DNA of 64,000 bases, taken from assembly GCF_964026435.1 (NCBI RefSeq), contig NZ_OZ032147.1, positions 620,001 through 684,000 on the forward strand, given 5' to 3'. Source of the stretch: Rickettsia endosymbiont of Gonocerus acuteangulatus. GTDB lineage: Bacteria; Pseudomonadota; Alphaproteobacteria; Rickettsiales; Rickettsiaceae. The notes under the pieces were generated by a model, which did no database searches, was not told where the DNA came from, and worked only from the letters and a program-made list of their open reading frames with translations. Shown here piece after piece: positions 1 through 64,000 of the stretch. How positions within the stretch are numbered: the stretch's first letter is position 1; the number at the start of each line of letters is the position of its first letter. A program made the position numbers and the translations under genes.

Positions 1-185
1 CTATGATCATTATAAACTTGTAATTTAGTACAAATGTCATGTTTTGCTAGCAATTTTTGTGATATTCTAGTATCCTCGCATAAGATAATATCCGAGTTTT
101 TTAGGGTTGATATAGCACGAAGTGTGATATCTTCAAAATTGCCAATCGGTGTCGAAACAATATATAATCCCGCTTTTAAAAACAT
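1..185 (-). CDS. rsmI: 16S rRNA (cytidine-2'-O)-methyltransferase RsmI, N-terminal part (runs off the window)
   Basis: The minus strand reads from an ATG at 183-185 to the window edge. It gives about 61 residues beginning MFLKAGLYIVSTPIGNFED and containing LCEDTR and a lysine-rich stretch after it. The STPIGN segment followed by a CEDTR motif is characteristic of the tetrapyrrole-methylase-fold enzyme RsmI/YraL, which methylates C1402 of 16S rRNA using S-adenosylmethionine. The gene is divergent from the LpoA-like lipoprotein gene starting at 211, with only 25 bp between them. The same yraL-yraM pairing is common in proteobacteria, which supports both calls. The C-terminal three quarters lie outside the window. 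Confidence 0.9.
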   Translation of the reverse strand, partial: MFLKAGLYIVSTPIGNFEDITLRAISTLKNSDIILCEDTRISQKLLAKHDICTKLQVYNDH

Positions 186-210
186 AATTTTTTAATCTTG
201 TAGTAATATT

Positions 211-1329
211 ATGGCTAGTATAACACGAAACTTTGCAAAAATCATTTTAATGTTTTTTTGTTCCTTATATCTATCATCCTGTCAAACTTCCAAAGAAGAA
301 ACTATTGTACCTGTAAAAAAAGCACAGAAAGAAATTGAGATTGCAATTTTAATGCCTAACCAAGGTCCTGATGGTATTGTTGGTAAGCAATATAAAGATT
401 TGATTAAAATGGGTCTTAATGATGGAGTAAAGTCTTATATCCATGTTACATCATATGATGGCTCAGATGAAAAAAATGTGTTAGCTGCTATGGATAAAAT
501 AGTAGCACGTAAAACTAAAATTATCCTAGGTCCTTTATATTCTAACTTTACTTCTTTAATAGCCGAAAAAGCCAAAGCCAATAATATTGTTATAATAACT
601 ATGTCAAATAATCCAGCTCTTGCAGATGATAAATTATTCGTATTTGGTCATGCACCTTTAAAGCAGCTAATCCGAATCGTTAATTATTATGGAAGTAGTC
701 ATAAGGATTTTATGGCATTACTGCCTACAGGCAAACACTCTCAAACTGTTAGTCAAGTTATGCAAAATATTTTGATTCAGAAAAATGCCACCTTAGCACT
801 TACTGAATTTTATGAAGATAATCCTGAATTTATTGCAAAGGCTGTAAAAAATGTTTCGGATAATACCGATATTATAAATGAACGCAGCGATACAACAAAG
901 CCTATTATTTATATATCAGATGATCCAAAGAATTTAAGCCTACTTGCTGGTAGTATTAATAAATATAATTTAGATAAAAAAGCTATATTAATTGGTGATA
1001 ACCGCATTGATGTAGATTATCCAGAAAATATTGATATTAGTTTTACTGGCTCATTAAATACCCTTAACAGTAATGTTTCTGAGCGAGCAAAAGCTCTCGG
1101 AATTAATCATATGGGTTTTATGCATTTACTTGCCTATGATTTAGGACATATGACTGCCAGCTTCATAGGAAATGAATTCGATTTAAGCAGATTTTTAAAT
1201 AGAATAAATAGTAGACAACCATATATAGGTTTATCTGGCAATATTCATTTTGTTGATGGAATAGCCCAAAGGCAATATGATATTATTAAAAAAGAAAATG
1301 GTATTTATTCTACTGTTTCAGGGAGTTAA
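211..1329 (+). CDS. LpoA/YraM-like penicillin-binding-protein activator lipoprotein
   Basis: This is a 372-residue protein with a short lysine/arginine start, a hydrophobic stretch and a lipobox ending LYLSSC, with the lipidated Cys at about residue 24. It is therefore probably an outer-membrane lipoprotein. The body (IEIAILMPNQGPDGIVGKQ, then KIILGPLYSNFTSLIAEKA) has the periplasmic type I substrate-binding fold seen in the C-terminal domain of LpoA and in branched-chain amino-acid binding proteins. LpoA activates the peptidoglycan synthase PBP1A from the outer membrane in gammaproteobacteria. Alphaproteobacterial members are shorter and lack the N-terminal TPR domain, as here. Linkage to rsmI supports the assignment; an exact partner is inference. 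Confidence 0.8.
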   Translation: MASITRNFAKIILMFFCSLYLSSCQTSKEETIVPVKKAQKEIEIAILMPNQGPDGIVGKQYKDLIKMGLNDGVKSYIHVTSYDGSDEKNVLAAMDKIVARKTKIILGPLYSNFTSLIAEKAKANNIVIITMSNNPALADDKLFVFGHAPLKQLIRIVNYYGSSHKDFMALLPTGKHSQTVSQVMQNILIQKNATLALTEFYEDNPEFIAKAVKNVSDNTDIINERSDTTKPIIYISDDPKNLSLLAGSINKYNLDKKAILIGDNRIDVDYPENIDISFTGSLNTLNSNVSERAKALGINHMGFMHLLAYDLGHMTASFIGNEFDLSRFLNRINSRQPYIGLSGNIHFVDGIAQRQYDIIKKENGIYSTVSGS

Positions 1330-1360
1330 ATATCTAATCCATTTGTTGCATTGATCTTTT

Positions 1361-1445
1361 CTCTGTCATTGCGAGCGAATGAAATGAGCGTGGCAATCTC
1401 AGGAATTTTATACTACCTCATGAAATTGGCTTCTATCATCCTATG
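1361..1445. repeat. dispersed palindromic repeat, family C
   Basis: The stretch contains GTCATTGCGAGCGAATG, then GGCAATCTCAGGAATTTTAT, then ACTACCTCATGAAATTGG. The same core recurs around 3341-3429, 7191-7419 (split by a MITE), 27544-27642, 43484-43560 and 43828-43902, on either strand. The arms GCAATCTC and GAGATTGC form a long imperfect palindrome. It resembles the dispersed repeats known in Rickettsia intergenic DNA. The remaining sequence between 1330 and 1688 also carries a short fragment around TGTCATTCCGTGACCCCGC at about 1481-1510; no gene is visible. Confidence 0.6.
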
Positions 1446-1688
1446 GACAAGTCAACTTTGTTGCATGGATCATTTTCACCTGTCATTCCGTGACCCCGCC
1501 ACGGAATCCACAAAATTCAACTGAGTTTATTATAATTAAATAAGACTTACAAAATCAGATTGACTTATTTGAAGTTTTGCCTAGAATCTTTTTGAGGCTG
1601 CTTTGGGGTGTCGAAACCTCACGCCAATATGGTTGTATCTACTATAAACGATACGCCCTCAACTTTATTAGGGTTGGGGTGATAGGGG

Positions 1689-2815
1689 CTTTGTTCGGAA
1701 GGGTAATAAAAAAGGAAGGGTAGTATGTAGAGAATACCATATAATATTCTGGAATAGATAAGTTATAAATTAAAAATGCCATACAAAGAAAGAACAAAAA
1801 CAGGTTTGCCAAGAAAAATAGATAGGCCGAGATATAAAATAACCAATTGGTCACAATATAACGATAGTTTAAAAAAAAGAGGGATGGTCAGCCTGTATTT
1901 CCCTGAAGGTGATTTAGAGTCTTTGTTCATTAATACACAACCTTACGTAGAGGGAGAATCTGGGAGGACAACGACATACCAAGTACCATATATACAACTA
2001 ATTTATACATTATATCGTTTATTTGATTTCGGGCAGCGTCAAATAACAGGTTACTTTGAGGATCTATGGCGGGGCAAGGGTCTTGAGATTCCAGTACCAA
2101 GTTTTGGTCATCTATGTGATTTATTTTCACAGATACCATTAGAGGTCAAACAGTTTTGCAATAAACTTGCTGTGCGTATCAAGAATGGCGAAGCTATATC
2201 TCTGATACTAGATAGCACAGGTCTTAGATTTAATACAGCTAGTAACTAGTATGAAACAAAATACAATAAAGTCTGTAAGAATAAGCCATGGCAGAAAATG
2301 CATATTTCTATAGATCCTGCAATGAATATTCATGATGTTGAGATTACTGATTGCTATACTGCTGATATAGAGATGCTAGAGTCCTTAATACCAGAGAATA
2401 TATCGGTAGATAGAGTAATTGCTGATGGTGCTTACTATAGTATTGAAGGAGTTGAGAAATTAAGTAATTGCGGTATTACGCCAGTAATGCCTCCCCCACG
2501 TAATGCTAAGATATATGGTCAAGATAACACCATATGGCATGATAAGGTTGTAAGTTATATTAGTAAGAAAGGTAACATTTATGCATTTTATAAAAAATAC
2601 TGTTATGGAATTAGGGCACGAATTGAAGCTCAAATTTCAAGAATTAAGAGATGTATTGGTTCATCTCTATTAACTAAAAAAATATCATCACAAAAACATG
2701 AAACAATTGTTATTACCAATATTATAAATTTATGGAATTCATTCGGTAAATGTGTCGCAGTCAAAATAGGATAATTACGTCTAAAAAAGACCAACAGATA
2801 CCCTTCCGAACAAAG
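1689..2815 (+). mobile_element. IS5-family insertion sequence, full length, inactive
   Basis: The element is about 1.13 kb. Its ends are inverted repeats: CTTTGTTCGGAAGGGTA on the left and TACCCTTCCGAACAAAG on the right. Inside is one transposase reading frame on the plus strand, interrupted by an in-frame TAG. An inverted partial copy of its left half directly follows at about 2819-3190, so the locus has a long inverted repeat with arms of about 375 bp around a central spacer. Confidence 0.8.
1776..2774 (+). pseudogene. IS5-family transposase with an internal stop codon
   Basis: Two open segments, 1776-2249 (157 aa) and 2298-2774 (158 aa), lie in the same reading frame. They are separated only by a TAG at 2247-2249 followed by 16 sense codons (YETKYNK...PWQKMHISID). 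Read through the stop, the product would be 332 residues. It has the IS5-type N-terminus, the first Asp in LILDSTGLR, a second Asp in VIADGAYYS, and a Glu in the YGIRARIEAQISRIKR region, consistent with a DDE transposase. The single nonsense change, with no frameshift, suggests recent inactivation. Confidence 0.8.
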
Positions 2816-2818
2816 TCC

Positions 2819-3190
2819 CTCAAAGTAACCTGTTATTTGACGCTGCCCGAAATCAAATAAACGATATAATGTATAAATTAGTTGTATATATGGTACTTGG
2901 TATGTCGTTGTCCTCCCAGATTCTCCCTCTATGTAAGGTTGTGTATTAATGAACAAAGACTCTAAATCACCTTCAGGGAAATACAGGCTGACCATCCCTC
3001 TTTTTCTTAAACTATCGTTATATTGTGACCAATTGGTTATTTTATATCTCGGCTTATCTATTTTTCTTGGCAAACCTGTTTTTGTTCTTTCTTTGTATGG
3101 CATTTTTAATTTATAACTTATCTATTCCAGAATATTATATGGTATTCTCTACATACTACCCTTCCTTTTTTATTACCCTTCCGAACAAAG
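2819..3190 (-). mobile_element. IS5-family element, inverted 5'-partial copy
   Basis: This segment is a near-identical inverted copy of the left part of the preceding IS5 element. It ends at 3190 with the terminal repeat CCCTTCCGAACAAAG. It carries the first 95 or so codons of the transposase (start at 3103, minus strand) and breaks off where the neighbouring full element begins. The long minus-strand open frame that continues to 2630 is only read-through into the antisense of the first copy and is not a gene. Confidence 0.75.
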
Positions 3191-3221
3191 CCCATTCTCC
3201 CCTTTTATCCCGTGATTTATG

Positions 3222-3435
3222 AACTAGATCCAGTTAAAAATACTAATAAAATTAGTATTTTTTATTATTTTCTGGATCTAGTTCCCAAACAACTAGATGA
3301 CACCGAGGGTGTTTTTCGATCCACGCAGGCAATGCCTTGCGAGGAGCGAAGCTTTGTTGCAATCTCAGGAATTTTATACTACCTTATGAGATTGCCGCGT
3401 CGAAACTTGCAGTTTCTCCTCGCAATGACTTTATA
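3222..3435. repeat. hairpin repeat followed by a family C palindromic repeat
   Basis: GAACTAGATCCAG at 3220-3234 is mirrored by CTGGATCTAGTTC at about 3273-3286, enclosing a second inverted pair around AATACTAATAAAATTAGTATT. A related but diverged hairpin occurs near 14081-14140. After it comes a family C repeat (3341-3429) containing TTGCAATCTCAGGAATTTTA and ending TCCTCGCAATGAC. The repeat stops just after the porin stop codon, so it could act as a bidirectional transcription stop, but that is inference. Confidence 0.55.
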
Positions 3436-4746
3436 TTAGAACTTAAGTTTTGTACCGATTAAACCAACAGTACCTTTAGTTTTCTTATTAGGAGCTTCAG
3501 GATAATATACTGGTTTACCTTTAGCTTGGAAATGTGAAATTTCTGCATATGGTAATAAACCTGGCATAATTTTATATTCTGTAGCTACAGTTATAGTATC
3601 CACAGTGTTCTTATATCTTGAAGATTTAAAATAGCTAAGGCTTGTTTTTATAGGACCTTGACCATAAGCGATAGCTCCGTTGTAATAATAAGTATTACGA
3701 CCATTTTTATGGTAGTCAGGAGTTGTTAAACTTTTTCCTAGATTGCCATAAGAAGCACCACATGAGAAATTACCATATGTGAAAACTGCCCCAAGATTAT
3801 AAGCTTTTAAGTTAGATAGTTTATAAGGTTTTAATACAGTATATTCTTTGCCTGTTCCTTGGGAACGAACAGCAAGGCGAGCAGGTTTACCATATTCACC
3901 AGTAACGGATAATTTTAAATCTGCATCTTCACCAAGTGCGTGTTCATAAGTTAAACCACCAGATACTGAATCTGTAACATTTTGATTAATAGTAATAACT
4001 TGACCGTTTTCTACATTGTAACGCTTTATGCCAGTGTTAACTTTAGTAAGACCGGTAACTGAATTATCAAATGCCACATTATTTAAATTTTTATTACCAC
4101 CTGCGTTAGCAGAATCAGGGGTATAAGATATACCGGCTTGGAAACCTTTCATTTTAGGGGTATAAAAACTAATTTTTCTAGCTGCCTCAGCTCTAGCATT
4201 AAATTCATCAAAATTGTTAGAAAATGATTCTATATAAAAACTAGGGCTGGTATCAAAATCAGGTTTTAAATTATTATATTGCATGTATTTGCTAGTGAGG
4301 TTAGCATATCTCCACCATCCGCCTGTTCCAGCAACTACTTGACCACCGGTAATACGAAGCTTATTACCTGCGTCATAAGGAGAACCGAGTTCTACTTTAC
4401 CATAACTAGTCTCAATAAAGATGTGTGAACCATTATAAGATGTAGATGTTTTTGTTCTTGTAGCAGGTTGCAATACTATTTTAACCCCACCTATTACATC
4501 ATTTATAGTTTTAGTTATAGTAGCTGCAAATGCTGCCTCTGTATAAAACGCTATTTTTTTCCTATTATCACTTAAATTTTCAAATTCACCTAAACGATTT
4601 TGATTTGAGAAACCACTTTCAAATAGATAAAAACCTTCTAATTTTATTTCAGTATCAGAATTAGAAATGACAGGAGTTGTGCTTCCTGAGGCAAAACTGG
4701 TAGTAGATGCAAGACCAATAATACTTGCTAATAATAACTTTTTCAC
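3436..4746 (-). CDS. outer-membrane porin
   Basis: This is a 436-residue protein with a clean signal peptide (MKKLLLASIIGLASTTSFAS, cleavage after the Ala-Ser region) and a mature part rich in alternating Tyr/Gly/aromatic strands. It ends in the terminal KLKF, and a C-terminal Phe is the usual outer-membrane beta-barrel insertion signal. The N-terminal strands (IKLEGFYLFESGFSNQ, IFIETSYGKVELGSPYDAG) match the pattern of Gram-negative general porins, where KVELGS is a common strand. It probably forms a trimeric diffusion channel; substrate cannot be read from sequence. It is transcribed divergently from dcd, with about 290 bp of very AT-rich DNA between. Confidence 0.8.
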   Translation of the reverse strand: MKKLLLASIIGLASTTSFASGSTTPVISNSDTEIKLEGFYLFESGFSNQNRLGEFENLSDNRKKIAFYTEAAFAATITKTINDVIGGVKIVLQPATRTKTSTSYNGSHIFIETSYGKVELGSPYDAGNKLRITGGQVVAGTGGWWRYANLTSKYMQYNNLKPDFDTSPSFYIESFSNNFDEFNARAEAARKISFYTPKMKGFQAGISYTPDSANAGGNKNLNNVAFDNSVTGLTKVNTGIKRYNVENGQVITINQNVTDSVSGGLTYEHALGEDADLKLSVTGEYGKPARLAVRSQGTGKEYTVLKPYKLSNLKAYNLGAVFTYGNFSCGASYGNLGKSLTTPDYHKNGRNTYYYNGAIAYGQGPIKTSLSYFKSSRYKNTVDTITVATEYKIMPGLLPYAEISHFQAKGKPVYYPEAPNKKTKGTVGLIGTKLKF

Positions 4747-5037
4747 TTTAAAACCTCATATATTTGTGAAACTATATGCTATAATTAAGGTTATTATGTT
4801 ATAGCGGCTAAATATAATTTATGCTAAATATAATATAATTTTTAAAACTTACAATAAATAAACAAATTTTAATTTGTAATTATTTATTTATAGATGTATA
4901 ATGTTGTATTATTACAACTTATGTTATTAAAGTGGTTTAAAGTTAAAGCAATTACAATTTTAAATAAACATAATTACTTTGTATTAAAAATAATTATCAA
5001 TTATATTTTATAGTTTAACTAAATAATAATATTTACT
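4747..5037. promoter_or_regulatory. divergent porin/dcd intergenic region
   Basis: This is about 290 bp of extremely AT-rich DNA between the starts of two divergent genes. It must hold both promoters. No operator, riboswitch or repeat could be identified by reading. A short symmetric patch TATTTATAGATGTATAA-like and TGTTGTATTATTACAA (about 4904-4919) is the only notable dyad. Confidence 0.35.
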
Positions 5038-5604
5038 ATGTCTATAATGTCGGATAAATGGATAAGGGAAGCTGTTATAAATCATAAAATGATTGAGCCT
5101 TTTGCAGAAAAGCAAGTAAGGGTTAAAGATTCAGAAAAAATTATTTCATATGGCTTATCTTCTTACGGCTATGATGCTAGAGTATCAAATGAGTTTAAAA
5201 TATTCACAAATATAAACTCTACTATGGTTGATCCTAAAAATTTTGATAAATATAATTTAGTTGATAGAGAAGTAGATGTATGCATTATCCCGCCTAACAG
5301 CTTTGCACTTGGAAGAACTGTAGAATATTTTAAAATACCACGTGATGTATTAGTTATTTGTGTTGGTAAATCTACTTATGCAAGATGCGGTATAATAGTA
5401 AATGTTACGCCTCTAGAACCAGAATGGGAGGGGCATGTAACTCTAGAGTTTTCAAATACTACACCGCTGCCAGCTAAGATTTATGCAAATGAGGGAGCTT
5501 GTCAATTTTTATTTTTAAAAGGTGATCAAATTTGTGACTTATCGTATGCAGATCGTCAAGGAAAATATATGAAACAATTAGGTGTAACTCTACCATTAAC
5601 ATAA
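5038..5604 (+). CDS. dcd: dCTP deaminase
   Basis: This 188-residue protein is of normal length for the family. It contains [21 protein letters not shown] near the N-terminus, [31 protein letters not shown] in the middle and [14 protein letters not shown] after it. The last carries the conserved Glu region of the homotrimeric dUTPase/dCTP deaminase fold. The enzyme converts dCTP to dUTP plus ammonia, feeding dTTP synthesis. The start at 5038 gives MSIMSDKW; the second Met, at 5047, is the start more often used in the family and equally possible. Confidence 0.93.
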
Positions 5605-5736
5605 TTGTTACTTTTTTTGTTGCAAGATACATGTAAATTATTTTATATAAAAGTATGTTAATTTTTACCCCAAGATAACATAAAGTATAATTTTTTATAA
5701 TATATTTAATAACCATTTTTCTTAATAAAGGATTTT

Positions 5737-6195
5737 ATGAATACAATAAATACCGACGCAAACGAGGCGATGCCTCATATTTCTGTTAATGCACAATATA
5801 TAAAAGACCTATCTCTTGAAAATCCTGATGCTCCATCTTCTTTGACAGCTTTAGAACATAGACCTCAAATTGATTTGTCTCTTGATATAAATATCACTAA
5901 TCTATCAGAAGAAAATTTTTATGAAGTCGAATTAAATATTGAAGCAGTAGCAAGAAATGAGAAATATAAATTATTTCAAGTAGAGCTAAAATATGCAGGT
6001 GTATTTAACTTAATTAATATTGCTCCTGAGCAACATCAAATTTTGCTATCAGTCCATTGTCCGGCAATGATATTTCCATTTGCTAGAAAAATCATAGCAA
6101 GTTGTACTCAAGATGCGGGATTTCAACCTTTAATGATTGACCCGATAGATTTCGGAGCTTTGTACCATAAGAAAATGTCAGAGCATCAGAACTAA
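5737..6195 (+). CDS. secB: protein-export chaperone SecB
   Basis: The 152-residue acidic protein contains [21 protein letters not shown] near the N-terminus and [36 protein letters not shown] in the C-terminal half. Both are SecB signatures. SecB is a homotetrameric cytosolic chaperone that keeps preproteins unfolded and delivers them to SecA. Clients here would include the porin and autotransporter. An AAAGGA ribosome-binding site lies just upstream of the ATG. Confidence 0.95.
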
Positions 6196-6427
6196 AAACC
6201 GCTTAAGTATTATGAAATCTTACCTTTTACTTAATTAATTGGCATGGTTTTTAAATCACAGACATACTTTAATAGTAAAAATTTTATCAATCATAATTAA
6301 AAATTCTTTACCTACGTTGCTAATAAATGTATAAAGCACTAATAAAAAATTATAATTTAGTTAACAATAATTAACTGTAATTAAATTATAGCACAAACAT
6401 AAAAATTGAATTTTAGGAGAAAATAAA

Positions 6428-7147
6428 ATGAGAGTTTTATTAATTGAAGATGAACCAGAAATGGCTAATCTAATTGAGCTTACTTTAGCTTCAGAAGGAA
6501 TAGTTTGCGATAAAGTTTCGGTTGGTTTAGAAGGTTTAAGATTAGGTAAACTTGGTAGGTATGATCTGATGATTTTAGATCTAATGTTACCTGATATTAA
6601 TGGTTTCGAAATATTACTAAGATTGCGTGCAGCAAAAATAAAAACCCCTATTTTAATCTTATCTAGCTTAACTGATACAGATCAAAAGATTACTGGCTTT
6701 TCTTCAGGAGCTGATGACTACTTAACTAAACCATTTGTTAGAGAAGAGCTAATCGCTAGAATTAAAGCTATAGTTAGACGTTCTAAAGGGCATGCTGCAT
6801 CAGTATTTAGATTAGATAAAGTCAGTGTAAATTTAGATACTAGAAGTGTTGAAATTGACGGTAAAAAAGTACATTTAACCAATAAAGAATATGCTATTTT
6901 AGAACTATTAATATTGCGTAGAGGAACAATTTTAACTAAAGAGATGTTCTTAAATCATTTATATAGTAGTCTTGATGAACCTGAAACGAAGATCATTGAT
7001 GTATTTATCTGTAAATTGCGTAAGAAATTAAGTGATGCTGCTGGTGGTAAAGACTATATAGATACAGTTTGGGGACGCGGTTATATGTTAAAAGAGTATG
7101 ATGAGAATGGACATGGACATAAGGAAGCTTTAGCCCAAGGAGCATAG
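6428..7147 (+). CDS. ctrA: CtrA-type response regulator
   Basis: This 239-residue OmpR-family regulator has a receiver domain with acidic pocket IEDE at residues 6-9, phosphoacceptor Asp51 in [10 protein letters not shown], and the KPF lysine. A winged-helix DNA-binding domain follows ([15 protein letters not shown] to [11 protein letters not shown]). The C-terminal domain ([31 protein letters not shown]) matches the diagnostic CtrA sequence of alphaproteobacteria closely, so this is CtrA rather than a generic OmpR protein. CtrA is a master cell-cycle regulator activated by the CckA-ChpT phosphorelay. A strong AGGAG site at 6415-6419 precedes the start. Rickettsia annotation sometimes calls this gene czcR. 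Confidence 0.92.
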
Positions 7148-7190
7148 TGTCTTTTCATTTAGAAATAGGTGTTGTTGCATGAATACTAAG

Positions 7191-7420
7191 TCGTCATTGC
7201 GAGCAGTTGTAGGCTGCGTGGCAATCTCATGAAGTGGCAAAACTTACGCTATGTTATAGCAAATATGCTAAAAACTCTTATTACACAGCAATGTTTTATA
7301 GTGAAGCACTTCATAATATCCCTTAATTCATGGGCATTATATCAAACATAGCATAAGTTTTGGTGGTATAAAACTCCTGAGATTGCCGCATCAATGCTAC
7401 GTATCTCCTCGCAATGACAA
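7191..7420. repeat. family C palindromic repeat split by a MITE
   Basis: TCGTCATTGCGAGCAGTTG and GGCAATCTCATGAAGTGG on the left continue after the MITE as TATAAAACTCCTGAGATTG and CCTCGCAATGAC. Removing the MITE (7238-7362) and one GTGG copy restores a normal family C repeat like those at 1361 and 3341. No gene is seen between ctrA and queF. Confidence 0.7.
7238..7362 (+). mobile_element. 125-bp MITE related to the IS701-like element
   Basis: It begins CAAAACTTACGCTATG and ends CATAGCATAAGTTTTG, the same termini as the 1110-bp IS701-like elements of this window. It has no coding capacity. The flanking target duplication is GTGG (7234-7237 and 7363-7366), 4 bp long. The target is a dispersed family C repeat. 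Three other copies are at 22653, 57214 and 60533. Confidence 0.85.
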
Positions 7421-7447
7421 AAAAACTTTTCATTTACTTAATATATT

Positions 7448-8269
7448 ATGACATTATCTAATTCCGCTCTTGGTAAAAAAAGTACTTATAAAGATACTTA
7501 TGATCCAACTTTATTATTTAAAATCCCACGCATAGATAATCGTAAAGAATTAGGTCTAGTTAATGATAAGCTTCCATTTTTTGGCATAGATGTTTGGAAT
7601 GCTTATGAGCTATCTTGGCTTGATAAAAAAGGCAAGCCTTGTGTTGCGATCTTTACTTTTTTTGTGCCAACAACTTCTTCTCATATCGTAGAATCTAAAT
7701 CAGTAAAGTTATATCTTAATTCTTTTAATAATTTTGCTGTTGATTCCGTCGATGAGTTAAAAAGAATTGTTTTGCAAGATTTAAGTAAGGCTACACATGT
7801 CGAAGTGACAGGAGAAATATTTCCTATAAATACAAAAATAGAATTTGGTACTCCAACCGGCATTAACATCGATGATTTAGATATAGAATGTAGTGAATAT
7901 GGTCCACCCAATAATAGCTTGATTAAACATGAAGATGTTTTAGTAGAGGAAGAACTTAATTCTAATTTATTAAAATCAAACTGTTTAGTAACAGGGCAAC
8001 CGGATTGGGGGACAATAATTATAAAATATAAAGGAAAAAAGTTAAAACACGATGCACTTCTAAAATATTTAATATCTTTTAGAAATTTTAATGAATTTGC
8101 CGAGCAATGTGCAGAGCGTATTTTTACTGATATCAAAAATGCTATAAATCCTGAATTTCTTTCTATCTATATAATATATACAAGACGAGGCGGAATTGAT
8201 ATTTGCCCGTATCGTACAACTGATTCAAACTATACTCTACCGAGTTCTAAAAGACTAATTAGGCAGTGA
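7448..8269 (+). CDS. queF: NADPH-dependent 7-cyano-7-deazaguanine reductase QueF
   Basis: The 273-residue protein is the long (E. coli-like) QueF type with tandem T-fold domains. It has the catalytic-cysteine segment [13 protein letters not shown] (Cys179), the [23 protein letters not shown] helix and the C-terminal [14 protein letters not shown]. The enzyme reduces preQ0 to preQ1 in queuosine tRNA-modification synthesis. The remaining queuosine genes are not in the window. It stands alone between two repeat-bearing intergenic regions. Confidence 0.95.
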
Positions 8270-8275
8270 TATAAT

Positions 8276-8588
8276 AGTACCGGACAGTTATTATTCTATA
8301 GTCATTCCCGCTTAAGGCTTGTCCCGCGTGGATCGAAAGTCGTCATTGCGAGCGAGCGAAGCGAGTACGGCAATCCAGAAAAAATAATAAAAAATGCTAA
8401 TTTATAGCATTTTTTGGCTGGATTGCTTCGTCAATTACTTCGTAATTTCCTTAGCTCAGACTGAAAAACTGATCCACGCAGACAATGCCTACTCACGTAT
8501 TATTAACTGCTGTCGCTCCCCAATGATATACCCCAATGATACCGTGCAATTACTTTCAAATTCGCTTGTATCGACCTTATGGAATGTG
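8276..8588. repeat. dispersed repeats (families A and B fragments) downstream of queF
   Basis: TAGTACCGGACAGTTATTATTC at about 8275-8296 is the edge of repeat family B. Next comes GCAATCCAGAAAAAATAATA, then AAAAATGCTAATTTATAGC, then GGCTGGATTGCTTCG, at about 8371-8430. This is a long hairpin (family A) also present near 38400-38456 and 56636-56700. The region lies between convergent queF and atpF, so it may serve as a terminator for both. No gene is supported here. Confidence 0.55.
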
Positions 8589-9062
8589 CTATACTTTATC
8601 CATTAAATTCTTAGCTATGTCAGTTTCTGAGAGATTATTATTTTTGGTTGAGTGAAAATATTCTGAAACGAGTTTAACAACTTCATCAGAAAATTCATCT
8701 TGTAATTCTTTACTTGCTAATAATTTTTGGCTTTCAATTAATTTAATAGTTTCAACTTTCTTATGCTCTAAAAATTCTTCAATTTCTTTAGTTTTCTCTT
8801 GAACTATTTTTTTTGTGATTTCGTTATTTTCTTTGGTCATTTGAAGTTGCAAAGCTTCTAAATTTTTTATTTGCTCTTCAGTTTGTTCAAATAATAATTT
8901 TGCATCATCTTTTAATTTTTCAGCTTTTAGAACTCTCTCTTGTACTTCTAAAACTTTCGTGTCTAAAGATTTTAAAATTGCTTTTTTTGCTGGTCTATAA
9001 ATTAAATATACAAAAATTATAAAACTAATAGCAAGCCAAAAGCTTTCATCTAGAAAATGCAT
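8589..9062 (-). CDS. atpF: ATP synthase F0 subunit b
   Basis: This 157-residue protein has one N-terminal membrane helix ([18 protein letters not shown]) and a long charged helix of about 120 residues, the classic b-subunit stator stalk. Two paralogous stalk genes are adjacent (this and the b' gene at 9065), an arrangement typical of alphaproteobacteria. It is the last gene of the operon atpI-atpB-atpE-atpX-atpF. The gap to the preceding b' gene is 2 bp. The F1 genes are not in this window, as in other Rickettsia, where F0 and F1 are separate. Confidence 0.93.
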
Positions 9063-9064
9063 TA

Positions 9065-9538
9065 TTATTGTATTTTTATATTTTTTAGTAAGTTTATATC
9101 TGCTTTAGTGCCAGTGATTTTTTCGATAATACTAGCAGCAAGCATTATAGTCGCATCTACTTTACTAGTTCTAAATTTTTCTGCAACTAATTTTATATCT
9201 TTAATATTTTGATTTATAAGCTTTCGTAGGTTTTGTTCTAAATTATTTTTTTTAATTAAAAATTCTGCCTCTAAAGAATCTATTTTTTCTTTTTTTAACC
9301 TGTCTATTTCAGTACTTATTCTTGTTATTTCTTCATTATAATATTTATTTAGCTTTTCGATTTCAAAAGCTAATTCATCTGCTTTTGCAATGTTATCTTG
9401 AATATTAGATTGTCTATTATTTAAAACTCTTTCAATTTTAGTAACTATAAATTTGTAGACAAAAATATATAATAAGCTAAAAGTAACTATTAGCCAAAAA
9501 ATTTGTGAATAATATGTATTAATATCAAATTGAGGCAT
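9065..9538 (-). CDS. atpX: ATP synthase F0 subunit b'
   Basis: This 157-residue protein starts at [20 protein letters not shown]. An alternative start five codons upstream (9553) is open, but the MPQFD start fits the family better. One membrane helix is followed by an acidic/lysine-rich coiled coil. It is the divergent second stalk subunit (b') found in alphaproteobacteria and phototrophs, forming a b-b' heterodimer with the neighbouring atpF product. Confidence 0.9.
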
Positions 9539-9556
9539 ATTATTTAAAAGCAAATT

Positions 9557-9781
9557 TTAGGAAAAGATAAGTAGCATTGCGATTACAAAAGAAAAAAGCC
9601 CCATTGCTTCAGCAAGACCTGCACCAATAAGTGCCATTCTCTGAAGCTGTTCGGTAGCTGAAGGATTTCTAGCTATTGAATTAAGTAGTGAACTAAATAT
9701 ATTACTGACGCCTAAAGCTGCACCAAGCATTCCAATAGCCATACAACCAACACCAATGAACTTTAAAGAAACCATATCCAT
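9557..9781 (-). CDS. atpE: ATP synthase F0 subunit c
   Basis: This is a 74-residue hairpin of two membrane helices joined by the polar loop [12 protein letters not shown]. The proton-carrying Glu is at position 58 in [10 protein letters not shown]. The start is taken at MDMVSLKF; four more codons (MSFF) are open upstream to 9793, but that is longer than the usual length. The protein forms the rotating c-ring. Confidence 0.93.
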
Positions 9782-9813
9782 AAAAAAACTCAACTTTAAT
9801 TAATTAAAAAACT

Positions 9814-10542
9814 CTAGTGTAAATTAACAGCATCATTAAGATATACACAAGATAAAATAGTAAAAATATAAGCCTGAAGAATTGCGACAAAGATTTCAAA
9901 CCCAATTAATATAACCATAAGAGGTATTGGTAGAAATTTCAAGTAAATCATCAAGGTTACAACAAAGCTAGCAATTACTTTTAATAAAATATGACCTGCC
10001 ATCATATTTGCCGCAAGCCTTAGGGATAAACTAGCCGGTCTTGCTAGATATGTAAATAATTCAATTATGATCATTAGTGGGGCAAGCCATAAAGGCGTAC
10101 CATGGGGCAAGAAAAGGGAAAGAAAATGCATGCCGTGCTTTACAAAGCCAACTATAGTCACCATTAAAAATACTAGAATTGCTAAAGCGAAAGTAATAAT
10201 GATATGGCTGGTAACAGTAAACCCGTAAGGTATCATGCCAAATAAATTACAAAATAAAATAAAAACAAATAGAGTGAAAATCACAGGAACAAACTTGCGT
10301 CCTTTACTGCCTACATTCTGATTTAGCATATCAGCTACAAGATTATAGATTATTTCGCCACTTATTTGTAACCTTGATGGTACTAACCTAGGATTTGAAA
10401 AAGCCAAGTAAAAGTAAGTTGAAGCTAAAACACTAGCAAGTAGCATATAAGCAGCTGAATTAGTAAAGCTGATATCGAAATACATCACTTGGATGTCTAT
10501 CAGCTTTTTTATATTAAATTGTACTAAAGGATTATGAAGCAT
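9814..10542 (-). CDS. atpB: ATP synthase F0 subunit a
   Basis: This 242-residue hydrophobic protein has the essential arginine in [14 protein letters not shown] and the downstream [21 protein letters not shown] helix. It forms the proton half-channels against the c-ring. It follows the atpI-like gene by 4 bp and precedes atpE. Confidence 0.95.
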
Positions 10543-10546
10543 TTTG

Positions 10547-10810
10547 TTATTTCTTACTGATTAGACTTTGCCTGACTATATTAAATCCTGCTATAATTCC
10601 GATTATGGTAAATATAATAATAAATAAAGGTTTAGAATCAAAGAATTTATCAGTTAATAAACCAATAACAAACCCTACCATTGTTCCCGAAACTAAGTCT
10701 ATAGCTATAGTAAACGGACTTATTTCCTGTTGCAAGTTAGAATTAGGAGTTTTATCAATTTTTAACTGATTAATTCTTGTTTTAATATCTTTTAATTTAT
10801 TATTATCCAC
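10547..10810 (-). CDS. atpI: AtpI/AtpZ-like F0F1 assembly protein
   Basis: This 87-residue protein has two predicted membrane helices ([18 protein letters not shown] with a Gly-rich face, and [17 protein letters not shown]), the AtpI/AtpZ hairpin pattern. Proteins of this family sit at the head of ATP synthase operons and assist c-ring or Mg2+ handling. The start is a GTG that overlaps the stop codon of the upstream DsbA-like gene (TAGTG at 10808-10812), which implies translational coupling. Confidence 0.85.
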
Positions 10811-11589
10811 TATAAATCTATTTTATTTTTTGATTCTTCTATGGCTTTATCTATTGCTGCTGAAATACTGTTCATACTATAATTCTCAGTTTGTACTCCG
10901 TTAACAAAGAAAGAAGGAGTTCCTATAAATTTTGGTGCTTTTGTTATAAAATTAGTGTTAGCAATTAAGGTTTCAGTAATTTTATCATCGCTCAAACATT
11001 TTTTGTACTCTTCCGGAGTAACGCCGCCAAGCTGACCTATATCAGTTAATAACTCTCTATATTTATTACTAACTGACCATTTATCTTGTTGCTTTAACAT
11101 AATATCATGAAACAGCATAAAGCTATTTATATAACCTTTGCAACGTGCTAAAATAGAAGCGTCTAAATCTTGTTTAGTAGCAATAAATTCTCTAGTAACA
11201 TATGCTATTTTGTTAGTATCTATATATTTTTGCTTAAGTTCAGGAAAAATTGTAGAGTGATAATAAGCACAATGTGGGCAAGTAGGAGAGAAATATTCCA
11301 CCACAACTATTTTAGAATCTTTATTCCCAAGAACCATGTCATTTTCATCAATCTTAAAAGTAACCTTAAAAGTTTTTACTTCAGGCTTTTGCTCGATTTG
11401 TTCTTGCACAGCCGGAGTTATTACAGCTGGAGTTGTTACTTCCGTTGTTTGGTTATTGTTTTCATCTGAAGCTGAAGTCTGAGCCGGAGCTATAGATTTA
11501 GATGATTCTTGCTCTACTACTTTCTCTTTTTCTTCTGAGCAACCACTCAAAAGTAATAGAAATATTAACGTAATAAAACTATTTCGCAT
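10810..11589 (-). CDS. DsbA-family thiol-disulfide oxidoreductase lipoprotein
   Basis: This 259-residue protein has a lipoprotein signal (LIFLLLLSGC, lipidated Cys17), a low-complexity Ser/Gln/Thr linker (residues about 20-75) and a thioredoxin-fold domain. The domain has the active site CPHC at residues 104-107 (VVVEYFSPTCPHC) and the cis-Pro loop FIGTPSFFVNG near the C-terminus. It likely oxidises or isomerises disulfides in exported proteins; the several Cys-rich VirB6-like proteins nearby are plausible clients. Coupling by stop/start overlap to atpI is notable because the functions are unrelated. Confidence 0.88.
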   Translation of the reverse strand: MRNSFITLIFLLLLSGCSEEKEKVVEQESSKSIAPAQTSASDENNNQTTEVTTPAVITPAVQEQIEQKPEVKTFKVTFKIDENDMVLGNKDSKIVVVEYFSPTCPHCAYYHSTIFPELKQKYIDTNKIAYVTREFIATKQDLDASILARCKGYINSFMLFHDIMLKQQDKWSVSNKYRELLTDIGQLGGVTPEEYKKCLSDDKITETLIANTNFITKAPKFIGTPSFFVNGVQTENYSMNSISAAIDKAIEESKNKIDL

Positions 11590-11611
11590 AATTTAACCCT
11601 TTATAATATTG

Positions 11612-12138
11612 AATAAAAGTAATCCCCGCCGCAAGCAGCGGGGTATTTTAGAAGAAAGCTAGCTGATGATCCTCATGCAGTTTCTGATATTCCTTGCCTT
11701 GGTTTTTTACGTATTTTCCTATCATATTCTCATTTCCATGCTTACCTACCGTACTCGTAAAATATCCATCAGTCCAAAATTCTCCACCCCATAATTGTTT
11801 CTTTACCTGTGGACACTGTCTAAATATTTGACGAGCTGTAACACTTTTAATTGTTGTTACTATTTTTGTTACGCTATAGGTTGGTACAGATTGTACCAAA
11901 AAATGGACATGATCTTCATCAACCCCTATTTCTAAAAATTTTATTTGATATCTCTTTTCTATCTCTAAACATATTTCTCGTAATACTTGATCAACTGATA
12001 CGTCAAACACTGCTCGGCGATATTTTGCTGGAAATACCATGTGATACAGCAGTACCGTAACATTATGACTTTTATGTATATATTTGCTCATTCCGCCATA
12101 TTACGCCGCAAGCGGCGGGGAATATACCCAAAAGAGAT
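11612..12138 (-). mobile_element. IS200-type element (copy A), 527 bp
   Basis: This single-gene IS200/IS605-group element has no terminal inverted repeats. Instead it carries subterminal hairpins: CCGCCGCAAGCAGCGG near the 3' end and CGCCGCAAGCGGCG near the 5' end. The same 527-bp unit occurs at 41742, 51884 and 57515. Three copies follow TTAA in the insertion orientation (one follows TTTA), and no target duplication is apparent, as expected for this group. Confidence 0.88.
11648..12091 (-). CDS. tnpA: IS200-type transposase TnpA (HUH/Y1)
   Basis: This 147-residue Y1 transposase has the HUH motif in GVDEDHVHFLVQS and the catalytic tyrosine in the C-terminal helix (IGKYVKNQGKEYQ). It moves single-stranded DNA by a circular intermediate. 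The protein is identical in all four copies in the window, so expansion was recent. Confidence 0.92.
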   Translation of the reverse strand: MSKYIHKSHNVTVLLYHMVFPAKYRRAVFDVSVDQVLREICLEIEKRYQIKFLEIGVDEDHVHFLVQSVPTYSVTKIVTTIKSVTARQIFRQCPQVKKQLWGGEFWTDGYFTSTVGKHGNENMIGKYVKNQGKEYQKLHEDHQLAFF

Positions 12139-12287
12139 TTAACAATACAATAAGGTTTTATTTACTTTATTTCAATAGTAAATAAATTTGCTATATAAAA
12201 TTATCTGCTTTATCATTTAAGCAAAATGTGTTATGCTAGATAGGATAATAATCTAACATTGGATTCTTAAGCACTAAGAATTACTAC

Positions 12288-12292
12288 GGAGG
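12288..12292 (+). promoter_or_regulatory. strong ribosome-binding site of carD
   Basis: GGAGG sits 8 bases before the ATG at 12301 and fixes that start. Confidence 0.7.
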
Positions 12293-12300
12293 AATTAATA

Positions 12301-12837
12301 ATGGTAAATATAGCACAATCCGAAGACAAAACAGAACAACAAAAATCTGAGTTTAAAATAGGACAAAGAATTGTTTATCCTGCACACGGAGTAGGTGAGA
12401 TTACGAATATAGAGAACCATACTATTGCAGGTACTGAGATAAAGGTATATGTAATCTCTTTTCCTCAAGATAAAATGACTCTAAAAGTACCAGTTAGCAG
12501 AGCCACAGTTGTAGGGCTTAGAGCAGTTGCGAGCAAAAAAGACCTAGATTTAATATATTCAACCCTTCAAGGCAAGCCAAAACAGGGTAATAGAATGTGG
12601 AGCAGAAGAGCTCAAGAATATGAAGGAAAGATTAATTCAGGTAATATTGTGGCAGTTGCTGAGGTATTACGTGACTTACATAAAAATGTTGATAATGATC
12701 GCTCTTATAGTGAAAGAACTCTTTATGAAGCAGCTCTAAATAGACTTGCAGGTGAACTTGCTATTCTTGAGAACATAGATCCATCTGAAGCTATTAACAA
12801 GTTAGTGGAAGTATTACGTGAAAAGTTGGTGGCATAA
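12301..12837 (+). CDS. carD: CarD-family RNA polymerase-binding transcription regulator
   Basis: This 178-residue protein has an N-terminal RNAP-interacting Tudor-like domain (FKIGQRIVYPAHGVGEI, then KMTLKVPVSRATVVGLR). A helical C-terminal DNA-binding domain follows (NRMWSRRAQEYEGKINSG, with the conserved Trp, and SERTLYEAALNRLAGELA). CarD/CdnL stabilises the open complex at many promoters, including ribosomal ones. The gene is monocistronic; upstream lies the IS200 copy A and downstream a dispersed repeat. Confidence 0.93.
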   Translation: MVNIAQSEDKTEQQKSEFKIGQRIVYPAHGVGEITNIENHTIAGTEIKVYVISFPQDKMTLKVPVSRATVVGLRAVASKKDLDLIYSTLQGKPKQGNRMWSRRAQEYEGKINSGNIVAVAEVLRDLHKNVDNDRSYSERTLYEAALNRLAGELAILENIDPSEAINKLVEVLREKLVA

Positions 12838-12844
12838 TCTGTCT

Positions 12845-13080
12845 TTGTATATGTTAAGATTTGGTACGTCAAATTTCGGGGTTCGCCTTTGCTCACGTAT
12901 TAATATACGCCTAGCTTGACTCACCACTTATTTGACTTCCAACTTTTGAAGTATCTACGGTATATTCGATAAAATTGGCGTCGTCGTTTTATAAGTACTA
13001 CGGTACTTATGCCTTAAGTAACGGTTTCATTCCTCGTTTTATAAACAATAGTACCGGACAGTTGCTTCGAATAACATAGT
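12845..13080. repeat. dispersed repeat (RPE-like) between carD and tsaE
   Basis: The region contains GTCAAATTTCGGGGTTCGCC, then ACGCCTAGCTTGACTCACCA, then AACTTTTGAAGTATCTACGG. A close relative lies at 52411-52610. An outer edge TAGTACCGGACAGTTG (about 13050) is shared with repeat family B. No open frame or RNA gene is evident in the 360 bp between carD and tsaE. Confidence 0.55.
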
Positions 13081-13199
13081 AGCCATATAATAATATTAAT
13101 TTTACCTTGGAATTACGAAAAAACAATCTGATCTCGATCTGTGTAAGAAAAGCTTTTTAAAAAGTAGCTATCTCAAACAACCAATATCTATTCTTGCAA

Positions 13200-13628
13200 A
13201 TGTTAAATAGTCAAACCATATTAAATAGTGAAGAAGAAACAAAAAACTTTGCTAGGGCTTTTGCTGCAACCTTAAAACCTAATAATATTGTGTTATTAAA
13301 TGGTGATCTTGGAGTAGGTAAAACTTTTTTTGGTCGTGAAATTATTAAACATTTATGTGGTGACAACACCTCAATTATAAGCCCAACCTTTAACTTATTA
13401 CAAACATATAAAGCACCTCATTTTACTATCTATCATTATGATCTTTATCGTCTAAAATCACCTGAAGAAATATATGAATTAGGGCTTGAAGAGGCATTAA
13501 GCGGTAATCTAACTTTAATAGAATGGTCTGAAATTATTAAGCACCTCCTACCTACGCCTTTAATTGAAGTAAATTTAAAATTATTAGATGATGATAAACG
13601 TTTGTGTAATATAGCTAACGAGTATTAG
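13200..13628 (+). CDS. tsaE: tRNA threonylcarbamoyladenosine biosynthesis ATPase TsaE
   Basis: This 142-residue protein begins at ATG 13200; a TTG two codons upstream is open but less likely. It has the P-loop GDLGVGKT at residues 35-42, SPTFNLLQTY (switch-like) and IYHYDLYRL, then LIEWSE, all TsaE (YjeE) hallmarks. TsaE hydrolyses ATP within the TsaB-TsaD-TsaE complex that makes t6A37 in ANN-decoding tRNAs. Its 3' end overlaps by 14 bp a convergent small open frame. Confidence 0.93.
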   Translation: MLNSQTILNSEEETKNFARAFAATLKPNNIVLLNGDLGVGKTFFGREIIKHLCGDNTSIISPTFNLLQTYKAPHFTIYHYDLYRLKSPEEIYELGLEEALSGNLTLIEWSEIIKHLLPTPLIEVNLKLLDDDKRLCNIANEY

Positions 13629-13809
13629 CCTTGTTACTTTCTTGTTTTTTTAAATTTGGTACTATATTAGTACTAGACTTTTTGTTTATAAGATGAGAAT
13701 CTAGTGTTTTCTTAATATCATTAAGAGTTTTTTTAGAAACTTCTGCTTCAATATATCTTTTATAAGCTTCTTCAGAAGGTTTTTTAGCTTCTTTCATCTC
13801 TTGTGACAT
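13615..13809 (-). CDS. small lysine-rich hypothetical protein
   Basis: The 64-residue open frame is highly charged (MSQEMKEAKKPSEEAYKRY, then EAEVSKKTLNDIKKTLDSHL) with amphipathic helical character. No family is recognised. It converges on tsaE with a 14-bp overlap. Composition looks protein-like rather than random, but without homologs it remains doubtful. Confidence 0.4.
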   Translation of the reverse strand: MSQEMKEAKKPSEEAYKRYIEAEVSKKTLNDIKKTLDSHLINKKSSTNIVPNLKKQESNKANTR

Positions 13810-13814
13810 TGCCC

Positions 13815-14180
13815 GTATGGATCATTTTTCCCTGTCATCCCGTGATTTATTCTATAGTACCGGACAGTGTTAAAAAAGTGTTATATTTTATTCAGGTGTA
13901 GGTGACCTTATATGTCATTCCCGCGGAAGCGGGAATCCAGAAAAATAACCATAAAAGCAGCAAGTTTTTAAAATTAAAAGCTTAGGTATCTCGCTTTACG
14001 CTGGATTCCCGCTTCTAGCTAAGAATGGCATAGAATAATAACTGTTCGGTACTGTAGATTTATTCACGGGGTCCAGCTAAAAATAGTAATATTATTAGTA
14101 TTTTTTATTATTTTCTGTATGCTGTGGTCAAGCCACGGCATGACATCGAGAGTGCTTTTGGGTCCACGCAAACAATGCCT
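13815..14180. repeat. family B dispersed repeat cluster
   Basis: The region contains TAGTACCGGACAGTGTTAA (about 13854), GTGTAGGTGACCTTATATGTC, GTCATTCCCGCGGAAGCGGG with AATCCAG (about 13915), and TCGCTTTACGCTGGATTCCC later. GCGGGAATCCAG and CTGGATTCCCGC form the outer stem of a long palindrome. Related copies are at 17292-17399, 22780-22808 plus 23770-23935 (split by IS630), and 56500-56880. A second hairpin (GGTCCAGCTAAAAATAG to TTTTCTGTATGCTG) lies at 14079-14130. No gene is present. Confidence 0.6.
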
Positions 14181-15242
14181 TGAAAATACTATAAGTAAGT
14201 AGAACAGAACCTATTTAAAATAATAAGATTTTAAATAGGTAATGATGAACAGAAAATATAGACACTTATCTCGAGAAGAGAGATATGAGATAAAAAGAAT
14301 GTATGACCTAGGAGTCAGTATTAATAAGATAGCACAACATCTTACGAGGTCTAAAAGCGCTATTAGTATGGAGCTAAAAAGAAATAAGGTAAAAGATAAG
14401 TATATGCCTTGTGTTGCTCAGGAAAAATATGAAAATAGGATGTATCAGCAAGAGTTATTAAAAATAGAAAAGAACCCTATGTTGTTAGATTATATTAAAA
14501 ATGCTATGATTCGCAAGAAATGGTCGCCGGATGCTATAGCCGGAAAGTTAAAACTAGACAAAAATACAGCTTTGTGTATCAGTACAGAAAGTATATATAG
14601 ATTTGTTTACACTTCTGCAGTAGCAGCTAAATTAAAGTTATATAGCTATTTACCTTCTAAAAGATATAAAAGGCAAGAAAGAGGGAAGAGGCGTCAAAGG
14701 ATCATTATACCACAAAGGATCTCAATACATCAGCGTGATGCAATAGCTACGAAAAAGGTAGAAGTAGGGAATTTTGAGGCAGATCTTACATTTCATAAAG
14801 GTAATCAAAGTATGAATATTGGTGCACTGGTGGATAAAAAGAGTCAAAAGATTATTTTAGTGCTGAATAACTCCAAGAGAGCTACAACAGTTACCAATGG
14901 TTTTTTAAGAAAGATAAAAACTCTTCCAAATAGTGTGAGAAAGACTATTACTATGGATAATGGCAAAGAGTTTGTGGGGCATGTTGCCTATAGACTATCT
15001 GGGTTTCAAACTTTCTTTTGTGATCCATACCGCCCTAGACAAAAAGCATTAGTGGAAAAAATGAATTCTATGATTCATAGAATTTTACCTAAAAATACAG
15101 ATATTACTACCGTTACACAAAGAGGTCTAATGTTGCTGAGATTTTAAATAACATGCCAAGAAAGATTTTTGGTTATAAAACCCCCAATGAAATTTGGGCA
15201 GAAAATTTATAGGTTTTGTTCTACTTAGTCCTTGCATTTTCA
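14181..15242 (+). mobile_element. IS30-family element, copy 1
   Basis: The left end TGAAAATACTATAAGT, then AAGTAGAACAGAACCTAT, matches the inverted right end TGAAAATGCAAGGACT, then AAGTAGAACAAAACCTAT. That gives inverted repeats of about 34 bp with mismatches. CCT flanks both sides (14178-14180 and 15243-15245), a 3-bp duplication as expected for IS30. The element is 1062 bp and carries one frameshifted transposase. Confidence 0.8.
14242..15212 (+). pseudogene. IS30-family transposase, frameshifted near the C-terminus
   Basis: An N-terminal helix-turn-helix (YRHLSREERYEIKRMYDLG) is followed by a DDE core: FEADLTFHKG, TMDNGKEF and the Glu in ALVEKMNSM. The open frame ends at 15147 in RGLMLLRF. 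Compared with copy 2 (63165-64000), a 4-bp loss near 15120 shifts the frame; the true C-terminus (ILNNMPRKIFGYKT...NEIWAENL) lies out of frame up to the TAG at 15210-15212. It also has Asn where copy 2 has His just before the first catalytic Asp (VGNFEADL against VGHFEADL). Confidence 0.85.
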
Positions 15243-15374
15243 CCTTCTCGCAATGATTATTTTAATAATATTACAATTTTATCTGGACACTACTATATTT
15301 CTGCGGGGATGCCATTATATGTATTTTTCAATCCATGCAACAAAAACGCATATTGCATGATAAAGGTAAGTATA

Positions 15375-16301
15375 CTAGCCTTTTATTACTGCTGCTACTT
15401 CATCAGCGAAGTTTTTTTCTTCCTGCTCTATACCCTCACCAAGTTCATATCTGATAAATTTAGTAATTTGAATTTCTGCACCAAGTTCTTTAGCAGCATT
15501 TTTGATTACTTCAGCAACAGTTAGTTTATTATCAAATAAGAAATTTTGTTGTAATAGCACAACTTCAGCAAAGAATTTACGAATTCTGCCTTCTACCATT
15601 TTTTCGATAATATTGTCAGGCTTACCTTCTTCTTTTGACTTCTCAAAGAATACTTTTCTCTCACGTTCTACAAGGGCTTGATCTAAACCGGAATTATCTA
15701 TACTTTGCGGATTATTCCCTGCTATATGAACTGCAATTTGGTTGGCCAAAACTTTTAATTTTGCTGTATCTTTTGTGCTTGATTGTAGCCCTACTAACAC
15801 AGAAATTTTACCTAAATTTGGTACAACTTCATTATGTACGTATGAGCCAATAGCTCCTTCAGATACTTTTAGTACTTCCATGCGGCGTAGTGTTAAGTTT
15901 TCGCCTATTTTTGCGATACATCTTATAATATCTTCTTCTACTGAATTATCATTTGGCATGATAGATGTTTTTAATTTTTCTACATTTTCAGCATTTATTG
16001 CAAGAGCAGCAATATTTTTCACTAAATCTTGAAACTCTGGATTTCTTGCGACAAAATCGGTTTCAGAATTTATTTCAACAACAACTCCATTTAATCCGTC
16101 AACTTTAGCAGCTGTTAACCCTTCAGCAGCAACACGTCCGGCTTTCTTTGCAGCAGCAAGACCTTTTTTATGCAAAAAGTCAACAGCTTCTTCAAGATTG
16201 CCTTTAGTCTCGATTAAGGCTTTTTTACAATCCATCATTCCAGCACCAGTTTTTTCTCTGAGCTCTCTAACGTCATTAGCACTTATATTTACTTCACTCA
16301 T
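15375..16301 (-). CDS. tsf: translation elongation factor Ts
   Basis: The 308-residue protein has an N-terminal UBA-like domain ([22 protein letters not shown], then [22 protein letters not shown]). The EF-Tu-contacting [14 protein letters not shown] segment follows, then the paired core subdomains. It is the guanine-nucleotide exchange factor of EF-Tu. It follows rpsB with a 42-bp gap, the usual rpsB-tsf operon. Confidence 0.97.
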
Positions 16302-16343
16302 ATTTTACCTATCTCCATTTAATTATGCATTTTAAAAAGATGT

Positions 16344-17219
16344 CTAATTTTTATCTTCATCAGCATCACTTAATGCTTGCTCAAATTCTGTATTTGCTTC
16401 TTCATTGATATTTTTTGTTTTAGAGAACTTTTTAGCTTGTTTTAATTTAGAAACATTTTTAGGAGCTAAATTTTTATCGCCATGTTCTTGGATACTACCT
16501 AAATCGACTCCGGAAGCTTTCATTGATTCTTCTAAACCTTGTAGTGCAGCATCAGCAAATAAACTACAATAGAACCTAATTGATCTTATCGCATCATCAT
16601 TACCTGGAATTGGATAATCTATATAGTCAGGATTAGAATTAGTATCTACAACAGCCACGATAGGTATATTAAGCCTTACAGCTTCACTAATTGCAATATG
16701 TTCTTTATTAGTATCGATAATTACTATTAAATCTGGCTTAGAATGTAACTCTCTGATTCCAGCGAGTGATAAAAGTAATTTATCTTTCTTGCGGTTCATA
16801 TCAAGTATTTCTTTCTTAGTATAACCGATGCAAGCTTCTTCATTTTCCAAAGTTTGTTCTAATTTATTTAATTTCTCTATGGAACCTGAAATAGTTTTCC
16901 AGTTAGTTAGCATTCCGCCAAGCCATCTATGATTTACATAGTATTGTCCGCATTTTTCAGCATATTCTGCTATAATATCGCTTGCTTGTATTTTTGTACT
17001 TACAAATAATACTTTGCCATCATTTTTTACAGTTTCATATATTGCATTTAAAGCAACATTCATTAAAGCTGCTGTTTGTCTTAAATCAATTATATGTACC
17101 TCATCACGCTCACCATATATATAAGGTGCCATTTTAGGATTCCAACGTGAAGTCTTATGACCAAAATGCACGCCGGCATCTAATAAATCTTTAACATTAA
17201 TTGGTGGTATTTTTGACAT
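16344..17219 (-). CDS. rpsB: 30S ribosomal protein uS2
   Basis: This 291-residue protein has [21 protein letters not shown] at the N-terminus, [23 protein letters not shown] and [34 protein letters not shown], all diagnostic for uS2. A lysine/acid-rich tail of about 45 residues follows the core. A strong AGGAG precedes the ATG. First gene of the rpsB-tsf operon. Confidence 0.97.
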
Positions 17220-17284
17220 TTATTTCTCCTGATTGTTAGTTTATACCTCCGTAAAATAGTCTTTCATTGTGTGTCTTGTCGTAC

Positions 17285-17405
17285 CATAGTTGTACAACTA
17301 TGTCATTCCCGCGGAGGCGGGAATCCAGTAAAACCTTTAAAATAAAAAGCTTAGGTTATCTCGCTTTATGCTGATTCCCTGCCGCCTACGGGGGGATGAC
17401 ATAAG
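17285..17405. repeat. family B palindromic repeat between cysS and rpsB
   Basis: GTACAACTATGTCATTCCCG, then CGGAGGCGGGAATCCAG, then a central AT-rich loop and CTCGCTTTATGCTGATTCCC. The arms pair as in the other family B copies. It separates rpsB (start at 17219) from the 3' end of cysS (17509). Besides the promoter for rpsB nothing else is seen in the 290-bp gap. Confidence 0.6.
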
Positions 17406-17508
17406 AACTAGTCACTTAACTAATGAACTAACATTTATCTTACGTGTGAATTTGCTTAAAAATATAAGCCTACAAATTATATACTTATATTCTATAATTT
17501 ACAAGTCC

Positions 17509-18885
17509 TTATTCTTTCCTCCATATAGTAGTGCCGTCTGGCTTATCTTCTAAAATTATTTTTTCATTTAATAATTTGTTACGAATTTGATCAGCTAATC
17601 CCCAATTTTTTTGTTTTTTTGCTTCTAAGCGTTCATTAATAAGATTATTTATATAATTTTCGTCTACATCTTTATTAAACCATTCATGAGGTGTTTCATT
17701 CATTAATCCAATAAAATTAGCACAAGCAATAAGATTAGAGGCGTTAGATATCTTTTCTTCCTCGTTTGTAGCTGTAAAAATAGCTTTGGCATAGTCGTTA
17801 ATTATTTTAATAGCAAGCGTACTATTCATATCGTCAAGCAGTGCTTCCATGAAATTATTTGGTAAGTGATCTATCTCCCGCATGTTTATATTTTGGACAG
17901 CTCTATACCAATAATCTAAAGTTTTTTTAGCATCTTCTATAGCCTTATCGTTATAATCAAGAGGGCGTCTATAATGGGTACTTAATAAAAATAATCTCAC
18001 TATCTCGCCTTTAATTTGTTTATCCATTAAATCCCTGACAGTAATAAAATTACCAAGAGATTTACTCATTTTTTCGCCGTTAACCGTTAAAAAGCCATTA
18101 TGAACCCAGTATTTTGCGTAAGTAGAACCTGGAAATGCACATTTACTTTGTGCGATCTCGTTAGTATGGTGAGGAAATATTAAATCAGCACCACCGCCAT
18201 GAATATCAAAGTTTTTACCTAAATATTTATAGCTCATCGCTGAACATTCAATATGCCAGCCGGGACGCCCTAGCCCCCATGGGCTTTTAAAGTTCATATT
18301 TGCATCTTCATCCGGTTTAGCTGGTTTCCATAAAACGAAATCCTGTGGATGCTTTTTAGTTTTACTATTTTCTACCCGTACGCCCTCAAACATATCCTCT
18401 AATTTTCGATTAGATAGTTCCGTATAGTTAGGAGCTGATAAAACATCAAAATAAACATGATCATCTGCAATATATGCATGCCCAGATTTAATTAGCTTTT
18501 CTATTATTTCGATCATTACATCAATATGCTGCGTAGCCTTTGGTTCTGTAGTAGGTGATAAACAAAATAGATACTCCATATTCGTATGAAATTCTTTTGT
18601 AACTTTGTCCGTTAATTCATTAATGCTAATGCCTGATGTTGCTGCTCTCTCAATTATCTTGTCATCTACATCAGTAATATTCCGTACATATTTTACAGAT
18701 TTAGCTTCAAATATTTCTATAAGTATGCGGTAGAGTAAATCATATACTACCACCGATCTACTATTGCCTATATGTGGGTTATCATAAACAGTAGGTCCGC
18801 AGACATACATTTTTACATTAGTCTGATCTTCAGGTTTAAAGAGCTCTGTGCCTTGAGTGAGAGTATTAAATAAGTAAATTTGCAT
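17509..18885 (-). CDS. cysS: cysteinyl-tRNA synthetase
   Basis: This 458-residue class I synthetase has the first zinc/cysteine ligand in [12 protein letters not shown] (Cys29) and the HIGH-type PHIGNSRS at residues about 37-44. It also has WHIECSAMS, the zinc-ligand loop [17 protein letters not shown], and KMSKS at about 272-276 ([11 protein letters not shown]). It charges tRNA-Cys. It is divergent from the autotransporter 5' half at 19059. Confidence 0.97.
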
Positions 18886-19058
18886 AAGGTTTGCTCTATT
18901 TATAAAAAATTAAATTTTATCTTATTGTGAGGCTTTTTAGCCATAGTATAACTGAAAAATCTAATAGTTAACAAAAATTAATAAGTTTTATTGACTCTAG
19001 TTAACAAAAATTATATATTTCCTCTCGTTTAAATTAATATTTAATGAGATAAACCAAG

Positions 19059-20391
19059 ATGAGTCTAAAATCTAAATTGTTAAAATACTCTTTCGTTGTT
19101 GCCATATCAATAAATTTATTGACAATTAATTCAGGAATATTATTGCTTACTTTAAATAATAAAGCAGAAGCTGGAGGAGGACCACCACCACCGCCGGTAA
19201 ATCCAACAACCACATCTATTGACCCTAAATCAGCAGCAAAAGATATTAATGATGAATTAGGTGCAACATTTGATACAGCAAATTTTTTTAATACCTTAAA
19301 AAGGAAAACTAAAAATCAGACTAATAATCATGGTCCTAAACTTGATCCTAAAAAGAACAAGATATTCTATTAAATCTACTTTCAGGAGATTTTTATGATG
19401 CTAAAAAACGCTTATCAGTAATAAAAGACGTAGTAAAAAATAAGAATTTACCATTTTATTCTAAAGTAGATTTACTGGAAAGAATAAACTTAGCTAAAGG
19501 AGTTTATACCAAAGATGCTAATGGTGATATACAGGTAGATCCAATTTTTAATAGCTCTAGTAGTAACTCAACGTATATTTCTAATTTTAATCCAAATTAT
19601 AAATATATAATTTTGTATAGTACGCCAAATGGGAATTTAGAAAAGGATGTTACTGCCCAAGTGGTTGATATTGTAAAAGGTTTTGAAAAAGATTCTAAAG
19701 AAAATTCTTATAGGAATTTTGATGCAACAAAACTTATGCAAATAGAACAAGAAAGAGTTTATAGTTTAATAAAATCAGAAGCTGAATCACTAATAAAATC
19801 AGCTTATGGTAATAATATAGAGTATATTGACTATTATAATAATAATATAAGTGATAATAGTTATGAAAAATATTTTACAAAATATGAAAAAGACGTAATA
19901 ACTAGAGCTTTAGGTTATAAACGTGCCTATGAAGAAAAAACAGGATTATACAAGAGTGAGGTAGATAAACTAGATAGATCAACCTTAAATGAAGAAGAAT
20001 ACATTAAAAAATGTGAAGAAATAATTGAAAAAATTGGAGAAAGTAGTTGGGACACTTATCAAGTTTCTAAACCTGGTAGTAACAGTAAAATAAACTATGA
20101 AGATTACGAAAAACTAGTGATAAATGAAGCAAAAAAACGAGCTGTAATCGCAGGGTTTTAACAGAAGATAATAATAAAATATATGGAAAAAGACTAAAAA
20201 TAGTAAAGGAAGATGGTTCTGCAGAATATGTAGATAATACAGAATTTAATTTAATAAAGGCTGAAAACAATTGGGATTTAACACCAGCAAATATACCACT
20301 TTCTACAGTAATGAAAGATACAAATAATTTATCTGAAAATGAAAGAATCAAAGAATTATTAGCTCGAATTGAATTTTTAGAAAATAACATT
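19059..20391 (+). pseudogene. Sca-type autotransporter, 5' half (signal peptide and passenger part), interrupted
   Basis: It starts with a long signal peptide (MSLKSKLLKYSFVVAISINL, then hydrophobic residues to NNKAEA) and a GGGPPPPPVNP linker, features of secreted Rickettsia Sca proteins. The frame breaks twice. Near 19358 one A appears lost, after which the frame DILLNLLSGDFYDAKKRLS continues to 20161. Near 20160 one T appears lost from a T-run, after which LTEDNNKIYGKRLKIV continues to the end. The coding sequence stops at the IS701-like element at 20392, immediately after CATT. The continuation lies at 44584-47001 on the other strand. The Sca subtype is not recognised; it does not look like Sca2 or OmpB. 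Confidence 0.75.
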
Positions 20392-21501
20392 CAAAACTTA
20401 CGCTATGTTTGGTTCTAAATATCGTAAAGATGGAGAACGCAGCTGTTGTTGCATATAGTCATCTAAAAGCCCTAACTTTATTTGGTAAACCGTTTTACCG
20501 ATTGTATTTGCAGTCCTTTTGAGAAATGCCCAAACTAAAAATGCCCAACTAATATGATTACGTTGAATACGCTGTTTCCTGCATTGACAACGTTCTATCC
20601 CAGTAAGTTGCTTAATTTCTCTGTGCATGCTCTCAATTACCCATCGAAAGCCACACTCATCTTGTGCAGCTTTAGAAGATTTGTGAGTTTTGTTATTGGT
20701 AACAACATACTCAACTCTGTTGGTAGAAACAGTAAATTTAAACAAATTAACATGCTTATTTTTAGCAAAGCCTTTTATATGAATCTCTACTCCATGCCTG
20801 ATCTCTTCATCTGAAAATGTCAACTCTTTTACAGCTTTATAAGGTTTAGAATCGTGCGTTTTACTAACGTTTCTATTGGCTTTAATAGGGGCATAATAAT
20901 ATTTCCCCAGAGAGTCAACATGTTGCATAATTTTGTGTGTAGAATACCATGTGTCAAAAAGTACTGTTTGAAAAGGAATCTTCTTGCTATAAACAGCATT
21001 ATTTAACATGTTTAATAGGTGTTCTAGTTTTGTTGCTCCATCATGATCAGGTGCAAAAATTCGATAATCTATTACCCAAAACTTATTAATATCAGGGTTA
21101 TAATATACCAGACTCACTACTCCTATACCTTTAGTAACTCTACCTGTAGCTCCACTGTACTGCGATCTTGCAATTTCTATTTGCTTCGTATTCCTTTTAT
21201 TTAAAACCGTATCATCAAATATTGTATATCCATTAGATGAAAAAATAACATCATTCTTGATGTGTTCCCATAACAAAGAAGGTGTATATTTTTCATTCCT
21301 TAAAAATCTATTAATAACATCATGACTACATTTCTTTGCATGTTCAGCGTAGTAGGTTAAACTATAATTCTTTTGGCTAACTATTAAAAATTGACAATAA
21401 TCTGTCCTATTAATTGGTATTGCTTGCAACTTTATCCTCTTTGACATGTTTAATTATTTTTACAATAATTTATCACTTTTTTACTCATAGCGTAAGTTTT
21501 G
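20392..21501 (-). mobile_element. IS701-like element (IS4 superfamily), 1110 bp, intact
   Basis: The termini are CAAAACTTACGCTATG and CATAGCGTAAGTTTTG. The left (L) end continues TTTGGTTCTAAATATCG and the right (R) end reads inward as AGTAAAAAAGTGATAAATT. The flanks are unrelated: CATT of an autotransporter gene on the left and TATT of an IS630 remnant on the right. The element therefore marks a rearrangement rather than a simple insertion. Other copies: 21955 (partial), 44653, 47002, 49674 (partial), 57468. Confidence 0.85.
20398..21447 (-). CDS. IS701-like transposase, intact
   Basis: The 349-residue transposase has IFDDTVLNKRNTKQIEIARS (first Asp), VLFDTWYSTHKIM (second Asp) and RWVIESMHREIKQLTG (Glu). 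This is the DDE layout of the IS4/IS701 superfamily, with the QYSG-type segment SQYSGATGRVTKGIGVVSL. It is identical in length and sequence to the copy at 47008-48057, so both are potentially active. Four-bp target duplications of intact insertions fit IS701. Exact family naming needs a database comparison. Confidence 0.85.
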   Translation of the reverse strand: MSKRIKLQAIPINRTDYCQFLIVSQKNYSLTYYAEHAKKCSHDVINRFLRNEKYTPSLLWEHIKNDVIFSSNGYTIFDDTVLNKRNTKQIEIARSQYSGATGRVTKGIGVVSLVYYNPDINKFWVIDYRIFAPDHDGATKLEHLLNMLNNAVYSKKIPFQTVLFDTWYSTHKIMQHVDSLGKYYYAPIKANRNVSKTHDSKPYKAVKELTFSDEEIRHGVEIHIKGFAKNKHVNLFKFTVSTNRVEYVVTNNKTHKSSKAAQDECGFRWVIESMHREIKQLTGIERCQCRKQRIQRNHISWAFLVWAFLKRTANTIGKTVYQIKLGLLDDYMQQQLRSPSLRYLEPNIA

Positions 21502-21752
21502 TATTCTACGATGTCCTGTATGATAACCACTTTTTGCTTTGACATCCCCAGTTTGTTTCTTTAATTTTTTCCACTCTATTATAGTCTTCCTACTAATAGA
21601 GTATATCTCTGAAGTCTCTTTTATTGTTTTACCATCTGTTAAACTTTTTATTACTCGTATTCTTAAATCGTATGAATATGCCTTTGCCATAAGTTTTTCA
21701 TTTAGTATAATCCAACTCATACTGTAAGTCACTACCTTATCGCATTAAGCTA
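21502..21752 (-). mobile_element. IS630-family element B, 5' fragment
   Basis: It carries the first 67 or so codons of a second IS630-type transposase (start 21690; MAKAYSYDLRIRVIKSLTDG, a helix-turn-helix region) and the upstream end of the element. It is cut by the IS701-like element at 21501. Its outer end (reading TAGCTTAATGCGATAAGG on the minus strand) is inserted at a TA inside an IS630-A fragment, breaking that gene after SVGC. Another fragment of element B is at 59470-59778. Confidence 0.7.
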
Positions 21753-21954
21753 TACAACCAACGGATTCAATTAACTCTTTAACTTTAGAATTTTTATGAA
21801 AATTAATGTTATCCATAATAACGGTTTGCCCAGGTTGTAATTCTGTAATTAATACATCCCTAATATAAGTTTTAAAGACTTCTGTATTACAATTACCTTC
21901 AAATATTACAGGAGCAATAAGATTACCATTACAAAGACCAGCTATCATACTTAT
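21753..21954 (-). mobile_element. IS630-family element A, internal fragment
   Basis: It encodes only the central catalytic part of the IS630-A transposase (MIAGLCNGNLIAPVIFEGN to the second Asp in VIMDNINFHKN). On one side it is broken by insertion of IS630-B at a TA, on the other by an IS701-like element after CATACTTAT. Confidence 0.75.
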
Positions 21955-22652
21955 CAAAACTTACGCTATGTTTGGTTCTAAATATCGTAAAGATGGAGAA
22001 CGCAGCTGTTGTTGCATATAGTCATCTAAAAGCCCTAACTTTATTTGGTAAACCGTTTTACCGATTGTATTTGCAGTCCTTTTGAGAAATGCCCAAACAA
22101 AAATGCACAACTAATATGATTACGTTGAAGACGCTGTTTCCTGCATTGACAACGTTCTATCCCAGTAAGTTGCTTAATTTCTCTGTGCATGCTCTCAATT
22201 ACCCATCGAAAGCCACACTCATCTTGTGCAGCTTTAGAAGATTTGTGAGTTTTGTTATTGGTAACAACATACTCAACTCTGTTGGTAGAAACAGTAAATT
22301 TAAACAAATTAACATGCTTATTTTTAGCAAAGCCTTTTATATGAATCTCTACTCCATGCCTGATCTCTTCATCTGAAAATGTCAACTCTTTTACAGCTTT
22401 ATAAGGTTTAGAATCGTGTGTTTTACTAACGTTTCTATTGGCTTTAATAGGGGCATAATAATATTTCCCCAGAGAGTCAACATGTTGCATAATTTTGTGT
22501 GTAGAATACCATGTGTCAAAAAGTACTGTTTGAAAAGGAATCTTCTTGCTATAAACAGCATTATTTAACATGTTTAATAGGTGTTCTAGTTTTGTTGCTC
22601 CATCATGATCAGGTGCAAAAATTCGATAATCTATTACCCAAAACTTATTAAT
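21955..22652 (-). mobile_element. IS701-like element, 3'-transposase partial copy
   Basis: It starts at an intact L terminus (CAAAACTTACGCTATGTTTG) and covers about 200 codons of the transposase C-terminal half. It is cut off where the MITE begins at 22653. The frame is shifted by a one-base loss near 22100 relative to the intact copies (FLVWAFLK region becomes FLFGHFSK). Confidence 0.8.
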
Positions 22653-22777
22653 CAAAACTTACGCTATGTTTGATATAATGCCCATGAATTAAGGGATATT
22701 ATGAAGTGCTTCACTATAAAACATTGCTGTGTAATAAGAGTTTTTAGCATATTTGCTATAACATAGCGTAAGTTTTG
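22653..22777 (-). mobile_element. 125-bp MITE related to the IS701-like element
   Basis: Termini are CAAAACTTACGCTATG and CATAGCGTAAGTTTTG, reverse orientation relative to the copy at 7238. The left flank is an IS701-like remnant and the right flank (TTATATTTTATTCAG) is a family B repeat edge. They do not match, so the junction was recombined after insertion. Confidence 0.85.
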
Positions 22778-22809
22778 TTATATTTTATTCAGATGTAGGT
22801 GAGCTTGTA

Positions 22810-23769
22810 TAGCATAAATCATTAAGATACTGACAGTTTAATAGTATTAAAAACAGCATCATAAAATGTTTCAAAATCTCCTACAACTTTCCTAATTTCA
22901 TTTTTTATCTTAAACCAGTAATGCTCTATAGGATTTAAATCAGGAGAGTAAGTTGGTAAATACAATATGGTACAACCAACGGATTCAATTAACTCTTTAA
23001 CTTTAGAATTTTTATGAAAATTAATGTTATCCATAATAACGGTTTGCTCAGGTTGTAATTCTGTAATTAATACATCCCTAATATAAGTTTTAAAGACCTC
23101 TGTATTACAATTACCTTCAAATATTACAGGAGCAATAAGATTACCATTACAAAGACCAGCTATCATACTTATTCTAAATTTATGTTGATACACCTTTTCT
23201 CCATAACACCTTTGTCCTATAATGCTCCATCCATACTCTTTGCAAGCATTATCCTCTATTCCAGATTCATCAAGATATACTAATTTGTCTTTTGTGATGG
23301 TTTGTATCTTTGCTATAAATTCATTTCTTAATTTAATATCTCTTTTCGGATGAAAATGAGTTTTTTATAGCTATAGCCAAGTTTTCTGATTTGTCTTAAA
23401 ATAGTTACAGATGCAATATTACCCCATTGCTTTGCTAACTCCTTTGATGTTTTATTCATATTAGCTTTAAAAAATTCTTTAAAAGATTCTGAATCTTTTA
23501 TCTTATGACTATGTCCTTTCTGATAACCAGTTGCTGCTTCTAAAGTACCTTGCTTATCTTTTAATTTTTTCCATTTATATATAGTATCACGACTTACATT
23601 AAATAATTTACTTACCTTACTTATTCGTATCCCTGCTTCTACAGCTTTTATAACTTTTAGTCTTAGTTCTATTGTATATGCTCGTGCCATATCTCTTTAC
23701 ATGCTTGTTAATATTTGCTTACTATAACATGATACTCTCGCTCTGTCAGTACCTTAATGACTTATGCTA
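22810..23769 (-). mobile_element. IS630-family element A, copy 1 (960 bp)
   Basis: Terminal repeats TAGCATAAATCATTAAGA and TAGCATAAGTCATTAAGG face each other, flanked by a TA duplication (22808-22809 and 23770-23771). The target is a family B repeat: GTGTAGGTGACCTTATATGTC is split at its TA. The element carries a frameshifted transposase. Confidence 0.85.
22822..23690 (-). pseudogene. IS630-A transposase, frameshifted
   Basis: The frame opens at 23690 (MARAYTIELRLKVIKAVEAG), breaks at about 23360 after KLGYSYKK and resumes to 22822 (ending KLSVS). A run of six T at 23361 replaces seven T in the intact copy at 50082-50939, which explains the shift. It keeps four residues (SFKE) missing from the other copy. 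The DDE parts YLDESG, VIMDNINFHKN and SPDLNPIEHYW are all present on the two segments. Confidence 0.85.
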
Positions 23770-23982
23770 TATGTCATTCCCGCAAAAGCGGGAATCCAGC
23801 ATAAAGCGAGATAAATCGAGCTTTTTATTTAAAAAACTTATTGCTTTTATGTTTATTTTTCTGGATTCCCGCCGTTGCTAAGAATGACATAGAATAATAA
23901 CTGTCCGGTACTATAGAATAAATCACGGGATGACAAAGGAAAATGATCCACGCAACAAAGCCGCCACGGGGTGACGGGTTTT
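23770..23982. repeat. family B repeat remainder downstream of IS630
   Basis: TATGTCATTCCCGCAAAAGC, then GGGAATCCAGCATAAAGCGA, then TGGATTCCCGCCGTTGC and ACTGTCCGGTACTATAG. It is the second half of the repeat that IS630-A split, and it lies directly downstream of the rvhB6e stop. It could terminate the rvh transcript; this is inference. Confidence 0.6.
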
Positions 23983-26900
23983 TTACTTCATATTTCTCAA
24001 ATGGTCTTCTAATTTTCTGAGCTTTCTTCCTGAATTTTCTACCGGTTTTTGGTATTGCGGCATTTTAGCATTTTCTCTATATTTATTAATTCGATCAATC
24101 TGAGCATTTACTTCATCAGTAATAACTTGCTTTCTTTCTTCTATATTATTAAGCACCGATGCACTATATTCATAATTTTTAGCATTGATATTAAAGTTAT
24201 TAACTGCATCTTCAATCCTTTTATCTACAGAAGGCTCTGTCTTACTATCAAAAGATTCTATCGGTTTTTCTCTTTCATATTGTGCTATTAAAGCTGGCAT
24301 TTCCTCAAGCTTAATATCATCTCTTTTGAAATGATCTTTAATTTCTTTATAAGTTCTGTCGATATTTTCTTGAGCTTTTTCATGCATAATCTCGTAATGC
24401 TCTTGACGACGCCCATACCAATCTTCCTTAATAAGGTCTTCGTGTTTTTTATGTGCATTATCTATCATAGTACGCATTTGGGCATCGGTAGCTTTTTCCT
24501 GCATAAACCTATCGCCCATGATTACAGGATCTTCTCCATTTTTAGCTTCTGATAATTTATCATATACCTGATGAACAAGCTTTCTTTTAGATAATTCTTG
24601 ATAAAACTCTACGTCACTCTGTCTACCTGAACGCTCTAATTTTGCTATATATTCAGGAGATATTACATCTGCTTGAGCTCCTAATGTTTCTTTATTAATC
24701 TGCATTTGAAGCTCTTTGAGTTCTCGTGCTCTTTCGTCATCTTTTAGACTTTCACTATAAGTTCTAAGCTGTGGATCATTATAATTAAAGTCATGCCATT
24801 CAGCACTAGTTAGATTACCCTCATATTTATCACGTAAATCTTTACCAACTATCGCAGTAAGTGCTTCTCTCTTTAATCCTGTATAGCCGGCATATATTTT
24901 TTCGCCTATAGCTACACGTTTTTGTTCTTTTAATTCACGTTTAGTTTTCACGCGATTTTCCATTTCTTGCCAACTTCTAAGTGCTCCTATATTTTTACCA
25001 AATAACCCAACTCCTCGCCCTGACATATCCTGATGAGCATTTCTGTAAGCTTTTTGATAATCTTTAGTAAAGCTTGCATCACTTGCAAGCTCACGTAAGC
25101 TTTTTTCCGATTTACCTTTCTCACCTAAATCGGATTTCATGAATTTATCAAGCTCTAGTTTCTGATCACTAGTTAAAGAGCTATAATTTTTTGCACCATA
25201 TTTATTTTTGGCAAATTCATCTCGAAGCTGTGCAAAATTCATAGTTGCTAGTTTTTTCACATCCAAATCACCACCTTTCGGTAAAAACGTTTTATTATCT
25301 AGCAATTTAGAAATGCCGTTTTTATAATCTGCTCCGGCTTGCATATTAACGTCTTTATGGTCTATACCATATTTTCTTTTAACTTCATTTTGCACTGCTT
25401 TGTTAGCCGAAGAACTAATGGCTTTATTGTCAAGCCTACCCATCATAAGTCCTTGATATTTTTTAGCAAAGAACATACTCGTTTGCTCTTGCATTCGGTT
25501 TATTGGCTTACTAATAACTCCTGCTGCATAATTTATCGGTCTATTGACCTGCTTCATGATAGAATCATAAGATTTCTGGTTAACAGCCTGTATCGATGTT
25601 AAATTACCCGAAGTACCTGCAATAAAACTAGCCGTCGATATAGCAGTATCATTAAATTTACTAAGCAAATAAATAGAAACAAATATCAATAACAAGCCAT
25701 CAAGCTGGACGAATTTACCATTTATAAAATTACTAATTCTATTTGCATCTTTAACTAAATCTAAAAACGGTAATTGAATATAACGTTTATCTATACATTG
25801 ATATGCCAAACACTTGGTACCATCAGCTTTGGTATAATCTTCAGGGACTAATATATTTGCTTGAGTGAAATTCTCAATTCCTCCTTTCATCGGTACCGGA
25901 AACCACCAATAAAATATCGAATTACCAATACTGGAGTCTAAATCTTCTGTAAAACTACCAAAAATTTGATTTATAGGTCCTAAATTAGGAAAATCTTTCT
26001 TACAGACAGCAAAACCTAATGTCGATTGTATTTCCGTTTTAATAATCATTCCGATAAAAGCAATACCGACAAATAAAATTATAGGTTGTATAGCATATGA
26101 TATTAATTGTCTTAACCAATTTTCAAATAACGATCTAGTTATATTAAATAACATGAAACAAATAAATATCGGTGCCATTGTTATAATCATACCAATAGTT
26201 ATTAGTGCCGTAAGATAAATAATTGTAGCTTTGAATATAAGTAAGAAAATAAAATATAGAGCTATTAAATATAATATAATATAAATAAACCCAAGCGGAT
26301 CTACAAATAATAAAGAAAATAGCTTAGATAAAGTTTGCGGGGAAATAAGAAGATTTAATAAACTTTGACCTGTTGAAGCATCTTGTACTATCTGTAATAT
26401 CTGTGCTAGCCCTTCAACAAAAAATACAAATAAATAATCATGGAAAAATGTCCAAGCTTTACTTGTACTTAATAATATTGAAACTATACTGACTTTTAGT
26501 ATTCTAACTACCAGCTCAACATGAGTCATGTTTATGTTTCCTATTAAAAAGGAAAATCCAGTAAACATTATATAAAGAGTTAAAAGAGCCGAAACACTTA
26601 ACCTATAGCTAAGTGTTTCAATTATTTGCTGATAAGTCTGCCTTACAATTCCAGGATCTTTATCGCTAGTACCAAATAACTCATTCTTTATTAAATTTGT
26701 TAAAAATTGTAGCGGATCAGGTCTTGTATCGCTAACTCCGGATTTTATGACTACCCTATATTGTCCACTATTATCATCATAAAATTTGTCTAAAATTTTA
26801 AAATATAGGGGAGATTGAGCATAATTTGAAGCTTGATCGCAAGGTAGGCTAGTACAACCATATTGATAATTTATACCACCGGCTTGTAAAAATTTCCCAG

Positions 26901-27474
26901 TACTGCTAATACTATAAAATTCATAACCTTTGCTTGTAATTGGTTCACCTAAATGCTGCGTTATACCTTTTGGGCTACGCTGTGAATCTGACGACATATT
27001 AGGATTAGAACCTTTATCAGCAATTAAAAAATAAAGCCCTACTCCGTTTGTAAGTATACAAGGAGCATTATTAATAGGTGCATCGCTTGGCGTAGGAGTT
27101 GGACACATCTTACCGTCAGTAAATTGACATGGCTGCAACTTAACGCAAAAATCAGCTAAGGTAGTAAAATTATTCTGCTGCCCATACCATGGACACCATG
27201 CCGATAACATCCCTGAAGTATTCTTGTCCCCAGACATATAATCCCAAGGTCTTACCATAACTGTTAAAGGATAACCATTTACTTTATAAGCACTATCCCG
27301 CCATGGTGCTACCTGATCCCCCTCCTGTCTTGAAGTAACTTCAGATGGATCATATCTAGAAGAAATATTAAATTTTATAAAACCGAAATCATCCGGATCG
27401 ATACAAGTATCCCCAGTACACCCCGACAGTGCCAATAACGATATTAATAATGTAATAAAAATATTTCTGTTCAT
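23983..27474 (-). CDS. rvhB6e: VirB6-like type IV secretion protein RvhB6e (lipoprotein)
   Basis: The start is set at 27474 (MNRNIFITLLISLLALSGCTGD), giving 1163 residues with a lipobox Cys. The open frame continues upstream to 27606, but that part is translated family C repeat and is rejected. Layout: lipoprotein signal, a Cys-containing periplasmic region to about 285, then a TrbL/VirB6 membrane core (about 290-610) starting SVSALLTLYIMFTGFSFLIG and containing KAWTFFHDYLFVFFVEGLA. After that comes a charged Arg/Lys/Glu tail of about 550 residues. VirB6 is the inner-membrane channel component of type IV secretion systems. Rickettsiales carry several long, divergent copies with extra domains. 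This is the last gene of the cluster. Confidence 0.9.
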   Translation of the reverse strand: MNRNIFITLLISLLALSGCTGDTCIDPDDFGFIKFNISSRYDPSEVTSRQEGDQVAPWRDSAYKVNGYPLTVMVRPWDYMSGDKNTSGMLSAWCPWYGQQNNFTTLADFCVKLQPCQFTDGKMCPTPTPSDAPINNAPCILTNGVGLYFLIADKGSNPNMSSDSQRSPKGITQHLGEPITSKGYEFYSISSTGKFLQAGGINYQYGCTSLPCDQASNYAQSPLYFKILDKFYDDNSGQYRVVIKSGVSDTRPDPLQFLTNLIKNELFGTSDKDPGIVRQTYQQIIETLSYRLSVSALLTLYIMFTGFSFLIGNINMTHVELVVRILKVSIVSILLSTSKAWTFFHDYLFVFFVEGLAQILQIVQDASTGQSLLNLLISPQTLSKLFSLLFVDPLGFIYIILYLIALYFIFLLIFKATIIYLTALITIGMIITMAPIFICFMLFNITRSLFENWLRQLISYAIQPIILFVGIAFIGMIIKTEIQSTLGFAVCKKDFPNLGPINQIFGSFTEDLDSSIGNSIFYWWFPVPMKGGIENFTQANILVPEDYTKADGTKCLAYQCIDKRYIQLPFLDLVKDANRISNFINGKFVQLDGLLLIFVSIYLLSKFNDTAISTASFIAGTSGNLTSIQAVNQKSYDSIMKQVNRPINYAAGVISKPINRMQEQTSMFFAKKYQGLMMGRLDNKAISSSANKAVQNEVKRKYGIDHKDVNMQAGADYKNGISKLLDNKTFLPKGGDLDVKKLATMNFAQLRDEFAKNKYGAKNYSSLTSDQKLELDKFMKSDLGEKGKSEKSLRELASDASFTKDYQKAYRNAHQDMSGRGVGLFGKNIGALRSWQEMENRVKTKRELKEQKRVAIGEKIYAGYTGLKREALTAIVGKDLRDKYEGNLTSAEWHDFNYNDPQLRTYSESLKDDERARELKELQMQINKETLGAQADVISPEYIAKLERSGRQSDVEFYQELSKRKLVHQVYDKLSEAKNGEDPVIMGDRFMQEKATDAQMRTMIDNAHKKHEDLIKEDWYGRRQEHYEIMHEKAQENIDRTYKEIKDHFKRDDIKLEEMPALIAQYEREKPIESFDSKTEPSVDKRIEDAVNNFNINAKNYEYSASVLNNIEERKQVITDEVNAQIDRINKYRENAKMPQYQKPVENSGRKLRKLEDHLRNMK

Positions 27475-27543
27475 TTTAAATCGATTTGTCATTCCGTGGC
27501 TTATCCACAGAATCCATAAAAATTTTAATATTTTAAATTTCAA

Positions 27544-27642
27544 CATCATTGCGAGGAGAAACTTTAAGTTTCGACGAAGCAATCCCAGAATTCTTAAATG
27601 TTTCATAAGATTGCCACGTCGCCTACGGCTCCTCGCAATGAT
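27544..27642. repeat. family C repeat between rvhB6e and rvhB6d
   Basis: CATTGCGAGGAGAAACTTTA, AGCAATCCCAGAATTC and CATAAGATTGCCACGTC, ending CTCCTCGCAATGAT. It fills the only large gap within the rvhB6 run and creates the spurious upstream extension of rvhB6e. Confidence 0.6.
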
Positions 27643-27643
27643 G

Positions 27644-30304
27644 TTAATCTTTCTCTTCTTTCTGTTCAGGTTTCACATCATTACGATTTTGAAAAAACTT
27701 ACCTGTATGCTCACCGCCATCTTTTGACTCTCTAGCTTCATAATTCTGATCAATTACTTTATCTTTAAAAATCCGTGCTGGAGCAAGGGCAGCTTTTTTA
27801 ATCGGGGCTGCTACTGAACCTATATCTTTCATAATAGATTCTGTAGGATTAGAAGGAGCTTGATAATTACCTTCTATTCGTGCAGGAGTAACCTGCGTTA
27901 ACATACCAACAACTATGGTTACAAAACTTACTAAACCATATGACATTAGACAATATGAATAAAATAATAAAGCTGTAGTAAATAATACTAAAAATGTATT
28001 AGTGTCATTTGTTAAAATATTAGAACTAGTAATATCTGGAACTTGTGGAACAAAAAAAGGTATTCCTGGTAAAAATGGTAAAGTGAAAGAGAAATTTAAC
28101 GGAATACCAAGATTTGACAAGTCGAGTCCTATTTTAATTGGTATGAGCGTATCCCAGCAAGCTCTGACAATTACCTTTAACAGCTGTTCTGATAAAATTT
28201 GATCTATTAATAAAAAGAAAATTAATAATAACGTTGGCTGCATTACATAGCTAAACAAAATTGATATCCAGTTGTCAAACATAGTTTTTGTTTTTTCAAA
28301 CAACATTAATATTATAAAAATTGGTGCTAATGAAATCATAACTGTCAAACCTATAAAGGCTATAATATAACCTATAATTACTTCGAGTACTGCCCTAAAA
28401 TAAGTAATAAGTGAGTAAATGGTTATGATAGCAATAAATGCTAAGCCATTATGTATTTGTAATAGTTGAATAAACAGTAATCCCCAAATCCTACCATTAG
28501 TATATTTATCAAATATAGGATCAATAAAACCAAAAATGTTAGATTTAGAGCTTGTAGCACCTACAACATTCGTTGCAAAGAAATCTATACCATTAATAAA
28601 TGCACTGAAGAAATTGTTATTAAAGAAACTCCAGCTTTCAGGTCTAAGTAAAATAGCTACTATAGTTATTTTAAATATACGAGTTACTACTTCTACAGCA
28701 GTCAATTTCAAAGCCCCCAAAACAAACATTAAGCCAAATATAGTAACGTAAAGTGTTAATGCAGTTTTAGCTATATTTTGTATTGCAGAATTTGCAACTA
28801 ATTTAAAATAAAAATTCTCACTATAACTTCTAAATTCATCTGTAATTGGCTTAATTGCACCATTATAAACTATATTTGAAAACCAAGTTGTACCAGTATA
28901 ATTAGCGTAATCTACACTAATTGTTCCCTGTATATTACAATTAGGATTTTTTACTCTTAACCATAAATATCCATCTTGTGGTGCATCACATGAAAAATCA
29001 TAACCGACTGCAGTGCCGGAAGTAGATGAACTAGGTAATGTACCATCAGCTGTTATTAAATACTCTAAAGTTATATTTTGTTGATCACCCGGACTTATAG
29101 TGTTTGTGCCATTACCTATCTCAACAATCATTGCATAACGACCAAAATATAAAAAATTAGTTGCCCAATTACCATTAGTTATATAAGTTGCAAAATCAGT
29201 ATAATTAGAAAAATTTCTACTCCACTCACTCATTGAAAAAGAATTATTAAACATACCGGTAGGCTGCCAATCGCTACTAAAATCCATAGCACCACCACTA
29301 GTTGCTTGATAATACATAAAACTATTCTGTGTATTATCATTATTAACAAAGCTTTGATCACGATTTTTAATAACTTGTCCACCTATTTTAATAACCATTC
29401 CTCTACCTTGATCATAATAACAAGCAGGGCTAGCATCTAAATTAGAATTAGCAGGGCAAGAGTTAATTATGCTCATAAAATTTTGTAATGTAGTTACAGC
29501 CATTGGCTTACCAACTAATGCACCATTACCAACATTAGTATATTTTGTAGCCGAACCTGTACCAGTACATAGAGTAGTTCTTTGAGCATCTATAATATTA
29601 CAAACTTGCTCTGCACTTGAGTAAACTATCCTATTTTCAAAATTACCGAGATTGCTTTCAGTATAAAGAGCAGAAGCGGCAAATACAGAACTATCGAGTT
29701 CTTTAGCTAATATATTATTTAAGGTGCTTGGAGTTTTTGATGTACTTGGATTAAAAAAATCATCTTTATCAGCTAGGCTAATATTTACTATATCACCAGC
29801 ATTAACCTGAATTTTCGGATTACCATTAGCATAATTAAAGTAGTTAACATAATTATTCATTTTAGCAAATGATAATGCGTCAAGGTTTTTATCAGGAGGT
29901 ATAACACCATCATTTGCTGTACTAAAACCTGGGAATCCTGCAACTTCAAACTGTGAGTTTTTGTAATTATAATTTTTAATAAAGACTTGCGGGGTACTAA
30001 ACCTTGGATCAATTCTATATAATACTAAATATTTTCGAGGTTCTGGGGTAAGACCCGCAGTAGACCATTTAATTTTAAGCAGTTTACCTTTTTCAACTAC
30101 ATTACCAGTTGGTTGCCAATCTCCAGCAGTCGATAAACTAATACCTATTTTACCCTCTCGGAAACTTGTAAATGTAGGTACTTCCAAACAACCAAATATG
30201 CTTTTAAGACCGCTAAGCCCACTTGACATCCAAGCAAAATCATCACCCTTGGCAGGTGACGCCATAAATAAAACTAATAAAATTAAACTCTTAATAATTT
30301 TCAT
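27644..30304 (-). CDS. rvhB6d: VirB6-like type IV secretion protein RvhB6d
   Basis: This 886-residue protein has a signal peptide (MKIIKSLILLVLFMASPAKG). A long Asn/Gly-rich periplasmic domain follows (to about 505). The TrbL/VirB6 core runs about 508-800, starting KTALTLYVTIFGLMFVLGAL and followed by RPESWSFFNNNFFSAF. A short charged tail carries DGGEHTGKFFQNRNDVKPEQ. It follows rvhB6c with a 6-bp gap, in one operon. Confidence 0.9.
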   Translation of the reverse strand: MKIIKSLILLVLFMASPAKGDDFAWMSSGLSGLKSIFGCLEVPTFTSFREGKIGISLSTAGDWQPTGNVVEKGKLLKIKWSTAGLTPEPRKYLVLYRIDPRFSTPQVFIKNYNYKNSQFEVAGFPGFSTANDGVIPPDKNLDALSFAKMNNYVNYFNYANGNPKIQVNAGDIVNISLADKDDFFNPSTSKTPSTLNNILAKELDSSVFAASALYTESNLGNFENRIVYSSAEQVCNIIDAQRTTLCTGTGSATKYTNVGNGALVGKPMAVTTLQNFMSIINSCPANSNLDASPACYYDQGRGMVIKIGGQVIKNRDQSFVNNDNTQNSFMYYQATSGGAMDFSSDWQPTGMFNNSFSMSEWSRNFSNYTDFATYITNGNWATNFLYFGRYAMIVEIGNGTNTISPGDQQNITLEYLITADGTLPSSSTSGTAVGYDFSCDAPQDGYLWLRVKNPNCNIQGTISVDYANYTGTTWFSNIVYNGAIKPITDEFRSYSENFYFKLVANSAIQNIAKTALTLYVTIFGLMFVLGALKLTAVEVVTRIFKITIVAILLRPESWSFFNNNFFSAFINGIDFFATNVVGATSSKSNIFGFIDPIFDKYTNGRIWGLLFIQLLQIHNGLAFIAIITIYSLITYFRAVLEVIIGYIIAFIGLTVMISLAPIFIILMLFEKTKTMFDNWISILFSYVMQPTLLLIFFLLIDQILSEQLLKVIVRACWDTLIPIKIGLDLSNLGIPLNFSFTLPFLPGIPFFVPQVPDITSSNILTNDTNTFLVLFTTALLFYSYCLMSYGLVSFVTIVVGMLTQVTPARIEGNYQAPSNPTESIMKDIGSVAAPIKKAALAPARIFKDKVIDQNYEARESKDGGEHTGKFFQNRNDVKPEQKEEKD

Positions 30305-30310
30305 AATTTT

Positions 30311-33196
30311 TTATTTCGGTATTTCCGCTTTAGGCGGCTCTTCTTTTGGTGCATTTTTTCTAGTTTTCTCAGCTTGCTTTAAAGTTTCGTTACGTTGCTT
30401 TAATCGTTCTTTTGCTCTACCAGTAATACCTTTTCTTGTTTTTTCATCCATGCCTACTTGGCTCAATGCTCCCTGCTCTGCAGCATTTGACATTGCTCCA
30501 CCCATACTAGTAGCTGAAGGACCAGCAGCACTTGTCAGCTTTGCCACCATATTACCAGAAAAATCAACATAACCATACATACCATAAGCTATAATAACTA
30601 ATGCAACTATATTTTGCATATTCACACCCATCATACCCGACATATAATCCATGCCCCAAGGTGCAAACCAGTTTATACAAAAGATTGGTACATTAAGTAA
30701 TGCAACCGGTAAAATAGTACCGATAAACGGAATTTTTATAGGTAATGCACATTTCCAACAAACGCTGTAACCTAACACAAAATCTAAATATATTGTAAAT
30801 AATTGAGTCAGCACGATAATACCTGCCATTAGAACAACCGGCTCAATCATATATCTAATTGTAAATCTAACCCAATTATCAAATAAATACCTAGTAAAAT
30901 CAAATAATAAGAAGCTAATAAATATAGGTGCTATACCAATTAATATACAAGTTGCCATAAATGCCATAATATAAACGGCAGCTGCTCTAAGTGCTGTCAA
31001 AATCACAATCATTACTGCAATAACAGTAATGATAAAATATATAATACCGCTAAGACCTAAAGATAATAATGCAAGTAATTGTGCCATAAATGTTTGGCTA
31101 AACAATATCCTACTCATTACTGCATCTAAAAACATGAAAGGATTTGAAACCGTATTAGTGGAAGTAAATAAGCTATATCCGCTCATATTAGAAATAATTT
31201 CATCGGAAAAGTTAGCAATAGTATCAAATAGATAATTATTAAAAAACTCAAACGTATTGCCATTCATAAGTCCACTAACAATACCTATTTTTACTATTCT
31301 AACTACTAAATCTTTCTGGTTTATTTTTGCAAAGCCCAGTAAAAACATTGCCCCGTAAACCATAACATAAAGAATTAGAAGTGCTTTAATATAATTAAAA
31401 AAATTAGTACAAGAAGACGTATCTCCTCCATAACATACTATATTTCGGAAAATAGACTCAGCAGCCCCTTTAACTTTGCCTTTAAATAGCTGAAGTAGAG
31501 GATTCATTACTTTAATAGTAAAGCTTCCTACTGACTGAGAAGTTGAAAAATGTACTTTATAACTACCCTCACTATCTTTATAATCATTCGGATCGTTTAG
31601 AACTCTCATCCATATATATCCATCACCAGCTGCATTAAAATTAGCTTTACCATCACTATCTACTATAGCAGCTTCAGGCGAATAATTCTTACCGCTAGTA
31701 TTTGGATTTTCTGCACTTGGTACTACTAAATATTGTACCTGACCACGATTATTAAAAACATCAGTTAAACTATTGCCATTTTCTCTATAGCATTTAGTTT
31801 GTTTGATGTTCATAACATAACCACCAGTATTTTTACTTGCATCCTGAGAAGTAGGACACCAGAGCCTATACTGTAAATAGCCTTTATCAGTATTACTATT
31901 AAATGGTATATTATATATTACTTTATATTCATTACCATATTCGGTAGGCTGATCTGAAGCTGTTACAAATTGAGCAAATTGGGGATTGGAAGGTAGGGTT
32001 GAATCTACGTTACTTGTGTTACTTATTTGCCATATTAAGCCTGTTGGACCCTTACCACCATTACCATCTGACGTATACCAAAATCTTCGTTGTGACTGAA
32101 ATTCCCCTCCATTACATACACCTGAAGTACACCCAGCTCCGCCTATATAATCTTTATCTTTAGGACTACGATCATCTACACTATCAGGACATTTGCCGTT
32201 TGGCGGAATATTAGCATTATTAGAACATTGAAGATTAGCATAATCAATAAATATACCACCAGAATTACTTGCCCAACTAAAAGTAAAAGTGCCATCATCC
32301 TTATAGGGTTCCGGCATTGTTCCATAATTATTTATCCAAGCTGATAAAGAATCACATATCCATGCAGTACAACAAGCACCAGCAGCCGAACATACCCAAA
32401 TTGCTACATCCTCAGGATGAATACAACCAAAAATACATCCCCAAGGACATTTTTCTCTACGTTTATTACCTTGCCAATAATTTTGTTTTAATTCACAAGC
32501 ATTTACATATGGTCCTGAGTAAATAGAGTACCTTCCACAAATTGGGCTATAGGTAGTTTTATTTTCTGAGCAATCAGCCGTAACGTTAGTACCTTTAAAT
32601 GCATCCATAGCCCCTGCCATTCCACCTGCACCAGGAGAATAATTAGGCGTCACCGAAACTAATATTCTATCATTAGCATACATTTCAGTAATATTACGCC
32701 ACTCATTATTTTTTGCATCCATTATCAAGGAAAGCGGCGGTTTATTAACGTCTGTAACACGAGGAATAGGAATCATCTTGCCATTATCGTCTAAATTAGA
32801 CTTACCTGGTCTTGTAGTTTCAGTAAATTGCAAATTATCTTTCGGCACATAAGCAAGACATAAACTAATCTGACCAACTACTTGTAATGATACTGCTTGC
32901 TTATCTTTTACTTCTACTTGGGTATTTAACCACTCACCATAATAAGCAGGATCAGGAGTAAGCTGCATAGTACCATCTGGTAACATTGTAGAGGTATTAA
33001 CATAGTTAGCATTAGCGTTAAGAGTAATTGTACTAGTTATAGAATCTGACCCTCCTTTACCATCCGGAGCATACCTCATATAACAACCATTACCAACGCT
33101 TACTGCTCCTATCATTCCAAGTGCTGCAAAAACGAAGCAAACAAGGGTTGCTATTATAGCAAGCACACCTAAAACTTTTATTAAGCTAGTTTGCAT
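30311..33196 (-). CDS. rvhB6c: VirB6-like type IV secretion protein RvhB6c
   Basis: This 961-residue protein has an N-terminal hydrophobic anchor (VLGVLAIIATLVCFVFAAL). A Cys-rich periplasmic region lies around residues 215-320 (CPWGCIFGCIHPEDVAIWVC, then SAAGACCTAWIC), unusual density for a rickettsial protein. The TrbL/VirB6 core is at about 600-880 (LLILYVMVYGAMFLLGFAKI), followed by a basic tail with KGITGRAKERLKQRNET. The many cysteines suggest disulfide bonding and a link to the DsbA-like oxidase. The gap to rvhB6b is 6 bp. Confidence 0.9.
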   Translation of the reverse strand: MQTSLIKVLGVLAIIATLVCFVFAALGMIGAVSVGNGCYMRYAPDGKGGSDSITSTITLNANANYVNTSTMLPDGTMQLTPDPAYYGEWLNTQVEVKDKQAVSLQVVGQISLCLAYVPKDNLQFTETTRPGKSNLDDNGKMIPIPRVTDVNKPPLSLIMDAKNNEWRNITEMYANDRILVSVTPNYSPGAGGMAGAMDAFKGTNVTADCSENKTTYSPICGRYSIYSGPYVNACELKQNYWQGNKRREKCPWGCIFGCIHPEDVAIWVCSAAGACCTAWICDSLSAWINNYGTMPEPYKDDGTFTFSWASNSGGIFIDYANLQCSNNANIPPNGKCPDSVDDRSPKDKDYIGGAGCTSGVCNGGEFQSQRRFWYTSDGNGGKGPTGLIWQISNTSNVDSTLPSNPQFAQFVTASDQPTEYGNEYKVIYNIPFNSNTDKGYLQYRLWCPTSQDASKNTGGYVMNIKQTKCYRENGNSLTDVFNNRGQVQYLVVPSAENPNTSGKNYSPEAAIVDSDGKANFNAAGDGYIWMRVLNDPNDYKDSEGSYKVHFSTSQSVGSFTIKVMNPLLQLFKGKVKGAAESIFRNIVCYGGDTSSCTNFFNYIKALLILYVMVYGAMFLLGFAKINQKDLVVRIVKIGIVSGLMNGNTFEFFNNYLFDTIANFSDEIISNMSGYSLFTSTNTVSNPFMFLDAVMSRILFSQTFMAQLLALLSLGLSGIIYFIITVIAVMIVILTALRAAAVYIMAFMATCILIGIAPIFISFLLFDFTRYLFDNWVRFTIRYMIEPVVLMAGIIVLTQLFTIYLDFVLGYSVCWKCALPIKIPFIGTILPVALLNVPIFCINWFAPWGMDYMSGMMGVNMQNIVALVIIAYGMYGYVDFSGNMVAKLTSAAGPSATSMGGAMSNAAEQGALSQVGMDEKTRKGITGRAKERLKQRNETLKQAEKTRKNAPKEEPPKAEIPK

Positions 33197-33202
33197 ATTA
33201 CC

Positions 33203-35230
33203 TTATTTACCTCCACTCGATGATATTGAATCTCCGCTGCTGTTTCCTCCGCTTGAGATAAATGAATCATCACCTTTTTGTCCTTCTGGACGTTTACTTC
33301 CTCTATCGCCCGGCATATCACCACCGCTCGGAGGTTTACCCTGCGTTGCTTGAGCGGCATCCTTAATAAAAGCTGCTCCTTGTTTTACTAAATCAACAAT
33401 TTTAGTTGGGCTTGCTGTTACCGCATCCATTTTTGGACCATTAGTTAAATCAGCAGCAAATTGGCTTATCGATTTAGAGAAATAATAGAAAATCACCGAA
33501 AATACCAAGACGCACAATAGCTCAGCAAGAATAGACACAACATCTTTAGCAATTGATTTTATAGGGAAAAGTATGACTAAATGTTCTTCCCAACCTTTAC
33601 CAGCATAATAATTTAGCATTTTATATCCAAAGCTTTCTTGACACACCTCTGCACCGTTAGCTGGCAATCTCAGTTCAAAAGTACTAAACTTTACGTTATT
33701 TTTCTCGTAATCATATCTTAAGAACTCACAATTTTTAAATATTGCTGAATCATACATACTAATTAATAACGCTATAAAGCCTGCTACTACAGCTGGTTGT
33801 AATGCACATGACAAGGATACTTTTAACCATCCATCGAAATAACCTTTTGTACGATTAAATAACATCATAGGAACAAATATTGGCGAAACATATGTCATCA
33901 CATAAATAGTAATCATGCAAACTAAATAATGCATGATAAAATATAAGAGTATAGAAAGGAATATTACTGCAAATACTAAACCACTTATAAGAATAATAAC
34001 GTTTCCTGCCATAAAGAAACCAAACATAACAGTAAAAAACCTTAAAGACCCTACTGAAGTTAAAGCATCTGGACTGTTCTTATCAGGAGTTCCGAGATTT
34101 GGTATAGGTATACTGCCACTACTATTACCACCATCACCTCTTGCAAAATTAGTCAATATGTGATTTTTATCTATATTATAAAGTAAATCTAGACCAAGAT
34201 AATAACCTATGCGACAATCTATAGAATCCCATAAAGCATAAAATTGATACCCACTTTGGTATTTTGAAGTATCAAATACACATAATCCTTTTGAACCCGC
34301 AGCATTAAAAATAATTTGTGCAAATTCCGGTGCTATTCCCGTTAAGAGAGGTAACCCGTATTTTAACATACCATTCTCTTGAGTTGGCTGACTGCTATTA
34401 AAATTCAGAGGACCAAGCCCTATAGCAAAATAAGTAACAAATAAAAGTTTTATTATAAAAAGGGCTATTTTATCTGGGTTTCCATATTCTTTATTAAGCA
34501 CCATATTAAATGCAAAAAACATTACGTACAAAATCAATGCAGCACCAATAGCATTTTTTAAATATCCTTGAAAAGTAGGAAAAGCAGTAAGATTAGTTAT
34601 TTCAGAGCTTTGACTTTGTGAACCGCAACTATTTCCTACAAAAAATATTTTATCAAGAGTTTCTTTTAAACACTGGACAGCAAGACCGGAAAAGTTAATT
34701 AATGATTGACTATAATTTGCTCCAGTATAACAACTTTGCCCTATATTACTACAGCTAGGATCATCAGGGGGAGGAGGAGGTAGAGTGTTACTTAATGCTT
34801 TACATGCCACCGGCATTGGTCCTCTTGACGTTGGCATAAGTAAACATATATCATTTTGCCATGTTTGCACTGTTAAGACTATATTTTTTAATATAGGATT
34901 TGCACCAAGATCGGGATTATTATCCTTGCTTAAATCGCTAATTTTTTTCGAATCACCTTGATTTAAAGTATACATAGTACAAGGGTCACTACTACCCTCT
35001 TTATTCTTAAAGCAAAAAGTTATACCCGGCTTGTTTGCATCACAATTCCCTCCAGGTGCTTTCATATCAATACTACGAATTATGTAACCATATGCTGTAT
35101 CAGATTCTAAATATCCATCTGTAGTAGTCGGCAACGAGGCACAAGAATCTCCAAAGCCGGCAAAACTAGTTAAAGCAAAACCTTCCAAACAAACGACAAT
35201 AATAATTTTTATAATATTATGTATTTTCAT
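33203..35230 (-). CDS. rvhB6b: VirB6-like type IV secretion protein RvhB6b
   Basis: The 675-residue protein has a signal peptide (IIKIIIVVCLEGFALTSFAG) and a short periplasmic region with several Cys. The TrbL/VirB6 membrane core is at about 222-600 (GAALILYVMFFAFNMVLNKE and LLYFIMHYLVCMITIYVMTY). A Gly/Ser-rich tail ends SSGGK. Its start overlaps the rvhB6a stop by 14 bp, so the two are probably translationally coupled. Confidence 0.9.
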   Translation of the reverse strand: MKIHNIIKIIIVVCLEGFALTSFAGFGDSCASLPTTTDGYLESDTAYGYIIRSIDMKAPGGNCDANKPGITFCFKNKEGSSDPCTMYTLNQGDSKKISDLSKDNNPDLGANPILKNIVLTVQTWQNDICLLMPTSRGPMPVACKALSNTLPPPPPDDPSCSNIGQSCYTGANYSQSLINFSGLAVQCLKETLDKIFFVGNSCGSQSQSSEITNLTAFPTFQGYLKNAIGAALILYVMFFAFNMVLNKEYGNPDKIALFIIKLLFVTYFAIGLGPLNFNSSQPTQENGMLKYGLPLLTGIAPEFAQIIFNAAGSKGLCVFDTSKYQSGYQFYALWDSIDCRIGYYLGLDLLYNIDKNHILTNFARGDGGNSSGSIPIPNLGTPDKNSPDALTSVGSLRFFTVMFGFFMAGNVIILISGLVFAVIFLSILLYFIMHYLVCMITIYVMTYVSPIFVPMMLFNRTKGYFDGWLKVSLSCALQPAVVAGFIALLISMYDSAIFKNCEFLRYDYEKNNVKFSTFELRLPANGAEVCQESFGYKMLNYYAGKGWEEHLVILFPIKSIAKDVVSILAELLCVLVFSVIFYYFSKSISQFAADLTNGPKMDAVTASPTKIVDLVKQGAAFIKDAAQATQGKPPSGGDMPGDRGSKRPEGQKGDDSFISSGGNSSGDSISSSGGK

Positions 35231-38200
35231 CGGAACCGCTATCTATTTTCTTGCTTCTATTTTCAATCGTTCCATCATTTCTCTCGGTTGCTTTATCTTT
35301 TGCTCTACCACCACCGCTACGATATAACTCTTCTGTTTCTTTCTCAAATGCTGCTCTTCTATCACGAATTTGAGCATTTCTCATCTCTTGTTTTACGTAT
35401 CCTGCCTCACCTATCTTTAATTCGTGACTTTCTTGTTTGGTAAATTTTCTGTCCTTATCAAGCCCTCTGATAGTACGTGTAACTCCAAGATTTTCATCTA
35501 AATTAGGTTCCGGCTCCACCTCAGTAGTATGTTTTACTCTTGGCTCTTTTTGTTCTTCTTTCTGAGATTCAGGCACAGCTTCTTTAATTTCTTTTGTAAC
35601 ATTAAGCTTACTTGATAAATCTTCAAGCTTATCTTCTGCAGTACTTCTTATAACTTCTGCCACACTTACTTTCGGTGGCTCAGTTTTAATAGTAGTATCA
35701 ATTTGTGTTGAAACTGTCGTTGGTTGAGACACAGGGGCTTCTATAGGTTTTCTATTGCTAAAACTAGTATCAAGCATTTCTTCAGAAGCACTACTTGGTG
35801 TTGCCGTACCGCCTACACTTTTACCAACAGAACTTAATGCAGAAGATGGAGTTGCAGCCGTACTAGACGGTTCTCTAAGACCGCCTGATGTGATAGAATC
35901 ACCTCCCTCACTACCACCGCCACTACCTTTTACTAAATCACCGGCTCTTCCGCCTTTAGTGCTGAGTAAATCACCACCGCCGCCACCTTTGGTAGCGAAT
36001 TGGTCAAGACTTTTGGTTGCAGCACCTGCAGCAGCAAGCCCTGCCATTACGGCTTTAAATATTGCTTGCGGTTTTATAGCAACACTGCTAAGAGCTACTC
36101 CTTCTGTCATATCTGCTGCAAAATTAGCCAGCTGGCTACTAAAATTATACATTAAATATAAGGTAAAACAGGCTGTAACTAAAGCAAGTAAAATATCTTT
36201 AATCTTCTCAAAAAGTAATTTAGGTGAAACAAAGAACATTCCAGGACCTAAAATTACTCCTGATAAAAACTGGAATTTAGAAAGGAAGCTGCTTGTACTA
36301 CTATCTCCTGGTTTTGGATTACATTTAGTATCTGCATCAGCTGCCTTTGGATCACAAGTCTCGTTCGGCTTACTGCCAACTATTTGTTCTACACTGTCTT
36401 TGGCAAAGTTAAAAGCTGTTGAAATTGGATTATTTAACATATAGCCTAAGCTATTTTGACAACTCTCTGCATCTTCTTTACTATATTTTGTCCAATCATT
36501 ATCAACAAAAAATACTAAAACATCCCTTTTAAAAGTTTGTCCTTGCAGAGCACCCTCTACACTATTATGAATCAATTTACTTTTATATTGGCATTTTCCG
36601 TAAAAACCAAAATCATAAACTGCAAACATAGTAATCATAAAAGTAACTACTACCATAGGCTGAAGTAAAAACGAAATCATTAGCTTAACCCAGCTATCAA
36701 AATAATTTCGTGTATAATCAAATAAAAACATCGGTACGAAAAGAGGTGCTAAAATACCCAGTATTACTATAGATACCATGCACATAACAGTGGCATTAAC
36801 CATAAAGGCAGCAACTGAGATCACAAGCAACGGATAGGCAAGAGCTAGAGATACTAGCATCATATTACCAGATATTATAGCGGGTATTAGTAAGTAAATA
36901 TATGGAGGGGCACTAAAGCTAAAAAAGTCAAAATTTGCAAAATTATGGCTTTTATAAGTATTCTCAACTAATAGTGTAGATAACATATCTAGCCCCAAAT
37001 AATGGGCTACCCGACAATCTAAAGCATCCCATAATGCAATATATGCAACACTATTGTCATATGAAATATCCGGACCATTAAATTTACATAACCCAGATGG
37101 GGCAGCATTCATAACCCAGCTAGCTAACCCATTTATACCATTAAGTAAGAAAGGAAATGCCAATTGAATCATCCCATCCATACGATCATAAGGGGAAGTA
37201 CTACCTGGCGTTATGTTCAATCCTATTGAAAAATAAGTTACAAATATTATTTTTAATATAAAGTTTATATACTCATTTTTTGGCGGAACTTGACCTGCAA
37301 GAAGTATTTTAGCACCAAAAAGCATAACATATAAAGTTAAGAAAGCCGTAACTATTCTATACATTCCTACTTGAAACTGGAATAAAGCACTAGTCTGCCT
37401 TGAAGCTGAATTAACTACTGCATTTACATCATCAAAGCTACATACATCTTCACTAATCAACAATCTTGCAATCATTTGTCTTATGCATTCTATAAGCGGA
37501 GAAGTCATAACTACCGCAGTTCTTGAAGCGTTATAAGCTTTTTGATAGCACCCCCCACCTGCTGCACTACAAGAAACTAATGCTAAAGGATCAACAGCTT
37601 TATTATTAGGGTCATCAATAAAATCTGTATCGTTTACATCCATAAAGCTATTATACATAGATTTTGGAAATGGCTCTTTTATATATTTACATCCCACCGG
37701 TACTATACCTGTAAAACCATATGTTCCGACACATATACGATCATTATCATGAACAACTTTCCAAAAAATCGGCACCCCTAAATCCCACATTATACCGCTA
37801 TCTTCAGGCTTTTGGGTATATATATTATAATAATCTTCTTTCTTATTTTCCCAAACTTCCTTTATATCATCCCACGGATCACTACCAGTTAACGCAGCTT
37901 TAGCAATAGCAAGTGCTGATTCTGCAACTGCTTTTGCTCTAACTACCGTAAGTTTTGCATTACTACATAAACCAAAAGTTAATTCAAGTTTTTCAGGGTC
38001 AGGGTCAGCTCTGTTTTCACGCGTACATTGCCCTCCCGGAAATTTTGTACCAAATAATTCATTGTCATTTATTCTAAGCTTTAAGAATGTATTCATGTAT
38101 AAAACAGGAGATACAAGATTCATTATAGCAAAAGTAAAAAAGGGAGCGACAATGCAAGTTTGAGAAAATTCGGTACGTAATAAATCACCGACTCCTTGTG

Positions 38201-38336
38201 TTTCACAAGTTAAATTTTCTAGTGTATTAACGATAGTATCAAGTGTATTATCAGCATATGATTTGCTTGTAATCCCAAAATTGAGGATAAAACTGACTAC
38301 TAAAATTTTAAGTAAAGTACGAGGGAATAATTTCAT
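35217..38336 (-). CDS. rvhB6a: VirB6-like type IV secretion protein RvhB6a
   Basis: The 1039-residue protein has a signal peptide (LVVSFILNFGITSKSYA) and a periplasmic region with paired Cys. The TrbL/VirB6 core is at about 318-745 (IVTAFLTLYVMLFGAKILLA). A long hydrophilic C-terminal tail of about 290 residues is rich in Gly, Ser, Thr, Glu and Lys. First of five tandem VirB6 genes after rvhB4a. The tail is probably cytoplasmic, but topology is inferred. Confidence 0.9.
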   Translation of the reverse strand: MKLFPRTLLKILVVSFILNFGITSKSYADNTLDTIVNTLENLTCETQGVGDLLRTEFSQTCIVAPFFTFAIMNLVSPVLYMNTFLKLRINDNELFGTKFPGGQCTRENRADPDPEKLELTFGLCSNAKLTVVRAKAVAESALAIAKAALTGSDPWDDIKEVWENKKEDYYNIYTQKPEDSGIMWDLGVPIFWKVVHDNDRICVGTYGFTGIVPVGCKYIKEPFPKSMYNSFMDVNDTDFIDDPNNKAVDPLALVSCSAAGGGCYQKAYNASRTAVVMTSPLIECIRQMIARLLISEDVCSFDDVNAVVNSASRQTSALFQFQVGMYRIVTAFLTLYVMLFGAKILLAGQVPPKNEYINFILKIIFVTYFSIGLNITPGSTSPYDRMDGMIQLAFPFLLNGINGLASWVMNAAPSGLCKFNGPDISYDNSVAYIALWDALDCRVAHYLGLDMLSTLLVENTYKSHNFANFDFFSFSAPPYIYLLIPAIISGNMMLVSLALAYPLLVISVAAFMVNATVMCMVSIVILGILAPLFVPMFLFDYTRNYFDSWVKLMISFLLQPMVVVTFMITMFAVYDFGFYGKCQYKSKLIHNSVEGALQGQTFKRDVLVFFVDNDWTKYSKEDAESCQNSLGYMLNNPISTAFNFAKDSVEQIVGSKPNETCDPKAADADTKCNPKPGDSSTSSFLSKFQFLSGVILGPGMFFVSPKLLFEKIKDILLALVTACFTLYLMYNFSSQLANFAADMTEGVALSSVAIKPQAIFKAVMAGLAAAGAATKSLDQFATKGGGGGDLLSTKGGRAGDLVKGSGGGSEGGDSITSGGLREPSSTAATPSSALSSVGKSVGGTATPSSASEEMLDTSFSNRKPIEAPVSQPTTVSTQIDTTIKTEPPKVSVAEVIRSTAEDKLEDLSSKLNVTKEIKEAVPESQKEEQKEPRVKHTTEVEPEPNLDENLGVTRTIRGLDKDRKFTKQESHELKIGEAGYVKQEMRNAQIRDRRAAFEKETEELYRSGGGRAKDKATERNDGTIENRSKKIDSGSDENT

Positions 38337-38369
38337 GACTAGCTACTTGCCTCGTGTGTGATAAACGTC

Positions 38370-38520
38370 ATTGCGAGGAAAAATTGAAAATTTTGACGAA
38401 GCAATCCAGTAAAAAATGCTAACTTATAGCATTTTTTATTATTTTTTTGGATTGCCACGCTCCTTACAGTCGCGTAGCTCAGACGATTTTTTAGACTTAC
38501 AACAACAAGTAACCATAATC
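38370..38520. repeat. family A hairpin repeat between rvhB4a and rvhB6a
   Basis: GTCATTGCGAGGAAAAATTG, then GCAATCCAGTAAAAAATGC, then a pairing TAGCATTTTTTATTATTTTT and TTGGATTGCCACGC, gives a long stem. The related unit occurs at 8371-8430 and 56636-56700. It is the only non-coding gap (190 bp) between rvhB4a and rvhB6a and could attenuate expression between them. Confidence 0.6.
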
Positions 38521-38528
38521 CATTAAAT

Positions 38529-40946
38529 CTACAATGTTTTGACTGCTTCATAGAATATAGGTAACCATTTTTCCGGATCATTCCCGTATTTTTCCCTAAT
38601 TTGATCGAGTAGTATAATAGTTTCCACTCTACCCGATAAAACACTAATTATATTATTCATACCGTCTAAATTTACTTTAGCAACTACTGCATCTACTCCT
38701 TGTTTTATCAAAAAGTAACGTGTTGTAGGATCGGTAGTTTTAATTAAAACATATTCTCTCTGACTTAACATAAAAGCACTACGATAAATATCGGTAGCTT
38801 TAAGGTTAGGCAGAAAGATTTGCGTAGCCGTCTGCTGAATTAACGTATCACTAATTCTACTTTTTGCTGCATCTTCTACGCTTTGAGTAGCAAATATAAC
38901 AAAAGTATTTAGTTTTCTCAACACTTTTAACCAATCTTTGATTTTAGGGGCAAAGACTGGATTATCGATTAAAGCCCAAGCCTCATCAAGTACTATCATA
39001 GTTTTTTGCCCATCCAAAGAAATATTTATACGATGGAAAATATACAACAACACCGGAGCAAGACTTATTGGGTCTTTAAGTAATTCAGTCATATCAAAAC
39101 CAAATACCCTAGCTTTTTGCAAATCAATATCATCTATTTCATTATCGAATACTTTAGCATGAGAACCATTTCCAACCCACATTGCAATTCTACTTGCTAG
39201 ACTATCTGGTGTATCGATTCCAAGGAATGCTACCACATTACTAAGCCGTCTATCTTTTTTCTCTAGTCTAAAATTACCACTCACTGCTTGCGATAATATC
39301 TTATTATCTTGTGCTGTTATACTCTCACCATTAGAAGTTACAAGAACCCTTAACCATTCTAAAATAAACGTTCTATTTTCACTAGTATCTTCAAGCTGCA
39401 ATGGATTAAAGTTACATTTTAAACCTGGATCTATAACTGTATAAACACCGTTTATAGCTCTGATAAATATTTCAGCACCACGATCTTTATCAAAAAAGAA
39501 CATACGTGGTTTGAATTTTTGTGCTTCAGCACATAAGAAATTCATAAGAACAGTTTTACCGGCACCAGTCGGGCCTATGATTAAAGTATGCCCAACATCT
39601 CTTACATGGAAATTAAAATAGAACGGAGTACCTGAAGTTGTGTCGAGTACTGTGACATATTCACCCCAATGGTTATCTCGCACCTTTCCAATAGGATAGT
39701 TATGTTGAGAGGCAAAACTAGCCATATTAAGGGTATTTATAGTGGATGTACGAACTATATACTCCATATTTCCTGGAAGCTGTCCCCAATAGCTAGGCTC
39801 CATGTTAATTTTTTCTCTAACAGGCTGAATTCCTGAATTAAAAAGCTCAACAGATGCCATTGATAATATATCTTCTAAAGCTTTAATACTATTTGCAGAA
39901 CATAAAAGTGATAGATGATGTTCTCCAAAACCAATATCACCACTAGTTGCCATATCAAGTGCCGTTGATATTTCAGCAATTTGTGAAGTAGCTTTATCAC
40001 CTGCCTGTATCATTCTATTTTGCTGTAATTGCATTTTACCAATAGCTACGGTTCTGTTAGCAAATATAAAACTTTGAGTCATCACAAACTCAAATGGCAT
40101 TTGCAAAAATCCATCAAAAATCCCTGCAGAAGTATTAGGTCCATATTCAAGAATACTTATTATTCCAGCATATTTAGTTCCAATCGAACTTCTTGCCTCA
40201 ATAGTACGTGATTCAAAAAACAAGCGATGTGTTGGTAAATATTCATCAATAGTACCACGCGGTACTGCTACTGGACCTGGGGAGTCGCCACAATTAACCA
40301 AAGATGAAAGAAATTCTAGCATTTCACAATAATTACCTGTAGTAGTTTTACGAACTCCAAGAATCCTAGCCCCATAACTTATAAATGTATTAACTATTCT
40401 GTTTGACATTTCTTGGAGATTTTCTTTCATCTCTTTCATGTCATTTTCCCAAGCATTTTTATTAGATTTTTGTCTAAGCTTCTTTAAAAAATACTCAACT
40501 ATAGCTGCACCACCAGTATCAGGCTTGTATAAAATACTGACATATAATTCATTAAAAAATGATCTAGCACCTGCGTGTTTTTTACGCCATTCTGCTCCGA
40601 GATATGTAATAAAATCATTTGGTACTTTTACAGTAGGATCATAGGTAAATTCCGTGTTATCAAATATTACTGCTTTACGTCTTCTGATAGTATGGAAATA
40701 TACCACTATATTTCCTGATGCCATGTTTTTAAGTAAAGCATTCCGTATATTCTTTTTAATATCTAAATCTTCATCATCAGCTGTTTCAAAAGAAAAGCCG
40801 TTTATTTTAATAACTTGTAGGAGCGAATTATCTTTAGTTAAAATGGTATTACTATCCCAATGGCATTTATAAGGGATAAAATGCGAAGTAGGTCTCTCTT
40901 GTTTAGACCTCAATTCTTTAGCTGCTCTAGTTCTAAATAACTTCAT
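38529..40946 (-). CDS. rvhB4a: type IV secretion ATPase VirB4 (RvhB4a)
   Basis: The 805-residue CagE/TrbE/VirB4 ATPase has Walker A GPTGAGKT at residues 458-465, Walker B MIVLDEAWALID around Asp654, and the downstream FVIFATQSVEDAAKSRISDT, as in full-length VirB4. It energises substrate transfer at the inner membrane. Rickettsiales usually have two virB4 genes; this one, linked to virB3 and the virB6 array, fits rvhB4a. The length and motifs show that it is intact. Confidence 0.95.
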   Translation of the reverse strand: MKLFRTRAAKELRSKQERPTSHFIPYKCHWDSNTILTKDNSLLQVIKINGFSFETADDEDLDIKKNIRNALLKNMASGNIVVYFHTIRRRKAVIFDNTEFTYDPTVKVPNDFITYLGAEWRKKHAGARSFFNELYVSILYKPDTGGAAIVEYFLKKLRQKSNKNAWENDMKEMKENLQEMSNRIVNTFISYGARILGVRKTTTGNYCEMLEFLSSLVNCGDSPGPVAVPRGTIDEYLPTHRLFFESRTIEARSSIGTKYAGIISILEYGPNTSAGIFDGFLQMPFEFVMTQSFIFANRTVAIGKMQLQQNRMIQAGDKATSQIAEISTALDMATSGDIGFGEHHLSLLCSANSIKALEDILSMASVELFNSGIQPVREKINMEPSYWGQLPGNMEYIVRTSTINTLNMASFASQHNYPIGKVRDNHWGEYVTVLDTTSGTPFYFNFHVRDVGHTLIIGPTGAGKTVLMNFLCAEAQKFKPRMFFFDKDRGAEIFIRAINGVYTVIDPGLKCNFNPLQLEDTSENRTFILEWLRVLVTSNGESITAQDNKILSQAVSGNFRLEKKDRRLSNVVAFLGIDTPDSLASRIAMWVGNGSHAKVFDNEIDDIDLQKARVFGFDMTELLKDPISLAPVLLYIFHRINISLDGQKTMIVLDEAWALIDNPVFAPKIKDWLKVLRKLNTFVIFATQSVEDAAKSRISDTLIQQTATQIFLPNLKATDIYRSAFMLSQREYVLIKTTDPTTRYFLIKQGVDAVVAKVNLDGMNNIISVLSGRVETIILLDQIREKYGNDPEKWLPIFYEAVKTL

Positions 40947-41113
40947 TACATAACCTAATTTAACTATTTTGATTTTTGGTTCTTATGACATCATACTGTG
41001 GCTTGTACCTGTGGTATCTTAAGATAGAATCTATAACATAAGACCCCGCAATCAAGTCACGGGGTAACAATAAAATCTAGACTCTGTAGACAAACTACGA
41101 AATGACATCAAAT
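40947..41113. repeat. spacer between rvhB3 and rvhB4a with a small hairpin
   Basis: GACCCCGCAATCAAGTCACG continuing GGGT forms a small stem at 41043-41066 (ACCCCG pairs with CGGGGT). The spacing to rvhB4a is longer than expected for an operon, and the hairpin could lower read-through. No gene is seen here. Confidence 0.4.
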
Positions 41114-41401
41114 TCAAATTCCGTATGAATTTGCCCTATAATAAAATTTATTAGGACATTGGCTAGTTCTTGACATCTTGTTTAAATATAATTCTATAAA
41201 TCGTGGCTCTTTAAAGCATATAATATAGGCTATTAAATGTAGACCTGCCGCAATGAATAAAATCATAATGCCGTTATTCCAAATAAATACTATCATAGTC
41301 ATGATCATATTTAACGCCGCAAATTTAATACTCACACCGAATATCATTGGTGGTCTAGTTAGTCCTACGAATAAAAGATCGGTTGCTAATGTTCCTGCCA
41401 T
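41114..41401 (-). CDS. rvhB3: type IV secretion protein VirB3 (RvhB3)
   Basis: This 95-residue protein has LATDLLFVGLTRPPMIFGVS at the N-terminus, the VirB3 signature LTRP, and two membrane helices (NMIMTMIVFIWNN and GIMILFIAAGLHLIAYIIC). VirB3 is an inner-membrane partner of VirB4. The position directly upstream of rvhB4a matches the conserved virB3-virB4-virB6 order. Confidence 0.92.
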   Translation of the reverse strand: MAGTLATDLLFVGLTRPPMIFGVSIKFAALNMIMTMIVFIWNNGIMILFIAAGLHLIAYIICFKEPRFIELYLNKMSRTSQCPNKFYYRANSYGI

Positions 41402-41741
41402 ATACTTTTCCTCTTTTATATTTTTTATTCAATAATAAACATAAACTTAAAAATTATTAATATAAATTTATATTTTTGTTTGCAAACATAGTTAATAATA
41501 TTGAGTTTGGTATTTTACTATTAACAAAATGTACATTATTACCTATACTTTCAATCACCTTAATTGCTATTTTGATTAATTCTTCTTCTAAATAGTGATT
41601 ACTATCATTTAGCATTGATTTTAATAAATTAGCATTTTGTATTTTCATATTATACTGAAATCCTCTAAATATCTGGGACATTTCATATGGAAATATTAGA
41701 TGTTCTGCTCCTAAAGTAACAGCAATTGTTGCAGCAGTTAA

Positions 41742-42268
41742 ATCTCTTTTGGGTATATTCCCCGCCGCTTGCGGCGTAATATGGCGGAATGAGCAAATAT
41801 ATACATAAAAGTCATAATGTTACGGTACTGCTGTATCACATGGTATTTCCAGCAAAATATCGCCGAGCAGTGTTTGACGTATCAGTTGATCAAGTATTAC
41901 GAGAAATATGTTTAGAGATAGAAAAGAGATATCAAATAAAATTTTTAGAAATAGGGGTTGATGAAGATCATGTCCATTTTTTGGTACAATCTGTACCAAC
42001 CTATAGCGTAACAAAAATAGTAACAACAATTAAAAGTGTTACAGCTCGTCAAATATTTAGACAGTGTCCACAGGTAAAGAAACAATTATGGGGTGGAGAA
42101 TTTTGGACTGATGGATATTTTACGAGTACGGTAGGTAAGCATGGAAATGAGAATATGATAGGAAAATACGTAAAAAACCAAGGCAAGGAATATCAGAAAC
42201 TGCATGAGGATCATCAGCTAGCTTTCTTCTAAAATACCCCGCTGCTTGCGGCGGGGATTACTTTTATT
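41742..42268 (+). mobile_element. IS200-type element (copy B), 527 bp, inside argB-like gene
   Basis: It is the same 527-bp unit as copy A, beginning ATCTCTTTTGGGTATATTCC after a GTTAA flank and ending GGGGATTACTTTTATT. It interrupts the amino-acid kinase pseudogene without apparent duplication. Confidence 0.88.
41789..42232 (+). CDS. tnpA: IS200-type transposase TnpA
   Basis: The 147-residue Y1 transposase is identical to the copies at 11648, 51931 and 57551, with the HUH motif HVHFL and the C-terminal Tyr helix. Intact. Confidence 0.92.
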   Translation: MSKYIHKSHNVTVLLYHMVFPAKYRRAVFDVSVDQVLREICLEIEKRYQIKFLEIGVDEDHVHFLVQSVPTYSVTKIVTTIKSVTARQIFRQCPQVKKQLWGGEFWTDGYFTSTVGKHGNENMIGKYVKNQGKEYQKLHEDHQLAFF

Positions 42269-42775
42269 AGAATTTCTGGATTAACTATAATAGGCTCGCT
42301 CACAAAGCCAATATCTATAACATCACGATTTGCAACTCTTCTATGTGATAATTTTGATTTTCTTGCTTGTAGTAAATTCGCATCTTTCCCTGAAATACCA
42401 ACCGCATAACAACCTTTATTATTAAGTTTTGTCACTATAAGTTTGTTGACATAACTTGATAATATTTCCATAATAATAGGATTATCTACGAAACTATTTT
42501 CACTTACTTCATTAAATTTTTTACTGAAACTTTTATCCAATTGTGATATTAAAGATAGATTTCCTAAATCTATATGGTCATGTATTATATAGATTTTAGC
42601 ACCGCACATCTCAAGCAGCTTGATAGATTCTATAAAAGAAGCAAATAACTGCTCATTAATAATAATATTGATGGGTAACTTTAAAACTATAGCTTGATTT
42701 CTAAGCTCATTACTACATGTGATTATATCCCTAATTATAGTAATGTCGCCTAATTCAGAAATATTATCTACTTCT

Positions 42776-43414
42776 TTACTTTTCAAGTTTGATGCATTTT
42801 GCCAAACTAGTTTTAAGTTCTCTTGCACCTTCTTTACTCCTACTACTTACATAAATAAGATTACATGAGTAGTTTAAAGTTGCAAGAAAATTCTGTGCTT
42901 CTAGGTTAAGGTTTTTACGATCTGTAACTTTATCGGATTTTGTAAAAATAATTTGAAAATCTCGCTTATTTGCAAGTAATAACTCTGCTACTTTTTTATC
43001 GTTTTCTTTAATTCCCCTTCTTGAATCTATCAATAAGTTAACTAATTTTAGATTGTCACTCTTGCGTAAGTAATGATTAATTAATATTTCCCACTGCTCT
43101 TTAACTTGATTTGGAACTTCTGCAAAACCATAACCTGGTAGGTCAACTATTATAAGTTTATCTACAAGATTAAAGAAATTAATCTGCCTAGTACGCCCTG
43201 GGGTATTAGAAACTTTAGCAAGATTTTTATTATTGCATATAGTATTTATTAAGCTCGATTTGCCAACATTTGATTTACCAACAAAAGCAATTTGCGGTAA
43301 TGCAAAATTAGGAAGTTGCTTTATATCCATAGCACCAGCTACAAATTTGGCTTGATGACGAAAAAGCTTATTATCACCTACTACTTTTTTATTAATTACT
43401 TTTTCATCAATCAT
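42776..43414 (-). CDS. engB: ribosome-assembly GTPase EngB (YsxC/YihA)
   Basis: This 212-residue protein starts at [10 protein letters not shown] (43414). The open frame reaches 43459, but the extra 15 residues have no family support. G1 is GKSNVGKS at residues 46-53, G2/G3 are [12 protein letters not shown] and [10 protein letters not shown], and G4 is TKSD. The protein is needed for late 50S ribosome maturation. Its 3' end overlaps the argB-like start by 53 bp. Confidence 0.94.
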
Positions 43415-43483
43415 AATTTTGCAACCTATATTAGTACGTCCTGTATTATCCTGTAGCAAAATTGCCTGCGTGGATCAGTTTCT

Positions 43484-43560
43484 CCGTCATTGCAAAAAGA
43501 AACTGTTTTGTATAACTCCATGAGATTGCCACACTCTACTTAAGTTCGCTCACAATGACG
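43484..43560. repeat. family C repeat upstream of engB
   Basis: GTCATTGCAAAAAGAAACTG, CATGAGATTGCCACACTC and CGCTCACAATGACG match the arms of family C. It lies between engB and the tRNA gene. Confidence 0.5.
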
Positions 43561-43646
43561 ACTCTCGAGTCAGGCGGGCAAAGCCAAACCATTCTACACA
43601 ACAATTTTACCACAAGGCAACAATAAAAAAAATTGAAATAAAAATA

Positions 43647-43723
<77 letters not shown>

Positions 43724-43827
43724 ATAATAGAAAATTGATGACTTTGTTTATTAATGTTGTAAACAAAGATTGATGACATAAATGATTAGAGCAAACTAAT
43801 CTCTAGCATCATAAACTACGCATATGA

Positions 43828-43905
43828 ATAAGCGTGGCAACCTCATAAAGCAGAATTCCTGAGATTGTTTCCACCCTCTGCAATGCATTTCCTTGCAATG
43901 ACAAT
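43828..43905. repeat. family C repeat beside the rpmE stop
   Basis: GGCAACCTCATAAAGCAG, AATTCCTGAGATTGTTTCC and TTCCTTGCAATGAC are diverged arms of family C. Confidence 0.45.
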
Positions 43906-43906
43906 C

Positions 43907-44146
43907 TTAACTAGCTTCCTTTTTTTGACTACTGAAAGAAAGACCGGAAAATCTTTTATTAAAATCACTAACGCTTTTGTTAGACTGATTTACTACATTT
44001 CCGATATCTTTATTCCATGCTGGGTGTTTTCTGAAATCAACATCCATTAAAATCTCACCTGCAGGATGAGTTGACATCGTTTCAAAAACATCACTTCCAA
44101 CCTTAATTAAAAACTTTTTATAGTCTGGATGTATCCCATTTTTCAT
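43907..44146 (-). CDS. rpmE: 50S ribosomal protein bL31
   Basis: The 79-residue protein starts MKNGIHPDYKKFLIKVGSDV and has STHPAGEILMDVDFRKHPAW, typical bL31. It lacks the zinc-binding CxxC, so it is of the zinc-independent type. The ATG overlaps the rpmB stop by 4 bp (ATGA), coupling translation. Confidence 0.93.
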   Translation of the reverse strand: MKNGIHPDYKKFLIKVGSDVFETMSTHPAGEILMDVDFRKHPAWNKDIGNVVNQSNKSVSDFNKRFSGLSFSSQKKEAS

Positions 44147-44436
44147 AATGATTTTGCCACCTTAGTCTGAATTATTTTTTTCTTAATAGCTTTAGCTGTA
44201 GTGGATAAAGCATCATTATTAGCTTTTAACATATATGCATCAAACCCGCCAGCTTTTTCAACTGAACTTATGCATCTAGCACTAACTGATAATCTATATT
44301 CTGCGGTTGTTATATCACTTATAAACTTAACCGATCTTAAATTAGGCTCAAAACGCCTTCTAGTTTTACGCTGTGAATGCGATACATTATTGCCATATAA
44401 AACACCCACTCCAGTGAGTTCACATTTACGAGACAT
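44143..44436 (-). CDS. rpmB: 50S ribosomal protein bL28
   Basis: The 97-residue protein begins MSRKCELTGVGVLYGNNVSH, followed by SQRKTRRRFEPNLRSVKF, the bL28 signature. It is upstream partner of rpmE. In the present arrangement the 3' end of the split autotransporter lies 147 bp upstream of its start. Confidence 0.95.
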   Translation of the reverse strand: MSRKCELTGVGVLYGNNVSHSQRKTRRRFEPNLRSVKFISDITTAEYRLSVSARCISSVEKAGGFDAYMLKANNDALSTTAKAIKKKIIQTKVAKSL

Positions 44437-44652
44437 AAGCTTAACCTATCAAACTTTAACTTATATAATAGATAAAAAATATAAAGTAATACTTGTATAC
44501 TGTCAAGAAGTAATTACTAACATTACTTACTTAAATTCAAATAGATAAAGAGAATGAAGCCTTATCTCTTTATCTATTTTGTTCTACAAATTAATTTTTA
44601 ACTTCACTAACCCTTGATTGCTTTTATATTTTTTATGGGTGTAATGATTATA

Positions 44653-45762
44653 CAAAACTTACGCTATGTTTGGTTCTAAATATCGTAAAGATGGAGAACG
44701 CAGCTGTTGTTGCATATAGTCATCTAAAAGCCCTAACTTTATTTGGTAAACCGTTTTACCGATTGTATTTGCAGTCCTTTTGAGAAATGCCCAAACTAAA
44801 AATGCCCAACTAATATGATTACGTTGAATACGCTGTTTCCTGCATTGACAACGTTCTATCCCGTAAGTTGCTTAATTTCTCTGTGCATGCTCTCAATTAC
44901 CCATCGAAAGCCGCACTCATCTTGTGCAGCTTTAGAAGATTTTTGAGTTTTGTTATTGGTAACAACATACTCAACTCTGTTGGTAGGAACAGTAAATTTA
45001 AACAAATTAACATGCTTATTTTTAGCAAAGCCTTTTATATGAATCTCTACTCCATGCCTGATCTCTTCATCTGAAAATGTCAACTCTTTTACAGCTTTAT
45101 AAGGTTTAGAATCGTGCGTTTTACTAACGTTTCTATTAGCTTTAATAGGGGCATAATAATATTTCCCCAGAGAGTCAACATGTTGCATAATTTTGTGTGT
45201 AGAAATACCATGTGTCAAAAAGTACTGTTTGAAAAGGAATCTTCTTGCTATAAACAGCATTATTTAACATGTTTAATAGGTGTTCTAGTTTTGTTGCTCC
45301 ATCATGATCAGGTGCAAAAATTCGATAATCTATTACCCAAAACTTATTAATATCAGGGTTATAATATACCAGACTCACTACTCCTATACCTTTAGTAACT
45401 CTACCTGTAGCTCCACTGTACTGCGATCTTGCAATTTCTATTTGCTTCGTATTCCTTTTATTTAAAACCGTATCATCAAATATTGTATATCCATTAGATG
45501 AAAAAATAACATCATTCTTGATGTGTTCCCATAACAAAGAAGGTGTATATTTTTCATTCCTTAAAAATCTATTAATAATATCATGACTACATTTCTTTGC
45601 ATGTTCAGCGTAGTAGGTTAAACTATAATTCTTTTGGCTAACTATTAAAAATTGACAATAATCTGTCCTATTAATTGGTATTGCTTGCAACTTTATCCTC
45701 TTTGACATGTTTAATTATTTTTACAATAATTTATCACTTTTTTACTCATAGCGTAAGTTTTG
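44653..45762 (-). mobile_element. IS701-like element, 1110 bp, inactive transposase
   Basis: It has the same termini as the copy at 20392. It is flanked by TATA on both sides (44649-44652 and 45763-45766), a clean 4-bp target duplication inside the last barrel strand of the autotransporter. The transposase is broken by two single-base changes (an extra A near 45204 and a lost A near 44862). Confidence 0.88.
44659..45708 (-). pseudogene. IS701-like transposase, two frameshifts
   Basis: It corresponds to the intact 349-residue protein elsewhere, but the frame shifts at about 45204 (extra A in GTGTAGAAATACC) and at about 44862 (missing A in CTATCCCGTAAG). The DDE residues are otherwise retained. 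Confidence 0.85.
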
Positions 45763-47001
45763 TATATTCAAATACTACATTTATATTCTTCTTTTTTAAA
45801 AGAACATTACCTCCAATATTATAACCAAATTTAGGCTGTTTTGATATAATAATCTTCTCTTCTATTATTTGATTATTTAAAACTGCCTTAGCATTAACTT
45901 TTGTATCTTTATTATAAAAATGATTTTCTATACTCCTATACAAGCTTGGCACTAGCGTTATATCATTTAAAACCTTTATCGATTTAAATTCTACCTTACC
46001 ACCTAAACTAGTCGTTAATAGACGATTTGACTTCTTTTGAATCATTAATTTTTGTACAAAATCATTTCCTTTATAACCACTACTTCTTGAATAATCGTAT
46101 TTTAATCCAATATTTGGTATTAAGTATAAATCATAATTTGTACGATACTTATAATTTAATAATGCTTCAAAATTAAAGCTATTATTTTGATATTTACTAA
46201 TAATATTATTAGCAGATGTAGCTTTATTTTTAATATAATTATGACCAACAGATGCTATAGCTTGCAATGAAAAGTTTTTCGGTAATTCTTTTAAACCATA
46301 AACACTTAATAAATGTCCATTAAGTGCGGTCTTAGCAAACTTCTTATTATATTTAAAATGCGACTCAATTCTTGAATAAGCTATACCTATTACGTCAGAG
46401 CTATTACTAAGTTCTGTGTCCATACCGATAGTTACACCGCTAGTGCGTCCTTGATATTTCGGTATGCTTCTCCATGCTTTTTGATTGCTTACTCCATATA
46501 AACTACTGATCCATACTCCTCTGTTTATTGCGTCCTCTTCATCACCACCAGCAATCGCAGCATTAGGCAACAACAATCTACCATGAATACCCATATGAAT
46601 AGGTTTATTAGTAATAGAAGCCACTTGATTATGCAAAGTAACTTCTTCAGATATTTGCTTTTTTACAATTAAAGATTCCAGGTTTTGAGATTTTGAATTT
46701 AATAAACTTAGCTCTATTATTATATTCTCATAATCTTCTGGTGAGCATTTCTCTAAAAATGCTAGAGTATTGATCACTAAATATAGTTGGAAATAAATCG
46801 GGATGTGTTCTTATTATACTAACAAAATCTGGGACCTCTTTTAAAATTTTTAATATATCTATCAAATTTTGATCAAAAGATATTGATGCATTTTCACCAT
46901 TATTATTTAAAGCAAATAATCCAGTAATTTTTTTACTTTTTAATTCATCTAATTGTTTTTTTGCATCTTCAAGCTCATTAAGTATATCTAAGTTATTAAT
47001 G

Positions 47002-48111
47002 CAAAACTTACGCTATGTTTGGTTCTAAATATCGTAAAGATGGAGAACGCAGCTGTTGTTGCATATAGTCATCTAAAAGCCCTAACTTTATTTGGTAAAC
47101 CGTTTTACCGATTGTATTTGCAGTCCTTTTGAGAAATGCCCAAACTAAAAATGCCCAACTAATATGATTACGTTGAATACGCTGTTTCCTGCATTGACAA
47201 CGTTCTATCCCAGTAAGTTGCTTAATTTCTCTGTGCATGCTCTCAATTACCCATCGAAAGCCACACTCATCTTGTGCAGCTTTAGAAGATTTGTGAGTTT
47301 TGTTATTGGTAACAACATACTCAACTCTGTTGGTAGAAACAGTAAATTTAAACAAATTAACATGCTTATTTTTAGCAAAGCCTTTTATATGAATCTCTAC
47401 TCCATGCCTGATCTCTTCATCTGAAAATGTCAACTCTTTTACAGCTTTATAAGGTTTAGAATCGTGCGTTTTACTAACGTTTCTATTGGCTTTAATAGGG
47501 GCATAATAATATTTCCCCAGAGAGTCAACATGTTGCATAATTTTGTGTGTAGAATACCATGTGTCAAAAAGTACTGTTTGAAAAGGAATCTTCTTGCTAT
47601 AAACAGCATTATTTAACATGTTTAATAGGTGTTCTAGTTTTGTTGCTCCATCATGATCAGGTGCAAAAATTCGATAATCTATTACCCAAAACTTATTAAT
47701 ATCAGGGTTATAATATACCAGACTCACTACTCCTATACCTTTAGTAACTCTACCTGTAGCTCCACTGTACTGCGATCTTGCAATTTCTATTTGCTTCGTA
47801 TTCCTTTTATTTAAAACCGTATCATCAAATATTGTATATCCATTAGATGAAAAAATAACATCATTCTTGATGTGTTCCCATAACAAAGAAGGTGTATATT
47901 TTTCATTCCTTAAAAATCTATTAATAACATCATGACTACATTTCTTTGCATGTTCAGCGTAGTAGGTTAAACTATAATTCTTTTGGCTAACTATTAAAAA
48001 TTGACAATAATCTGTCCTATTAATTGGTATTGCTTGCAACTTTATCCTCTTTGACATGTTTAATTATTTTTACAATAATTTATCACTTTTTTACTCATAG
48101 CGTAAGTTTTG
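47002..48111 (-). mobile_element. IS701-like element, 1110 bp, intact; left arm of a probable composite transposon
   Basis: The L end (47002) touches AATG, the complement of CATT, at the start of the autotransporter 3' half. The R end (48111) touches AATA of a helicase fragment. A second copy in opposite orientation begins at 49674, with its R end facing this one. The pair encloses 1.56 kb and exposes L ends outward. Confidence 0.85.
47008..48057 (-). CDS. IS701-like transposase, intact
   Basis: The 349-residue protein is identical to that at 20398-21447. The DDE residues IFDDT, LFDTW and VIESMHRE are present. The flanking autotransporter and helicase fragments point to recombination at this element. 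Confidence 0.88.
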   Translation of the reverse strand: MSKRIKLQAIPINRTDYCQFLIVSQKNYSLTYYAEHAKKCSHDVINRFLRNEKYTPSLLWEHIKNDVIFSSNGYTIFDDTVLNKRNTKQIEIARSQYSGATGRVTKGIGVVSLVYYNPDINKFWVIDYRIFAPDHDGATKLEHLLNMLNNAVYSKKIPFQTVLFDTWYSTHKIMQHVDSLGKYYYAPIKANRNVSKTHDSKPYKAVKELTFSDEEIRHGVEIHIKGFAKNKHVNLFKFTVSTNRVEYVVTNNKTHKSSKAAQDECGFRWVIESMHREIKQLTGIERCQCRKQRIQRNHISWAFLVWAFLKRTANTIGKTVYQIKLGLLDDYMQQQLRSPSLRYLEPNIA

Positions 48112-49673
48112 AATATTATCCAGAAAACAGAAAATAATGAACATATTTTTGCCATCAATGGTCCACCCGGTACCGGTAAAACTACTTTATTATTTGATAT
48201 AATAGCCAATATTTACGTTAAACGAGCATCTAATCTTGCTAAATTTAAAACTCCCGATAAAGAAAGGGTTTAGCGGTGATAAATGTTCATTTAAAGTTAT
48301 GGGACTTGAATATGAAGTAGCAGCTATAGATCCCTCGCTTCAAAATTACGAAATTGTTGTAGCTTCATCTAATAATAGTGCTGTTGAAAATATTTCTAAG
48401 GAGCTACCTCTTTATGCGAAAATAGATAAAATTTATCATGAAGAAATAAAGTTTTTTGATTGGTTAGCGAATGATGAGGATAATGATAAGAATTGGGGAA
48501 TATTTACCGCAGTATTAGGTAGAAGTGCTAATCGTCAAGCTTTTATGGATAAATTTTGGAAGCCTGAATTTGCTAGCTTTAAAACTAATGAAAGTTATAA
48601 ATGCAAAACAATGTTTCAATATTTAAATCTACTAAAAGGTAAGCAGGAAGCTCATACTCTGAAACATTTAATACCTGACTATTATAGCTCACCGACATTA
48701 ATTAAAGAGACATGGCAAAAAGAGTGCAAATATTTTAATCAATTACATCAAGAGATTTTAGATATTAATAAAGCAATAGAAAAAATTATTAGTTTAAACA
48801 AATAAAAAAACGATTTGTTAGAAACTTATCAAAATAAAGATCTCTTGAAATTTTTAGAAGAATGGACTGAACAGATAAAGAGTTTAGAAGCAAACCTACA
48901 ATATATCGATTCTAAAATCCAGGAATTAGATTATGAGCGTAATTTTTTATCGTTAGGTTTTTTTGCGGTAGTTCATACTTTTTTCAAAACAAAGAGACAT
49001 AATGATTTTATTCAAGATAATTTACGTTTAACTCGCTCAAAAAGCGAGCAATTAGATCTAGCCCAAAAAACTAAAGCTGATATTCAGCTATTACAGGATA
49101 AATCTAAAAAATTAAAACTTGATATTGAGCAACTCGCACAAACAGAAAAATTTTTATCCGATTATACAGAATTCTTAGAAGCAAGAAAATTTGATGTTGC
49201 AAGTTTTAAGGAGGATGATTTTTGGCAAAATTACTCTAATGATTATGATGAGTTTCATAGAACTACTCCTTATTTTAATCAAGAAGTTGAAAAATTACGT
49301 TCAAAACTATTTATCCAAGCAATTAAGTTACATGAGATATTTATAAATGCCAACGCTAGTAATTTTTGGAATAGTTTGAATTTCTTCTCTGAAATAATAA
49401 GCGGAAAACTTAATAATATAGAGCCGGAAATTTGGCGTATTTTATGGCAGAACTTTTTTATGGTCATTCCAGTAGTTTCCACAAATTTCCATTCTTTCGA
49501 TAATATGTTTAAGCATTTTAGGCATAACGACCTTGCTTGGCTTATTATCGATGAAGCAGGACAAACTCCCCCACAATGTGCGGTAAGTGCTATTTACAAA
49601 TCAAAAAATGTTATAGTGGTCGGTGATCCTATGCAGACAGCTCCTATATCTATTTTAGGTCAAGCATTAATAA
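48112..49673 (+). pseudogene. superfamily I DNA/RNA helicase fragment, truncated at both ends
   Basis: The fragment opens with the Walker [22 protein letters not shown] frameshift near 48240 passes into [19 protein letters not shown], motif Ia VVASSNNSAVENIS, then an in-frame TAA at 48803. The same frame continues DLLETYQNKDLLKFLEEW to motif II LAWLIIDEAGQTPPQCAVSA and motif III NVIVVGDPMQTAPI. These are Upf1/Dna2-type SF1 helicase motifs (AAA_11/AAA_12 type). The N-terminus and the C-terminal half are missing, each cut at an IS701-like R end. It is not functional. Confidence 0.82.
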
Positions 49674-50069
49674 CAAAACTTATGCTATGAGTAAAAAAGT
49701 GATAAATTATTGTAAAAATAATTAAACATGTCAAAGAGGATAAAGTTGCAAGCAATACCAATTAATAGGACAGATTATTGTCAATTTTTAATAGTTAGCC
49801 AAAAGAATTATAGTTTAACCTACTACGCTGAACATGCAAAGAAATGTAGTCATGATGTTATTAATAGATTTTTAAGGAATGAAAAATATACACCTTCTTT
49901 GTTATGGGAACACATCAAGAATGATGTTATTTTTTCATCTAATGGATATACAATATTTGATGATACGGTTTTAAATAAAAGGAATACGAAGCAAATAGAA
50001 ATTGCAAGATCGCAGTACAGTGGAGCTACAGGTAGAGTTACTAAAGGTATAGGAGTAGTGAGTCTGGTA
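49674..50069 (+). mobile_element. IS701-like element, 5' partial copy (inverted relative to the copy at 47002)
   Basis: It starts with the R end CAAAACTTATGCTATGAG (one change from the usual TTACGC) and encodes the first 113 codons of the transposase, MSKRIKLQAIPINRTDY to KGIGVVSL. IS630-A is inserted at a TA after that. The rest of the element is not found across the IS630, where an istB remnant begins instead. Confidence 0.82.
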
Positions 50070-51421
<1,352 letters not shown>

Positions 51422-51883
51422 CTTCAGCCTTTCCTAACTTTCCCAAACAAGCTACTTTACCAAAATAGGCGGAATACATATATTTGTTGTAAATAGTAGC
51501 CTCACCATAATTGATTGCAGCTTCATCAAATTGTTTTAATTTTTCTAATAAATACGCTTTATACAGATAGGCTTTAGCAAGTCCATCATTATAATTATTA
51601 ATTTCTTCTTCATAATAGATATTTTTAGTATCTATATAAAAATTACTTGCCATATTTATAGCTTTGTTAAAAAATGCTAGTGCTTTCTCAGATTGTTCAT
51701 TTTCAAAAATAAGCCCTAATCCTAAGTAAGGAATAGGATAATAATTATCTATAAAAAATTTATTATCTTTGCCGTATTCTATAGATAATTTATAAGCAGC
51801 CATTGCTTCTTGAATCTTACCTTGGTTAAGTAATTTATTCCCTATAGTGCCGTAGTTAAAAATTATTTCTTCAACAGAATTAA
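51422..51883 (-). pseudogene. TPR-repeat protein fragment between IS21 and IS200
   Basis: About 154 codons encode tetratricopeptide-like helical pairs (NQGKIQEAMAAYKLSIEYGK, EQSEKALAFFNKAINMA, LKQFDEAAINYGEATIYN). The open frame extends on both sides only through IS sequences: MLIPPYYAASGGEYTQKR at the start comes from IS200 and VSTAVEK at the end from IS21. Both true ends of the gene are missing. Confidence 0.7.
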
Positions 51884-52410
51884 ATCTCTTTTGGGTATAT
51901 TCCCCGCCGCTTGCGGCGTAATATGGCGGAATGAGCAAATATATACATAAAAGTCATAATGTTACGGTACTGCTGTATCACATGGTATTTCCAGCAAAAT
52001 ATCGCCGAGCAGTGTTTGACGTATCAGTTGATCAAGTATTACGAGAAATATGTTTAGAGATAGAAAAGAGATATCAAATAAAATTTTTAGAAATAGGGGT
52101 TGATGAAGATCATGTCCATTTTTTGGTACAATCTGTACCAACCTATAGCGTAACAAAAATAGTAACAACAATTAAAAGTGTTACAGCTCGTCAAATATTT
52201 AGACAGTGTCCACAGGTAAAGAAACAATTATGGGGTGGAGAATTTTGGACTGATGGATATTTTACGAGTACGGTAGGTAAGCATGGAAATGAGAATATGA
52301 TAGGAAAATACGTAAAAAACCAAGGCAAGGAATATCAGAAACTGCATGAGGATCATCAGCTAGCTTTCTTCTAAAATACCCCGCTGCTTGCGGCGGGGAT
52401 TACTTTTATT
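51884..52410 (+). mobile_element. IS200-type element (copy C), 527 bp
   Basis: It is the same unit as copies A, B and D. The left flank is ATTAA within the TPR fragment. The right flank (CAAATTTCGAGGTTCGC) is an RPE-like repeat also seen after carD. Confidence 0.88.
51931..52374 (+). CDS. tnpA: IS200-type transposase TnpA
   Basis: It is identical in sequence to the other three TnpA copies of the window (147 residues, HUH motif HVHFL). Intact. Confidence 0.92.
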   Translation: MSKYIHKSHNVTVLLYHMVFPAKYRRAVFDVSVDQVLREICLEIEKRYQIKFLEIGVDEDHVHFLVQSVPTYSVTKIVTTIKSVTARQIFRQCPQVKKQLWGGEFWTDGYFTSTVGKHGNENMIGKYVKNQGKEYQKLHEDHQLAFF

Positions 52411-52620
52411 CAAATTTCGAGGTTCGCATTTACAGCATGTTTCAAAAAGGTCTAGACAAGATGAATTTAAAGGTGAGCCTGCACAGCGTAGATAAACTAC
52501 GTGAGCACAGGCAAATCCTGCAAAGTTCGCTTGTATCGACCTTTTTTTACGCCTAGCTTAACTCACCACTTATTTGATTTCTAACTTTTGAAGTATCTGC
52601 GGTATACATTAAAAATTATT
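52411..52620. repeat. RPE-like repeat downstream of IS200 copy C
   Basis: CAAATTTCGAGGTTCGC, GTTTCAAAAAGGTCTAGAC, ACGCCTAGCTTAACTCACCA and CTTTTGAAGTATCTGCGG match the repeat near 12845-13000, with an extra internal segment. No gene lies between here and the desaturase stop at 52842. Confidence 0.5.
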
Positions 52621-52777
52621 AAAATTTTTAACCGCTCGAATCATATAAAAAAATTAAGAAAAAGAAATAAAATAATGCTTGAATTGATAGTTTTATTAGA
52701 TGGAATTGAGATATGAGATTCTATAATTGAATAGAATTTGAAAAATTGGCAGAAAGTTAGTTAAAGATATGCCAAAT

Positions 52778-52815
52778 CTTCGTTTATTAGCGGCATAAAC
52801 CGCTAGTAAACGAAG
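52778..52815. terminator. long hairpin downstream of the desaturase gene
   Basis: CTTCGTTTATTAGCGG, a 6-base loop CATAAA and CCGCTAGTAAACGAAG form a 16-bp stem with one wobble pair. It lies 27 bp beyond the desaturase stop codon. There is no T-run after it on the minus strand, so it may be a processing or rho-assisted stop rather than a classical terminator. Confidence 0.5.
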
Positions 52816-52841
52816 AAAGTTGTTAGATAAAAATAAAGCAA

Positions 52842-54080
52842 TTAATTAGAAACTTTTATTGCATTTAATTTATTATATAGTTTGTAAATAGACTGTTCAG
52901 CATCGTTAATTTTTCTATTAACTACTTTCAATAATTTCTTTGAAGGCTCTTCAGTTATTTGTGCAGCAGAGCTTATCTGTTCTGCTAAATTTTTAAGAGA
53001 TTCTTGTATTTCTATAAAAGATCTTCTAAATTGCTCTTTAATCGTAGTAGATGATTCTTCAAGCTCTTTTATTTTTAAACATAAATTTTCTAAAAGCTGC
53101 TCTACCTTAGCTTGCATTAAGTTTAATTTTTGCTTCTCTTTTTCACTAAGATAACTTAATGTTTCTTGCATTTTCGCTTGAACTCTTACTTTTGTAGTAC
53201 GTTCAAGTTCTGAAGCAAGCCCAATTTTACTCATCAAAAATATTATCCATTTGTGAACATCAAAATGATACCATTTTGCACCATTACGATAATCTGCAGG
53301 GAAAGCATGGTGATAATTATGCCAATTTTCCCCAAGTAAAAATAAAGCCATCCACCAAATATCTCCAGCAGTTCCTTTATAATATTTTTTACTACCGACA
53401 AAGTGGCATAAAGAATTTACACAAAAAGTTGCTTGTTGTTGCAGGAATCTACCAAGACCCATAAATAAAAATCCCATATATGCCGAATGTAAAGTACCAC
53501 CGACTAGGTAACCTATAATTAATGGTACAGCTATATTCATAAAGGCTGCTATCTGCCAATAATATCTTAGCTGCCACTTTAACAAATTATTTTTACCAAG
53601 TTTAACCCAAGTAATACGATCAATAGATTTATAGCTGCCTTGCCCAACTAACATCCAACCTATATGAGACCAAATAAAACCTAAAACTCTATTTTCAAAT
53701 TTTAAAGGACTATGCGGATCTTGATCTGTATCCGTTTTAGCATGGTGCTTATAGTGATTTGATGCCCAAGACAACGCAGGTCCTTGCAGAGTTCCAGCAG
53801 ATAGCATAACTAAAACAAACTCAGCATATTTATTTATCTTATAAGAATGATGAGACCATAATCTATGCAATCCAATCCCAACAGTAATATTATTAACATA
53901 ATAACTGCTAACTAGAAAAATAATTTCAGTCCAACCTATTCCATAATTAGATACATATTTAACTAAGAGCGATATCAGGATAACAGGATAAATTATTAGT
54001 GCAAAAAACGCAGGCTTATTTATTTTACTTAGCATAAAGTTTAACCGATTTTTAATTGTAACAATGAACCTAACTAGCAT
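52842..54080 (-). CDS. acyl-CoA/acyl-lipid delta-9-type fatty acid desaturase with coiled-coil tail
   Basis: The 412-residue protein has the three histidine boxes of membrane desaturases: HRLWSHH at 72-78, HYKHHAKTD from 109 and HNYHHAFP at about 254-261. It also has four membrane helices and DTDQDPHSP after the second box. These match stearoyl-CoA-type delta-9 desaturases, which introduce a double bond into saturated acyl chains using a di-iron centre. From about residue 295 a Lys/Glu/Leu-rich coiled coil of about 115 residues (KMQETLSYLSEKEKQKLNLM onward) is added; typical bacterial members end soon after the third box. A second possible start is M16 (54035). Confidence 0.88.
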   Translation of the reverse strand: MLVRFIVTIKNRLNFMLSKINKPAFFALIIYPVILISLLVKYVSNYGIGWTEIIFLVSSYYVNNITVGIGLHRLWSHHSYKINKYAEFVLVMLSAGTLQGPALSWASNHYKHHAKTDTDQDPHSPLKFENRVLGFIWSHIGWMLVGQGSYKSIDRITWVKLGKNNLLKWQLRYYWQIAAFMNIAVPLIIGYLVGGTLHSAYMGFLFMGLGRFLQQQATFCVNSLCHFVGSKKYYKGTAGDIWWMALFLLGENWHNYHHAFPADYRNGAKWYHFDVHKWIIFLMSKIGLASELERTTKVRVQAKMQETLSYLSEKEKQKLNLMQAKVEQLLENLCLKIKELEESSTTIKEQFRRSFIEIQESLKNLAEQISSAAQITEEPSKKLLKVVNRKINDAEQSIYKLYNKLNAIKVSN

Positions 54081-54139
54081 CGATAAGAAATATTAACACA
54101 ATTAATATATAAATACAAAGAAATTTTTAATTGTTATCA

Positions 54140-54846
54140 TTAAGTATCTGATTCTACTATATCTTTATTAAGTGAATAACCAATAAAACGAACTGTTTTA
54201 ATAATTGGACTATCTTTTCCTAAAGCATCTCTAATTCTATTTATATGCACATCAATCAGACGCTGGTTAAAACTTTCGTCATCTTCCCATAAATATCGCA
54301 TTATTTCTCGGCGTGAAAATACGCTATCAGGCGATTGAAGAAAAAGTCGCAGAATTTTAAATTCTGTAGGACCTAAACGAATAGTTTCCTTGCCCTTATA
54401 AACCCTTTCAGCATTTAAATCAATGCTTATATTTTTAAACTTGATAATATTATCCTGTAAAATTGTTTTAGAACGTCTTAACAAGGTTTTCAGAAAATGT
54501 ATTATCTGATCAGATAAGAAAGGTTTATAGAAAAATGATATCAAATCATCGATCTCCATTAAATTTAACTGCTTAGTTGAAGACAGAAAAATTATCGGGG
54601 TATTAGAAAGCTTATCAATTTTCCTAATTATTAGATACAGTAACCATAGGATTTTCCTGTAGTTCTGCATTAGTAACTATAATAGCAAGTGGTTCATTGA
54701 AGAAATAATTTAATATTTTTTCTATGTTTATAACTCTTGTTATATTAAAGCCTGCTCTTTACTATATCGTTACATAAAGAAATATTAATGCTTTTTTTAT
54801 TTTCTTCTTCTATGATTAGAAGTTGTGGTAAGAGTTTGTCTAACAC
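54140..54846 (-). pseudogene. OmpR/PhoB-family response regulator, decayed receiver domain
   Basis: The DNA-binding half is intact in frame: a winged helix with ETIRLGPTEFKILRLFLQ, SVFSRREIMRYLWEDDES, then LIDVHINRIRDALGKDSP and VRFIGYSL. The receiver is broken. From a GTG at 54844-54846 the frame reads LDKLLPQLLIIEEENKKS, then after a shift near 54745 INIEKILNYFFNEPLAIIV. A further shift near 54640 leads to the open part NTPIIFLSS. No phosphoacceptor Asp is evident. It would bind DNA only if re-initiated at the internal Met. Confidence 0.72.
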
Positions 54847-55043
54847 TAAATTAACCTCTGTTAATATCTAGTAAATAATTGAAAATTTTTGTTAATAATC
54901 TGCAGATTTACTAGGTGTTATAGCAAACTTTTTTTAAAAATAAACAAAGAAATAATAATTTTTTAAAAATAATACTTGAATTTAATAGTTTCAGTTGCTA
55001 TAAATAGCTTTATTTTAAAGTTTTTGTTGGGATTCTTATAATT
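54847..55043. promoter_or_regulatory. upstream region of the rpsF operon
   Basis: This is 200 bp of AT-rich DNA between the decayed regulator and rpsF. It presumably holds the ribosomal-protein promoter. A weak -10-like TATAAATAG lies near 54998, but no clear -35 partner can be picked by eye. Confidence 0.35.
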
Positions 55044-55406
55044 ATGAGTTTTTACGAGTCAGTTTTTATTGTGCGTCAAGACGTATCATTAAATGATATA
55101 GATAAAATAGTTGATGATTTTAGTAAAATCATTAAAGATAATAACGGTGCTATTGTAAAAAAAGAATACTGGGGATTAAGAGCTTTAGCTTATAAAATCG
55201 GTAATCACAAAAAAGGGCATTATTACCTTTTAGGTCTTGATACTACTTCAGCTGTAAAGCAAGAGCTAGAAAGAAAAATGAAACTTAATGAAAATATCAT
55301 AAGATTTCTTACACAAAAAGTAGATTCAATTAGTAATGAGCCTTCACCGATATTAAAAAATCAAAGTACAGAAAATACTCCAGTAATTGATGTAACGGCT
55401 AATTAA
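55044..55406 (+). CDS. rpsF: 30S ribosomal protein bS6
   Basis: The 120-residue protein begins [20 protein letters not shown] and has [20 protein letters not shown], the bS6 signature, then an acidic C-terminal tail. First gene of rpsF-rpsR-rplI. Confidence 0.96.
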
Positions 55407-55445
55407 AATAATCAAATCTAAATTTGCAGGAATTATAGGTAAAGA

Positions 55446-55730
55446 ATGTCGAAAAATAATACTAGCGAAACAACAACCCGAAAACCAATGGAAAGAGCTT
55501 CTAAAAAAGTGTTCTTTAGAAGACGTAAAGGTTGTCCTCTTTCCGTGCCTAATGCACCGGTTATTGATTATAAAAATCCAGAGCTTTTAATAAAATTTGT
55601 TTCTGAAGGCGGTAGAATGCTACCAAGTAGAATCACAAATGTTTGTGCAAAAAAACAAAGAAAGCTAAATAATGCTATTAAAATTGCAAGAATTTTAGCA
55701 TTGTTACCTTTTGTATTTCAAGCTAAGTAA
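55446..55730 (+). CDS. rpsR: 30S ribosomal protein bS18
   Basis: The 94-residue protein has [40 protein letters not shown] and [11 protein letters not shown], all bS18 features. The gap to rpsF is 39 bp. Confidence 0.96.
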
Positions 55731-55745
55731 AGGACGTATAATACC

Positions 55746-56267
55746 ATGGAAGTTATTTTAATTAAACCGGTAAGAACATTAGGTAAGATAGGGGAAATAC
55801 ATAAAGTAGCCGACGGATTTGGTCGTAATTATCTTTTACCACAAAAATTAGCTATTAGAGCTACTGAGCTTAATAAAGAGTTGATTGTTAAGCAAAAACA
55901 TGAATTAGAAGAAAAAGATAAACAAGTAAAAGAAGAAATAACAAAAATTAATGATCTTATTAAAGATCAAAAATTAATTTTTGTTCGTCAGACCTCAGAT
56001 GATGGTAAATTATTTGGTTCAGTAAATAATAAGGAAATAGCCGAAAAATTATCTCAAGCTGTATCTTACCCTATTTCTCATTTAAATATAATTCTTGATA
56101 CTCAGATTAAATCTACAGGGATTTACAAGGTTGAAGTAAGATTGCATGCTGAGCTTAGTACAGATGTTACAGTTATTGTTGCAAGATCAGAATCAGAAGT
56201 ACAAGACTATTTACGTGAACAAAAAACTGAAGAATCTACAACAGAGCCTTTAGCTGAGTCAGCATAA
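55746..56267 (+). CDS. rplI: 50S ribosomal protein bL9
   Basis: The 173-residue protein starts [20 protein letters not shown] and has [20 protein letters not shown], the N-terminal RNA-binding domain of bL9. A long helix and a C-terminal domain ([18 protein letters not shown]) follow. Length is slightly above the usual 150 because of an acidic tail. Third gene of the operon. Confidence 0.96.
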
Positions 56268-56940
56268 GACTAGCTTTATCATTCTACAATTTGATTTGTC
56301 TTTATTCAAATGCTTTATTTATCCCGCAACTTAATTACGGGATAGATAAAATAATAATCACCAAACATCTATCTTAGTTAATGCATAATTAGTACTTATT
56401 ATATGCAAAGAAGTAAGTATTACTTTGTGTGGACTAGTTTCCTCTATTACCTTATAACGGCATTGCCTACATCGAAAAACGTGATCGGTGTCATTTAGTT
56501 GCTTGTCCTATAGTATCGGATAGTTTTAAAAAAGTGTTATATTTTAGTGTAGGTGACCTTATATGTCATTCCCACTTAAGGCTTGCTTGCGTAGATCAAT
56601 TTTTCCTTCATTGCGAGCGAATAAAATGAGCGTGGCAATCCAGAAAAAAATAATAAAAAATGCTATAAACTAGCATTTTTTATACTTCCTTGCTTCGTCA
56701 ATTACTTCGTAATTTCCTCGCAATGACGACTCTCGATCCACGCAGGCAATGCCTTCCCGCAGAAGCGGGAATCCAGAAAAGTAAACATAAAAGCAGCAAG
56801 TTTTTAAAATTAAAAGCTCGATTCCCGCCGTTGCTAAAAATGACATAGAATAATAACTGTCCGGTACTATTCATCACCATAGGCAAGTCCTGAAATTTGG
56901 CTTACCAAATCTTGAAGTATCAAGGATATACAAATTATCT
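56268..56940. repeat. gene-free stretch of dispersed repeats (families A and B)
   Basis: Just after rplI, TATCCCGCAACTTAATTACG with GGATA (about 56320) is a possible terminator hairpin. From about 56500 a family B copy begins (CCTATAGTATCGGATAG, GTGTAGGTGACCTTATATGTC, later GACATAGAATAATAACTGTC). It contains a family A copy (GCAATCCAGAAAAAAATAAT to CTTGCTTCGTCAATTAC, about 56636-56705). No open frame here looks real. Confidence 0.6.
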
Positions 56941-57065
56941 TTATTCGTATGCGTTTGTAATAGGTCTATTTTCATAAATTCTTTTTGTCTGCAATACTAT
57001 TTCTCCGATTTTTTTCTGCAAAATCTCTATAGGAGGTAATTCTGTCCAATATTGTGCATCGTGAA

Positions 57066-57213
57066 TATACTACTAATAAACGAAAAGCCGGTAGACGAAG
57101 TTTAATTTGGAAAAGAGCAAGAAGTCCACAAGACAAGGAGCGGAGCGTATACTTAATACGTGAGCACCGCATTACTTATAGGACGACGTAGCCAATTTTT
57201 CAAATTAAACAAG
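57066..57213. repeat. RPE-like repeat inside the YhcG remnant
   Basis: GGCTACGTCGTCCTATAAGT, then AATGCGGTGCTCACGTATTA and CGCTCCTTGTCTTGTGGAC (minus-strand reading) resemble the Rickettsia palindromic elements known to invade reading frames. Here it introduces stop codons, so it does not preserve the frame. Confidence 0.55.
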
Positions 57214-57338
57214 CAAAACTTACGCTATGTTTGATATAATGCCCATGAATTAAGGGATATTATGAAGTGCTTCACTATAAAACATTGCTGTGTAATAAGA
57301 GTTTTTAGCATATTTGCTATAACATAGCGTAAGTTTTG
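57214..57338 (-). mobile_element. 125-bp MITE related to the IS701-like element
   Basis: Termini CAAAACTTACGCTATG and CATAGCGTAAGTTTTG; CAAG is duplicated on both sides (57210-57213 and 57339-57342). It interrupts the YhcG remnant at its boundary with the RPE-like repeat. Near-identical to the copy at 22653. Confidence 0.87.
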
Positions 57339-57514
57339 CAAGTATACCGCTTGCCGACATTTCTAACAATTCTACTTGGGCGTCAGATTTTTCAGAACAT
57401 AATATAATACCTATCGGAGGCTTTTCATTTTCAAAACATTCGTTCTTTTTTAGCCAATTTAAATATACAAAACTTACGCTATGAGTAAAAAAGTGATAAA
57501 TTATTGTAAAAATA

Positions 57515-58041
57515 AATAAAAGTAATCCCCGCCGCAAGCAGCGGGGTATTTTAGAAGAAAGCTAGCTGATGATCCTCATGCAGTTTCTGATATTCCTTGC
57601 CTTGGTTTTTTACGTATTTTCCTATCATATTCTCATTTCCATGCTTACCTACCGTACTCGTAAAATATCCATCAGTCCAAAATTCTCCACCCCATAATTG
57701 TTTCTTTACCTGTGGACACTGTCTAAATATTTGACGAGCTGTAACACTTTTAATTGTTGTTACTATTTTTGTTACGCTATAGGTTGGTACAGATTGTACC
57801 AAAAAATGGACATGATCTTCATCAACCCCTATTTCTAAAAATTTTATTTGATATCTCTTTTCTATCTCTAAACATATTTCTCGTAATACTTGATCAACTG
57901 ATACGTCAAACACTGCTCGGCGATATTTTGCTGGAAATACCATGTGATACAGCAGTACCGTAACATTATGACTTTTATGTATATATTTGCTCATTCCGCC
58001 ATATTACGCCGCAAGCGGCGGGGAATATACCCAAAAGAGAT
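57515..58041 (-). mobile_element. IS200-type element (copy D), inserted 5 bp before an IS701 start codon
   Basis: Identical 527-bp unit. It interrupts AAAAATAATTAAACATG, so the IS701 transposase has lost its own leader and promoter. Confidence 0.88.
57551..57994 (-). CDS. tnpA: IS200-type transposase TnpA
   Basis: It is identical in sequence to the other three copies (147 residues, HUH motif HVHFL). Intact. Confidence 0.92.
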   Translation of the reverse strand: MSKYIHKSHNVTVLLYHMVFPAKYRRAVFDVSVDQVLREICLEIEKRYQIKFLEIGVDEDHVHFLVQSVPTYSVTKIVTTIKSVTARQIFRQCPQVKKQLWGGEFWTDGYFTSTVGKHGNENMIGKYVKNQGKEYQKLHEDHQLAFF

Positions 58042-58046
58042 TAAAC

Positions 58047-59096
58047 ATGTCAAAGAGGATAAAGTTGCAAGCAATACCAATTAATAGGACAGATTATTGT
58101 CAATTTTTAATAGTTAGCCAAAAGAATTATAGTTTAACCTACTACGCTGAACATACAAAGAAATGTAGTCATGATGTTATTAATAGATTTTTAAGGAATG
58201 AAAAATATACACCTTCTTTGTTATGGGAACACATCAAGAATGATGTTATTTTTTCATCTAATGGATATACAATATTTGATGATACGGTTTTAAATAAAAG
58301 GAATACGAAGCAAATAGAAATTGCAAGATCGCAGTACAGTGGAGCTACAGGTAGAGTTACTAAAGGTATAGGAGTAGTGAGTCTGGTATATTATAACCCT
58401 GATATTAATAAGTTTTGGGTAATAGATTATCGAATTTTTGCACCTGATCATGATGGAGCAACAAAACTAGAACACCTATTAAACATGTTAAATAATGCTG
58501 TTTATAGCAAGAAGATTCTTTTTCAAACAGTACTTTTTGACACATGGTATTCTACACACAAAATTATGCAACATGTTGACTCTCTGGGGAAATATTATTA
58601 TGCCCCTATTAAAGCCAATAGAAACGTTAGTAAAACACACGATTCTAAACCTTATAAAGCTGTAAAAGAGTTGACATTTTCAGATGAAGAGATCAGGCAT
58701 GGAGTAGAGATTCATATAAAAGGCTTTGCTAAAAATAAGCATGTTAATTTGTTTAAATTTACTGTTTCTACCAACAGAGTTGAGTATGTTGTTACCAATA
58801 ACAAAACTCACAAATCTTCTAAAGCTGCACAAGATGAGTGTGGCTTTCGATGGGTAATTGAGAGCATGCACAGAGAAATTAAGCAACTTACTGGGATAGA
58901 ACGTTGTCAATGCAGGAAACAGCATATTCAACGTAATCATATTAGTTGTGCATTTTTAGTTTGGGCATTTCTCAAAAGGACTGCAAATACAATCGGTAAA
59001 ACGGTTTACCAAATAAAGTTAGGGCTTTTAGATGACTATATGCAACAACAGCTGCGTTCTCCATCTTTACGATATTTAGAACCAAACATAGCGTAA
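58047..59096 (+). CDS. IS701-like transposase, intact frame
   Basis: The 349-residue protein starts at MSKRIKLQAI (58047). The open frame reaches 57987 but that extra part is translated IS200 end. Four substitutions separate it from the copy at 20398 (EHTKK, KKILF, KQHIQ, ISCAF). The DDE residues are intact. Confidence 0.85.
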   Translation: MSKRIKLQAIPINRTDYCQFLIVSQKNYSLTYYAEHTKKCSHDVINRFLRNEKYTPSLLWEHIKNDVIFSSNGYTIFDDTVLNKRNTKQIEIARSQYSGATGRVTKGIGVVSLVYYNPDINKFWVIDYRIFAPDHDGATKLEHLLNMLNNAVYSKKILFQTVLFDTWYSTHKIMQHVDSLGKYYYAPIKANRNVSKTHDSKPYKAVKELTFSDEEIRHGVEIHIKGFAKNKHVNLFKFTVSTNRVEYVVTNNKTHKSSKAAQDECGFRWVIESMHREIKQLTGIERCQCRKQHIQRNHISCAFLVWAFLKRTANTIGKTVYQIKLGLLDDYMQQQLRSPSLRYLEPNIA

Positions 59097-59102
59097 GTTT
59101 TG

Positions 59103-59469
59103 TAGAATAAGTATGATAGCTGGTCTTTGTAATGGTAATCTTATTGCTCCTGTAATATTTGAAGGTAATTGTAATACAGAGGTCTTTAAAACTTATATTA
59201 GGGATGTATTAATTACAGAATTACAACCTGGGCAAACCGTTATTATGGATAACATTAATTTTCATAAAAATTCTAAAGTTAAAGAGTTCATTGAATCCGT
59301 TGGTTGTACCATATTGTATTTACCAACTTACTCTCCTGATTTAAATCCTATAGAGCATTACTGGTTTAAGATAAAAAATGAAATTAGGAAAGTTGTAGGA
59401 GATTTTGAAACATTTTATGATGCTGTTTTTAATACTATTAAATTGTCAGTATCTTAATGATTTATGCTA
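59103..59469 (+). mobile_element. IS630-family element A, 3' fragment
   Basis: It holds the C-terminal 114 codons of the IS630-A transposase (MIAGLCNGNLIAPVIFEG to SPDLNPIEHYWFKI and KLSVS) and the terminal repeat (GATTTATGCTA). It is cut at its upstream side by the IS701-like L end. The downstream end sits in an IS630-B leader at a TA. Confidence 0.82.
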
Positions 59470-59778
59470 TACTAAATGAAAAACTTATGGCAAAGGCATA
59501 TTCATACGATTTAAGAATACGAGTAATAAAAAGTTTAACAGATGGTAAAACAATAAAAGAGACTTCAGAGATATACTCTATTAGTAGGAAGACTATAATA
59601 GAGTGGAAAAAATTAAAGAAACAAACTGGGGATGTCAAAGCAAAAAGTGGTTATCATATAGGACATCGTAGAATAATAAGAGACATAGAGGGATTTAAAA
59701 AATTTATAGAATTAAATTTTGATAAAACCACCATGGAGCTAGCTAATAACTGGAGTCAAAAAGTATCTGCAAGTACGA
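59470..59778 (+). mobile_element. IS630-family element B, 5' fragment
   Basis: From MAKAYSYDLRIRVIKSLTDG (59487) it encodes 97 codons of the IS630-B transposase, including a helix-turn-helix and WSQKVSASTM. It is cut by IS21 at 59779. Its sequence goes farther than the 21502-21752 fragment. Confidence 0.75.
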
Positions 59779-59864
59779 TGTCAACAGCGGTCGAAAAATG
59801 ATACAGATTTTTAATATGCAACGGCTGAAAATTGATACAGTATCATAAAAAAATTATCTGATAT

Positions 59865-62636
<2,772 letters not shown>

Positions 62637-63164
62637 TATTCAAATGCCCGCTTATGGCATTCTATTAATGTTACAAGCTTCTCATTAGTAACAAATTCTA
62701 CATAGCTTGCTCGACTAAATCCTAATGTAGCCACAAAAGCTGATAGAGGACTTTTCCCCTTACGAAATTCTATCCAGTCAACTTGCATCTGTTTGCCAGA
62801 AGCAGTCTCAAATCTTATCATATCCTCCTGTTTAGCTGCAGGCTTTATACTCCTTAAATAATACCTGAGTTGGGTCATCCCGCCTGTGTAACCCAACTCC
62901 TTTATCTCTTGAAACAGTACCAGATAGTGATACAGGATGGGCTGATTTTATTCTGTCACTCAAGTAGTCTTTATATGGGGCAAGCTTTGTTACCAACTTT
63001 GGCCTATCCTTATATTTAGGGGAACCATCATATTTTAAATATTTACGTACTGTATTTACTGATGCACCTACTTCTCTTGCTATACTTCTTAAGCTTTTAC
63101 CATGTTTATTCAATATTTTTATTTCCATTATTTGCTCCAGTATTATCATTATTTATTACCTCCT

Positions 63165-64000
63165 TGAAAATTCAAGGACTAAGTAGAACAAAACCTATAA
63201 ATTTTCTGCCCAAATTTCATTGGGGGTTTTATAACCAAAAATCTTTCTTGGCATGTTATTTAAAATCTCAGCAACATTGTCAAGAGCTCTTTGTGTAACG
63301 GTAGTAATATCTGTATTTTTAGGTAAAATTCTATGAATCATAGAATTCATTTTTTCCACTAATGCTTTTTGTCTAGGGCGGTATGGATCACAAAAGAAAG
63401 TTTGAAACCCAGATAGTCTATAGGCAACATGCCCCACAAACTCTTTGCCATTATCCATAGTAATAGTCTTTCTCACACTATTTGGAAGAGTTTTTATCTT
63501 TCTTAAAAAACCATTGGTAACTGTTGTAGCTCTCTTGGAGTTATTCAGCACTAAAATAATCTTTTGACTCTTTTTATCCACCAGTGCACCAATATTCATA
63601 CTTTGATTACCTTTATGAAATGTAAGATCTGCCTCAAAATGCCCTACTTCTACCTTTTTCGTAGCTATTGCATCACGCTGATGTATTGAGATCCTTTGTG
63701 GTATAATGATCCTTTGACGCCTCTTCCCTCTTTTTTGCCTTTTATATCTTTTAGAAGGTAAATAGCTATATAACTTTAATTTAGCTGCTACTGCAGAAGT
63801 GTAAACAAATCTATATATACTTTCTGTACTGATACACAAAGCTGTATTTTTGTCTAGTTTTAACTTTCCGGCTATAGCATCCGGCGACCATTTCTTGCGA
63901 ATCATAGCATTTTTAATATAATCTAACAACATAGGGTTCTTTTCTATTTTTAATAACTCTTGCTGATACATCCTGTTTTCATATTTTTCCTGAGCAATAC
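63165..64000 (-). mobile_element. IS30-family element, copy 2 (runs off the window)
   Basis: The end reads TGAAAATTCAAGGACTAAGT, then AGAACAAAACCTAT, the same right terminus as copy 1. It truncates the IS21 element at 63164. Confidence 0.85.
63195..64000 (-). CDS. IS30-family transposase, C-terminal part (N-terminus beyond the window)
   Basis: At least 258 residues, from MYQQELLKIEKNPMLLDYIK downward, continue upstream of that Met with VAQEKYENR off the window edge. The core has HFEADLTFHKGNQ, TMDNGKEFVG and RQKALVEKMNSMIHR (Glu), then RALDNVAEILNNMPRKIFGY and NEIWAENL at the end. Unlike copy 1 the C-terminus is in frame. Confidence 0.9.
   Translation of the reverse strand, partial: IAQEKYENRMYQQELLKIEKNPMLLDYIKNAMIRKKWSPDAIAGKLKLDKNTALCISTESIYRFVYTSAVAAKLKLYSYLPSKRYKRQKRGKRRQRIIIPQRISIHQRDAIATKKVEVGHFEADLTFHKGNQSMNIGALVDKKSQKIILVLNNSKRATTVTNGFLRKIKTLPNSVRKTITMDNGKEFVGHVAYRLSGFQTFFCDPYRPRQKALVEKMNSMIHRILPKNTDITTVTQRALDNVAEILNNMPRKIFGYKTPNEIWAENL

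What the first reader, a model, noticed from the sequence alone, without database searches (positions are those of the whole stretch)
19059..47001. One Sca-type autotransporter gene is cut into two halves 26.6 kb apart on opposite strands, and the halves rejoin in frame across a CATT
Seen: the 5' half (plus strand) ends ...GAAAATAACATT at 20391 and the 3' half (minus strand) begins CATTAATAACTTAGAT at 47001. Both abut the same L terminus of an IS701-like element. With one CATT kept, the frame runs LARIEFLENNI into NNLDILNELEDAKKQ. The first half supplies the signal peptide and the second the barrel with a normal C-terminal strand. A 4-bp duplication is also what clean insertions of this IS make (TATA at 44653). 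Inference: insertion, then inversion of roughly 28 kb carrying rvhB6e through rpmB. A chance match of both TSD and frame is unlikely.
Basis: partly seen in the sequence, partly recalled or inferred. Interest (0 to 1): 0.85.

Follow-up and report, generated by a model that had tools for sequence, protein, structure and literature searches.

The report
Rickettsia sca2 gene split by IS701
In this Rickettsia genome a surface-protein gene (sca2 type) was broken by a jumping DNA element and its two main parts now lie 26.6 kb apart on opposite strands; it is a clear case of a known kind of gene decay, but the element ends show that it was not one plain insertion followed by one plain flip.

Summary
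Confirmed: one sca2-type autotransporter gene is split. Piece A (19059-20391, +) and piece B (45763-47001, -) are adjacent in four relatives within one open frame of 900-924 codons; one relative (Diachasma alloeum symbiont) shows the empty site with a single CATT. A stayed with cysS, B with rpmB.

Corrections: the "clean" TATA copy (44653-45762) is a second insertion in the same gene and cuts off the last 21 residues. Both pieces also carry frame breaks.

The proposed mechanism is incomplete. Both pieces abut the same (L) end, and the two IS701-family copies (identical over 1110 bp) are in direct orientation. One ordinary insertion plus recombination between inverted copies cannot give that. 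A partial survey found two L-R inversions, a second L-L split (TSD GATA), and an L-L double element still in place elsewhere (3159 bp, TSD GAGT, empty in three relatives).

Best model: an L...L inverted pair entered sca2 at CATT; recombination with other copies (one in IS630, one in a helicase gene whose front part lies 1.27 Mb away) then split and inverted it. An in-place 28-kb inversion is not shown: the right-hand neighbour is not the expected one.

The parts
17509..18885 (-). cysS, divergent neighbour of the gene, still attached to piece A
   Evidence: PF01406; next to the intact gene in G003 and G013
19059..20391 (+). piece A: signal-peptide-like start and passenger part of the sca2-type gene, with two internal frame breaks
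   Evidence: 65-87% protein identity to the intact gene in 4 relatives
20388..20391 (+). CATT, one copy of the target duplication
20392..21501 (-). IS701-family copy 1 (strand of its transposase), L end towards piece A, R end against TATT and an IS630-family fragment
   Evidence: NF049921 343.1 bits, cut-off 250
21502..21954 (.). IS630-family fragment next to the R end of copy 1
21955..22652 (-). truncated IS701-family copy
22653..22777 (.). 125-bp MITE with the same 16-bp ends
22807..23768 (.). IS630-family copy
23945..44583 (-). VirB6-, VirB4- and VirB3-like genes, GTPase gene and rpmB: block collinear with piece B in relatives, inverted relative to the cysS-A block
44584..44652 (-). C-terminal piece of the same gene (last codons and stop)
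44653..45762 (-). IS701-family copy inserted in the 3' end of the gene, TSD TATA on both sides
45763..47001 (-). piece B: rear passenger and beta-barrel, with one internal frame break
   Evidence: PF03797; NF052625 Rick_Sca2 454.5 bits over its barrel part; 93-95% identity to 4 relatives
46998..47001 (-). CATT (AATG on the plus strand), second copy of the target duplication
47002..48111 (-). IS701-family copy 2, L end towards piece B, R end against AATA and a helicase-type gene
48112..49673 (+). rear part of a helicase-type gene; the front part ends in AATA against an L end at G000:1943025

Best explanation
An sca2-type autotransporter gene of a bellii-like Rickettsia was interrupted at CATT by an IS701-family structure with two outward L ends (an inverted, probably nested, pair of copies). 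Homologous recombination among the genome's roughly 157 copies then separated the two sides. The A-side copy recombined with a copy lying in an IS630 element at the rvhB6 end of the block, inverting the rvh-rpmB-B block. The B-side copy exchanged its R side with a copy that had split a helicase-type gene. A further copy (TSD TATA) entered the C-terminus and frame breaks accumulated, so the gene is dead. Shown: one ancestral gene, CATT duplication, empty site, L-L adjacency, the helicase split with AATA at an L and an R end, the second insertion, and an L-L double element in place elsewhere. Inferred: that the sca2 insert was such a pair, and the path and order of the recombinations.
For: Intact contiguous gene in 4 relatives and empty CATT site in G017. 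Both L ends and direct orientation. The helicase-type parts, complementary in coverage of one homologue, carry AATA at an L and an R end. 55 of 94 full-length copies lack matching 4-base flanks, which fits much exchange between copies, although at least 3 of these 55 sit at a single site in relatives. Two L-R splits with inverted copies, 13.3 and 8.8 kb. L-L recurs: 689356/1974932 with TSD GATA, placed in G003, G012 and G013. An L-L structure of 3159 bp with TSD GAGT is in place at 1371319-1374477; the empty site was found in 3 of 4 relatives. Insertions of the family into its own copies are frequent: 43 flank matches listed, MITE ends and two short chance-like rows included. In the window's own genome the passenger piece is found once, and the other listed barrel matches have at most 33% identity.
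Against: The IS630 partner junction expected after a plain exchange on the A side was not found: no hit with 0 or 1 mismatch, 6 hits with 2. No reciprocal product could be read; the copy beside the helicase front part stops at position 994, followed by an IS200/IS605-type element. Only 5 split sites were resolved, 3 L-R and 2 L-L, two of them (sca2, helicase) by targeted search and not by the survey. In the pair R1206634/L1215443 the contact rests on a 60-base hit; a longer local alignment stopped 43 bases short. In L295207/R308469 the R side is only a 37-bp remnant. Both copies of the second L-L split are truncated. Nearby outward L-L pairs with matching 4-mers, 5 of 112, are only about twice the 2.6 expected by chance.
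Confidence: 0.68

Rival explanations
1. One reading: one ordinary IS insertion in the gene, then one inversion by recombination between two inverted copies.
For: Explains the duplication, the opposite strands and the IS at both edges; splits of this kind do occur in this genome (13.3 and 8.8 kb).
Against: It must leave one flank on L and one on R, and copies in inverted orientation. Observed: both on L, copies direct. The right-hand neighbour is not the old left-hand neighbour of the block.
Confidence: 0.06
2. Aberrant transposition: the transposase paired L ends of two directly repeated copies (or of sister chromosomes) and inserted them at CATT. This breaks the gene and inverts the stretch between in one step, giving L-L flanks, direct copies and an inverted duplication.
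For: Predicts exactly the L-L flanks, direct copies and inverted CATT seen here; the second L-L split (689356/1974932) has the same geometry.
Against: The donor scar cannot be recognised. The copy at piece B carries helicase sequence on its R side while the helicase front part still holds its own L end, so later exchange is needed anyway. No such reaction has been tested for this family here; one literature search for it gave one unrelated paper.
Confidence: 0.18
3. Ordinary insertion and ordinary inversion, followed by an in-place flip of one IS copy through its own 16-bp inverted ends.
For: Gives the observed ends with one extra step; the terminal 16 bp are perfect inverted repeats.
Against: 16 bp is short for recombination (general knowledge, not tested); flipped copies cannot be told from unflipped ones, so there is no independent support; the in-place L-L double element is not explained.
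Confidence: 0.06
4. Assembly error among about 157 near-identical copies.
For: The copies are 1.1 kb and almost identical, a classic cause of misjoins.
Against: The genome is one contig of 1.98 Mb. A misjoin inside an IS would not change which end touches a flank, so L-L would remain. A keeps cysS and B keeps rpmB.
Confidence: 0.02

Closest known systems
Rickettsia Sca2 autotransporter (NCBIfam NF052625)
   Same: Barrel matches positions 1409-1711 of 1730; gene lies divergent from cysS in G003 and G013, and cysS is in most other Rickettsia loci fetched around the best barrel matches; proline run near the N-terminus.
   Different: The intact version in the close relatives is 900-924 codons, about half the model, and here it is in three pieces with frame breaks. 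PMC4564193 (passages only) says R. bellii Sca2 lacks the FH2 and keeps the FH1 region.
IS701 family insertion sequences (NCBIfam NF049921)
   Same: Transposase above the family cut-off (343.1 against 250); matching 4-base flanks in 39 of 94 full-length copies; 16-bp terminal inverted repeats.
   Different: 55 of 94 full-length copies have unlike 4-base flanks, and an L-L double element is present.
IS-mediated inversion and pseudogene formation in IS-rich symbionts (general knowledge)
   Same: Copies of one IS at rearrangement edges; gene loss.
   Different: The L-L edges need a double element or unusual end pairing; two other splits in the same genome keep L-R.

Membership tests
Sca2 (NF052625) | Whole-protein score above the curated cut-off (2200) | tested here: inconclusive
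   Piece B alone scores 454.5, best of 4 models, over the barrel part only; pieces were not joined, and the relatives' protein is about half the model length
Sca2 (NF052625) | Autotransporter beta-barrel at the C-terminus | tested here: met
   PF03797, 101.1 bits, residues 88-336 of piece B; last residues displaced by the TATA insertion
   cysS next to the gene in G003 and G013; in the same locus in 6 of 7 further unnamed loci and 3 of 4 named ones, of which one (L223, L040) seems to be the same 15264-bp contig counted twice; absent from the G012 stretch. Genes between were not checked outside G003 and G013. rpmB was found beside it only in G003, G012 and G013, and rpmB-side DNA in G017
Sca2 | Actin-tail or adhesion function | not testable with these tools
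   the gene is broken here
IS701 | Transposase of the family | tested here: met
   NF049921 343.1 bits, cut-off 250
IS701 | 4-bp target duplication | tested here: met
   39 of 94 full-length copies; empty sites for CATT, TATA and GAGT; one copy (245857) overlaps by 5 bases
Classical inversion between inverted IS copies | One flank on L and the other on R, copies inverted | tested here: not met
   Both flanks on L, copies direct
Single-gene split (against two paralogues) | Pieces meet in intact relatives and share the length of the duplication | tested here: met
   G017, 4-base overlap; one open frame holds both pieces in 4 relatives

The most novel reading that the evidence does not exclude
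This IS701 element regularly uses two like ends: L-L units, born from insertions of the element into its own copies or from pairing of ends of separate copies, move or react as transposons, and a single L-L reaction both broke sca2 and inverted its neighbourhood. Target-duplicated L-L edges would then be a readable fingerprint of this reaction in IS-rich symbiont genomes.
Probability: 0.22. Interest if true: 0.55.

Novelty: new member of a known kind. Interest (0 to 1): 0.36.

Why it matters
It shows in detail how one mobile element dismantles a surface-protein gene in a Rickettsia. It also gives a simple diagnostic, which IS end touches each flank, that separates plain recombination from events with double elements or unusual end pairing. 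With about 157 L ends in one genome, the question can be settled by counting.

Tried and rejected
Two paralogous genes: rejected. The passenger piece occurs once in the genome, the other listed barrel matches are distant, and the pieces meet in relatives.

In-place inversion of 28 kb: not supported. The tsaD-like left neighbour of rvhB6 in G003 and G013 is at 1.81 Mb, the tgt-like gene at 0.52 Mb (both names are my reading of the ORFs), and the right-hand neighbour is a helicase piece. G012 has other genes to the left.

TATT and AATA read as one inverted duplication of a single second insertion: considered, because copy 1 is flanked CATT/TATT and copy 2 AATG/AATA. Rejected when the helicase front part was found ending in AATA against an L end.

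Counting complementary 4-mers genome-wide by end type: uninformative. L-R 330, L-L 269, R-R 100, against shuffled means of 312, 313 and 75 (MITE ends included).

Nearby R-R pairs: 1 of 25 with a matching 4-mer, not followed up. Solved-structure searches: nothing useful. Papers: five searches. No title or abstract start that was listed describes this case (12 of 30 papers listed, 15 of 58, none found, 1 of 1 in each). Only passages of PMC4564193 were read.
Full report
The window is positions 620001-684000 of a one-contig 1.98-Mb genome. Its closest relatives by this gene are G017 and G012, which match the named records of a Rickettsia symbiont of Diachasma alloeum and of Rickettsia sp. MEAM1, and the unnamed G003 and G013.

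Observation. Piece A ends in CATT at 20391 against CAAAACTTACGCTATGTTTGG. Piece B starts with CATT at 47001 on the minus strand against the same terminus. The passenger piece of A has matches in 5 of 23 genomes of the genus (own genome, G017 87%, G013 72%, G003 70%, G012 65%; two further weak matches of 31% in G003 and G013). In the four relatives it lies in open frames of 924, 900, 917 and 916 codons, and the barrel piece of B lies in the same open frames at 93-95%. DNA comparison places the two pieces side by side in all four. In G017 their edges overlap by exactly CATT, so G017 shows the empty site. G003 and G013 have the order rvhB6-type genes, rvhB4, rvhB3, GTPase gene, rpmB, the gene, cysS, rpsB, tsf; G012 has the same as far as the gene, without cysS in the stretch read. 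In the window A keeps cysS and B keeps rpmB, but the two blocks face each other in opposite orientation.

The gene. The barrel matches the NCBIfam Sca2 model best (454.5 bits, positions 1409-1711 of 1730; the whole-protein cut-off of 2200 is not reached by a piece) and the Pfam autotransporter domain. Other Rickettsia loci with barrels 55-64% identical also hold cysS: 6 of 7 unnamed and 3 of 4 named loci, one contig probably counted twice. A paper on R. bellii (PMC4564193, passages) says that Sca2 there keeps the FH1 region and lacks FH2, which fits the shorter gene. A is open in three successive frames and B in two, and the IS copy at 44653-45762 with TSD TATA sits inside the gene, separating the last 21 residues seen in three relatives.

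Why plain insertion and inversion fail. The element is 1110 bp with distinct L and R ends; its transposase belongs to the IS701 family. An ordinary insertion puts L on one side of the target and R on the other. Recombination between copies exchanges what lies beyond, but never which end touches a flank. Here both sides of the target touch L and the copies are direct. So either the insert had two L ends, or something other than recombination between copies acted.

What the rest of the genome shows. With up to one mismatch there are 157 L ends (90 and 67 by strand). Among the stretches fetched, 94 copies are full-length; 39 have matching 4-base flanks and 55 do not. The 55 overstate rearrangement, since at least three of them (245857, 384692, 406320-407429) sit at a single site in relatives. 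Of 314 ends, which include MITE ends, 124 had unique flanks and 89 of these were non-matching. I searched 72 of the 89 in four relatives, with 40 candidates scored per genome. In the rows that I copied, leaving out many repeat and weak rows, 60 had a hit and 57 reached the junction (36 L, 21 R), so misses are possible. Four pairs were the two ends of one element, a control, and all were L-R. Three pairs joined different elements. L295207/R308469 (13.3 kb) and R1206634/L1215443 (8.8 kb) are L-R with inverted copies, as expected of plain inversions; the R308469 side is a 37-bp remnant, and for R1206634 a longer alignment stopped 43 bases short of the junction. L689356/L1974932 is L-L with TSD GATA, placed in G003, G012 and G013; both copies are truncated. 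A helicase-type gene split between 48112 and 1943024, with AATA at an R and an L end, is a further exchange, found by targeted search. With sca2 this makes five resolved split sites: three L-R, two L-L, no R-R. The sample holds more L than R ends, and two of the five were not found by the survey, so the proportions mean little.

An L-L structure in place. At 1371319-1374477 two outward L ends enclose 3159 bp with GAGT on both sides. The uninterrupted site is present in G003 (no mismatch) and in G012 and G013 (one mismatch each), and was not found in G017, an 88% complete genome. Inside, a full copy abuts position 804 of an inverted copy whose R end is missing, with a third copy and a MITE nested within. 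The same 804 junction occurs at 117989. So double elements with two outward L ends and a proper target duplication exist here. They may arise when a copy inserts into another in inverted orientation and the stretch between two direct 16-bp ends is lost, or they may move as units; I cannot tell which.

Model. A double element with two L ends in sca2 at CATT, then one plain inversion between the A-side copy and a copy inside an IS630 element at the rvhB6 end, gives the present order from 19059 to 47001. Exchange between the B-side copy and the helicase copy gives the flank at 48112. The expected leftover of the IS630 exchange was not found, so this path is inferred. One-step inversion by pairing of two L ends is the main rival.

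Limits. The relatives were searched, not held whole. The tsaD and tgt names are my reading of ORFs and were not tested against a family library.

Noticed in passing
window 48112-49673 and G000:1941960-1943024: A helicase-type gene is split 1.27 Mb apart with AATA at an R and an L end of IS701-family copies.
   Followed up: yes
G000:1371319-1374477 (L161): L-L double IS701 structure with TSD GAGT inside an alpha-2-macroglobulin gene; empty site in three relatives.
   Followed up: partly
window 7238-7362, 22653-22777, 57214-57338, 60533-60658: 125-bp MITEs with the same 16-bp ends as the IS701-family element; one sits near the broken rvhB6-side edge.
   Followed up: partly
G000:294099-308469 and G000:1205526-1215443: Two local splits of 13.3 and 8.8 kb with L-R edges and inverted IS ends, as expected of plain inversions.
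   Followed up: partly
G000:1807449-1808645 and G000:523921-525005: tsaD-like and tgt-like genes, neighbours in G003, lie 1.28 Mb apart in this genome.
   Followed up: no
G012 (MEAM1), hits to query 301-378: A short flank sequence of this genome recurs in dozens of places in MEAM1, probably an amplified repeat there.
   Followed up: no
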